This document shows, one piece after another, positions 1 through 42,948 of a DNA stretch of 42,948 nt. Position 1 is the stretch's first letter. The number at the start of each line of letters is the position of its first letter. The stretch covers positions 1 to 42,948 of the IMG/VR virus record IMGVR_UViG_3300017969_000026; one strand, written 5' to 3'. Below the pieces are notes generated by a model. It was given only the letters and a program-made list of their open reading frames with translations. It was not told where the DNA came from and did not search any database. The stretch is from a virus. A program made the translations under genes and the position numbers.

Positions 1-29
1 TTCAAGCAGCAGTTCAAGCAGCAGTTCAA
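1..29. repeat. Short tandem repeat, 12-bp unit
   Basis: The unit ttcaagcagcag occurs twice in a row (1-12, 13-24), followed by a partial third copy (ttcaa). The repeat lies inside the 3' end of a coding region, where it encodes a run of serines, so it is most simply a low-complexity protein tail and not a regulatory array. Confidence 0.75.
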
Positions 30-52
30 ACAGTGGAGGTTATAGTTACTAA
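2..52 (+). CDS. C-terminus of upstream gene, serine-rich tail (partial)
   Basis: Only the last 16 codons are in the window, ending at TAA 50-52. In this frame the peptide is nine serines followed by NSGGYSY. The stop shares its last base with the ATG of the next gene (TAATG), an arrangement typical of this genome, which is why this frame was preferred over the frame that reads FKQQFKQQ and stops at 43-45. Ser/Gly/Tyr-rich C-termini are common on structural proteins of marine T4-like phages, so a virion protein is plausible, but too little is present to assign a function. Confidence 0.55.
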   Translation, partial: SSSSSSSSSNSGGYSY

Positions 53-3000
53 TGGCTATAGAAAACCAAAATGACGTTCCTTTGCCAGGCGACGGCGAAG
101 AGAGAAGACGTAGCTCAGACTTATTACCTCGCTATTTTAGAACAACCGCAAATGTAAACTTTTTACAAGCAACAATGGACCAATTAATACAGCCGGGTGT
201 TGCTGAAAAACTTAATTCTTATTTTGGAAGAAAAAATGCAAAAGCATTTCTTGCAGGAGACAACTATACAGGCGATGTAAGCAAGCAAAGAGAAAATTAT
301 CAGTTTGAACCAGCAATGGTTATCAAAGACGAATTAGATAATGTTACTTTCTATAAAGACTATAATGACATAACAAACCAAATTTCTGTATTTGGCGGCG
401 ATGTTAGAAATCATAGTTCTCTTTATTCTCAAGACTATCATCCTTGGAATCCACATATTGATTGGGATAAGTTTGTAAACTTCCGTGAGTATTATTGGTT
501 ACCAACCGGTCCGCAAGTTGTTGATGTTTTAGGTCAAGAACAAGGTATCCAAAGTACATATAAAGTTACTCTTGCCGATCAAGGAGATAATGTTTCATAT
601 ATCTTTACTCCAGACGGACTTACAGCAAATCCGAAGTTAACGCTTTACAGAGGACAAACATATAGATTTGAAATAAACACACCCGGTCATCCTATGGCAA
701 TTGCATTGTCAAGATCTTTTACTCCTGGTAACTCTGTTATAACTGCCACAAGAGAAGGAGTTAGAGGAGAAGGATTATTTGACGCAAGTTTATTTGGTGA
801 TAGTTACGATGTAGGCGAATTTATTATTTTACCTCAAGAAGGTGGAATAGAAGTTGGTGATGATATAAACACAAGCGAATTATATCCAGACGGCATTACA
901 AAATTCGACGAGGAAGGTATTGAAATTGCAAATGTTTATGTCGAAGAAGGCACAATAGAGTTTACCATTCCTTTAAATTCACCTGACTATCTTTTCTATA
1001 TAAGTAAAAATGATTTACAAACCAGTGGTCAAATAAGAATATACGACATTGAAGAAAACACAGCAATCAATGTTGAAGCAGAAATTTTAGGGAAAAAAGA
1101 ATACACAAGTTCAAATGGTATAAAATTTACTAATGGACTTAAAGTACAGTTTTCTGGAAAAGTAACTCCTGAAAAATATGCAGAAGGTTCTTACTATGTC
1201 GAAGGTGTAGGCGATGAGATTAAGTTAGTTAGAGACCGAGACTTAATTCTTCCTTCTGCGTACTCTACCGACCAGCCTGTGCTGTTTGATAGTGAAGGGT
1301 TTGATAGATTGCCTTTTGCAAATCAAAGTAGTTATGCAGGTGAAAAAGATTATATTGTTATTAATAGAGCAAGCCCTGATAAAAACCCTTGGGCAAGATA
1401 TAATAGATGGTTCCATAAGGATGTAATACAGTATGCAGCAGAAGTCAATGGCCAAGTTAGTAATGTAGACCAAAGTGCAAGAGCTAAAAGACCTATTATT
1501 GAATTTGAAGCCGGACTAAAACTTTTTAACAATGGTGTATTTGCAAAAAACGATATTGATTTAATAGATGATTATACAGAAGATGTATTTTCAACAATTG
1601 AAGGTCAGCTCGGTTATAATGTAGACGGTGTTACCCTTGCAGATGGTATGCGAGTTTTGTTTACAGCAGACAAGGACATACTAGTTAATGGTAAAATATA
1701 TGAAGTAAAATATATCACAGTAGGAAACAGAAGACAGCTAACACTCCAAGAAGCAGTTGATACTTTACCACAAGAATTAGAAACCGTTCTTATTACAAAA
1801 GGTGACAAGTATGCCGGTACTTTATTTCATTATACTGGAACTGAATGGAAAAAGTCTCAAGAAAAAACAAGTACAAATATAGAACCAAAATTTGATTTGT
1901 TTGATAGTAAAGGCAACAGCTTTGGAGATCAATTAGTCTACGAAGCAAATAACTTTACTGGCACAAAATTATTCAGTTATGCTAGAGGAGACGGAACAGT
2001 CGATAATGAACTAGGATTTTCGTTAACTTATCAATCAATTGAAAATTCAGGAGATATAGTATTTGACTTTAATCTATTAACAGACAGTTTTGTGTATCAA
2101 GATGAAGAAGGATTTTATACAGTTTCTACTGATACTGCATTTTTGAAAAAATATAATGCAAATAGATCTTATGTTTATGAAAACAGTTGGACTAATGAGC
2201 CTGTTAAAATGCAACAAAAAATTATTAGACAATATATTAGTACAATTGGTCAGTCAAATAATTTTGAAGTTGATGTTGTTGATAATGCTGCAAACATACA
2301 AGATTTAAGAGTAGCAGTTTATGTTAATAAAAAATTAAAATTCGATTTAGTAGACTACGAACTAGATAGATTTAATTCTCGGTTGTTTGTAAGATTTTAT
2401 AATGAGTTGGCAGAAGATGATGTAGTTGAATTAAGAATTAAAACTAAAACTACAAAAAATGATAACGGCTATTATGAATTTCCTTACAACCTAGAAAGAA
2501 ACCCAAAGAACCAAGATATTACACAGTTTACTTTAGGCGAAGTCATTGACCATGTTGACTCTATGATCGAAGACATTATACCTTTTGTTGGCGGATATCC
2601 TGGTCCTAGTAATTTAAGAGATATTAAAAATATTAACAAATTTGGAAAAAGATTTGTTAAGCATACTGCTCCAATGAATCTTGCAGGATATCATTTAACA
2701 AGTAAAGAGTTTAATGTTATCAATGCAATTAAAAACTCAAAAAATGATTATGCAAAATTCAAAAGACAATTTTTACAAATTGCTGAAACATTGGGATATG
2801 ATGGACCAATAAGAGAACATGTAAATAAAATTCTTTCAGAATTAAACAAAGACAAAACACCTTCTATGCCTTATTACTTTAGTGATATGGTTCCTATTGG
2901 TGCAAACAATGTCTTAACTTTTGAAGTTTTAGATCCTAGAAATCCTTATTATGCTTTAACACAACCTTTTGATCCGAAAGAGTTAACAAACAAATCAGTT

Positions 3001-6000
3001 CAAGTTTATTTAAACGGAAATTTGCTTTTAATAACTGAAGATTATACATTTGACGAAAATGGATTTGTATTAGTAGATGCAGGACAAAGAATCGGCGACA
3101 CAATTGAAGTTATTGAGTGGGAGTCAACTGACGGTGCATATATTCCTCCTACTCCTACAAAACTAGGGTTGTATCCGGTATACAAACCAGAGATATTTGT
3201 AGACGACACTTATTTAGAACCTACTAAAGTAATTCAAGGTCATGACGGATCTATTGTTGTAGCATTTGATGATTTTCGAGATCAATTATTATTAGAACTA
3301 GAACGTAGAATTTTTAATAATATTAAACTTGGCTATAACAAAGAAATTTTTGATCTTACTGATTATCTACCAGGTACTTATAGAGATACAGGTATCCAAC
3401 TAGAAAGTCTTAATAATGCACTTTTAAGTGACTTTGTTGAATGGCAGCAATTGGTAGATTCTGATTATACAGAAAACGAATTTTATAGCAGAGACAACCA
3501 GTTAACATTTAACTACTCCCAGATGAACGATCCTGAAGGTAACTTACTTCCAGGATTTTGGCGTGGTGTATATAGAAAAGCATACGACACCGATCGCCCT
3601 CATTCACATCCTTGGGAAATGTTAGGTATAACAATTAAACCAGACTGGTGGGATAGCACATACGGTAAAGCACCTTACACTTTAGATAATTTAATATTGT
3701 GGGAAGATTTAAGCGAAGGGTTAATTAAAGAACCAGGCAACACTCGAAGAGATTGGCGATATGCAAGACCTAATTTATTAAAAAATATTCCAGTTGATAA
3801 AAATGGAAAAATTAGATCTCCACTATCTTCTAACTATGCAAAAAATTATATTGCAAGAAACACTAGAAATAAATTTGCATTTGGAGATGTTTCACCAACT
3901 GAAAGCGCATGGAGAAGAAGTAGCGAATATCCTTTTGCAATTATTAGAGCTTTGATACTTACAAAGCCAAATGAAATATTTGGTAAAGCATTTGATCTTT
4001 CTAGAATTGTAAAAAATATAGCCGGTCAAAAAGTATATAAAGATACTGGTAAATTTATTGAATTAAATAAGCTCACATTTGCAAATAGTTATAATCGTGC
4101 AGAAAGAAAAATTACAAGCGGCTTGGTTAATTATGTTTTTAACTATATTAGTGCTAATGTAGATTCTGTATATTCAGAATATAAAAACCAACTTACAACA
4201 CTTACAAATCAAATGGGTTTTAAGATTGGCGGATTTAGTGATAAAAGTAAATTTAAATTGTTATTAGACAGCAGAACTCCTTATAATCAAGGTAATGTTT
4301 TTGTACCTGAAGAAAATTATAAAATATTCTTTAATACAAGTTCTCCGGTAGCTAATCAAATTTATAGTGCTGTAACAGTTGAAAAGGTTACAGGCGGATA
4401 CCGTGTAAGAGGTTATGCATTTGAAAACCCTTATTTTCCTTATTACCAATATATTGAAAGCAATTCGGACAATGTAATTATTGTAGGAGGTGTTAGCGAA
4501 ACATTCCAAACTTGGTCACCTGATACAAGATTTTTACAAGGTGTTGTTATTGAAAATGCAGGAATATATTATAGAACAACATCTGCATTTACAAGTGGTG
4601 CAGTTTTTACATTAGAAAATCTTGCTAAATTACCAGAGCTACCTACTACAGGTGGTAGAAGAGCAATTATAAGAAAAACCTTTAGAAAGGTTGAAAAACG
4701 TATAAACTACGGTACACAACTTAGAACCAGTCAAGAAGTAGTTGACTTTTTGTTAGGATACGGTCAGTACCTTGAAGACCAAGGTTTTGTATTTGACACT
4801 TATAATAACACAACTACAGATTTAGACGATTGGAAATACGCTTGTAAAGAATTTTTATTCTGGACTACACAAAATTGGGCAGCTGGCACAGCAATTAGTT
4901 TAAGCCCTGCTGCAAATGTTTTACAATTTAGAACTGATTATGCAGTTGTAGACAACTTGTTTGATAACTTCTATTCGTATAGTATATTAGATGCAGATGC
5001 AAGACAGATTGATAAATCATTTGATCATACAATTAGACAGCAAAATAGTTTTGGTCTAGTTCTAAAAAATACAGATCAGGGTATATATCAAGCACAGTTG
5101 CCATTAGTACAAAAAGAACACGTATGTTTATTAGATAATCAAACCCAATTTGGTGATGTGATTTACCAACCATCGACCGGATACAGACAAGAGCGCATAA
5201 AAGTTTTAGGTTATAGATCTGATAATTGGACTGGTGGATTAGATATTCCAGGATTTGTATATGATGATATTGACATTACCGTATGGGAACCCTATAAAGA
5301 TTATACAATTGGCGACCTTGTCAAGCATAAAGAATTTTATTATGTAGCATTATATAATATTCCAGGCGAAGAAACATTTAACAATAATGTTTGGCAGCGT
5401 CTTGCTGAAAAACCCGAATCACAACTAATGGTCAACTTTGATTATAAAATTAATCAGTTTGCAGATTTTTATGATTTAGATAGTGATAATTTTGATATAG
5501 GACAACAAAAATTAGCACAACACTTGATCGGTTATCAACCGAGGAATTATCTTGCAAATATTGTCAATGATGATGTAAGCCAATTTAAATTTTATCAAGG
5601 TATGATTGCTGATAAAGGTACATTGAATAGTTTAACTAAACTGTTTGATGCACTTAATAGTGCTGACAAAGATAGTTTAGAGTTTTTTGAAGAATGGGCA
5701 ATTGAGCTAGGACAGTACGGTGCTACTGACAAATATAAAGACGTTGATTTTATACTAGACGAAGAAAAGTTTAGAATTAATCCACAACCTATTGAACTAG
5801 TAGATATTAAAGATGCATCTCGCATTGATAACGTTATTGAAATACAACCTTACGAAGTATATTCTAAAGCAGATGATTACCAGTCAAAAATCTTTCCAAA
5901 AGTTGCAGATGTAAAAGAATTTATTAAATCTGCAGGATATGTAAGAGTTGAGGATATCAAGTATCGTATTCAAGACAAAGACGAGTTTCTTGACGTTACA

Positions 6001-9000
6001 ACAGATCAAGTTATTATAGGTGATTATGTTTGGGTAACAGACGACAATCAATCATGGAATGTTTATCAATTAGTTGATACACCGTATAATGCTTTAAGTA
6101 TAGTTGTTGAAGACGAAGGTGCGGACGCTATTGAAGCAAGTTCTTCACCTTTTGCTAGAGTAACACTTTCTAAATACGTAAGTAACGACCTAGAAGTAGG
6201 AGATGTAGTAGGTGTTTACAATGCAGGAGCAATTGGATTAGATTATTTCTGCTATGTAGCAGAAATAGATGCAAAAGATATTGTTTTAGAATTGCCTGAA
6301 GGTTTAGAAATTACACCAACAGAAGAAGAAGTTAATCTATTAGTTGCAAAGTTTAGAAGTGTAAGGGTTTCAAACACACAAGAATTAAACACACTAATCG
6401 AAACTTACAAATCACCGAATCAAAAAATATGGATTGATAAACTAGGTGAAAGTTGGAGTGTAATACAAAACTCGCAAAACTATTTCGAGCAACAGGTATT
6501 GTTTAACCCAACACCGATTTCAGAAAACTATGAAAAGTACGGAACTTCGATTGCTGTAAGTGATGACAATAGAAATTTTGCAGCAGCAGCGCCTGATGAC
6601 AATGACGGTAAAGTACATCTTTACAAACGTAGTATTGAAACTAATAACTTAGTACTAGGACAGTCGTTAGTTCCACCAGATGATATTAGAATTACTGACG
6701 TTACGTTAACTCTTGGAGTTCCTGTGAATCTTGCAGTAGATGAACAAATTAAACAAGGTAGTGCGATAGGTACAGTAGTAGAACAAGTCAATGCTGGCAC
6801 CGAAATAAAATTAGGTGATGTGTTTGGTGTCTTTACAACCGGCAACGGGGATCTTATAAAAATAAATGGCGGTGTTGAAACTAGTCTTGGCGCTGGCACA
6901 GAGCCAGTTGATGTTGCAGTGAGTCAAAGAGCTATAAACTTTGGTAAAAGTGTTGCAGTATCTCCAGACGGGCTATATCTAGCAGTTGGCGTTCCAAATG
7001 CAGAAGAAATTAAAACAAGGTACAAAGGAGATTTTGATCCTTTTGTAAATTACGGTAAGAATGATATTATCAATTTTAGAGAAAGTCTATACAAAGCTAA
7101 TAGGGAAATTATTCCAGCATCTGCTGCAACAACATACAATACATTTAACAGTTATAAAGATATTGCAAGTGCCCCTGATGCAGATAGCACACTAATAACA
7201 CTATTATTAACAGGTAATCCTGGACTTTCAGGAAAGCCAACGGACCACTTTTTATTAAGAGCCCCGTTTGAAGCATATCTTGCTACCGAACCTGGAGACC
7301 AAGTAGGTGTTACTTGGAATAGATATTCTAACAGTAACCCTACACTAAATGCATATTTTCCTTGGGATGGCGACAGCGGTGCCTTAACGTATGATGTAAT
7401 TACAGATACACATACAATTGTTGAAAAAATTGACTTAGTATTATACGTAGATACATTTATTAATACACCGCAAGTCGGCGATTTCATTACAACACCTACC
7501 GGTAGCGGACAACTATATTATATTGGTATACAAGACGACAGTTGTGTAATGTATTTGACACGGGTTAACGGTGTTTTTGATAATACCGGTACTGCTTATG
7601 TAAATGATAGAGATTCAATGGGCATTTATCAAATACTTGCTGATAATATAATTGACGGGCTAGGCGGCTTCTGGTATTTTAATGTTTATTCTGATAATGA
7701 AAAAACAGTTCCTTTAACGTACTTGAATGGTTCTACATGGCTTGATACAGGTACTGGTGTGATTTACAATGATATTAAAATTGCTTCAGACAACAGACAG
7801 ATTAATGAATATTTTAACTTACAAAACCTAATCAGTACAATAGGATCTTATACAGGACAGCAAGATCAAGCAGGTCAAATACTCAATTTAACTTATTGGG
7901 GCGACAACGGTAACTTACCTGTTAAACAAGAATTTTCAACAGATTTATTTGCTGTTAGGATGAGCAAGGAATACCAAAGTAAAATTACTGATGAAAACGG
8001 AGCTGTTCTTTTAGATCCAGTTACCGGAGATAATATTGAAGTAAGATTAAATTTATATGATTTAAATGATTATGTTATTGACACAGATGCTGCTGGATTT
8101 ACATTTGAACAACTTAACAAAAAACACGAAGTTGTTGAAATATGGGACGGATATATAGATTTTGAATTTACAGAGTTTATTGGCGATGATCCGTATGAAC
8201 CACTAGTTGGATCAATAATTACAGACATACAAACACCGTTTGATGAATTCGGCGGCCTAAGTTTAATTAAAAGAACAACTAGTAGAGCAGAAGTAGTTAG
8301 GTATCAAAGAGACGGATTTTCTGTAAGGGTATTCCTTAGAAATATAGAAGGTGATTGGTCGCAGTTAAACAACATTGCAAGATATGAAATCAGAAGAGAA
8401 CCAGATCCTGTACTATTTCCTGGAGAGCCTGCAAGGGTCATGGGACGGATTTCTAGTGTTGAGCAGGATATTGCACTAGGAACTGACCTTATTGGTGGAT
8501 TATTAATTTTTAGAAACGCAGACGGAAACTTGCCTTTGCGTAGAGGCGCACAATTATTACCTAGCTGGCAATACAGTAAAATTGTCGATGAAGAATATTG
8601 GTTCTATGACGAAGAGCTTAAACTAGGTGCTGATGTTCCGGCTAACTATCCTGATTATTATAACAGAGACTATACACAAGTATATTCAGTAACTGTAGAC
8701 GATTTCGGTGATGTTAAGTACGACAACGAAGGTGTTATAAGTATTTTCAAGTCAAACGGCAGAAGCGGCTATTCATATGTAAACAGTTTTGTTAGTGAAC
8801 GTGCTGCAACTAATAAAGAATACGGAACCAAAATTAAAATGGTCCAAGACGGCTTAGATTATACTTTATTTGTAAGTTCTACAGGCGACACTGGACAACT
8901 TGAAATTATTAAACACGGTGTTCCCAAAGATAAATTAGAAAATTTCTTCGGAGAATGGGGACCTATAAACGAATTCGAAGCAGGTACAATAGTTGAAAAT

Positions 9001-12000
9001 AATGGCGAGTATTACGAAGCACGTAGATTTGTTCCACAAGAAGAAATACCGATTGATGTTTCTAATACAACTTATTGGAATAGAATAAGTTGGCGTTACG
9101 GTAAAGACGGTGACTACAAAGGATTGTTTGCTAATGATCCGTTCTTAGATTATTCACCGGGAGAAATTGTAAAATATGCTGACCCTGACGATGATAGTAC
9201 TCTTAAACTATATAAAGCAATAACAAGAGTTGACGGAACACAACCGTTTAACTCTAGAGATTGGGAAGTAGTTACAAGTGGTGAAGATTATTTAGGATAC
9301 CTTCCAAACAATAGTGGCACACTGTATGAAAATGAATTTGTGTTTAGTCCTAAATGGCCGCTTACACAATTTGCTAAAAACTTTGATGTAAGCAAAGATG
9401 GTAAAACGCTTGTTGTACTAAACGAGCATAAAGTTGAAGTTAAAGTAAAAGCAATTGATACTGACAACGACACAATTGTTCTTAGCGATGATTCGAGCAC
9501 AGCGTGGATGTCAATAGGTATGCCGATACGCATTAGAATACCTGCTGCTATTGATAGTGCAGGAGCAGCAGCACAAGTTGGGCTTTCTGAAGGTGTTACA
9601 TATTATGTACACAGCATATTAAACGATAAAGAATTTAGAATTGCAAACAATTATTTCAACGATGACGCCGGTGGTATTGATCCGACTCTTAATGTAGATA
9701 CTCCGGATAGTACTTGGGAATATCTTGCACTAGACGAATACGGAGAAGGATTTTATATTACTGACTTTACAGTGAGCGACACTATTACTTCGATAGGCAT
9801 ATACAAATTAGACGGTAACAAGTATATGTTTAAGCAAATAATAGAAGATACAAGCAGTAAAGACGGTATCTATCATGACATTGCTATTAGCGACGACGGC
9901 AAGTTCCTTGCAATAAGTGAACCTTTTAATGATAGTAAAAATATTGATCAAGGCAGGGTATTAGTTTATAAAGAAAATGCTCAAGGTCAGTTTACAGATC
10001 CAGTAATACTTTACAGTCCAAACAATGAACAATCTGAATTATTTGGTTATAATATAGACTTCAGTCAAAATGAACTAGTAATAACAAGTAAGAACGGTGA
10101 CATAGTTTCTCCGACTACATTTGACGGTACAAGTTTAGGCAACACAGAAACTGTTACTTCTTTTGACTCTGGGTTTACAACCTTTAATAATATTAATATT
10201 AATAGTGGTGCTGTATTTGTATTTGAAAACCTAAATGACGAATTTGTTTTTGCAGAAAGATTTAGTTATGCAGGAGAAACTGAAACATTTGGTGAAATAC
10301 TTTTAATTAATGATAATCATACTTACGTAGGTATGCCTAGAATAACAAAAGAAACTTATGAAGGCGAAATAATAGATTATAGAAAACCGTTCAATAAGTC
10401 AGCTTGGAATATAATAAGAGAACCGGTGGATACTGTTGATATTAGTAAAATAGAAGGTGCCTTCTTATACAATAAAAAAACAAATACAAAACTAACTGAT
10501 TTAGATTTTGTAGATATTATACAAGGAAAGTTTCCTGGTGTTGCCGAAGAAGAAATAGATTACAAAACACCTTGGGATCCAGCACGTTATAATGTTACAC
10601 CGATAGCAGGTATGTTTGATGAAGCCGACCCTTGGGGTCCGTCACATGTAGGCGAAGTTTGGTATGATATTAGTAGAACGAAATTTATCAACGCTTATCA
10701 AGGTGACAGTGTACATCAAGTTAATAACTTTAATAAATTAATGCCGGGATACGAAGTAGTAGTTTACGAATGGGTAGAAAGTGATTATATTCCGAGTGCA
10801 TGGGATGATCTTAGCGGAACTGATGCAGGTATTGCAGTAAACGTAAGCGGACAGTCTGCATATGCAGATGCACAATACACACAAGTTATTAACTATGACG
10901 AAACTACACAAACTTTTGGAAGCAAGTTTTACTTCTGGGTAAGAAATAAAACAGATGTTCCTGTTAATAAATCAAGAATACTATCTGTAAATGATTTAGC
11001 TAGAATTATATCCGATCCTGCAGGCTCGGGTTATAGACATTTGGCAATACACGCTCAAGATAGATTTATAGTTCATAATGTTGATAGTTTCTTAAATGAT
11101 AAAAATGTTGTGCTTAACGTTAAATGGCTCAACAATGAAAATGCTGAACAAAATATTCACACACAATATCAAATTATGAGTGACGGCTTAGCAACAAGCG
11201 TTCTAAATGAAGAAACTGAGCGTAAATGGTTTGATAGTTTAATAGGATATGACGAACAATCTAGGCAAGTTCCGGATCCGAATTTACCAGTTAAATTAAA
11301 ATATGGTAATAGATTTTCTCCTAGACAGGGAATGTTTGTTAACAAGACAGAAGCATTAAAGCAAGTAATAGAAAGAATTAATCTAGTTCTTATAGAAAAA
11401 CTTATTGTTGATGATTTTAATTTATCGCCGTTAACATCGGCCCAAGTAAAACCAAGTAAGTTTACAAATTTGTATGATTATGAAATTGATACTTTAGAAG
11501 AATTAAGATTTATCGGTACAAGTAAAGTTACCCAAGCACAGCTAACACCTATTGTTAGCAACGGTAAAATTACTAGAGTGGAAATTATAGACGCAGGCAG
11601 AGGGTATAAAGACATTAACTTTGATCCAGAAACTGATACTGTTAGAAAAGGTCCTACAGTTGAAATAGTAGGACAAGGATCGGGTGCAGAATTACAAACA
11701 TATATTAATAATCTTGGACAAGTTACTAGTGTTGAAATTATAAGTCAAGGCGAAAACTATACTGACACAACTAGATTAATTGTAAGACGTTTAAGTGTTC
11801 TTGTAAATGCAGATAGCTCGGTTTACGGAAAATGGTCGATTTATGACTGGGATAATACTTCTAGCGAATGGTTTAGAAAACGTGTACAAGAGTTCGATAC
11901 AAAACTTTTCTGGGATTATGCAGATTGGTATGCTGACGGGTATAATGCATTTACAGATATAAATGACAAACTAGAAGGAACATACCAATTATATGGACTA

Positions 12001-15000
12001 GATAATAATTTAGGTGATATTGTAAAAATTAATAGCGTTGGTTCAGGCGGATGGCTTCTTCTAAGAAAAATCGATAACCAAGATACAGAAGATTTTACAA
12101 TCAATTATGAAACTGTAGGTAGACAAAACGGTACTATACAGTTTAAAGAATCACTTTATGATTTATTGAATAACAGCATTGGTTTTGATACTAGAAGTTT
12201 TGATAGTTATTTTTATGATAATCAGCCTATTAAAGAATTAAGAATAATACTTGATACAATTAGAGATAATATTTTTGTAGACGAATTGGCTGTAGAATAT
12301 AATAAACTTTGGTTTGCAAGTTTGCGTTATGTTTTCTCAGAACAAAGTTATGTTGATTGGGCATTTAAAACAAGTTTTGTAAAAGCAAAACATAATCTAG
12401 GAATATTAGAACAAGATATTACATTTAATAATGATACACTTCCTAGTTATGAAGCATATATTGAAGAAACTAAACCTTATAGATCATCTATCAGAGAATA
12501 TGTAAGCGATTATGAAGCATTAGACGAAACACAAAGTAAAATTACTGATTTTGATCTTGCTCCTTACTATGACACAGTTAAAAAAGGAATTAATGTTGCA
12601 GATGTAGTTGTTAAAAATGATGTTCTTGTAACTGATAATGATAAAATAAATCAATTGCCTCGAAGAGACTTTAGAGATAATGTAGGGTATGAAGTTACAG
12701 AAATTAGAATAGCAAATCCTGGTAGTAAATTTACATTTACTCCTAAAGTTTACATTGAAGGCGGCGGCGGAACAGGCGCTACAGCACAAGCATACTTAGG
12801 CAGAGGTTCTATTACAAAGATAGAAGTTACAAATCCAGGTTCTGGATATTTGTCAGCACCTACTATAAGAATTGTAGGATCTCAAGCTGAAGACGGAGAA
12901 GCAGCAAGTGCAAGTGTTATTATAGGAAACAGCAAAGTTAGAACTGCACACATGAGAGTGAAGTTTGATAGAACCTCAGGAAACATGTATATTTTAAATC
13001 TAGATAGTGTTGAAACATTTGTTGGAACTGGTTCTAGAACAGTATATAATTTAGAATGGCCTATTGCTAATGACAACAGAAAAATTAAAATTTTCGTAGA
13101 CGGCGTTCAATTACTTAGAAGCGAATTTACATATTATAATAGAGTTAACAGCAATACAGGATACGAAAGAACACAAGGTGTTATTGAATTTACAACACCT
13201 CCAGTACTGAATGCTGTAATAACTGTAGAATATGATAAGAGCGTAGACATGCTTCATGCTCAAGACAGGATTAACTTTTTCTACAATCCAGAAACAGGCA
13301 TGCTAGGAAAAGAATTAGGTCAGCTGATGGACGGCGTCGACTACGGCGGCGTACAAGTTAGAAGTTTTGAATTTACTGGACCTAGCGGTTGGGACAGTGA
13401 TGTTTGGTATTCTACTACTTGGGATTCGTATGTAAACACATTTGAAGACGAAGTCTTTGTATTTGATGGGTCAACAGTAAGTATAAGATTAAGTACTCCG
13501 TTAGAAAATGGTGTTAATTATAATGTTTATATTCGTTTGCTTGGAGAAACAGAATATACAAGAATTGACGGACAGACATTAGATAGTAGCAATACTGAAT
13601 ACGACGGTCCTTGGATAGAAACAATAATTGGTGACGGTGTAACACAAGATATATTCTTAGACGAATTAGGAATAATTGTAAAAGACGGCGACAGTATTAT
13701 TATAAGAAAAGAAACTAGTGATGGCAGCTTTGAGCCAGATGAACTTTCTTACGATACAGCATTAAGCGGTGGAGATCTACAGTATCAAACTGCTAAAGGT
13801 ATTGCAGCAGAAGAAATTATTATCGACGGTGATGGCTTTGTTACACCTATGACAAGTAAAGGTCCTGAAGAACTAGTACCTGGACAATTAGTTGATAGTT
13901 TAGATATAAAAGTATTTGAAAGAGAAACAGACGGTCAAGGATTAATATACGTCCAAACATTTGTATTAGGTGAAGATGATCACGAGTTTGATTTAAAAAT
14001 TATTCCTGCAAGTGCAGAATCTGTAATTGTTAAACTTGACGATCAAGTACTAGGGCAAGATCAATACAATATTGATTGGGCAACTAATAAATTGTCCTTT
14101 AATAGTCCAGATCTTGTTGCTAATCAAGTATTAAGTATTATTGCTGTTGGAAAGGGACAAAAACAAATCCTAGACACCGGCCGAACTGTTGCTGGATTTG
14201 AACAAAGTGATTATCTAACTTCTGTGAAATTCCAAGAAAACATGTCGCTGTATGTTACACTTAACGGTGTTCCAGCAGAAGCAATTCTAGTAGAAGCAGA
14301 CGACAGTTATCCTAACTTTGGGGGAAATACTCTTGTAAGATTTGTTACAGATCCCGATGAAGGAGATGTAATAGACTATATTATCTTCTCCGCAGATGAA
14401 GAATTAAATTATAGCCAAATGGCAAGATCGGAATTTAAAGGTGACGGAAGTACAAATACATTTGAGTTACCTGTAACTCCACTTTATCAAACACCTCCAG
14501 AATACAAAATGCTTGTAAGAGTAGGAAACAAAATATTAAATCCTGGATATAATGCAGAATATGTTGTTCCTGAATCTAGACAAAGACAGTATCAAATTGA
14601 GCTGTTCCAAAAACCAGCAAGTAGCATTACTAATGTTGAAAATACCGTTAAACCTTATATTAACGGACAGCCTATTACATTCCCGCAACAGTGGACATTT
14701 GATAGTGCTAATAGTATTATTGAATTGTTACCTGGCGTTGGACAACCTGGAGATGTACTAGAAGTTTATATAGTAGGAGACGGTGAATACACAATTGAAA
14801 ATAATCAAATATCTTTTGTAGATACACCAGGGTACGATGTTCCGATTGAGATAATAACATTTACAAATCATAATATCTTACAATCAGAAAGAATAAGTTA
14901 TGATGTTGCAGCTAGAAGTACGCTTACAACAGGTTCGAAAGAATACTCAACATATCATAGACTTACAACAGGTGAAATACTGTTGCGTAAGCCTGTAATC

Positions 15001-15933
15001 GATGCACAGTTTGTTTGGGTAAGTGTAAACGGCGAATTGTTAATACCTAGCTTAGATTACTACGTTACTGACGACGGAACACGAGTTCGTATAGAAAGAA
15101 AGCTAAACGAAAACGATGTTGTTGATGTACTAAGTTTCTCAGCACCTTTGGCTACTGAAAGATTTGCATTTAGACAGTTTAAAGATATGCTTAATAGAAC
15201 ACACTTTAAACGTATTGATCAAAGCGAAGTTGAACTTACACAAGATCTAAACTATTATGATCTAAGAATTGAAGTAACTAATGGTGACTTGTTATCTGAA
15301 CCAAACAAAGCTCAAAACTTACCAGGGATTATTTGGATAAACAAAGAACGTATCGAATATCTTGTTAAAGAAGGTAATACACTGCGCCAGCTACGTAGAG
15401 GTACACTAGGTACAAGTGTAAACGAAAGTGTAGCAGCAGGAACAAAAGTCTATGACCAAGGCGCAAACAAAAATGTTCCTTACACAGATGAAACTATAAC
15501 TAAGATATATACTACAGACGGCAGTACAAGAATTATAGATTTAGATTTTGATCCAAGTACTTTTGCAGCTACATATAACACTGCACATGATCTTGAAATT
15601 AATCCGGAAGAATTTTTTGATGTATTCTATGAAGGCAGACGTTTAAGAAAGAATAGTATAGATAAGTTTAATCCTACCTTAGCATTAGATAGTGTAGACG
15701 GTGATGAAGTATTACCACCTGAATTTAGTGTCAACGGTAACATATTAACTATAAATGTACCTAATCCTGATACAGGATTGTACGAAGAAAATTACATACC
15801 TCCTGCAAATAAGCAGGTATTTGTAATAAGAAAACACGGCAAAGTTTGGAATGATCCAGATACAGCATTAAGCAAGAGCAACAATAATATCGCTAATTTC
15901 TTGCGTAGCGGCAGCATAAAGTTTATTGAATAA
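52..15933 (+). CDS. Giant virion structural protein, 5,293 aa
   Basis: One uninterrupted frame of 15.9 kb; a GGAGG at 35-39 precedes the ATG, which overlaps the previous stop. I recognise the N-terminal part and several Trp/Pro-rich stretches (NPWARYNRWFHKD near residue 445; PWEMLGITIKPDWWDSTYG near 1187) as typical of very large structural proteins of marine T4-like phages, but know no tested function. It is a mosaic of beta-type modules: a cupredoxin-like segment (about 194-333), five CBM5/12-like Trp/Tyr modules (from about 1488, 1745, 2329, 2969 and 3028), seven FG-GAP-like motifs (2163-3430), two blocks of G-GY...P repeats (about 3830-3915 and 4213-4280), and near the C-terminus several short modules with a V-V-NG or V-V-DG pattern followed by a DY-type strand, as in fibre proteins. 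There is no signal peptide or membrane segment. It is probably a baseplate or tail-fibre scaffold contacting the host surface. The role is inferred. Confidence 0.85.
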   Translation: MAIENQNDVPLPGDGEERRRSSDLLPRYFRTTANVNFLQATMDQLIQPGVAEKLNSYFGRKNAKAFLAGDNYTGDVSKQRENYQFEPAMVIKDELDNVTFYKDYNDITNQISVFGGDVRNHSSLYSQDYHPWNPHIDWDKFVNFREYYWLPTGPQVVDVLGQEQGIQSTYKVTLADQGDNVSYIFTPDGLTANPKLTLYRGQTYRFEINTPGHPMAIALSRSFTPGNSVITATREGVRGEGLFDASLFGDSYDVGEFIILPQEGGIEVGDDINTSELYPDGITKFDEEGIEIANVYVEEGTIEFTIPLNSPDYLFYISKNDLQTSGQIRIYDIEENTAINVEAEILGKKEYTSSNGIKFTNGLKVQFSGKVTPEKYAEGSYYVEGVGDEIKLVRDRDLILPSAYSTDQPVLFDSEGFDRLPFANQSSYAGEKDYIVINRASPDKNPWARYNRWFHKDVIQYAAEVNGQVSNVDQSARAKRPIIEFEAGLKLFNNGVFAKNDIDLIDDYTEDVFSTIEGQLGYNVDGVTLADGMRVLFTADKDILVNGKIYEVKYITVGNRRQLTLQEAVDTLPQELETVLITKGDKYAGTLFHYTGTEWKKSQEKTSTNIEPKFDLFDSKGNSFGDQLVYEANNFTGTKLFSYARGDGTVDNELGFSLTYQSIENSGDIVFDFNLLTDSFVYQDEEGFYTVSTDTAFLKKYNANRSYVYENSWTNEPVKMQQKIIRQYISTIGQSNNFEVDVVDNAANIQDLRVAVYVNKKLKFDLVDYELDRFNSRLFVRFYNELAEDDVVELRIKTKTTKNDNGYYEFPYNLERNPKNQDITQFTLGEVIDHVDSMIEDIIPFVGGYPGPSNLRDIKNINKFGKRFVKHTAPMNLAGYHLTSKEFNVINAIKNSKNDYAKFKRQFLQIAETLGYDGPIREHVNKILSELNKDKTPSMPYYFSDMVPIGANNVLTFEVLDPRNPYYALTQPFDPKELTNKSVQVYLNGNLLLITEDYTFDENGFVLVDAGQRIGDTIEVIEWESTDGAYIPPTPTKLGLYPVYKPEIFVDDTYLEPTKVIQGHDGSIVVAFDDFRDQLLLELERRIFNNIKLGYNKEIFDLTDYLPGTYRDTGIQLESLNNALLSDFVEWQQLVDSDYTENEFYSRDNQLTFNYSQMNDPEGNLLPGFWRGVYRKAYDTDRPHSHPWEMLGITIKPDWWDSTYGKAPYTLDNLILWEDLSEGLIKEPGNTRRDWRYARPNLLKNIPVDKNGKIRSPLSSNYAKNYIARNTRNKFAFGDVSPTESAWRRSSEYPFAIIRALILTKPNEIFGKAFDLSRIVKNIAGQKVYKDTGKFIELNKLTFANSYNRAERKITSGLVNYVFNYISANVDSVYSEYKNQLTTLTNQMGFKIGGFSDKSKFKLLLDSRTPYNQGNVFVPEENYKIFFNTSSPVANQIYSAVTVEKVTGGYRVRGYAFENPYFPYYQYIESNSDNVIIVGGVSETFQTWSPDTRFLQGVVIENAGIYYRTTSAFTSGAVFTLENLAKLPELPTTGGRRAIIRKTFRKVEKRINYGTQLRTSQEVVDFLLGYGQYLEDQGFVFDTYNNTTTDLDDWKYACKEFLFWTTQNWAAGTAISLSPAANVLQFRTDYAVVDNLFDNFYSYSILDADARQIDKSFDHTIRQQNSFGLVLKNTDQGIYQAQLPLVQKEHVCLLDNQTQFGDVIYQPSTGYRQERIKVLGYRSDNWTGGLDIPGFVYDDIDITVWEPYKDYTIGDLVKHKEFYYVALYNIPGEETFNNNVWQRLAEKPESQLMVNFDYKINQFADFYDLDSDNFDIGQQKLAQHLIGYQPRNYLANIVNDDVSQFKFYQGMIADKGTLNSLTKLFDALNSADKDSLEFFEEWAIELGQYGATDKYKDVDFILDEEKFRINPQPIELVDIKDASRIDNVIEIQPYEVYSKADDYQSKIFPKVADVKEFIKSAGYVRVEDIKYRIQDKDEFLDVTTDQVIIGDYVWVTDDNQSWNVYQLVDTPYNALSIVVEDEGADAIEASSSPFARVTLSKYVSNDLEVGDVVGVYNAGAIGLDYFCYVAEIDAKDIVLELPEGLEITPTEEEVNLLVAKFRSVRVSNTQELNTLIETYKSPNQKIWIDKLGESWSVIQNSQNYFEQQVLFNPTPISENYEKYGTSIAVSDDNRNFAAAAPDDNDGKVHLYKRSIETNNLVLGQSLVPPDDIRITDVTLTLGVPVNLAVDEQIKQGSAIGTVVEQVNAGTEIKLGDVFGVFTTGNGDLIKINGGVETSLGAGTEPVDVAVSQRAINFGKSVAVSPDGLYLAVGVPNAEEIKTRYKGDFDPFVNYGKNDIINFRESLYKANREIIPASAATTYNTFNSYKDIASAPDADSTLITLLLTGNPGLSGKPTDHFLLRAPFEAYLATEPGDQVGVTWNRYSNSNPTLNAYFPWDGDSGALTYDVITDTHTIVEKIDLVLYVDTFINTPQVGDFITTPTGSGQLYYIGIQDDSCVMYLTRVNGVFDNTGTAYVNDRDSMGIYQILADNIIDGLGGFWYFNVYSDNEKTVPLTYLNGSTWLDTGTGVIYNDIKIASDNRQINEYFNLQNLISTIGSYTGQQDQAGQILNLTYWGDNGNLPVKQEFSTDLFAVRMSKEYQSKITDENGAVLLDPVTGDNIEVRLNLYDLNDYVIDTDAAGFTFEQLNKKHEVVEIWDGYIDFEFTEFIGDDPYEPLVGSIITDIQTPFDEFGGLSLIKRTTSRAEVVRYQRDGFSVRVFLRNIEGDWSQLNNIARYEIRREPDPVLFPGEPARVMGRISSVEQDIALGTDLIGGLLIFRNADGNLPLRRGAQLLPSWQYSKIVDEEYWFYDEELKLGADVPANYPDYYNRDYTQVYSVTVDDFGDVKYDNEGVISIFKSNGRSGYSYVNSFVSERAATNKEYGTKIKMVQDGLDYTLFVSSTGDTGQLEIIKHGVPKDKLENFFGEWGPINEFEAGTIVENNGEYYEARRFVPQEEIPIDVSNTTYWNRISWRYGKDGDYKGLFANDPFLDYSPGEIVKYADPDDDSTLKLYKAITRVDGTQPFNSRDWEVVTSGEDYLGYLPNNSGTLYENEFVFSPKWPLTQFAKNFDVSKDGKTLVVLNEHKVEVKVKAIDTDNDTIVLSDDSSTAWMSIGMPIRIRIPAAIDSAGAAAQVGLSEGVTYYVHSILNDKEFRIANNYFNDDAGGIDPTLNVDTPDSTWEYLALDEYGEGFYITDFTVSDTITSIGIYKLDGNKYMFKQIIEDTSSKDGIYHDIAISDDGKFLAISEPFNDSKNIDQGRVLVYKENAQGQFTDPVILYSPNNEQSELFGYNIDFSQNELVITSKNGDIVSPTTFDGTSLGNTETVTSFDSGFTTFNNININSGAVFVFENLNDEFVFAERFSYAGETETFGEILLINDNHTYVGMPRITKETYEGEIIDYRKPFNKSAWNIIREPVDTVDISKIEGAFLYNKKTNTKLTDLDFVDIIQGKFPGVAEEEIDYKTPWDPARYNVTPIAGMFDEADPWGPSHVGEVWYDISRTKFINAYQGDSVHQVNNFNKLMPGYEVVVYEWVESDYIPSAWDDLSGTDAGIAVNVSGQSAYADAQYTQVINYDETTQTFGSKFYFWVRNKTDVPVNKSRILSVNDLARIISDPAGSGYRHLAIHAQDRFIVHNVDSFLNDKNVVLNVKWLNNENAEQNIHTQYQIMSDGLATSVLNEETERKWFDSLIGYDEQSRQVPDPNLPVKLKYGNRFSPRQGMFVNKTEALKQVIERINLVLIEKLIVDDFNLSPLTSAQVKPSKFTNLYDYEIDTLEELRFIGTSKVTQAQLTPIVSNGKITRVEIIDAGRGYKDINFDPETDTVRKGPTVEIVGQGSGAELQTYINNLGQVTSVEIISQGENYTDTTRLIVRRLSVLVNADSSVYGKWSIYDWDNTSSEWFRKRVQEFDTKLFWDYADWYADGYNAFTDINDKLEGTYQLYGLDNNLGDIVKINSVGSGGWLLLRKIDNQDTEDFTINYETVGRQNGTIQFKESLYDLLNNSIGFDTRSFDSYFYDNQPIKELRIILDTIRDNIFVDELAVEYNKLWFASLRYVFSEQSYVDWAFKTSFVKAKHNLGILEQDITFNNDTLPSYEAYIEETKPYRSSIREYVSDYEALDETQSKITDFDLAPYYDTVKKGINVADVVVKNDVLVTDNDKINQLPRRDFRDNVGYEVTEIRIANPGSKFTFTPKVYIEGGGGTGATAQAYLGRGSITKIEVTNPGSGYLSAPTIRIVGSQAEDGEAASASVIIGNSKVRTAHMRVKFDRTSGNMYILNLDSVETFVGTGSRTVYNLEWPIANDNRKIKIFVDGVQLLRSEFTYYNRVNSNTGYERTQGVIEFTTPPVLNAVITVEYDKSVDMLHAQDRINFFYNPETGMLGKELGQLMDGVDYGGVQVRSFEFTGPSGWDSDVWYSTTWDSYVNTFEDEVFVFDGSTVSIRLSTPLENGVNYNVYIRLLGETEYTRIDGQTLDSSNTEYDGPWIETIIGDGVTQDIFLDELGIIVKDGDSIIIRKETSDGSFEPDELSYDTALSGGDLQYQTAKGIAAEEIIIDGDGFVTPMTSKGPEELVPGQLVDSLDIKVFERETDGQGLIYVQTFVLGEDDHEFDLKIIPASAESVIVKLDDQVLGQDQYNIDWATNKLSFNSPDLVANQVLSIIAVGKGQKQILDTGRTVAGFEQSDYLTSVKFQENMSLYVTLNGVPAEAILVEADDSYPNFGGNTLVRFVTDPDEGDVIDYIIFSADEELNYSQMARSEFKGDGSTNTFELPVTPLYQTPPEYKMLVRVGNKILNPGYNAEYVVPESRQRQYQIELFQKPASSITNVENTVKPYINGQPITFPQQWTFDSANSIIELLPGVGQPGDVLEVYIVGDGEYTIENNQISFVDTPGYDVPIEIITFTNHNILQSERISYDVAARSTLTTGSKEYSTYHRLTTGEILLRKPVIDAQFVWVSVNGELLIPSLDYYVTDDGTRVRIERKLNENDVVDVLSFSAPLATERFAFRQFKDMLNRTHFKRIDQSEVELTQDLNYYDLRIEVTNGDLLSEPNKAQNLPGIIWINKERIEYLVKEGNTLRQLRRGTLGTSVNESVAAGTKVYDQGANKNVPYTDETITKIYTTDGSTRIIDLDFDPSTFAATYNTAHDLEINPEEFFDVFYEGRRLRKNSIDKFNPTLALDSVDGDEVLPPEFSVNGNILTINVPNPDTGLYEENYIPPANKQVFVIRKHGKVWNDPDTALSKSNNNIANFLRSGSIKFIE
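628..1050 (+). other. Cupredoxin-like segment in the giant structural protein
   Basis: Residues about 194-333 follow the cupredoxin layout: PKLTLYRGQTYRFEI, then a GHPMAI strand with His213, a beta-rich middle, then PDYLFYISKNDLQTSGQIRI. In copper-binding members the last part carries Cys, His and Met ligands (a C..H..M pattern). Here the equivalent stretch has no Cys and no His, so it is probably a structural relic of the fold. The domain call is by eye. Confidence 0.45.
6538..10335 (+). other. Seven FG-GAP-like beta-propeller motifs with long insertions
   Basis: Motifs of the type F/Y-G-x-S-V-A-V-S-x-D-G followed by a hydrophobic strand occur near residues 2163 (YGTSIAVSDD), 2297 (FGKSVAVSPDG), 2924 (YGTKIKMVQDG), 3107 (FAKNFDVSKDG), 3274 (YHDIAISDDG), 3331 (FGYNIDFSQN) and 3413 (FGEILLINDN). 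Several are followed by a G-x-V-x-V-Y strand. Seven such motifs would suit a seven-bladed propeller, with large insertions between blades 2-3 and 3-5. The fold is inferred from pattern only. Confidence 0.45.
11540..11790 (+). other. G-x-GY / P-x-V-x-I repeat pair in the giant protein
   Basis: Two consecutive copies of an I/V-T-x-V-E-I-I-x-x-G-x-x-Y pattern (ITRVEIIDAGRGY, then VTSVEIISQGENY) flank a PTVEIVGQGSGAE strand. A second pair occurs at 12688-12890. Such repeats are frequent in phage fibre proteins, where they form beta structures. Confidence 0.5.
12688..12890 (+). other. Second G-x-GY repeat pair in the giant protein
   Basis: VTEIRIANPGSKF then ITKIEVTNPGSGY, each followed by a P-x-V/I-x-I strand, with a glycine-rich GGGGTGATAQAYLG link between them. 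It matches the pair at 11540-11790 and supports an internally repetitive, fibre-like shaft. Confidence 0.5.
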
Positions 15934-15936
15934 ATA
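15929..15936 (+). promoter_or_regulatory. T4-late-type promoter box (AATAAATA)
   Basis: AATAAATA matches the T4 late consensus TATAAATA at 7 of 8 positions. It spans the stop codon of the giant gene and lies 18 bases before the next ATG, with an AGGAAA ribosome site between them. The spacing leaves room for a short leader. Similar boxes occur at 20726 and 23217, each in front of a structural gene. Confidence 0.5.
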
Positions 15937-15954
15937 CATTGTAGGAAACAGAAA

Positions 15955-16560
15955 ATGACTGATAAAATAAACGATAAAAACGGTGTGCTTTTACAAGGAC
16001 ACATAAAGATTAGTGATCCAGAAACTGGAAAAGTTCTGGTGAATAAACGAAATGCAATACACTATGAAAACATGAGTATTGCATTAGCAGAAAGCATAAC
16101 CAATGCAGGACAAGGTTTTATCTATGAAATGAGTTTTGGTAACGGCGGTACTAGTGTTGATCCTACAGGCATTATTACATACCTCACTCCAAACTCTACA
16201 GGAACAAATGCAAGTTTATACAACCAAACGTATACAAAAGTAGTAGATGATAGATCAGTCAACAATACAGATCCTGCAAGAAATAAACTAGAAACAAGAC
16301 ACGTAAGTGGTACAAATTATACAGATGTAGTTGTAAGTTGTTTGTTAGACTACGGTGAACCAGACGGACAGGATGCATTTGATACTGCAAACGACTTAAC
16401 AAACAATTATATTTTTGATGAACTAGGACTAAGAGCATACGATCCTAGCGGCTCAGGAAGGTTGCTAACACATGTAATTTTTCACCCTGTGCAGAAATCA
16501 TTAAACAGATTGATTCAAATTGATTATACAGTTAGAATCCAGAGCTTGTCGGGTGTATAA
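15955..16560 (+). CDS. Putative virion structural protein, 201 aa
   Basis: A soluble, beta-rich protein with no signal peptide or membrane segment, lying between the giant structural gene and the collar-domain fibre gene. The ribosome site is AGGAAA at 15943-15948. The start region reads GVLLQGHIKISDPETGKVL, followed by an Asn/Thr/Gly-rich middle and a conserved-looking end (FDELGLRAYD ... VIFHPVQKS ... IDYTVRIQS). That shape, with a central FGNGG turn and a C-terminal IDYTVRI strand, is familiar from small neck/baseplate-associated proteins of marine T4-like phages, but no specific function can be named. A T4-late-like box just upstream fits late expression. The structural role is inferred mainly from position. 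Confidence 0.7.
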   Translation: MTDKINDKNGVLLQGHIKISDPETGKVLVNKRNAIHYENMSIALAESITNAGQGFIYEMSFGNGGTSVDPTGIITYLTPNSTGTNASLYNQTYTKVVDDRSVNNTDPARNKLETRHVSGTNYTDVVVSCLLDYGEPDGQDAFDTANDLTNNYIFDELGLRAYDPSGSGRLLTHVIFHPVQKSLNRLIQIDYTVRIQSLSGV

Positions 16561-16570
16561 GGAGCAGTAG

Positions 16571-18646
16571 ATGGCATATACAGTAAGATACACCGACGAA
16601 GCAAATAAGGGCGTTATCCAAGTTGAAGATAACACAATTAACCAGGATACAAGTTTGCAGCTTCCTGGCAGATTTACAACAAACTACGGCGCTGCTATAG
16701 CAGAAGACTTACTGCATCTTTTAGAAAATTTTGCAAACAATACTTCACCGCTAAAACCGGTTGAAGGACAACTGTGGTACGACACAACGGAAGGTGTTGA
16801 TCAACTAAAAATTTATGACGGAACAACATGGATTTCAGCGTCAGGTTTGAAGAAAAGTAATTTAGAACCTGCTGCTAGTAACTCTAATGCAGGCGACCTG
16901 TGGGTTGACATTGATAACCAACAGTTATACTTGTACACTGGTTCAAACTGGATCCTAGTTGGTCCTAGTTATTCGGACGGTCTTGTAACAGGTGCAACTC
17001 CGGTTACTCTTACAGGACAGGATAATATAGACTATACAGTATTGCGTATTGACATTAGAGACGTAACAGTTGCTATTATTAGTGACGCAGAATTTAGTCT
17101 AAAAACACAGATTTTTGGTTTTGATAGTGTATCTAAAGGTATAAATCTTGCAAATCCAAGTCTCAACGATGATTACCAGTTTGTAGGCCTTGCGTCAAGA
17201 GCAGCAGCATTAAAAGTTACTAACAGTCCGTTGACAGCATCAGGCATTGAAACAGTTAACGCAAATAACTTTTTAAGAGGCGATGCACCTTCTACAACAG
17301 ACAGTCAAATGCGTATTAAAAACAACCAAGGTATACAAATTGGTGAAGGTGGCCAGCTAACATTTCAAGTTGAAGGCGAGGCAGGTATTATACAACACAA
17401 CACGTCAGGTAGTAACATTGATGTACGTGTACGTAGTGGCTCTAGCACAAACACTGTTCTACGCATTGACAGTGACGGGTTTGTAGGCGTTAACAATACA
17501 GCTCCTGACGAAGCATTAGATGTTATTGGTAACATACAGGTTGCTAGTACTCCAGGAGATGCTGAAAATACTGGTAAAATTAAAGTAGAAAGCACTACAA
17601 ATAGTTCTAGTATTGGAACAGGTAGTATTATTACAAAAGGTGGTATAGGTGTTGCATTAAACGCATATATAGGTGCTAACTTAGATGTTGGCGGTATATT
17701 ATCAACTGGTAATATTGTTCCGGATATTAACGGCGGACGCAACGTAGGTAATAACCTAAATAGATATGACCAAATGTATGCTAATACATTCTTTGGAAAC
17801 TTACAAGGTAATGTTTCTGGTACAGTTTCAGGTAAAGCAGGTTCGGCAGATAGACTTTCTAGTGCTACACAATTTGCTATGACCGGAGATGTAAGTGCAT
17901 CAAGTTTTGCCTTTGACGGTAAAACAGGCGAAGGTACTAAAACGTTTGTTACAACTATTAGTAACGCATTTGTAAGTAATAAAGAAAGTATACAAAACGG
18001 TTTGCCGGGAGATGAGATTCTATTAAACAAAACGTCAGGCGACGGCCAAGGATTGTATAGAATTAGTAAACAAAACTTCTTAAAAACAATACCGTTAATA
18101 CCAGCTGGTACAATTGTTCCGTTTGGAGGAACAACATTGCCAACTGGTTGGTTATTTTGTGACGGAAGTGAAATACGTAAATCAGAATTTAGCCAGTTGT
18201 TTTTAGCAATTGGATTTAATTTTAAAGATCCTGATCAGTTATCTGATAGTGGTGTTAACTTTTTTGCATTACCTGATTTAAGAGGTAGATTCCCGTTAGG
18301 CTTAGACCAAATGGGTATATCACCTAATGCTAACAGAGTAACAGGCCCAGGCGCAGCAGAAATTGGTAACAGTGCTGGTTCAGAAAACGTTACAATTGCT
18401 GTTGATAACTTACCAGAACACGAACACGATATGAGAGGTTCGGATAATGCACAGTATTATGCAGTTAGAGACAATGCAGGCGTTCCTGATGACCCACAAG
18501 CGATTCAGTTTGATGCTCCGCAAGGTACACTAGCTGGACAAGCTCTACCTTCAAGTGGTGGCGTAAAAACAACAGGAGTGTTAGGTACACCGATTGATAC
18601 AATGAATCCGTACTTAGCAGTAAATTATATTATATACACTGGATAA
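16571..18646 (+). CDS. Tail fibre-like protein with C-terminal phage tail-collar domain
   Basis: This 691-residue protein has three parts. Residues 1-140 form a module shared with the next two fibre genes (LLENFANN ... GQLWYDTTEG ... LKIYDGTTW, then a second GDLWVDI ... LYLYTGSNW). The middle (about 310-480) is a repetitive fibre shaft with LDVIGNIQVAS and GNLQGNVSGTVSGKAG-type stretches. The C-terminal part is a phage tail-collar domain (PF07484 type): PAGTIVPFGG ... PTGWLFCDGS near 512-535, LPDLRGRFPLG near 570, then LPEHEHDM near 615 and a closing MNPYLAVNYIIYTG. Collar domains occur in T4 gp12-type short tail fibres and other receptor-contacting fibres. An AAGGAG lies before the ATG, 10 bases after the preceding gene. 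It likely acts in host recognition or at the baseplate edge. Confidence 0.88.
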   Translation: MAYTVRYTDEANKGVIQVEDNTINQDTSLQLPGRFTTNYGAAIAEDLLHLLENFANNTSPLKPVEGQLWYDTTEGVDQLKIYDGTTWISASGLKKSNLEPAASNSNAGDLWVDIDNQQLYLYTGSNWILVGPSYSDGLVTGATPVTLTGQDNIDYTVLRIDIRDVTVAIISDAEFSLKTQIFGFDSVSKGINLANPSLNDDYQFVGLASRAAALKVTNSPLTASGIETVNANNFLRGDAPSTTDSQMRIKNNQGIQIGEGGQLTFQVEGEAGIIQHNTSGSNIDVRVRSGSSTNTVLRIDSDGFVGVNNTAPDEALDVIGNIQVASTPGDAENTGKIKVESTTNSSSIGTGSIITKGGIGVALNAYIGANLDVGGILSTGNIVPDINGGRNVGNNLNRYDQMYANTFFGNLQGNVSGTVSGKAGSADRLSSATQFAMTGDVSASSFAFDGKTGEGTKTFVTTISNAFVSNKESIQNGLPGDEILLNKTSGDGQGLYRISKQNFLKTIPLIPAGTIVPFGGTTLPTGWLFCDGSEIRKSEFSQLFLAIGFNFKDPDQLSDSGVNFFALPDLRGRFPLGLDQMGISPNANRVTGPGAAEIGNSAGSENVTIAVDNLPEHEHDMRGSDNAQYYAVRDNAGVPDDPQAIQFDAPQGTLAGQALPSSGGVKTTGVLGTPIDTMNPYLAVNYIIYTG

Positions 18647-18651
18647 TAAAG

Positions 18652-20718
18652 ATGAGTTATAAATTAAACAAAACTGACGGAACACTACTAGTAGACTTAA
18701 TTGACGGACAGATAGACAATCAGTCCACAAATCTTATATTAGTTGGTAGAAACTATGAAGGTTTTGGAGAATTTATTAATGAAAACTTTATTAAAATGCT
18801 CGAAAACTTTTCAAACACATCTGCACCTAGTAATCCGTTACAGGGGCAACTATGGTGGGATACAAGCGATCAGCGTCTTATGGTGTATGACGGTGAAGTA
18901 TGGAAAGCATCGGGTGGTCCGTTTGTACAACCAGAAGCACCAACAATGGTTGCAGGTGACCTTTGGATTAATAATCTAACAAACCAATTGTATTTTTATG
19001 ACGGTACAGAACTTGTACTTGCAGGACCAATTTATAGTTCTTTGCAAAAAGAAACAGGATTTGAAGTTGATACTATTATTGACCAACAATCTCGTTCACG
19101 TACAGTTGCACTTTTAAAAGTTGGTGGTAACTTAGTAGGTGTGTTTAGTGATCTTGAATTTACTCCACAATATTCTGAGCGTATACAAGGACTAGTTACA
19201 GATGATAATCCAGACGGTATTATTAAAGAAGGCTTTAATATAATTGATGCTGCTAACTTTAAATTCCACGGCACTTCTACAAGTGCAAACGCACTTCTTA
19301 CAGCAGACGGAGAAGTACGTACAGTTGAACAGTTCCTACCTTCAGAAGTTGACGCTGTTGCACAAGGTACAATCACAATTAACAACCAAGGTGGTTTGAT
19401 CCTTGGTACTGCACCAAACGTTGCTCATAAGATTTTAGGCGGTAACTATTTTATTGAGAACCAAGTTACAGACAGTGATATTACTATTAGAACAAAAAGT
19501 AGTACACTAGACCTTGCAGTTGATAGTATCTATATAGATGCACAAAATAACAGAGTAGGTATTTTTAATAGTAATCCTGAGGCTATGTTACATATAGGTG
19601 GCAATGAAGGAATATATGACAATACACCTAAGGATGTTATTATTGAAGGCAATCTAACAGTACGTGGTACACAAACAGTTTTAGATAGCCAAACATTACG
19701 TGTTGAAGATATTAACATTGAATTAGGCCGTGGCGAAGACAGTGCCAACTTACCAGATGCACAAGTTGATGGCGGCGGCATTATATTATTAGCAGAAAAC
19801 AGTAATAAAACACTAACATGGACAAGTGCTACAGATTCTTGGACAAGTTCGGAACATTTTGACTTAGTTTCGGGCAAGTCTTATAAAATTAACGGCGATG
19901 CAAAATTAAGTGCTAATAGATTAGAAAACGATATTATATATGCTGAAGGTTTGATTAGGATTGGCACACTCCAATATTTAAATGTTGATAATCTTAATTT
20001 CAACGGTAACACAATTACATCAAACGGGCAAAGTTTACGTGTAGACAGTGCTGGAACAATACTACTTAGAAACGTTTCGTTTGTTACTGACGGCCCTGGT
20101 ACAAATGCACCTAACTACAACTTCTTTAGCAGTCCGCAAACTTATAAGTATCCAGTATCAATGGGGGTTAATTTACCTAATCCTAACCCTACAGACGATC
20201 CAGCAAGAATTACAAATACAGGTAAAGCACTAGTAACAGGTGCAGCTACACCTATTAGTAAAAATAGAGCAATTGCTCTTGGAGACGAAACAGTTGAAGA
20301 TACTGACGATACGTTAGCAACTAAAGGTTATGTAGATTATGAAATTGAAACACAACCTATTGTGTTTAGTTTAGATATTACAAACTTAGATGACGTAGAC
20401 ATTTGTAATCACTTACAAGCAATGTTTCCTGCAGAAAAGAAAATTGCAGGAAGTTACGCATTTATTTCAACAACAACAGCAGCATCATCTGTTGCCAGTA
20501 ATATTGATGTAGATGCAGTAAAAAATATTAGTTTTGTTGCTGTTGACAGTAACGGAACACAAAATGAATCAGTAATGCAAGACATTGCATTTTTCCCAGC
20601 TAGTGGTAATGTTGAAATTACTGTTAGCAGAGGACTAAAACGGTTTGAGGTAGTTGAAACTGGCGGAGTAAATATATGGGATCCGACAACAGTACAGAAC
20701 CTTGATCCAGGAATATAA
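18652..20718 (+). CDS. Tail fibre-like virion protein, 688 aa (paralogue 2)
   Basis: Residues 1-200 are paralogous to the proteins starting at 16571 and 20761: a VGRNYEGFGEFINENF helix, LLENF-like MLENFSN, GQLWWDTSDQ, LMVYDGEVW, then GDLWINN ... LYFYDGTEL. Near residue 333 it carries the GNLTVRGTQTVLDSQTL ... DINIELG pattern, followed by a DGGGIILL strand, that recurs in marine T4-like phage structural proteins. Near 557 a TKGYVDYEI helix precedes a C-terminal domain that is not of the collar type. The start is 5 bases after the previous stop with only a weak ribosome site (ATAAAG), suggesting translational coupling. A structural fibre role is well supported by family resemblance; the exact position in the virion is unknown. 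Confidence 0.82.
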   Translation: MSYKLNKTDGTLLVDLIDGQIDNQSTNLILVGRNYEGFGEFINENFIKMLENFSNTSAPSNPLQGQLWWDTSDQRLMVYDGEVWKASGGPFVQPEAPTMVAGDLWINNLTNQLYFYDGTELVLAGPIYSSLQKETGFEVDTIIDQQSRSRTVALLKVGGNLVGVFSDLEFTPQYSERIQGLVTDDNPDGIIKEGFNIIDAANFKFHGTSTSANALLTADGEVRTVEQFLPSEVDAVAQGTITINNQGGLILGTAPNVAHKILGGNYFIENQVTDSDITIRTKSSTLDLAVDSIYIDAQNNRVGIFNSNPEAMLHIGGNEGIYDNTPKDVIIEGNLTVRGTQTVLDSQTLRVEDINIELGRGEDSANLPDAQVDGGGIILLAENSNKTLTWTSATDSWTSSEHFDLVSGKSYKINGDAKLSANRLENDIIYAEGLIRIGTLQYLNVDNLNFNGNTITSNGQSLRVDSAGTILLRNVSFVTDGPGTNAPNYNFFSSPQTYKYPVSMGVNLPNPNPTDDPARITNTGKALVTGAATPISKNRAIALGDETVEDTDDTLATKGYVDYEIETQPIVFSLDITNLDDVDICNHLQAMFPAEKKIAGSYAFISTTTAASSVASNIDVDAVKNISFVAVDSNGTQNESVMQDIAFFPASGNVEITVSRGLKRFEVVETGGVNIWDPTTVQNLDPGI

Positions 20719-20725
20719 GAATTGC

Positions 20726-20733
20726 GATAAATA
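20726..20733 (+). promoter_or_regulatory. T4-late-type promoter box (GATAAATA)
   Basis: GATAAATA matches TATAAATA at 7 of 8 positions and sits in the 42-base gap between two fibre genes, 27 bases before the ATG at 20761. AGGGG at 20749-20753 is the ribosome site. This is one of the few true intergenic gaps in the structural module, which fits a promoter. Confidence 0.55.
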
Positions 20734-20760
20734 ATATATAAAGCATTTAGGGGTAACAGA

Positions 20761-22263
20761 ATGGCTTATCAAATAGATAGATATAACAACAGTATTCTAA
20801 CTATAGTTGAAGATGGTACAGTTGATACAACAACTGACTTAAAATTCATTGGCAAAAACTATGCAGGATACGGTGAAATACAAAACGAAAATTTCTTGTT
20901 TTTGTTGGAAAACTTTAGCGGTGCTAATCCGCCACCAAGAGCAATTAGCGGTCAGTTGTGGTATGATAGTGCGAACAACAAATTAAAGTTTTATGACGGA
21001 AACAAATGGCGTACAACTGGCGGTGCAGAAATTTCAGCAACTAATCCAACTGGACTATCGCAAGGCGATTTTTGGTGGGATATTTCAAATAAACAATTAT
21101 ATGTTTATGATGGTACAAACTTTATACTAATTGGTCCACAAAACGCAGGCGAAGGTGTTACCCAAATGCGTAGCCGAGAAATTTTAGACACAAATGGTAC
21201 TCCGCATACAATTATTGAAGGTGTTTTGTCAGACGAAACAATTACAATTACAAGTGCAACAGCATTTCAACTAGCTGAATCAAACCCAATTGCAGGATTT
21301 AGCAAGATCAAAAAAGGTATTACACTAGTGAACACCCCTGACACTGGTATTACTACAAGCGATCATGTATTTTGGGGAACTGCTTCTAATGCATCAAAGC
21401 TAGGAAACTCAGTTGCTACAGACTATATTAAAATTAATTCGCAAAACCAAGTTGATTTGCTAAATGTTTCAGTAGTAAAATTTGCAGATACAGGTTATAC
21501 TGTAGGTGACAGTTTAGATCTTAAAGTTTACATCGAGTCAACAGCAGGTGCCTTACAAGGTGCTGGCATTATTGAACATGCAGTTGGCGCACAAAGTAAG
21601 ATAGCATTTAAAACTACTGACGGTTCAAGTGCTTCTCAGCATGTCTTTACAGTCCAAAACGAAGGTCTTGTTCCTGCAACTGATAATTCAAAAGTATTAG
21701 GTACAGAACTAATTAAATGGTCAAATGTTTATGCTACAACCTTTACAGGTGAAGCTACAAAAGCAGCTACACTCAGAGGCGAAGGCGGAAACTTCCTTTC
21801 AGCAAGTTCTGCACAGAGTCCAGCAAGCGCACCTAACGGTACAATTGTTATAAGAACAAGCGATAACAAAATTAGAGCTGTAACGTTTGAAGGTAGAGCA
21901 ACTGAAGCACAGTATGCTGACCTTGCTGAAAAATATACAACAGAAATTGAACACCCAGTTGGCACAGCAATGGCAGTTGGAGGCGAAGCAGAGACTCGCC
22001 CAGCTAAAGCAAGTGACATTTGTATAGGTGTTATATCAGAAAATCCAGCATACTTAATGAACTCAGCAGCCGAAGGGCAAGCAATAGGTCTTAAAGGGCG
22101 TGTACCTGTAAGAGTTAAAGGTGCAGTATCAAAAGGTCAACCTGTATACGCATGGGACGACGGTATTTGTACAACAATTGCTTCAACAGCACTAGTAGGT
22201 GTTGCACTTGAAAGTAATAGTGACGAGGGCGAAAAACTAGTAGAATGTGTACTAAAAGTATAA
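20761..22263 (+). CDS. Tail fibre-like virion protein, 500 aa (paralogue 3)
   Basis: The N-terminal 150 residues match the two upstream fibre genes: FIGKNYAGYGEIQNENF, LLENFSGANPPPRAISGQLWYD, LKFYDGNKW, then GDFWWDISNKQLYVYDGTNF. The middle is a Thr/Ala-rich shaft region including WGTASNASKLG. The C-terminal 115 residues begin at ADLAEKY (385-392) and include IEHPVGTAMAVGGEAE, GVISENPAYLMN, KGRVPVRVKG and KGQPVYAWDDG. This end type recurs in phage fibre proteins as a globular tip. It has its own late-like promoter box and ribosome site. It probably forms a fibre of the same assembly family as its neighbours. Confidence 0.83.
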   Translation: MAYQIDRYNNSILTIVEDGTVDTTTDLKFIGKNYAGYGEIQNENFLFLLENFSGANPPPRAISGQLWYDSANNKLKFYDGNKWRTTGGAEISATNPTGLSQGDFWWDISNKQLYVYDGTNFILIGPQNAGEGVTQMRSREILDTNGTPHTIIEGVLSDETITITSATAFQLAESNPIAGFSKIKKGITLVNTPDTGITTSDHVFWGTASNASKLGNSVATDYIKINSQNQVDLLNVSVVKFADTGYTVGDSLDLKVYIESTAGALQGAGIIEHAVGAQSKIAFKTTDGSSASQHVFTVQNEGLVPATDNSKVLGTELIKWSNVYATTFTGEATKAATLRGEGGNFLSASSAQSPASAPNGTIVIRTSDNKIRAVTFEGRATEAQYADLAEKYTTEIEHPVGTAMAVGGEAETRPAKASDICIGVISENPAYLMNSAAEGQAIGLKGRVPVRVKGAVSKGQPVYAWDDGICTTIASTALVGVALESNSDEGEKLVECVLKV

Positions 22264-22275
22264 TAGGAAAGTAAA

Positions 22276-23205
22276 ATGGCAGTCGGTGATCTAATTACAG
22301 CAGCACGATTTAACAACTTGCAATCTCGTATTGCAACAATACAAGGTAACGGTAGTGGTTCGGACGGATACGGACAACAACTACAAAGTGCCCAAGCGTT
22401 AACTAGTGCTACAGTAACAGCACAAGACATGCAAGGTCTTTATATAGACATGAGTCGTGCAAGAACACACCAAACAGGAACTGTACCAGTTTCGATTGAA
22501 TCTATAAATATTGGAGATCTTATCTTAGATGATGATACTTCGCCGTATGTAGAGAAAGCAGTTAGCGCATTTGAATCTCTTATGTTAGCAATTGAAGCAG
22601 ACAGGTTTTTAATAAACGATTCACAAGCTACACTAGATGCAGGTATTACAAGCACAAGAACAACTGGATGGAGTGGTAATTTACAGCACGAAGTTGAAGT
22701 TACGTTTGATACAGCAGACAAAGCAAGACACTTTTTTAATAGCGGCGGTCAGCTAAGATTTTATAGTACACTATCAGGTGGCACAGAATTAAAAACAGAT
22801 GACTGGCGCCTAATTTTAAATAACGCAGGTCAAGTACAGTTTAAGCATAATGAAACAAGCTCTAGCGGTACTGGTACTGCTTTTGCTATTGGTTTTTATA
22901 ATTTAACAAATACATATCAGCTGATATTTGAAAAGGTTGGCAGTGATGTCAACGCAGCTTATGCAGAAAACAGATATACAATTGCTGCTAGAAAACAAAG
23001 TGATAGTATTATAAAGTTTTTGATATCTTTCAGAGACGAAGATACTGGTGATAGTCCGATTATTCCAGTTCCACCAGGCGGCATTGTTGGCGGTGTTGAC
23101 GAAAGCGTAGACGGAACTTTAAAAAGTATTGTACAAATTTACAGAGCTACTGGACCTAGTGTAGAAGTAGACGCTCCTAACTTATTCAATTCGATTATAC
23201 TATAA
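22276..23205 (+). CDS. Virion structural protein, 309 aa (paralogue of the 23253 gene)
   Basis: The protein opens with ITAARFNNLQSRIATIQG, which matches ATRFNLLQDRIAAVYG of the next gene. It then shares RARTHQTGTVP near residue 59, a W-x-G-N-L-x-HE strand, and LRFYSTLSGGTELKTDDWR followed by NAG near 155-180. The C-terminal third is beta-rich with an IRFRDED-type strand (LISFRDEDTGD) and a Pro/Gly linker (PIIPVPPGGIVGG). An AGGAAA at 22265-22270 precedes the ATG, and the gap to the fibre gene is only 12 bases, so it is probably co-transcribed with it. I recognise it as a structural protein type of marine T4-like phages and cannot give its location in the particle. Confidence 0.75.
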   Translation: MAVGDLITAARFNNLQSRIATIQGNGSGSDGYGQQLQSAQALTSATVTAQDMQGLYIDMSRARTHQTGTVPVSIESINIGDLILDDDTSPYVEKAVSAFESLMLAIEADRFLINDSQATLDAGITSTRTTGWSGNLQHEVEVTFDTADKARHFFNSGGQLRFYSTLSGGTELKTDDWRLILNNAGQVQFKHNETSSSGTGTAFAIGFYNLTNTYQLIFEKVGSDVNAAYAENRYTIAARKQSDSIIKFLISFRDEDTGDSPIIPVPPGGIVGGVDESVDGTLKSIVQIYRATGPSVEVDAPNLFNSIIL

Positions 23206-23216
23206 AATAAAATACG

Positions 23217-23233
23217 CATAAATAGTATAAATG
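23217..23233 (+). promoter_or_regulatory. Two adjacent T4-late-type boxes (CATAAATA, TATAAATG)
   Basis: CATAAATA (23217-23224) and TATAAATG (23226-23233) each match TATAAATA at 7 of 8 positions, inside the 47-base gap before the ATG at 23253. GGAG at 23244-23247 is the ribosome site. Either or both could start transcription of the last structural gene. Confidence 0.55.
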
Positions 23234-23252
23234 AGTTCGTTACGGAGACAGC

Positions 23253-24464
23253 ATGCCTACATCAATTCTAGCAACCAGGTTTAATTTACTTCAGGACAGA
23301 ATCGCTGCTGTATACGGTGATCCTGCAAACTCGTCAAGTACTACTGGGTATGCTCAACCAATAAGAAGTAGTAATGTTGACCCTATTTCATATAGAACAG
23401 TGAATTGGAGTATTGTAGGCTCTGTTGCTAATGATGGAACTATTACAATAAACAGCCACGGGTTCCAAGACGGTGATTTGGTTCTTTATAGCAACGGCGG
23501 CAATGATGATGCATACAGACTAGAAGACGAGCAATACTACTATGTAAATCGTACTGGTGCAAACACATTTACACTACATAGTGATCTTCCTGTAAATTCT
23601 AGTACAAAAATCGCAGTAGCAGTTGGAGGTAGCACAGGAACTCATAGTTTATCGGAAGTACAAGGTAATAAAATTACAGCAGATCAATGGTCTCGCATAT
23701 ACCTTGATATTATGGCTGCTAGAGTACACCAAACAGGGACTAACCCACTAGCAGATTTTGAACCTGTTGCACAAGTTGATAAAGTTGAAGAACAAGTTAT
23801 TACAGACTTAGAAACACTTATGACATCAGTAGAAGGAAACTTGTTTGCACAAGGCACAGGCCAATTTGAGTTAGATGATTTACGTGACGGTACTGGCACT
23901 ACATTAAGCAAGCAAAGATTTTTAAACTGGAACGGTACACTAACACACGAGTTTACAGTTACATGGCAGAATGCAGCTGAAAGGCAAGGATATTTTAATG
24001 CCTCTGGAGAAATTAGATTCTTTGCAAGTATTACAGGCGGTTCAGGATTGAAAACAAATGACTGGAGAAGTTTATTATCTAACGCAGGCACAATTACTTT
24101 TAGCCGCACGGGAACAACAACTTCTGGATCTGCAACAGTCGCAGCTAATATAGGAAATTACAACGGACTTACTAGTAACTATAAAATTATAGCAAGCTAT
24201 TCAGGTAGTGATTACGTGGATAACGAATGGGACATTGCTGTAAGAGAAATTAGTGCAACAGAACTTAGATTTAGAATAAGATTCCAAGACCTTGATAATC
24301 CACCGTCACAAGCCCCTTTCTTTGACATTGACGAAGATGTTACAGGTACACTTTCCTCTAGCGTTCAGCTTTTAAGACCTGCAGGAGAAATGACAATAGG
24401 TACAACAACTTACACTACTGTTGATATTGCTCCTGTAACAGGAACACTTTTACAGTCAATATAG
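23253..24464 (+). CDS. Virion structural protein, 403 aa, with inserted domain
   Basis: It is paralogous to the 22276 gene over its start (ATRFNLLQDRIAAVYG), AARVHQTGTNP near residue 155, and GEIRFFASITGGSGLKTNDWR plus NAG near 250-275. It differs by an insertion of about 90 residues (roughly 50-138): GTITINSHGFQDGDLVLY, YYYVNRTGANTFTLHS and a Gly/Ser end. That HGF-x-DGD-x-V then YYV...TFTL layout is a small beta domain common in phage fibre and adhesin-like proteins. It is the last gene of the structural block, ending two bases before the -35 box of the next operon. Late expression from its own boxes is likely. Confidence 0.75.
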   Translation: MPTSILATRFNLLQDRIAAVYGDPANSSSTTGYAQPIRSSNVDPISYRTVNWSIVGSVANDGTITINSHGFQDGDLVLYSNGGNDDAYRLEDEQYYYVNRTGANTFTLHSDLPVNSSTKIAVAVGGSTGTHSLSEVQGNKITADQWSRIYLDIMAARVHQTGTNPLADFEPVAQVDKVEEQVITDLETLMTSVEGNLFAQGTGQFELDDLRDGTGTTLSKQRFLNWNGTLTHEFTVTWQNAAERQGYFNASGEIRFFASITGGSGLKTNDWRSLLSNAGTITFSRTGTTTSGSATVAANIGNYNGLTSNYKIIASYSGSDYVDNEWDIAVREISATELRFRIRFQDLDNPPSQAPFFDIDEDVTGTLSSSVQLLRPAGEMTIGTTTYTTVDIAPVTGTLLQSI

Positions 24465-24466
24465 TC

Positions 24467-24495
24467 TTGACAAAATCCTAAAATCGTTATATACT
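24467..24495 (+). promoter_or_regulatory. Near-consensus sigma-70 promoter for the accessory cassette
   Basis: TTGACA at 24467-24472 and TATACT at 24490-24495 are separated by exactly 17 bases; only one base departs from the bacterial consensus. The expected start point is near 24502, upstream of GGAGG at 24509-24513 and the ATG at 24519. The host RNA polymerase should read it without phage factors, in contrast with the TAAATA boxes of the structural genes. It is the only clear promoter before a run of 17 overlapping genes. Confidence 0.85.
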
Positions 24496-24518
24496 AGTGC
24501 AATAGACTGGAGGCTCTT

Positions 24519-24872
24519 ATGGACGAACGGTTAGAAAAAGCACTTGACTTTAGTAACTTTATGGTTACTATGAATAACCAAAAACGACTTTTAAAAGAAA
24601 AATATTTCGAAGATCTTTTGTATTACACAAACGGTTGTCAGTTTTCTGTAACAAAAGAACTTATCACTTTTGTAGGACTGCTTGTAGACAAAGGGCTAGA
24701 AGAAGCAGTACTTACTGACGATAACGATATTCCAACAAATATTTCTGACTTAGAAAAATTTTACGATGACATTCTAGATGTTTACTTCACAGCATCTAAT
24801 AACTATTTCGCAGAGTACGAAAAAATTAAATCAAATAGGTCGATGGAAAATTTAGTAGATTATGAGCAGTAA
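24519..24872 (+). CDS. Conserved phage protein of unknown function, 117 aa
   Basis: First gene after the sigma-70 promoter, with a strong GGAGG ribosome site. The protein is small, acidic and mostly helical, without membrane segments. It starts MDERLEKALDFSNFMVT and ends with an F-AEYEKIKSNRSMENL helix. I recall similar small proteins (LEKALDFSNY-type start, EYDKL-type end) in T4-like marine phages, always uncharacterised. It overlaps the next gene by 11 bases. No catalytic motif is visible; it may be a regulator or adaptor for the genes downstream, but nothing in the sequence shows this. Confidence 0.75.
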   Translation: MDERLEKALDFSNFMVTMNNQKRLLKEKYFEDLLYYTNGCQFSVTKELITFVGLLVDKGLEEAVLTDDNDIPTNISDLEKFYDDILDVYFTASNNYFAEYEKIKSNRSMENLVDYEQ

Positions 24873-25716
24873 AGGTGTACTACTATTTGCAAGAAATAAC
24901 GATCAAATTGATTATATCAAACAGGCGTATTTTTTAGCAAAACGAATAAGAAAATATTTAGGTGTACCAACGTCATTAGTTACAGATTCTCTTCACTACT
25001 TAGAAAGAGAGTTTGATACAGAAGTTTTTGACGAAGTAATTTCTATAGATCCTTGGTTAATAGACAACCACAGGACTTTTCATGACGGCGCACTAAGTGG
25101 TAGAAGAGCCCACTTTAAAAACCTTGGCAGATATAACGCATACGAATATTCTCCTTACGATGAAACTATTCTTATGGATACTGACTATGTTGTGTCTAAT
25201 AGTTTGCTTAAAAATTGTTTTGGCAGTGTAAACGATTTTGCAATTTACAAAGATAGTATGGACATATCTAATGTACGCAATCCGAGAGAATTTAAGTATG
25301 TAAGTGATAGTAGTGTAGACTTTTACTGGGCAACAGTTGTTTATTTTAAAAAGACAGAAACAAACAAAAGATTTTTTGAATTAATTGCACACATACAAGA
25401 CAACTATGAACACTATCGACGTGTTTATCAAATATCAAGTAAAATGTTCCGAAACGATTTTGCTTTTAGTATTGCTATACATATGATGAACGGGTTTCAA
25501 CAAGGCGGATTTGTATCTCCGTTACCAGGTAAGTTGATGTATACTACTGACAAAGACATACTGTGGGATCTAGAAGAAGACAATATGCTTTTCCTAGTAG
25601 AAAAGGAAAAACATCTAGGAGAGTATACACCTTTACGTACAAGAGGTCAAAGCATACACGTAATGAATAAATTTAGTTTGGTTCGTCAAATAGATAAGGA
25701 GATGTCAAATGGATGA
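24862..25716 (+). CDS. GT8-like glycosyltransferase (GT-A fold), 284 aa
   Basis: The layout is that of glycosyltransferases using a nucleotide-sugar donor: an N-terminal strand GVLLFARNNDQIDYIKQA, then SLVTD near residue 38, an LGRYNAYEYSPYDETI segment, and the metal-binding DxD motif ILMDTDY (Asp106, Asp108). A C-terminal SIHVMNK contains His266 in the position where GT8 enzymes have a metal or phosphate contact. It is paralogous to the next gene (LLFARNND versus VMLAQNND; MDTD versus LDTD). The acceptor and donor sugar cannot be read from sequence. The start overlaps the previous gene by 11 bases. Location is cytoplasmic, given no signal or membrane segment. Confidence 0.72.
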   Translation: MSSKGVLLFARNNDQIDYIKQAYFLAKRIRKYLGVPTSLVTDSLHYLEREFDTEVFDEVISIDPWLIDNHRTFHDGALSGRRAHFKNLGRYNAYEYSPYDETILMDTDYVVSNSLLKNCFGSVNDFAIYKDSMDISNVRNPREFKYVSDSSVDFYWATVVYFKKTETNKRFFELIAHIQDNYEHYRRVYQISSKMFRNDFAFSIAIHMMNGFQQGGFVSPLPGKLMYTTDKDILWDLEEDNMLFLVEKEKHLGEYTPLRTRGQSIHVMNKFSLVRQIDKEMSNG

Positions 25717-26551
25717 TTTTGGCATTGTAATGCTTGCACAAAATAACGATGTTGATGATTATGTTTTACAAGCATGTGTAAATGCTATGAGTATTGCTAC
25801 TACAAACCCGGGCATACCTGTAAGTTTGATTACAAATGATGAAGTTCCAGAAAAATATCATCGTTTCTTTGATCAAATTATAGAAATACCTTGGAATGAT
25901 AGTGCTGAAGAAGAATCTTGGAAAATTAGCAATCGTTGGAAAATATATCATGTAACTCCTTATACTAGAACTTTGGTATTAGATACAGATATGCTTGTAC
26001 TACAAGACATAGACAGTTGGATAAAGTTTTTAGAAAATTATGAAATGTATTTTGTAAGCAACGTCTACACATATCGTGGAGATAAGATTACAGATGATTA
26101 TTACAGAAAAGCATTCACAGCAAATGAATTACCTAATTTGTATAGTGGATTTCATTACTTTAAGAAATGCGATTTTTCACACAAGTTTTATACATGGTTG
26201 GAACTAGTTGTAAACAACTGGGAATTCTTCTACGGACAATATGTAAAAGAACACTATCCAAAACGTTGTAGTATTGATGTAAGTGCAGCTATTGTTAGTA
26301 AGATACTAGATTGTGATACAGAAATTACAAATACAAGAGTGAAATTTCCAAGTTTCACACACATGAAACCAAGAATACAAGATTGGTACGAAGCAATAAA
26401 CAAATGGCAAAACAGAATCAGTGTTTATATGGATGAAGATTGTAAACTTAAATTAGGTAATCACATACAAACTGGTATTTTGCATTATACAGAAAAGGAC
26501 TTTATTGAAGGTGCTGTAATTAAAAGATATGAGGAATTATTAGATGTCTGA
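25709..26551 (+). CDS. GT8-like glycosyltransferase (GT-A fold), 280 aa
   Basis: Paralogue of the preceding gene. It has FGIVMLAQNNDVDDYV at the start, SLITNDEVPEKY, then RWKIYHVTPYTRTLVLDTDML with the DxD pair Asp92 and Asp94, and a C-terminal GILHYTEKD with His259. YSGFHYFKKCDFS in the middle corresponds to the acceptor-side strand seen in this class, where a small residue motif precedes an aromatic stretch. It overlaps the previous gene by 8 bases and the next by 8. Two adjacent, diverged copies suggest two successive transfers in one pathway. The GT-A class is fairly secure; the GT8 label is a resemblance only. Confidence 0.74.
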   Translation: MDDFGIVMLAQNNDVDDYVLQACVNAMSIATTNPGIPVSLITNDEVPEKYHRFFDQIIEIPWNDSAEEESWKISNRWKIYHVTPYTRTLVLDTDMLVLQDIDSWIKFLENYEMYFVSNVYTYRGDKITDDYYRKAFTANELPNLYSGFHYFKKCDFSHKFYTWLELVVNNWEFFYGQYVKEHYPKRCSIDVSAAIVSKILDCDTEITNTRVKFPSFTHMKPRIQDWYEAINKWQNRISVYMDEDCKLKLGNHIQTGILHYTEKDFIEGAVIKRYEELLDV

Positions 26552-27158
26552 ATTAAACTCGTTTTTAGATATGATACAAACATTGCAAGTGTCATCTAAA
26601 ACATTTGTAGAATTTGATCCTGATACAGGAGAGCTTATCAGAGTAGGTAAAAAGGGCAACGAAGAAAATTCGTATGTCGAAGTTGAACCAAACGAAATTA
26701 AAGATATAATGTCTGGTGAAAAAACTATGACAGAATATAAAGTTATTTTTGATATTGGTTTAAAAGAATATGTGCTACGTGAGAAAGGTGATTTAGAAAC
26801 TGAAAATGATCACGTATATAATACACTTTACGAAGTACCTTCTGACATCGATGAAGATTGTGATGTAACAATAATACAAGACAATAGAGAACAATGTTGG
26901 AGGATTAAGGTAAGTGATTCGTTAAGAACTTTTTTAAGATCAGAAGCAGTAAGTATTAACAGTAATATATTCTTTAGTATTACTGCAAAATTTGATCCAA
27001 ATATTTTGTTTAGAGTTTTGCGTTTAAGTGTAAACGATCTAATTTACGATGACGAATATACTTTTCCTTTTGAATATAAGTTTGAAAAGATAAACGACAA
27101 AGTTAGTATCTATACAGCCAAATATTTTGATAGTTATAAACACGAGGTGCTAGTATGA
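26544..27158 (+). CDS. Unknown protein, 204 aa
   Basis: I do not recognise this protein. It is acidic, without signal peptide or membrane segment. It begins with a helix (ELNSFLDMIQTLQV) and FVEFDPDTGELIRVG, continues with YKVIFDIGLKEYVLREK, and ends with a beta-rich half (CWRIKVSD, FFSITAKFDPNILFRVL, YKFEKINDKVSIYTAKY). It overlaps the glycosyltransferase before it by 8 bases and the one after it by 4 (ATGA). Its place inside the cassette suggests a partner or carrier of the pathway, but this is inference from position. Confidence 0.7.
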   Translation: MSELNSFLDMIQTLQVSSKTFVEFDPDTGELIRVGKKGNEENSYVEVEPNEIKDIMSGEKTMTEYKVIFDIGLKEYVLREKGDLETENDHVYNTLYEVPSDIDEDCDVTIIQDNREQCWRIKVSDSLRTFLRSEAVSINSNIFFSITAKFDPNILFRVLRLSVNDLIYDDEYTFPFEYKFEKINDKVSIYTAKYFDSYKHEVLV

Positions 27159-28084
27159 GCAAAAAGTTCAAAGTAATTGACTATGATATTATCTATCTAA
27201 GTTACGATGAGCCAAATGCAGAAAAAAATTACGCAGATTTGTGTAGCAAAGTTCCGTGGGCAAAACGTGTACATGGTGTTAAAGGAAGTGATGCTGCACA
27301 TAAAGCCTGTGCAGAACTTTCAGAAACAGACAGGTTTGTTACTGTTGACGGTGACAATCAAATCAATCCTGAATTCCTTGTACAAGAAATAGATTTTGAA
27401 GAACATGCTGATTTAGAACACAGTGTTATTAGCTGGTGTGGTAAGAATGTAATTAACGGTCTTATGTACGGCAACGGCGGACTTAAATGTTGGCCTAAAG
27501 AATATGTGTTAAACATGCGTACACATGAAAATGCTGATCCAGATAATCCACATGCACAAGTAGACTTTTGTTGGGATTTAAAATATATCCAACAAAACAG
27601 TTGTTATTCGTATGTATACAATAACGAGACACCGCAGCAAGCATGGAGAGCAGGATTCCGTGAGGGTGTTAAAATGGCACTTGATCAAGGTGTAAAACCT
27701 ACACAAGAAGAATTCCTTAAAGGACACTGGAAAAATTTACATAGGTTGTGGATATGGCTTATGGTAGGTGCAGATGTCGATAACGGGCTATGGGCTATTT
27801 ACGGAGCACGTCAGGGACTATACATGACAATGTGTACAGATTGGGATTATGTAAATGTACGTGACTTTGAATACTTAAACGATATGTGGGAACAAGAAGT
27901 AAAATTTATCAAACCAATGTACTTGCACGATGAAGTAAGCGATCTAGGTGAAAAGCTCATGCAAGAATTACAAGTGCCTATTGCAGAAAATCCTTTAGAT
28001 GCACAGCAAAGTAAGTTCTTTAAAACAGTTTATCAAAATCCTAGTCGCAACCCTAACCAACAATTTGTAATTGATCCAGAATGA
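27155..28084 (+). CDS. Glycosyltransferase-like protein (standalone domain), 309 aa
   Basis: The start DYDIIYLSYDEPNAEKNY, then AKRVHGVKG, then FVTVDGDNQI with the metal-binding-type DGD (Asp65, Asp67), and YGNGGLKCWPKEYVL are the signposts of a GT-A-like domain. The same domain forms the C-terminal half of the protein at 40986 (SYNEPNADENW, AKRVHGVKG, VVDGD, YGYGGVKLLPREL), with similarity running over about 220 residues. A later WRAGFREGVKMAL and IYGARQG are also shared. Cytoplasmic. It overlaps its neighbours by 4 bases on both sides. Activity and substrates are unknown; the glycosyltransferase call rests on the order of these motifs. Confidence 0.62.
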   Translation: MSKKFKVIDYDIIYLSYDEPNAEKNYADLCSKVPWAKRVHGVKGSDAAHKACAELSETDRFVTVDGDNQINPEFLVQEIDFEEHADLEHSVISWCGKNVINGLMYGNGGLKCWPKEYVLNMRTHENADPDNPHAQVDFCWDLKYIQQNSCYSYVYNNETPQQAWRAGFREGVKMALDQGVKPTQEEFLKGHWKNLHRLWIWLMVGADVDNGLWAIYGARQGLYMTMCTDWDYVNVRDFEYLNDMWEQEVKFIKPMYLHDEVSDLGEKLMQELQVPIAENPLDAQQSKFFKTVYQNPSRNPNQQFVIDPE

Positions 28085-29454
28085 GTAATGAAAAAAGAAT
28101 TGAGGTACTTGAACAAAAGCGCAAACAGATTAATTCTGTAAGTTGCTCTTTCTGCACGGCTAAATGGCTTCAAACTACACTCTATTTACAAAACGGTTAC
28201 AATCATAGTTGTCACCACCCTGCTCCGCATAAAATTCCTATTAGCGAAATTATGGGCAATCCACATGCACTGCATAATAGCAAGCACAAAAAGAAACAAC
28301 GTGAAATGATGCTTAAAGGTGAGCGTCCTAGTGAATGCGATTATTGCTGGAACATAGAAGATTTAGATAAAAACTACTTTAGTGATAGACATTATAAAAC
28401 TGCTGACTACTGGGCTTGGGATAGATTTGATGAAATAGCAACCAGTGATCCTAAAGAAAATACCTATCCTAGTTACTTAGAAGTTAGTTTTTCAAATGCG
28501 TGTAATTTTGCGTGTGCATACTGCTCTCCAGAAATTAGCAGCAAGTGGATGGAAGATATAAAGCAACACGGACAGTATCCTGTTTTGCACGGATCGCACA
28601 ATTTAGATTACTTAAAAAAGACACAAAAGTTTCCTTATTTAAACAGCGAAGTAAACCCTTATGTAAAAGCATTTTGGAAATGGTTTCCAGATGCATTACC
28701 GCATTTAAAAGTATTACGATTAACAGGCGGTGAACCTACAATGAGCAAGGAAACATGGCGTTTGCTAGACATGCTTATTGAGAATCCTATGCCTGAATTG
28801 GAAGTTGCTATTAACACTAACCTTTGTGTGCCAAACAATCTTATTGATAAGTTAATTGAAAAAATTAACATGCTAAAAGATAAAGTAAAAAAGATAGATG
28901 TGTATACAAGTTTAGAAAGCGTAGGTGCGCAAGCCGAATATGCAAGAGACGGACTAGATTATAAGCAATGGATTGCTAATGTAGAACAGGTACTTGACGA
29001 AACTGAAAGTACAGTTGCAATTATGACAACAGTAAACATTTTAAGTTTGCCTAGTTTTGAAAAATTTATAGATCTTGTAATGGACTTTCGTAAAAAATAT
29101 AACAAAGCATTTGAATATAATCGTATTCCGATAAGCATTAATTACTTGCGTTGGCCTCCACACTTACAGTGTACATTGCTAGACAAGGAAGATCGTTTGC
29201 TTTATGCAAATGCAATTGAATCTACTTGCGAAGGTTGGTTGAAATATCATAGTCCAGATAAGTATGCAAGATTGTATCTTGAAGAATGGGATCAAATAAA
29301 AAGATTTTGCGATTATCTACGTAATACAGATCCAGCTATAGAGCATAGAAAAGATTTTGTTGCATACATACAAGCATACGATAAAAGACGTAGAAAAAAC
29401 TTTAAAAAAGTTTTTGAAGATTACAGAGAGATTATAGAGGACTGGAATGCCTAA
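28081..29454 (+). CDS. Radical SAM enzyme with N-terminal twitch-like Cys domain, 457 aa
   Basis: The radical SAM cluster motif is Cys141-x3-Cys145-x2-Cys148 (NACNFACAYC), and the SAM-binding TGGEP is at 215-219. In front of it lies a Cys/His-rich domain: Cys22 and Cys25, then CHHPAPHKIP starting at Cys44, ALHNSKHKKK, and GERPSECDYCW with Cys86 and Cys89. That layout resembles a SPASM/twitch domain, which normally follows the core and probably holds an auxiliary Fe-S cluster. I recall a named family of N-terminal-twitch radical SAM proteins with unknown substrates. The next gene is a close paralogue with the same spacing. It starts with an ATGA overlap. It is a cytoplasmic, oxygen-sensitive enzyme type; the reaction is unknown. 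Confidence 0.88.
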   Translation: MSNEKRIEVLEQKRKQINSVSCSFCTAKWLQTTLYLQNGYNHSCHHPAPHKIPISEIMGNPHALHNSKHKKKQREMMLKGERPSECDYCWNIEDLDKNYFSDRHYKTADYWAWDRFDEIATSDPKENTYPSYLEVSFSNACNFACAYCSPEISSKWMEDIKQHGQYPVLHGSHNLDYLKKTQKFPYLNSEVNPYVKAFWKWFPDALPHLKVLRLTGGEPTMSKETWRLLDMLIENPMPELEVAINTNLCVPNNLIDKLIEKINMLKDKVKKIDVYTSLESVGAQAEYARDGLDYKQWIANVEQVLDETESTVAIMTTVNILSLPSFEKFIDLVMDFRKKYNKAFEYNRIPISINYLRWPPHLQCTLLDKEDRLLYANAIESTCEGWLKYHSPDKYARLYLEEWDQIKRFCDYLRNTDPAIEHRKDFVAYIQAYDKRRRKNFKKVFEDYREIIEDWNA

Positions 29455-30892
29455 AAAACCTGATGAAAGTTTAATCCAATACAGAGACCGAGTGATTAAT
29501 TCAAAAAGTCCTAGTTTCTGCGGAGCAAAATGGTATAATGCTACTACATGGTTAGGCAGCGGCACAACCGCAAGTTGCCACCACCCTCCTGCACATAAAA
29601 TTCCAGTAGAGGAAGTAGAAGCTGATTTTACAGCAATTCATAATACAAAGCATAAAAAAGAAATGCGCCGTCAGATGCAAGTCGGGCAGCGTCCAAGAGA
29701 ATGTGAGTATTGCTGGAAAATGGAAGATATGGGCAAGGATGCTGTAAGTGACAGAGTTTTTAAAACAATTATATATGATGACGATGAGTTACAACGTGCT
29801 TACGATTTAAATTATACAGAAAGTGTTCATCTTAAAACATTTGAAATCGCATTTGATCGTACTTGTAATCTTGCATGTTCTTACTGCAATGCTAGTTTCA
29901 GTACTACTTGGGCAAAAGATATTAAAAAGCATGGCGAATACAAAAATCTTGTAAGTGACGGTGCAGGAGCATTCCGTCAAGATGGTAGTTGGACACAGCC
30001 TTACAAAGATGACGAAGACAATCCTTACATTCAAGCGTTTTGGAAATGGTGGGATAACGGACTAAGCAGTAGCTTAGAAGAATTGCGTATTACTGGTGGT
30101 GAACCTTTAATGAGTGGAAACACTTGGAAACTAATTGACTGGTTTGAATCGCAAAAGACAAAAATGAGATTTGCTATAAACAGTAATTTAATTGCTAAAA
30201 AAGACATTATAGACAAACTTATTAACAAGTCTCAAGGAATGCATCACTTTGAAATTTACACTAGTTGTGAAAGTGTGGGTAAGCAAGCTGAATATATTCG
30301 AGACGGTTTAGAATACGACTTATGGTTATCTAATGTTAAAAGAATACTAACAGAAGCAAATGCAAAGTTACATATTATGATGACAATAAACAGTTTATGT
30401 TTGTTTAGTATTACTGAGTTTTTAGACCAAGTGTATGAATTGAAAGAACTAACTGATAGTAAGTGGCCGACAGTAAGTTTAAACTTATTGAGATTTCCTA
30501 GTTTTCAATCTCCACTTGCATTGCCTAATCATATAAAAGATGAAATGCATAAAAAACTGTCAACATGGTATGAAGCAAATAAAGACAAAGAATTATGGCA
30601 CGAGTTTGAACGTGCAAGCATAGAACGTCTTATAGACTATCTTGTAACAGTTGATGCTCCGCATCGTAGAACTAGTAATCCTATTACACTTTGGAGAGAC
30701 TTTAAAACATTTTATCAGCAGTACGATATCAGAAGAAATAAAAGTTTATATGTGTTTCCTAAGTTACTTACAGACTGGGTAGAAAGCATACCAGACACCG
30801 ATGTTGAAATACAAGAACTTGCAGATAAAGAAGGATGGGTACTAAAACCTGATCCTAAAAATATAGACGAACCTTTGGCAACTTATGACTAA
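29447..30892 (+). CDS. Radical SAM enzyme with N-terminal twitch-like Cys domain, 481 aa
   Basis: Tandem paralogue of the preceding gene. The N-terminal domain has Cys25, CHHPPAHKIP from Cys44, and RECEYCW with Cys86 and Cys89, at the same residue numbers as in its neighbour. The core has Cys140-x3-Cys144-x2-Cys147 (RTCNLACSYC) and TGGEP at 216-220. A KHGEYKNLVSD segment after the cluster and the FWKWW stretch correspond to HGQYPVLHG and FWKWF in the neighbour. The C-terminal 60 residues are longer and unmatched. Start overlaps the previous gene by 8 bases. All cluster ligands are present, so it should be active; the substrate is unknown, and diverged sequence after the core suggests a different one from its twin. 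Confidence 0.88.
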   Translation: MPKKPDESLIQYRDRVINSKSPSFCGAKWYNATTWLGSGTTASCHHPPAHKIPVEEVEADFTAIHNTKHKKEMRRQMQVGQRPRECEYCWKMEDMGKDAVSDRVFKTIIYDDDELQRAYDLNYTESVHLKTFEIAFDRTCNLACSYCNASFSTTWAKDIKKHGEYKNLVSDGAGAFRQDGSWTQPYKDDEDNPYIQAFWKWWDNGLSSSLEELRITGGEPLMSGNTWKLIDWFESQKTKMRFAINSNLIAKKDIIDKLINKSQGMHHFEIYTSCESVGKQAEYIRDGLEYDLWLSNVKRILTEANAKLHIMMTINSLCLFSITEFLDQVYELKELTDSKWPTVSLNLLRFPSFQSPLALPNHIKDEMHKKLSTWYEANKDKELWHEFERASIERLIDYLVTVDAPHRRTSNPITLWRDFKTFYQQYDIRRNKSLYVFPKLLTDWVESIPDTDVEIQELADKEGWVLKPDPKNIDEPLATYD

Positions 30893-32072
30893 TAACGTAT
30901 GTATAGCACCCTGGATACATTTACACACATGGCCTAACAACAATGTGTATCCTTGTTGTCTGACAGCAATGGAAGACACTGTTGGTAATTTAAACGATAA
31001 TACCTTAGCTGAAATTTGGAACAATGAAGCAATGAAAAAATTGCGCACACAGTTCCTTAACAATGAACAACCAGAAAGTTGTAAGCGTTGTTTTATTAAC
31101 GAAAAGCACGGCGGTACTAGTTTACGTAAACATATGAACGAAACGTTTGACCGTCACATGCATCTACTAGATAAAACTAATCCAGATGGCACGTTAGATG
31201 AACTAAGCATACATTACTGGGATTTTAGATTTTCTAATATCTGTAATATGCGTTGTAGAAGTTGTGGTCCACAATTGAGTACAGGCTGGTATGAAGACCA
31301 AAAAAAATTATGGGGACAACTTCCTAATGATTTACCTGACCCTGGCAAAAACATTAATATGTGGCAACAGATAGAACCGTTGTTTGATAAAGTAGAAGAT
31401 ATTTATTTTGCAGGAGGCGAGCCCTTGCTTATGGAAGAGCATTATCGTATACTTAATAAGTTAGACGAAATGCAAAAGTACGATACAATTATACGCTACA
31501 ATACTAACTTTAGTCAGATGAAATATAAAAAATTAGATGTTTTAGAAATATGGCCAAAGTTTGATAGAGTTGTTGTAGGAGCAAGTATTGACGGATTCGG
31601 AGAACGTGCAGAATATATTCGTAAAGGTACAGACTGGAATAAAATAGTTACCAACAGAGAAAAAATGAAGCAACAAGCACCTGGTGTTGAGTTTTTTGTA
31701 AACTTTACAGCAAGTGTACAAAATGCATATCACATTGTTGACTTTTATGAATGGGCAATGGAAGCAAAGTTCATAGAAAATGCAGGAGATTTTCATATTA
31801 ATATTGTGCAGCATCCTGAACACCTAAGTTTACAAATTTTACCTGACTATATGAAAAAAGAACTTACAGAAAAATATGAAGCAATAGCAGAAAAATCCAA
31901 AGCATGGGGAAATGAAAGATACAGTCATTGGTTGTCTTTAGCAAAATATATGAATGATGCTGATACTTCACATCTTATACCCGAGTTCAAAAAGAATATC
32001 GAAATGGTTGATAGAATTAGAAATGAAGATTTTGCAACTACGTTTCCAGAATTACAGGATTTAGTAAAATGA
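30885..32072 (+). CDS. Radical SAM enzyme with N-terminal SPASM/twitch domain, 395 aa
   Basis: The first 70 residues look exactly like a SPASM/twitch domain: CIAPWIHLHTWP (Cys6), VYPCCL (Cys24, Cys25), VGNLNDNTLAEIWN, MKKLRTQFL and CKRC (Cys66, Cys69). In most SPASM enzymes this block is at the C-terminus; here it precedes the core. The core follows with Cys120-x3-Cys124-x2-Cys127 (NICNMRCRSC) and AGGEP at 176-180. It is related to the 32763 protein rather than to the two CHHP-type genes upstream. Start overlaps the previous gene by 8 bases. The complete ligand set argues for function; members of this type modify peptides, sugars or unknown substrates. Confidence 0.9.
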   Translation: MTNNVCIAPWIHLHTWPNNNVYPCCLTAMEDTVGNLNDNTLAEIWNNEAMKKLRTQFLNNEQPESCKRCFINEKHGGTSLRKHMNETFDRHMHLLDKTNPDGTLDELSIHYWDFRFSNICNMRCRSCGPQLSTGWYEDQKKLWGQLPNDLPDPGKNINMWQQIEPLFDKVEDIYFAGGEPLLMEEHYRILNKLDEMQKYDTIIRYNTNFSQMKYKKLDVLEIWPKFDRVVVGASIDGFGERAEYIRKGTDWNKIVTNREKMKQQAPGVEFFVNFTASVQNAYHIVDFYEWAMEAKFIENAGDFHINIVQHPEHLSLQILPDYMKKELTEKYEAIAEKSKAWGNERYSHWLSLAKYMNDADTSHLIPEFKKNIEMVDRIRNEDFATTFPELQDLVK

Positions 32073-32770
32073 TTCTTACTATTGGGTGTAGTTGGACATA
32101 CGGAACAGGCGTAGAACCAGATGAAACATTTTCTGCGCATTTGCAAAATAAATTAGATACTCGTGTTATCAACGGAGGACATCCTGGTATTGATATTCCT
32201 TATGCTATTTGGAGTGCATATAGACTTTTTAATAAGTTTAAACCAGAAATTGTTTTATTCCAAGTTACTACACTTGATAGATTAACCTATAGTGTTAGCG
32301 GTAGAGATAATTTTTTAGATAATAAAACACACAGTTTAGAAGAACAGCCTATTTGGACTACAGAAGGCGAACATATTCGTGTAAGAGGCATAACTGAAGA
32401 CGTTTTAGAACGTATTACACTAGGCAGTTATAAAGAAGCTCTAGTGAAAACTGATTCTAAAAGTGTTACCAATAAGTACCTATACGAACAAAATATTTTT
32501 AGTGACGTAAAAAATGATATGATACATGCTCAGTTAGATATGCTGAGAAGTTATATACTTTCTAAAGGCGCAATGATTGTATTTTATCCTTGGGTACCTT
32601 TAGGAAAAGACATACACAAAAGAAGCATTGTTAACATAAGGAAAGATGCTGTTATAAAATATTTAGATCAAGAGCATTTTATAGACAACGGATATCATAT
32701 TTCTAACGAAGGACACAAGTTAGTTGCAGATGAGTATCTTTATCCGATGATAAGGAGAGCATTTGAGTAA
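32069..32770 (+). CDS. SGNH/GDSL hydrolase-like protein, 233 aa
   Basis: It starts with ILTIGCSWTYGTGV, the block I of SGNH hydrolases with Ser8 as expected nucleophile. A block II-type NGGHPG and a strand with VLFQVTTLDR follow. Near the end, DNGYHISNEGHKLVADEYL gives the block V layout, with a Asp206/His210 pair and His216 as candidate catalytic residues. Family members hydrolyse esters, including O-acetyl groups on glycans. GCSWTYG-type proteins are frequent in marine phages, without a tested role. It lies between two related radical SAM genes and overlaps both (4 and 8 bases). No signal peptide, so it would act in the cytoplasm, possibly trimming or transferring acyl groups. Confidence 0.72.
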   Translation: MILTIGCSWTYGTGVEPDETFSAHLQNKLDTRVINGGHPGIDIPYAIWSAYRLFNKFKPEIVLFQVTTLDRLTYSVSGRDNFLDNKTHSLEEQPIWTTEGEHIRVRGITEDVLERITLGSYKEALVKTDSKSVTNKYLYEQNIFSDVKNDMIHAQLDMLRSYILSKGAMIVFYPWVPLGKDIHKRSIVNIRKDAVIKYLDQEHFIDNGYHISNEGHKLVADEYLYPMIRRAFE

Positions 32771-33887
32771 TATTTGTATAAATCCTTGGATACATGTCGA
32801 AGCTGACGCCACTGGCAGAGCAAAACCGTGCTGTCTTTATGACAGTAATAAAGCAGCAGGTCATTTTAGTACAGATTCATTATCGCAAATTTGGATTAGC
32901 GAAGAAATGACAACACTTCGTAACGAATTTCTTGCAGGTAAAAAGCCTGAAGGGTGTAAACAATGTTGGGATAATGAATCTAGAGGAATACGAAGTAAAC
33001 GTCAAGCTGACAATGAACGTTTTCAACACCTTTCTAATAGGATAGGTAATAAACTAGGAGTTCCTGTTTACTTTGATTTAAAATTAGGAACAGTTTGTAA
33101 TTTAAAATGCAGAATTTGTAGCAGTTTTAGTAGCTTCAAATGGGCAGAAGACGAAAAACTATTATACGGCGAAGTACTAAATCCTAATCTAAGAAGTTAT
33201 TGGATTGAAGACGACAGTAGAATTTGGAGAGATCTTGCAAAAATTGTAGAACACATCGAATGGCTTGACTTTACAGGCGGCGAGCCTTTGTTAATTAAAA
33301 AACATTTTGAATTATTGGAAAAATGTGTTGAACAAGGTCATGCACATAAAATAAGTTTGCACTATAACACAAACACTACAATCAAACCTACCCAACGTAT
33401 GCTAGACATTTGGAAAGAATTTAAATGGGTAGAACTTATGTTTAGTGTAGACGGAGTCGGAAGTCATTTTGAATACCAGAGACATCCAGCTGTATGGAAA
33501 GAAGCAGAAGAAAACTTGCGTTTTGTAAATGAACACAAGTTTTTACACACAAGTATTTGTCATACTGTTAATATTTTTAATTTATTATATCTGCCTGAGT
33601 TTGAAGAGTGGTTTAATACCTTAGATTTGCTAGAAGACAGATTATTTTTAAATGCATTACACAGTCCAGCTCATTATAACGTTCAAGCAATACCAGAATA
33701 TGCACATGAAGCTGTAAAGAAAAAGTTAACCAAAGAAAAATACCAACCTTTTGTAACACAAATGTCTAATTATAACGGCTCGATAGAAAATTTCTTTAAA
33801 TATACGCATATATTAGACAAACATAGAAAAGAGAGCTTTCAACAAGTGTTTCCTGAGCTCGATGCATTATTAAGAGGAGGATACTAG
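32763..33887 (+). CDS. Radical SAM enzyme with N-terminal SPASM/twitch domain, 374 aa, TTG start
   Basis: The start is a TTG inside the end of the previous gene (8-base overlap), chosen because AAGGAG at 32752-32757 is well placed and because the protein then begins with SNICINPWIHVEA, matching the start of the 30885 protein. The N-terminal domain has Cys5, Cys23-Cys24 and Cys65/Cys68 (KPEGCKQC). The core has Cys112-x3-Cys116-x2-Cys119 (TVCNLKCRIC) and TGGEP at 171-175. It is the second of the SPASM-first pair. It shares FPELDALL at the end with FPELQDLV of its relative. Probable substrate class unknown. Confidence 0.88.
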   Translation: MSNICINPWIHVEADATGRAKPCCLYDSNKAAGHFSTDSLSQIWISEEMTTLRNEFLAGKKPEGCKQCWDNESRGIRSKRQADNERFQHLSNRIGNKLGVPVYFDLKLGTVCNLKCRICSSFSSFKWAEDEKLLYGEVLNPNLRSYWIEDDSRIWRDLAKIVEHIEWLDFTGGEPLLIKKHFELLEKCVEQGHAHKISLHYNTNTTIKPTQRMLDIWKEFKWVELMFSVDGVGSHFEYQRHPAVWKEAEENLRFVNEHKFLHTSICHTVNIFNLLYLPEFEEWFNTLDLLEDRLFLNALHSPAHYNVQAIPEYAHEAVKKKLTKEKYQPFVTQMSNYNGSIENFFKYTHILDKHRKESFQQVFPELDALLRGGY

Positions 33888-34933
33888 TGTCTACACAAGG
33901 TCAAGATTTTTTTGATGAAACATGGTTTGACGATCACGTTGTAATTTTGTTTGATGCACCTATGGAAAGTCTAGAGTGGGATCTTAAATTTAGTGAAGAT
34001 GAACTACAAGAATGGATGCTTTCTAATCCTAGCGGAGATAAGCACATTGCTCAGAGTGTAGTTGAAGACTTTTCTGTAAGATCATTGATTACGCCTATGG
34101 GCGGAGAAAATAAAGTTGTACATCATTTTGAAAAAATTATGTGGCTTGTACAAAGTTACTGTCGTGGAGGCTGGGCAAATCCTGTTAAAGCAGTAAATCA
34201 TATGGACAATGGCAAATATCTAGTTCATCCAGGAACTAACAGATGTGTAGCAGGTAAGTTTTTAGGATGTAAAGTAATGCCTTTGATGCTTTCTGTACAC
34301 AAAGGACAAAAAACATATAAAGAATTAGAAGAGATTGGTGTTGCTATAGAAAGTGAACAAGATTTAAGAAAATGTCTTTGGAGCAAGTACGATATTGTAT
34401 TTCGTACCGAAATTGAAGAAAAACTTTATGTAAACGGTGAATTCACAGGTGAGATGACCAAAGATTTTACATATGAATTTTTGGGTCCTGATGCTTGGCC
34501 TAGTAAAACACTACCTACAAACTACGAAGGCTTTACTCAAACTAAATTGAATCAATGGAGTGATTTAGTATTTAGAAGTTTGCCAATGGTAGTAAATAAT
34601 CCAAATAACGTTAACCTACACACTGATATGTTAAACTTCCAGTTTTATGATAGAACAAAAGAGTTGTTTAATAGTTTTGAAATTTTACAAAGTAATTTAC
34701 AATTATCAGAGCTACCTAAAAAATGTGCATACAGCGGATTAAGCATACATTTAGAAAAAGAATTTTTAGGTGATATATTTGAGTTATTGTTATTTGTAGA
34801 TCCACAAAATGCTGTAACATGCACCAAAGACAGGAAAATTATAATAGTAAATAATGAACATCCTGCAAATCGGAATGGAATAAGTTGGGATAATCCGTTA
34901 ATTATTCCAGATAGTTATGTCGACAAGTTTTAA
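33887..34933 (+). CDS. Unknown protein with ParB-like motif, 348 aa, GTG start
   Basis: The start is GTG with a strong AGGAGG (33875-33880), its first base shared with the previous stop (TAGTG). Near residues 105-130 the segment NPVKAV ... YLVHPGTNRCVAGKFLG resembles the core of ParB/Srx-type domains, where a GxxR motif precedes a short helix and contacts phosphate. The rest (WDLKFSEDELQEWML at the start; KTYKELEEIG; DMLNFQFYDR) is not familiar. ParB/Srx-type folds include CTP-using, ATP-using and nuclease proteins. It sits between radical SAM genes, so it may act on the same product. The motif match is short, and the fold is only a candidate. Confidence 0.45.
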   Translation: MSTQGQDFFDETWFDDHVVILFDAPMESLEWDLKFSEDELQEWMLSNPSGDKHIAQSVVEDFSVRSLITPMGGENKVVHHFEKIMWLVQSYCRGGWANPVKAVNHMDNGKYLVHPGTNRCVAGKFLGCKVMPLMLSVHKGQKTYKELEEIGVAIESEQDLRKCLWSKYDIVFRTEIEEKLYVNGEFTGEMTKDFTYEFLGPDAWPSKTLPTNYEGFTQTKLNQWSDLVFRSLPMVVNNPNNVNLHTDMLNFQFYDRTKELFNSFEILQSNLQLSELPKKCAYSGLSIHLEKEFLGDIFELLLFVDPQNAVTCTKDRKIIIVNNEHPANRNGISWDNPLIIPDSYVDKF

Positions 34934-35774
34934 TGTACAAGATCATATTAGTTATAGGAACAAAAGATACCTCAAAGCAAACATAGGTAATCCTTTATTG
35001 CTGGGTTTAGGTGTTGTAGAAATAAATCCTACAGAATTATGCAATCGTACTTGTAGTTTTTGTCCTCGAAGTGACCCTAAAGTTTATCCTAATAGAAATT
35101 TACAAATGGATATAGGTATTGCAGAAAAAATAGTAGCAGACTTGTCTTCTGCAAATTATACCGGCGATATTCATATTACAGGCTTTGGCGAACCTACTCT
35201 TAATCCCAACATATTTGAACTAATAAAAATATTCAGCAAGTTTTACACAGAAACTATCACCAACGGAGATAGGCTCTTGTCAGGACAAATTACACACCAG
35301 CAGTTTAGTGATGCTGGACTAAGCATGTTAATTGTAGATTGCTATGATGGTGACGAACAGTATTACAAAATGCAAGACCTGTTAAAAGATTGTAAAATTA
35401 ATTATAGGATACGCAATCATCATGATACTGGAGAGCCAGAATTAATTAAACAATACAACTATAACAACAGAGGCGGCCTAGTGCAAGAAGCAGAAACACT
35501 CTTTCGTCCTTGTTGGCTTCCTTTTTATAAAGCCTTTGTAGACTGGGACGGTGAAGTAAGATTGTGCTGCAATGATTGGTCAAGAAGACAAGAACCGTTC
35601 GGTAATATAAAGACTAAAAATTTTGCTGATATTTGGATGTCACAAAAATTTATCGATGTAAGAAATAAATTAAACAAGGGCGAGCGATCAAAATTAAGTG
35701 CTTGTAAAAATTGTAATACAAGTGGAACGCAAAACGGATTTGAAAGTGTAAGTTTATGGCAGAAAATTTTTTAG
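34917..35774 (+). CDS. Radical SAM/SPASM-type protein, 285 aa
   Basis: Canonical order, unlike the four upstream genes: radical SAM core first, Cys cluster domain last. The cluster motif is Cys42-x3-Cys46-x2-Cys49 (TELCNRTCSFCPRS), with ITGFGEPTLN at 87-95 in place of the usual TGGEP. The C-terminal SPASM-like block contains PCW (Cys199), GEVRLCCND (Cys217-Cys218), GNIKTKNFADIWMS and CKNC (Cys263, Cys266). At 285 residues it is short for this family. It overlaps the preceding gene by 17 bases and the next by 19. Related enzymes include sugar and peptide modifying ones; substrate unknown. Confidence 0.85.
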   Translation: MSTSFNVQDHISYRNKRYLKANIGNPLLLGLGVVEINPTELCNRTCSFCPRSDPKVYPNRNLQMDIGIAEKIVADLSSANYTGDIHITGFGEPTLNPNIFELIKIFSKFYTETITNGDRLLSGQITHQQFSDAGLSMLIVDCYDGDEQYYKMQDLLKDCKINYRIRNHHDTGEPELIKQYNYNNRGGLVQEAETLFRPCWLPFYKAFVDWDGEVRLCCNDWSRRQEPFGNIKTKNFADIWMSQKFIDVRNKLNKGERSKLSACKNCNTSGTQNGFESVSLWQKIF

Positions 35775-36736
35775 TGAAAGGTGAGTTTGAATGTTTAGAG
35801 TTTCCGAGATTAGCAAATGTTTTAGATTTACATTATGACGGCCCTCAGGCATTTCAAATTTGCGAACATGTTAGCGGTATTGGTGAAATAGAAAAAGTAA
35901 ATGATCTTCCTTTAATAATATTCCACACAGAAGGTGATTCAAAATATATTGATATAAGTTATTTCCAGCAACAAGGAACTGTGATACATTGTAATGCTAA
36001 GATTAGCAAAGGAAAGTTTTTCAATTATTGGGCATATGACTATCTTACACATATAAAAACAAAAGGAGTAAAAACAAATAATACAAATACTTTTGCTCCT
36101 AAATTTTTATGTCTAAATGGTAGACCTGATTGGCATAGGTACTACACACTCCAGCGTCTTATGGATAAGAATTTATTAGAACACGGATTAGTAAGTTTTC
36201 TAAATAGATACGATCAACTTGAAAACGATGTATATTATCAAGAATTTAAAGATAGGTATCCTCATCCTACTGTTACAATAGATCATATGAGAGCAAATAA
36301 AAACAATTTAGTTTTAGATAGATCAAATAGAGAAATACACAAAAACGACAGACTACACGATTCTTGGATATATGAACAAACTAGTATTAGTTTAGTAACA
36401 GAAACTTATCCCGAAGCAGAAAGAGGACTGTTTATCACAGAGAAAACATGGAAGCCTATTGCTAATTGTCATCTAGCAATATATATTGGACAGCCTGATA
36501 CGCTACAGTTTTTACGTGCATCAGGATTTGACACATTTGACGATATCTTAGATAACACGTATGATACAATTAAAGATGATTTATCACGTTTTGAAGCAGC
36601 ATACGATTCGTTAAGTAAATATCTTGCTAGTATAGACAACATAGACAAAGAAAAAATACAAAAACGTTTATCAGCTAACCAAGAAAAGTATTTGAATATG
36701 AGCATAGATCACGGGCAGGTTAACACATGGGTTTAA
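35756..36736 (+). CDS. Glycosyltransferase-like protein with TEK-KPI C-terminus, 326 aa
   Basis: Residues 116-145 read KFLCLNGRPDWHRYY then DKNLLEHGLVSFL, and the C-terminal part SLVTETYPEAERGLFITEKTW with KPIANCH (Thr228-Lys230 in the centre) is followed by FLRASGFDTFDDIL. The same order occurs in the proteins at 37539 and 38848. In the fucosyltransferase-type (GT10) fold, a TEK-like motif in the C-terminal half binds the nucleotide-sugar donor, which is the closest known pattern I can name. These proteins are common in marine phages and uncharacterised. It overlaps its neighbours by 19 and 10 bases. Cytoplasmic by lack of signal peptide. Confidence 0.55.
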   Translation: MAENFLVKGEFECLEFPRLANVLDLHYDGPQAFQICEHVSGIGEIEKVNDLPLIIFHTEGDSKYIDISYFQQQGTVIHCNAKISKGKFFNYWAYDYLTHIKTKGVKTNNTNTFAPKFLCLNGRPDWHRYYTLQRLMDKNLLEHGLVSFLNRYDQLENDVYYQEFKDRYPHPTVTIDHMRANKNNLVLDRSNREIHKNDRLHDSWIYEQTSISLVTETYPEAERGLFITEKTWKPIANCHLAIYIGQPDTLQFLRASGFDTFDDILDNTYDTIKDDLSRFEAAYDSLSKYLASIDNIDKEKIQKRLSANQEKYLNMSIDHGQVNTWV

Positions 36737-37545
36737 AAAAGTTTTATATATTCGGTGGTTGTAGTTTTACAGACATGCCCGGTAGTTGGGCAAGAGTGAT
36801 CCAAGAAGAAGTACTAGGAAAGACCCCTTCGCGTAATGTAAGTAAGAGTGGATCTGGAAATAGATTTATAGCAAACGCTGTTATAGACTGTGCATTGAAA
36901 GCTGAACGAGAAGGGTATATACCTGACATATCAGTTATGTGGAGTGCGCCTAGTAGAGTAGAGTTTCCAATACACGAAAAAGACACACCTTTTGCAAGTC
37001 AGTTGTTTAACAGAAACAAACTAGCTGATAATGATTTCAATCCTGGATTGTTTTGTACAGAATCTGCACTAGGAGAGTTTCAACGTATAACAGAAAACTA
37101 TTGGTTGCTAAACGGCGGAATAGTAAGCGAAAAAACAAAGTGGAGCGATATAGAAGGAATTGATTTACAGTATGTTGATGCATTTAGATCCTATATGCAT
37201 TATTTTTGGAATCAAAATAATATGTGGCAACAGACTTTAACAAATATTCTTCTTGTGCAACAGATGTGTGAATTAAAAGGTTGGGATTATAGATTTACAA
37301 CATTTAGGGCATATGTAAAAGAATATAAAACATGGTGCGCTAACCAATTTGTAACCTTACAAGATGAAATTAATTGGAAAAAGTTTTTATTTACAAATAT
37401 CGAAGATGGCGGCTTGCGTGAATATACTTTAGATAATCTTAATACTTGGGATGACGGCTATGATAATCATCCAAGTCACGAAGCTCACAAAGACTTTGTA
37501 TACAATTTTTGGTTGCTTCATCATAAAGGAGTATACACATGCTAA
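36727..37545 (+). CDS. SGNH-hydrolase-like protein, 272 aa
   Basis: It starts with KKFYIFGGCSFTDMPGSW (block I, Ser13), and NVSKSGSGNRFIANA is a block II type segment with a Gly and Asn in place. VMWSAPSRVEF stands where block III's N-x-D strand would be. The end reads YDNHPSHEAHKDFVYNF with His248, His251 and His254, of which one likely serves as the catalytic His after Asp246. It is the second SGNH-type gene of the cassette and not closely similar to the one at 32069. The overlaps are 10 and 7 bases. An esterase or acyl-handling role near the sugar genes is inferred. Confidence 0.58.
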   Translation: MGLKKFYIFGGCSFTDMPGSWARVIQEEVLGKTPSRNVSKSGSGNRFIANAVIDCALKAEREGYIPDISVMWSAPSRVEFPIHEKDTPFASQLFNRNKLADNDFNPGLFCTESALGEFQRITENYWLLNGGIVSEKTKWSDIEGIDLQYVDAFRSYMHYFWNQNNMWQQTLTNILLVQQMCELKGWDYRFTTFRAYVKEYKTWCANQFVTLQDEINWKKFLFTNIEDGGLREYTLDNLNTWDDGYDNHPSHEAHKDFVYNFWLLHHKGVYTC

Positions 37546-38858
37546 CACTTTACTATCAAAGTGGAATGGATAAAGGAAAGTGGATACCTAATAGTGTTCC
37601 TAGAGAACTTAGAACTAGGGCCGCAGTAAAACAAAACTTATTTAAAAGTGTTAAGCCAAAATTTATTACAGAAATATGCGACTACCTTGATATTGAATAT
37701 AAAAGGGTTACTCCAGACACTTGGGCGGGAGAGCCTGCATTTTATCATGTAGAAATTGATTGGATAGATCAAGCATTTGTTTATAGAAATGTTTTTGAAC
37801 ACATTGATGAGCAGCCTTTGAATTTACTAAGAAGCCTAGATAGTAAATTAAAATTATTACTTTGGTTTCCTAATGAAGGATTTACACTTAACATGCCAAG
37901 GTTTATAGATATAATAGACTTTTGTTTAAAAGACTTAGGTATACCTGGACATAAAGTTTTCTTAGTATTTGGTGATATAAACATAGAAAAGAACTTTAGG
38001 TATTGGCGCAAAGCAAAAGGATTACGGGAAATAAGTGTTTACGGCATGGATAGTTTTGAAGCTACCTATAACTATGAAATTACTCAAATGGATAGGCAGC
38101 CGTTAGACGAACAAACATTTTTAAATTTTGACGAACCTAAGCGTAAACGTTTTATTTTTAAAAATGCAAATCCTAGATCACAAAGAGTGTTTTTTGCTGC
38201 TGAGTTTTACAAAAGAGATTTGTTACAATATAGTTATTATAGTTGGTTAAACAGATATTACGAACCTCACCTTGGTAGATTTGCAAAAGAGTCTATGTAT
38301 AAAGACATTAGGAAATATTGTTTTAATGATGATCATCATGCTAGTTTAGAACAACCTTTGGATAAATTTTTAGAAGGTGCTCCTTATATTATAGATTATG
38401 ATGGATATGAAATTGAACACGGTTTTAATCAACGTGCATTGATTAATAAACAGTACTTACATACTGATTTTTCTTTTGTTACAGAAACAACATATGAACC
38501 TGCTGGTGATGAAGACGTTCTTTTTATAACTGAAAAAATATATCAACCTATTGTAAACTTTCATCCTTTTTTAGTAGCAAGTCAAATTAATACACTTTCA
38601 TTCTTACGAAAGTATGGGTACGTTACTTTTCCAGAGTTGTTTGACGAAACATACGACGAAGTTGAAGACATAAAAGTTAGAAGTAAACTATTAATAAGAA
38701 ATGTTGAAAATATAATAAACGGCGAAAAAGATAAAATATTAGGAAGCCAGTATATCAAAGACAAGTGTGTTTATAATAGAAACATATTTTTTGAAAACAA
38801 AGGTAAACAAAAATGGCTTGATGTTATAAAATGGTTGGAGACTACACATGCATTATGA
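37539..38858 (+). CDS. Glycosyltransferase-like protein with TEK-QPI C-terminus, 439 aa
   Basis: The longest of three paralogues. The signature VTETTYEPAGDEDVLFITEK with YQPIVNFHPF and LSFLRKYGYVTFPELFDETYDE in the C-terminal third aligns with the 35756 protein, and FIFKNANPRSQR then KRDLLQYSYYSWLNRY stands where the relatives have LCLNGRP-HR and DKNLL. The N-terminal 200 residues are a separate region (HVEIDWIDQAFVYRN, LLWFPNEGF, KVFLVFGDINI) that may be the acceptor-binding half. It starts 7 bases before the end of the previous gene, with AAAGGA upstream. Glycosyltransferase assignment is by pattern and neighbourhood only. Confidence 0.55.
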   Translation: MLTLYYQSGMDKGKWIPNSVPRELRTRAAVKQNLFKSVKPKFITEICDYLDIEYKRVTPDTWAGEPAFYHVEIDWIDQAFVYRNVFEHIDEQPLNLLRSLDSKLKLLLWFPNEGFTLNMPRFIDIIDFCLKDLGIPGHKVFLVFGDINIEKNFRYWRKAKGLREISVYGMDSFEATYNYEITQMDRQPLDEQTFLNFDEPKRKRFIFKNANPRSQRVFFAAEFYKRDLLQYSYYSWLNRYYEPHLGRFAKESMYKDIRKYCFNDDHHASLEQPLDKFLEGAPYIIDYDGYEIEHGFNQRALINKQYLHTDFSFVTETTYEPAGDEDVLFITEKIYQPIVNFHPFLVASQINTLSFLRKYGYVTFPELFDETYDEVEDIKVRSKLLIRNVENIINGEKDKILGSQYIKDKCVYNRNIFFENKGKQKWLDVIKWLETTHAL

Positions 38859-39837
38859 TAAAGGATTTGATGCTACAACTATTATAGGTGTTCATGATTT
38901 AACAATCAAAGAAATGTTAAAAGCAAAATGTAAACCAGGGACTTCATTTATTAATTCTACTTGGATAGAAAGAGATGACGATCTTAAAGCATTACTAGCA
39001 TCTAATCCTGAAAAGATTGTTTGTTACAGTGGACCTGATTGGGAAAACAGGGTCTGTAGATCAAAAGCAAACGATGCAATAGGAAGTCATCCTAATGTAG
39101 TACGTTTCGGTAATTATGATGGTGATCATTATTTTAGTTTTTGGTTAGACTTTGTATACGAACATTGGGACAAATACAATAACCCGGATTGTTTTGATAT
39201 GGTCAATAATGATATCAAAAAAGTTTACATGTGTTTAAATCGAAAACCGCACATGCATAGAGTAGAACTAATAAAACATTTAAGCGATAAAAATTTATTA
39301 GACTACGGATATATAAGTTTAGGAAAATTTGATAATCCTTGGGACTACAAAGGATTACCTGTACCTATTACATTACCTGTAGATGTAAAAAATGAAGAAG
39401 GTGATCATGCAGTAGCAGGAACCGCAGGCGGAATTACAAATGATATTACAAGTCTAGGACTTCGCAGTAATTGGAATTCTCACTTTCTCAACATTGTAAG
39501 CGAAACTACGATACATACAAATGTGTTCTTGAGCGAGAAGATTTTTAAACCTATTATCGGCTTGCGTCCTTTTGTTGTACTTGGTGATAATAACGTATAT
39601 AAAATACTACACAGTTGGGGCATTGATACGTTTGATGATTTATTCGGAAAAGGATACGAGCATCAGTGGCATACAGATAGGATTAAATGGATTGGAAATA
39701 TTATTCAAAACTACAAGCAAAAAAAAGATTTGAAAGAACTATTGATAAGCCTTAAACCTAGATTAGAACACAATAAAAAAATGTTGCTAAGAGCAGCAAA
39801 GAAGAATAGAAAGTTTTTGGAAGAGGTTAAGTTTTAA
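38848..39837 (+). CDS. Glycosyltransferase-like protein with SEK-KPI C-terminus, 329 aa
   Basis: Third paralogue of this type. VYMCLNRKPHMHRVEL then SDKNLLDYGYISLGKF matches LCLNGRPDWHR then DKNLLEHG in the 35756 protein. The C-terminal part NIVSETTIHTNVFLSEK with IFKPIIGLRPFVV and LHSWGIDTFDDLFG follows the same pattern, with SEK replacing TEK. Between the two lies a loop rich in Gly and Ala (GDHAVAGTAGGITN). It shares its last base with the ATG of the dehydrogenase. The three paralogues could add successive sugars; there is no direct evidence for acceptor or donor. Confidence 0.55.
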   Translation: MHYDKGFDATTIIGVHDLTIKEMLKAKCKPGTSFINSTWIERDDDLKALLASNPEKIVCYSGPDWENRVCRSKANDAIGSHPNVVRFGNYDGDHYFSFWLDFVYEHWDKYNNPDCFDMVNNDIKKVYMCLNRKPHMHRVELIKHLSDKNLLDYGYISLGKFDNPWDYKGLPVPITLPVDVKNEEGDHAVAGTAGGITNDITSLGLRSNWNSHFLNIVSETTIHTNVFLSEKIFKPIIGLRPFVVLGDNNVYKILHSWGIDTFDDLFGKGYEHQWHTDRIKWIGNIIQNYKQKKDLKELLISLKPRLEHNKKMLLRAAKKNRKFLEEVKF

Positions 39838-40964
39838 TGAAAGTTGCATTTATCGGATTAGGAAAGTTAGGATTACCTTGCGCAGAAGTAATTGCAGAAA
39901 AAGGTCATATGGTTAACGGTTATGATATAGAAAAGCGCAAAACTAACCGTGTACTACAGTTTCCTACTATAGAAGGAGCAGTACAAGGTTGCGACATTGT
40001 TTTTGTTGCAGTGCCTACACCTCATGATCCTGCGTATGACGGAAGAGCCCCGACTGCACATTTAGAACCTAAAGATTTCTCTTATGATACTGTAAAGGAA
40101 GTATTGGCAGAAGCAAACAGGAATATGAATAAAGATCAGTTACTGGTTCTGATTAGCACAGTATTGCCGGGTACTACTCGTAGAGAATTTATCGATCTTG
40201 TTACTAGACCGAGATTTGTTTATAACCCTTATCTTATTGCAATGGGCAGTGTTGCTTGGGATATGGTTAATCCTGAAATGGTAATGATAGGTACTGAAGA
40301 CGGTACTGAGACAGGTGACGCAAAAGAACTTGTAGACTTTTATAAAACTATAATGGAAAACGATCCACGCTATGTAATTGGTACTTGGGACGAATGTGAA
40401 TGTATCAAAGTATTTTACAATACATTTATTAGCACTAAGATAGGTCTTGTTAATATGATACAAGATGTTGCACAAAAGCAAGGCAACATAAATGTTGATA
40501 TTGTTACAGGTGCCTTACGTGATAGCACACAACGTATTATGGGTCCAAGTTATATGAAAGCAGGTATGGGAGATGGCGGAGCATGTCATCCACGTGATAA
40601 TATTGCACTGCGTTACATGGCAGATAAGTTACATTTAGGATATGATATATTTGATAGTGTAATGAACGCAAGAGAAATACAAGCAAAAAACATGGCGATT
40701 GAAATATTAAAGTACGGTAACAAAATACAATTTAGCAGCGACAGTTACAAACCGGGAGTAGAATACATAGACGGTAGTTACAGTTTACTTGTACAACACT
40801 ACGTTAAAGAACTGGGCGGCTGGGTTGTTAACGAAAATCCAAGTGTATTTGTACTAGTACACGATGGCGACGAAGTACCAGAAAACGTTACAGTGTTTGA
40901 TCCTTGGAGATCTTACACAGGTAAAAACAAGTGTATTCATTACGGAAACACTAGACAAAACTAA
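39837..40964 (+). CDS. UDP-sugar 6-dehydrogenase-type enzyme, 375 aa
   Basis: Member of the UDP-glucose/GDP-mannose dehydrogenase family, which oxidises the C6 alcohol of a nucleotide sugar to an acid with two NAD+. Residues 1-12 have the Rossmann GLGKLG motif; STVLPGTT is at 107-114. Lys201 in STKIGLVN and Cys250 in GGACHPRDN match the catalytic Lys and Cys of the family, where the usual text is GG-S/T-C-F/L-PKD; here His and Arg replace the Phe/Leu and Lys. The C-terminal domain ends FDPWRSYTG, as expected of the nucleotide-sugar binding end. At 375 residues it is shorter than the usual 390-450. It would supply an acidic sugar donor to the cassette's transferases. The sugar cannot be told apart between UDP-glucose and UDP-HexNAc types. 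Confidence 0.85.
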   Translation: MKVAFIGLGKLGLPCAEVIAEKGHMVNGYDIEKRKTNRVLQFPTIEGAVQGCDIVFVAVPTPHDPAYDGRAPTAHLEPKDFSYDTVKEVLAEANRNMNKDQLLVLISTVLPGTTRREFIDLVTRPRFVYNPYLIAMGSVAWDMVNPEMVMIGTEDGTETGDAKELVDFYKTIMENDPRYVIGTWDECECIKVFYNTFISTKIGLVNMIQDVAQKQGNINVDIVTGALRDSTQRIMGPSYMKAGMGDGGACHPRDNIALRYMADKLHLGYDIFDSVMNAREIQAKNMAIEILKYGNKIQFSSDSYKPGVEYIDGSYSLLVQHYVKELGGWVVNENPSVFVLVHDGDEVPENVTVFDPWRSYTGKNKCIHYGNTRQN

Positions 40965-40980
40965 AAAAGTGTTGTATAAT
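40952..40980 (+). promoter_or_regulatory. Near-consensus sigma-70 promoter, possibly leaderless
   Basis: TAGACA (40952-40957) and TATAAT (40975-40980) are 17 bases apart; the -10 box is perfect and the -35 has one mismatch. The -35 box lies in the end of the dehydrogenase gene. Transcription is expected to begin near 40986-40987, right at the ATG of the next gene (40986). No ribosome site is seen before that ATG. Confidence 0.7.
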
Positions 40981-40985
40981 AAAGC

Positions 40986-41942
40986 ATGTATGATATTTTT
41001 TATCAACTTAACGAAAAGAACCAAGAGCAGTATGAAACTTTAAAAGCAAAGTTTCCTACAGTGAAAAAGTGTGGCGATTTTAAAGAAGCTCAAAAGAAAG
41101 CATTTACAAAATTCTTTTGGTACATACCTGACGATGTTGTAGTGCTTGATGAGTTTGACTTTGATTATGTTCCTGATGCTTGGAGTGGAGAGTATGTACA
41201 TCTTTTCAAGAATGCAGAACACTATGACGGCATAAACTTATTTCCAAAAAGATTAGAAATTAGAGACAAAGAATTACAGCATAGATTTTATGTTAGTAAA
41301 AAAGAAATTGATATTGTTGCTAGTGTTCCAAAACAATATGATTTGTTTTATGCTGACACATTTGAAGAATACGAAAAAGCATTTGATTCTACAACTACAG
41401 AGCTATTTTGGATAGTCAGTCATAACCTAAAACTAAAAGAAGATTTTGATTTAGGATTTTATTTTAGCCACCACAACAGTTATGACAGGAGAGAGAATCA
41501 TGCGTTTATACATGATGTTGATGGCAGGGAATTATACAACGGCGTATTCCTATGTTCAGTCCACAAGAAGCTCAACAAAAAAGAAATAGATTACAAGTTT
41601 ATTGTAAATCGTAAGGAGTGGGAACTTATTGCAAGTGGTCCTTGCGAATACGAAAAGTTTGAAGTATCGTCTTATGTAGATTATTTAAAAGCACTCAAAA
41701 TGAGCAAAACAGAAATGTTTTGGATGATACCTGATAGTGTTGTCGTAGAAAAGTCATTTAAGTTTGATATGTATTTTTCACATGACAACGAATATGATAG
41801 GAAGATAAATCATGTGTTTTTAAATGGTGACCACTTTGATGGTATAGTATTGTGTAGTAAATCTAATCCTATATCGCAAAAAGAGTTTGATTACAAATTT
41901 GTTACACAGCGTAAAGAACATGCTACAGTTGCTAGTCAGCCG
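40986..41942 (+). repeat. Three diverged tandem repeats within the coding sequence, about 105 codons each
   Basis: Approximate units by protein: residues 1-116, 117-220, 221-319. Shared positions include FFWYIPDDVVV / LFWIVSHNLKL / MFWMIPDSVVV, then YFSHHNSYDRRENHAF / YFSHDNEYDRKINHVF (units 2 and 3), YDGINL / YNGVFL / FDGIVL, and RFYVSKKE / KFIVNRKE / KFVTQRKE. DNA similarity is weak; the repeat shows at protein level. Confidence 0.75.
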
Positions 41943-42617
41943 AAAGTAAAAGATTATGACATTGTGTTTATAAGTTATAATGAACCAAACGCTGATGAAA
42001 ACTGGGAAGATCTAAAAGAAAGATTTCCAAGAGCAAAACGAGTACACGGAGTTAAAGGTATTCACCAAGCACACATTGAAGCAGCAAAGTTGTGCGACAC
42101 ACCTTTGTTTTTTGTAGTAGACGGTGATGCAAAAATTGTTGACAGTTTTGATTTTAGATATAAAGGACAAGAAGGATTTGTTCATGTATGGAGAAGTATT
42201 AATCCAGTAAACGATTTAGTTTACGGATATGGTGGTGTAAAATTATTACCTAGAGAACTTACTCTTAATATGGATATTAGTAAACCTGATATGACTACAA
42301 GTATTAGTGATAAATTTAAAGCAGTACCAGAAATTAGTAACATTACAGCCTTTAATACAGATCCGTTTAACACCTGGAAAAGTGCATTTAGAGAATGTGC
42401 AAAACTAAGCAGCAAAGTAATTGATAGACAAAAGTCGGGAGAAACAGATGAAAGACTTAAAACGTGGACGACTGTTGGAGGAGATCGAGAGTTTGGTGAA
42501 TATGCGCTTCGAGGTGCTCGTGCTGGTATGGGCTTTGGCCTTTCTAGCGGGGCTGACCTTCGGTTAATAAACGATTTTGATTGGCTACAGGAGAAGTTTG
42601 ATGCTGAAACCACATGA
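40986..42617 (+). CDS. Triple-repeat protein fused to glycosyltransferase-like domain, 543 aa
   Basis: Residues 1-319 contain three repeats of about 105 residues, each with a YD/YE-type start, an FFW/LFW/MFW strand, a Y-DG-x-x-L or Y-NG-x-x-L strand, and a KE-x-x-x-x-A-S end. Residues 320-543 form a domain closely related to the standalone protein at 27155: DYDIVFISYNEPNADENW, AKRVHGVKG, VVDGD (Asp379, Asp381), YGYGGVKLLPREL. The start at 40986 has no ribosome site but keeps the first repeat (MYDIFYQ) aligned with the second (QYDLFYA), and the next ATG is far inside. The repeats are not a domain I can name; they may bind glycan or protein. The DGD domain probably carries the catalysis. Confidence 0.72.
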   Translation: MYDIFYQLNEKNQEQYETLKAKFPTVKKCGDFKEAQKKAFTKFFWYIPDDVVVLDEFDFDYVPDAWSGEYVHLFKNAEHYDGINLFPKRLEIRDKELQHRFYVSKKEIDIVASVPKQYDLFYADTFEEYEKAFDSTTTELFWIVSHNLKLKEDFDLGFYFSHHNSYDRRENHAFIHDVDGRELYNGVFLCSVHKKLNKKEIDYKFIVNRKEWELIASGPCEYEKFEVSSYVDYLKALKMSKTEMFWMIPDSVVVEKSFKFDMYFSHDNEYDRKINHVFLNGDHFDGIVLCSKSNPISQKEFDYKFVTQRKEHATVASQPKVKDYDIVFISYNEPNADENWEDLKERFPRAKRVHGVKGIHQAHIEAAKLCDTPLFFVVDGDAKIVDSFDFRYKGQEGFVHVWRSINPVNDLVYGYGGVKLLPRELTLNMDISKPDMTTSISDKFKAVPEISNITAFNTDPFNTWKSAFRECAKLSSKVIDRQKSGETDERLKTWTTVGGDREFGEYALRGARAGMGFGLSSGADLRLINDFDWLQEKFDAETT

Positions 42618-42948
42618 ACTATTAGATAGATTTGAACTACTGTATCCAACAGTTAGCAATTTTAGTGACTTGCGCAGGTCTTATATTGACAAAGACTTGC
42701 ATAGTATTTTTAGGTTGCTTGATCCTAAGATATGGGATAATACTTTAAGTGAACAATACATAACAGATTTACGGAAATTTTTACTAGAAGATAATATTTG
42801 GAAAATGTGGCCTTTACTAGAAATAATGGAACCAGGCAGTTTTAGTAAAGCATTTAAAAGTTTATTTGTAAATAAAATAGAATTTGACAAAGATTGTTTT
42901 AGTAGAGGACAGTTACAAAGTAAAATTTGGCTTGTAAAAACTTTACAA
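42601..42948 (+). CDS. Partial CDS, methyltransferase-like phage protein (runs off window)
   Basis: The frame is open for 116 codons to the window edge, from an ATG 17 bases before the previous stop, with AGGAGAAG at 42589-42596. The visible part is helical and ends DCFSRGQLQSKIWLVKTL. I recall an SRGQ-x-x-SK-x-WL stretch directly before the nucleotide-binding part of phage proteins annotated as class I SAM-dependent methyltransferases. The glycine-rich SAM motif would lie beyond the edge, so the call cannot be verified here. No early stop or frameshift is seen. Start overlap is in keeping with the rest of the operon. Confidence 0.6.
   Translation, partial: MLKPHELLDRFELLYPTVSNFSDLRRSYIDKDLHSIFRLLDPKIWDNTLSEQYITDLRKFLLEDNIWKMWPLLEIMEPGSFSKAFKSLFVNKIEFDKDCFSRGQLQSKIWLVKTLQ

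Follow-up and report, generated by a model that had tools for sequence, protein, structure and literature searches.

What would a phage do with five radical SAM enzymes encoded among sugar enzymes in a single block of overlapping genes? We examined this question in a 42,948-nt virus record, IMGVR_UViG_3300017969_000026, referred to here as the window, in which a 17-gene cassette follows a series of tail-type genes. The purpose of the cassette is probably to alter the surface of the infected cell chemically.

A recheck of ORFs and junctions bore out the predicted architecture of 17 plus-strand genes. Neighboring genes overlap by 1–19 nt at all 16 junctions (11, 8, 8, 4, 4, 8, 8, 4, 8, 1, 17, 19, 10, 7, 11, and 1 nt), and not one base of the cassette lies outside an ORF (Table 1). 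A 21-nt gap separates its last gene from the next. In a simple hydropathy scan, no 19-residue window of any cassette gene had a mean hydropathy above 1.6, and Rfam and tRNA searches of the window gave nothing useful. The cassette genes are under purifying selection, with dN/dS values of 0.018–0.156 for the 13 of 17 where the ratio was computable. Among the upstream genes, the 691-aa product has a Phage Tail Collar domain and the 688-aa product matches virion structural PHROGs; the 309-aa product had no PHROG match.

Table 1. Position and characteristics of the features discussed in the window.
Feature	Position	Strand	Characteristics
Giant 5293-aa protein, probable virion structural	52..15933	+	position as in Phosso/Atu_ph07
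s201, phrog_11259	15955..16560	+	55% identity to proteins in the jumbo phages Phosso and Atu_ph07
Five tail/structural-type genes (691, 688, 500, 309, 403 aa)	16571..24464	+	similar order in relatives
Sigma-70-type promoter, TTGACA-17-TATACT	24467-24495	+	11/12 match; heads cassette, recurs in relatives
17-gene cassette	24519-40964	+	all genes on same strand; ORF calls
u117, small core protein	24519..24872	+	conserved in relatives
GT8a, glycosyltransferase-like core protein	24862..25716	+	weak glycogenin similarity
GT8b	25709..26551	+	paralogue of GT8a, about 27% identical
u204	26544..27158	+	position in conserved core
GT309, GT-A-like core protein	27155..28084	+	AlphaFold pLDDT 87.2; Foldseek, VIA-align
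rA, radical SAM with N-terminal twitch domain	28081..29454	+	NF033640 328.7 bits
rB, radical SAM with N-terminal twitch domain	29447..30892	+	NF033640 302.7 bits
rC, radical SAM/twitch	30885..32072	+	NF033640 415.8 bits
SGNH1	32069..32770	+	SGNH-like by eye only; 57% identical to G008 counterpart
rD, radical SAM/twitch	32763..33887	+	NF033640 353.9 bits
ParB-like	33887..34933	+	name by eye only; limited to near relatives
rE, radical SAM with C-terminal SPASM domain	34917..35774	+	NF033640 47.5 bits, below cut-off
TEK1	35756..36736	+	paralogue of TEK2
SGNH2	36727..37545	+	SGNH-like by eye only
TEK2, GT-B-like glycosyltransferase fold	37539..38858	+	AlphaFold pLDDT 85.7; VIA-align
TEK3	38848..39837	+	paralogue of TEK2
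UGDH, nucleotide-sugar (UDP-glucose-type) dehydrogenase	39837..40964	+	family/profile matches
Second sigma-70 match	40952-40980		11/12 match; precedes next gene at 40986
543-aa protein, GT309-like part	40986..42617	+	own promoter-like site; related ORFs downstream of core in relatives

All five radical SAM assignments were confirmed by Pfam Radical_SAM and/or SPASM matches, two of the Radical_SAM scores lying under the Pfam cut-off, and every one of the five proteins contains the CxxxCxxC motif. By score and motif, rA–rD are members of the N_Twi_rSAM family (NF033640), whose curated cut-off of 170 bits they pass and rE fails; none of 14 control genomes passes it. The motif is kept in 1126 of 1127 N_Twi-like ORFs of 340–520 aa in the loci set, which is redundant and includes cellular sequences. 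To our knowledge, no member of this family has an assigned reaction. Five genes are not the maximum: a published phage has 12, and relatives reach 20. Eighteen large uncultured T4-type phage contigs hold 5–20 radical SAM matches each, counts that give no frequency because the contigs were picked for carrying such genes. The idea of a rare viral oddity was rejected, as each of four scans returned at least 571–599 confirmed relatives (about 600 candidates listed), with more than 500 viral stretches among the matches of single scans.

The sugar-side labels proved uneven. Family matches confirm the UDP-sugar dehydrogenase. The name of the GT8-like pair is less secure: neither GT8a nor GT8b has a Pfam match, and a GT8a profile search showed only a weak resemblance to glycogenin (E 0.14, profile positions 17–116), with D106 and D108 invariant. 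The model of the third GT-like protein, GT309, points to a GT-A domain in the N-terminal half (VIA-align best Z 9.6 over 138 residues), with nucleotidyltransferases of similar fold close behind; Foldseek returned 13 matches at E ≤0.001, but with TM-scores of only 0.2–0.4. This label too is less secure. The three proteins TEK1–TEK3, described as transferase-like paralogues, are indeed homologous to one another. For TEK2 a GT-B fold is predicted over the full length, since the best 50 VIA-align rows (Z 9.7–12.9, residues 1–439) are mostly GT-B enzymes; Foldseek alone gave a best E of 0.026, and the transferase label of the trio is less firm. Family searches with the two SGNH-type proteins and the ParB-like candidate were empty, and these names are unsupported. 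PDB profile searches with GT309, TEK, and u117 gave nothing credible.

Which parts of the cassette persist in relatives? We compared the best 80 loci per scan, a sampling that over-represents close relatives, with contigs recurring between scans; relatives' genes were greedy longest-ORF picks, and radical SAM genes were called by profile or by CxxxCxxC in ORFs >150 aa. The order u117-GT8a-GT8b-u204 lies directly upstream of GT309 in 58 of the 62 loci whose upstream DNA is long enough to show it. Radical SAM genes follow this core in 54/60 GT309-seeded and 50/51 GT8a-seeded loci, and five of the 60 GT309 loci have none in the stretch examined. (The GT309 subsets comprise 62 and 60 of 79 loci, with L147 left out as already in the set and 3/79 dropped for an unlabelled GT309; the GT8a subset comprises 51 of 77 loci, with L003, L147, and L339 left out likewise.) The core stands directly behind tail-type genes in relatives, and the MAG contigs L205–L207 that carry it are probably phage contigs. 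The downstream genes change. An rA orthologue is present downstream in 5/60 GT309 loci and an rB orthologue in 8/60, and the 3′ half of the cassette varies strongly. Over the best 80 rB loci, BLAST found SGNH1, SGNH2, the ParB-like gene, and rE in five loci each and UGDH in 15; looser profiles found 54 SGNH2-like, 31 rE-like, 12 SGNH1-like, and 5 ParB-like ORFs. Among 50,697 phage records, tblastn gave one weak match for rA, two for rB, and none for the ParB-like protein, TEK1, GT8a, or GT309; distant relatives of rC, UGDH, and s201 appeared in 39, 31, and 60 records.

In these sequence comparisons, only a five-gene GT core and a changeable radical SAM set are conserved. The original prediction of a dedicated pathway is supported in part: sugar and radical SAM genes travel together, but a fixed 17-gene pathway was rejected because the identity of rA/rB and the 3′ genes vary. 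Independent occurrence of the two gene classes, which was to count against a joint pathway, was found in part: rA-rB lacks the GT core in 10 of 62 rB loci (those of the 80 with >4.5 kb upstream), and a KVP40-like phage and two Rhizobiales phages have radical SAM clusters that lack these GT families.

Conservation extends to the promoter. Sigma-70-like matches are not enriched in the region (78 versus a shuffle mean of 81.9), so the site ahead of the cassette proves little in the window alone; the comparison across relatives is what makes it informative. A match of ≥11/12 precedes u117 at 104/175 distinct loci but only 9/569 genes further upstream in the same loci, whereas the T4-late motif TATAAATA shows the opposite distribution (1/175 versus 55/569); the 569 genes are mostly tail-type, though not each identified as a tail gene. 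With intergenic gaps of 25–150 nt only, the counts are 104/169 versus 7/234 for the promoter and 0/169 versus 53/234 for TATAAATA. Dropping identical upstream ends reduced 239 u117 genes to 179 (175 under a slightly different filter). Shuffles that keep base composition only predict about 0.4 of the 179 loci at 11, the upstream genes serving as the biological control; 73/179 have no 11/12 site.

In the relative G005, the same promoter class heads genes for a DnaB-like helicase, an SbcD-type nuclease, a late sigma factor, a 5′-3′ exonuclease, and a GTP cyclohydrolase, among others. TATAAATA heads only two genes each in G005, G003, and G008, one of them structural-like in G003 and G008. The promoter contrast argues that an early-type unit sits in a late region, and from these motifs we infer that host RNA polymerase transcribes the cassette early, before the adjoining late tail genes. 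Recurrence of the promoter and the 16 overlapping junctions support the proposal of a unit started by one strong promoter, and genes after u117 have a median gap of −7 nt across relatives' loci. Since relatives also have strong matches further downstream (39/1122), their cassette region may comprise more than one unit.

Both a phage with 12 radical SAM genes and host recognition clusters combining GT8 with radical SAM genes are already in print. Pelagimyophages carry GT8, UDP-glucose dehydrogenase, and radical SAM genes, and their GT genes were read as modifying the host O-chain (PMC7029224). Their host recognition cluster, located between VrlC and the neck gene gp14, resembles the present locus: the phages are myophages related to T4-like cyanophages, the cluster is a structural-region island with tail fibres and GT8-type and radical SAM cassettes, and UDP-glucose dehydrogenase is among its LPS genes (PMC7029224). 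The window, too, has a variable island in its structural region, with tail fibres, GTs, and radical SAM genes. However, the available part of that account calls the cluster non-syntenic, in contrast to the ordered core in 58/62 GT309 loci, and states that prediction of middle and late promoters was not possible (PMC7029224). In the isolate HTVC008M we found a single radical SAM match and, in the 34 kb examined, no core family; tblastn with GT8a and GT309 gave no match to it. The marine T4-like TARA_ERS488813_N000010 shares with the cassette phages many radical SAM genes in one genome (12, read as iron-sulphur metabolism), with no cassette or sugar link in the accessible portion of its description (PMC5332604). 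Polysaccharide GT clusters of jumbo phages, equipped with tailoring enzymes, are thought to pre-empt other phages; unlike the present cassette, they come with no mention of radical SAM/SPASM in the sections available (PMC7824862). The ordered core and the promoter contrast were not found in the literature searched, which was mostly open-access and without preprints.

The Rhizobiales phages Phosso and Atu_ph07 have a similar slot, with a giant structural protein, an s201 homologue (55%), and a gene with an s688-like N-terminal part, followed by a dense run of genes that includes four radical SAM matches. In Atu_ph07, two small genes separate the giant-protein gene from the s201 homologue, and the cluster of Phosso, the only one examined in this respect, contains a cupin. 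These radical SAM enzymes are of other types and no GT core family was found, which leaves room for roles of the slot other than glycan work. Clusters of N_Twi-like radical SAM genes also occur in KVP40-like Vibrio phages, where the stretch of phage K566 has four such ORFs; identity to rC is about 22–24%, and none of the GT core families turned up in the 31 kb examined.

Our preferred reading, to which we give a probability of about 0.4, is that the cassette encodes soluble, early-made enzymes that edit a glycan of the host surface and pass to descendants together with the tail genes. In these large T4-type phages, an early-type operon immediately following the tail genes would supply the GT8-like pair and the GT-A-like core enzyme, which may add sugars with the help of the GT-B-like enzymes and the UDP-sugar dehydrogenase. 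The acceptor, perhaps a precursor of the LPS core or O-chain, would lie at the cytoplasmic face of the host envelope. The twitch radical SAM enzymes could then alter the sugars or attached groups by epimerisation, dehydration, dehydrogenation, or new C-C/C-S bonds, and the altered surface would block adsorption of competitors and re-adsorption of sister virions. Being adjacent, receptor-reader and receptor-changer would move between phages as a pair, in keeping with a core that is conserved and a radical SAM set that varies. The cassette lacks a flippase or membrane enzyme, which speaks against a surface role; GtrABC-type seroconversion has a membrane flippase and a bactoprenol transferase, whereas the hydropathy scan found no membrane-type segment here. 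A bolder version seems doubtful to us, namely a heritable 'lock-changer' tied to its 'key', in which an early GT core and an exchangeable array of ~5–20 radical SAM genes, welded to tail-fibre genes, would write sugar chemistry otherwise absent from the host and decide the next adsorber throughout a widespread uncultured large-phage lineage.

The main rival, which we also regard as rather unlikely, holds that the tail-fibre/adhesin proteins encoded just upstream are the targets, and that glycosylation and radical modification by the cassette enzymes make them more diverse or more robust. The position of the core behind tail-type genes agrees with this, as do the radical SAM clusters at the matching place in Phosso/Atu_ph07, although their enzymes differ. 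The structural neighbors of GT309 include the SunS/ThuS protein glycosyltransferases and a PBCV-1 capsid glycosyltransferase, among many GT-A folds, and the one match of the N_Twi profile among PDB sequences at E ≤0.001 is the peptide-maturing SkfB (E 7.5e-4). Against it stands the early promoter class, opposite to the tail-gene motif. Even so, enzymes produced early could go on to modify virion proteins at a later stage. Less likely again is that the radical SAM array makes a metabolite or modified peptide with an anti-competitor, anti-defence, or cofactor role. Relatives do encode tryptophan-halogenase-type, carbamoyltransferase, B12-binding radical SAM, redoxin, TauD, and QueC/PP-loop-like genes, and the accessible text on a cyanophage cluster that encodes carbamoyltransferases and a halogenase proposes polysaccharide decoration or a secondary metabolite (PMC7824862). 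Yet the halogenase and carbamoyltransferase genes of G005 lie >80 kb from its cassette, and the short precursor gene that accompanies the maturase in radical SAM RiPP clusters has no free base in 24519-40964, although a precursor may be encoded at a distance. As a RiPP precursor u117 was rejected, its alignment having no Cys-rich or repeated core.

Modification of phage DNA bases by early GTs and radical SAM enzymes, by analogy with the T4 glucosyltransferases, is in our view very improbable. It would suit the early-type promoter, and the top structural row of TEK2 is T4 beta-glucosyltransferase (Z 12.9, rmsd 5.1, 297 aligned), but GT10 and other GT-B rows follow within 1 Z. Moreover, the T4 DNA glucosyltransferases are GT-B enzymes whereas GT309 is GT-A-like, the cassette adjoins tail genes, and so many different radical SAM genes seem beyond the needs of a base pathway. 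Hardly more probable is a hypervariable slot that gathers unrelated genes without joint function; it would account for the variation of the 3′ half but sits poorly with the conserved order and promoter, the overlapping junctions in relatives, and purifying selection.

Some of the most difficult reactions in biology are catalysed by radical SAM enzymes, and these phages give over an unusual share of one region to them. With a recurrent early-type promoter, an ordered core, and relatives cultured on Sinorhizobium, the system offers a practical route to the purpose of radical chemistry in phages. By the same route one can ask if recognition and alteration of the receptor are passed on as a single unit.

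The 5′ part of the window, a viral contig of 42,948 bases from IMG/VR, encodes a 5293-aa protein, then the 201-aa protein s201 (phrog_11259), then five tail/structural-type genes. The cassette that lies downstream consists of 17 overlapping genes; all 16 junctions overlap, each by 1–19 nt, and every base of the unit is covered by its genes.

Features of the window and of relatives, with their coordinates
Feature	Coordinates	Content
s201 gene	window 15955-16560	201-aa protein
Cassette	window 24519-40964, + strand	17 genes
543-aa protein	window 40986-42617	GT309-like part, 34% to GT309 counterparts
L032	G005:52861-58235	two tryptophan-halogenase-type genes, carbamoyltransferase beside the second
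L043	L043:1458-3158	halogenase-type gene, one in G003
L018 (G008)	L018:7001-12816	redoxin between two B12-binding radical SAM genes; two QueC/PP-loop-like proteins nearby; TctA transporter gene at contig end

The final cassette gene encodes a nucleotide-sugar dehydrogenase (UGDH). The supposed transferases gave no credible match in Pfam or PHROGs, and AlphaFold models were built for two of them, GT309 and TEK2, from alignments of relatives. The first ~160 residues of the GT309 model (pLDDT 87.2) align with GT-A enzymes (best Z 9.6, rmsd 3.2, 138 aligned), which supports a GT-A-like fold for the modelled protein even though nucleotidyltransferases of similar fold score close behind and Foldseek TM-scores are low. 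The TEK2 model (pLDDT 85.7) aligns over its full length with GT-B enzymes, with T4 β-glucosyltransferase (Z 12.9), a GT10 fucosyltransferase (12.3), and TarM (12.2) tied at the top; Foldseek alone found no match for it below E 0.001. GT8a matches glycogenin weakly (E 0.14), and GT8b, TEK1, and TEK3 are placed as putative transferases by homology to GT8a or TEK2. ORFs related to the 543-aa protein recur in relatives downstream of the GT core (u117-GT8a-GT8b-u204-GT309).

Five cassette genes, rA to rE, encode radical SAM enzymes by profile matches. Four score above the N_Twi_rSAM cut-off of 170 bits (rA 329, rB 303, rC 416, and rD 354), and rE, at 47.5 bits, falls below it and carries a C-terminal SPASM domain. 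The CxxxCxxC motif is kept in 1126 of 1127 N_Twi-like ORFs of 340–520 aa from all loci collected, with cellular loci and redundant copies counted.

A scan seeded with rC returned nine loci: L002 and L003 are near-identical to the window; L004, L005, L006, and L010, at 81–82%, keep its gene order as far as their contigs reach; and L007–L009, at 56%, keep the 5′ half of the cassette and then diverge. Among 18 large records picked from the scans, PF04055 matches range from 5 to 20 per record, the lowest count being that of G003, a contig cut off within the cassette. Beyond the rC-seeded loci, their contigs are rich in further radical SAM genes, with 16 in G008 within 38.7 kb and 13 in G005, and PF04055 gives equal counts for these two. 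Seven cultured phages have 6 (Vibrio K566), 4 (Phosso), 4 (Atu_ph07), 1 (HTVC008M), 1 (Munch), 0 (Vibrio 2.275.O), and 0 (Bellamy), some of these matches lying below Pfam's cut-off. Contigs of an Elusimicrobia MAG (L212, L222, L225, and other CAIRTQ contigs) carry rC-like genes in tandem rows, six of them consecutive in L212 with no other ORF of at least 60 aa picked; Oligoflexia and Bacteriovoracaceae MAG contigs (L204, L213, and L233) hold several rA/rB/rC-like genes.

The GT core is tied to tail genes, and radical SAM genes usually follow it but change in identity, as counts for the core and its downstream neighbours are high and those for rA and rB orthologues low. Among the best GT309-seeded loci, u117-GT8a-GT8b-u204 stands directly upstream of GT309 in 58/62 and a radical SAM gene downstream in 54/60, with none within the stretch examined in 5/60; seeding with GT8a gave a downstream radical SAM gene in 50/51 of the best loci. 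Yet orthologues (at least 50% identity over 80%) of rA and rB follow GT309 in only 5 and 8 of 60 loci. Seeding with rB gave 62 loci, among the best 80, with more than 4.5 kb upstream; rA immediately precedes rB in 57 of them, and GT309 lies upstream in 52 and is missing there in 10. By BLAST, the window's SGNH1, SGNH2, ParB-like, and rE genes occur in 5 each of the best 80 rB loci and UGDH in 15; looser profiles found 54 SGNH2-like and 31 rE-like ORFs in all loci collected by then. In L193, L194, L195, L198, and L202, rA-rB stand behind several genes of ~190–250 aa instead of the GT core, and some of the five also carry TEK and UGDH genes.

Sinorhizobium phage Phosso and Agrobacterium phage Atu_ph07 each encode a protein with 55% identity to s201. 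In Phosso the homologue directly follows the giant structural gene, whereas two small genes intervene in Atu_ph07. The next gene in both has an N-terminal part like that of s688, a 688-aa tail/structural-type protein (39–41% over ~145 residues), followed by closely packed genes, including a cupin in Phosso, with four PF04055 matches per record (3 above Pfam's cut-off in Phosso, 2 in Atu_ph07). Their radical SAM types differ from the window's, and a search for the GT core families gave none. Radical SAM genes thus occupy this position behind the tail genes in two distinct forms, and either a common role or a preferred site of insertion could explain it.

We searched for promoters with at least 11 of 12 bases matching TTGACA-N16-18-TATAAT. 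Such a site precedes u117 in 106 of 179 distinct regions (reduced from 239), against ~0.4 expected from base shuffles at 11 matches; the other 73 loci have no site of such strength. Under a slightly different filter, the promoter occurs at u117 in 104/175 versus 9/569 genes that encode at least 150 aa and lie upstream of u117 in the same loci; the T4-late motif TATAAATA has the opposite distribution, 1/175 versus 55/569. Restriction to intergenic gaps of 25–150 nt gave 104/169 versus 7/234 for the promoter and 0/169 versus 53/234 for the T4-late motif. Later promoters exist in some relatives, since 39/1122 genes further downstream of u117 have an 11/12 match; in the window a second match stands before the gene at 40986 and may start another unit. 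In G005, whose terminase is T4-type, ten of 72 gene heads have such a match, u117 among them; the seven identified of the other nine encode a DnaB-like helicase, an SbcD-type nuclease, a late sigma factor, an AAA ATPase, a DUF2201/VWA protein, a 5′-3′ exonuclease, and GTP cyclohydrolase I. From these promoter motifs we infer that the cassette is probably of early type and lies within a late region. dN/dS against G008 ranges from 0.018 (rB) to 0.156 (SGNH2) in 13 of 17 cassette genes (dS was not computable for u117, GT8a, GT309, and TEK2), rough ratios because all 13 dS values exceed 1.

Related gene sets appear in earlier reports: GT8 genes, UDP-glucose dehydrogenase, radical SAM cassettes, and a host recognition cluster in pelagimyophages (PMC7029224), 12 radical SAM genes in a single T4-like genome (PMC5332604), GT and tailoring clusters of jumbo phages (reviewed in PMC7824862), prominent radical SAM and GT genes in Tasman Sea phages (PMC7150976), and a radical SAM protein from a single cluster of phages of Alphaproteobacteria (PMC10783043). 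As far as the literature searched goes, the ordered GT core, the early/late promoter contrast, the range of 5–20 radical SAM genes per record, and the connection with cultured phages of Rhizobiales are new.

Modification of tail proteins by the cassette would account for its position beside tail genes as well as editing of a host glycan does, but the promoter class is the main point against it, and we disfavour it. Halogenase-type, carbamoyltransferase, B12-radical SAM, TauD, and redoxin genes in relatives leave a metabolite pathway as a further rival reading. Glycan editing fits the combination of an early-type promoter, a UDP-sugar dehydrogenase, GT-like enzymes that are soluble, and tail-gene adjacency. 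Gene content, gene order, recurrence of the promoter, and the modelled folds of two transferases are shown; timing, acceptor, and all reactions are inferred. In this reading the cassette enzymes would edit a host-surface glycan early in infection, and the radical SAM enzymes would change its sugars.
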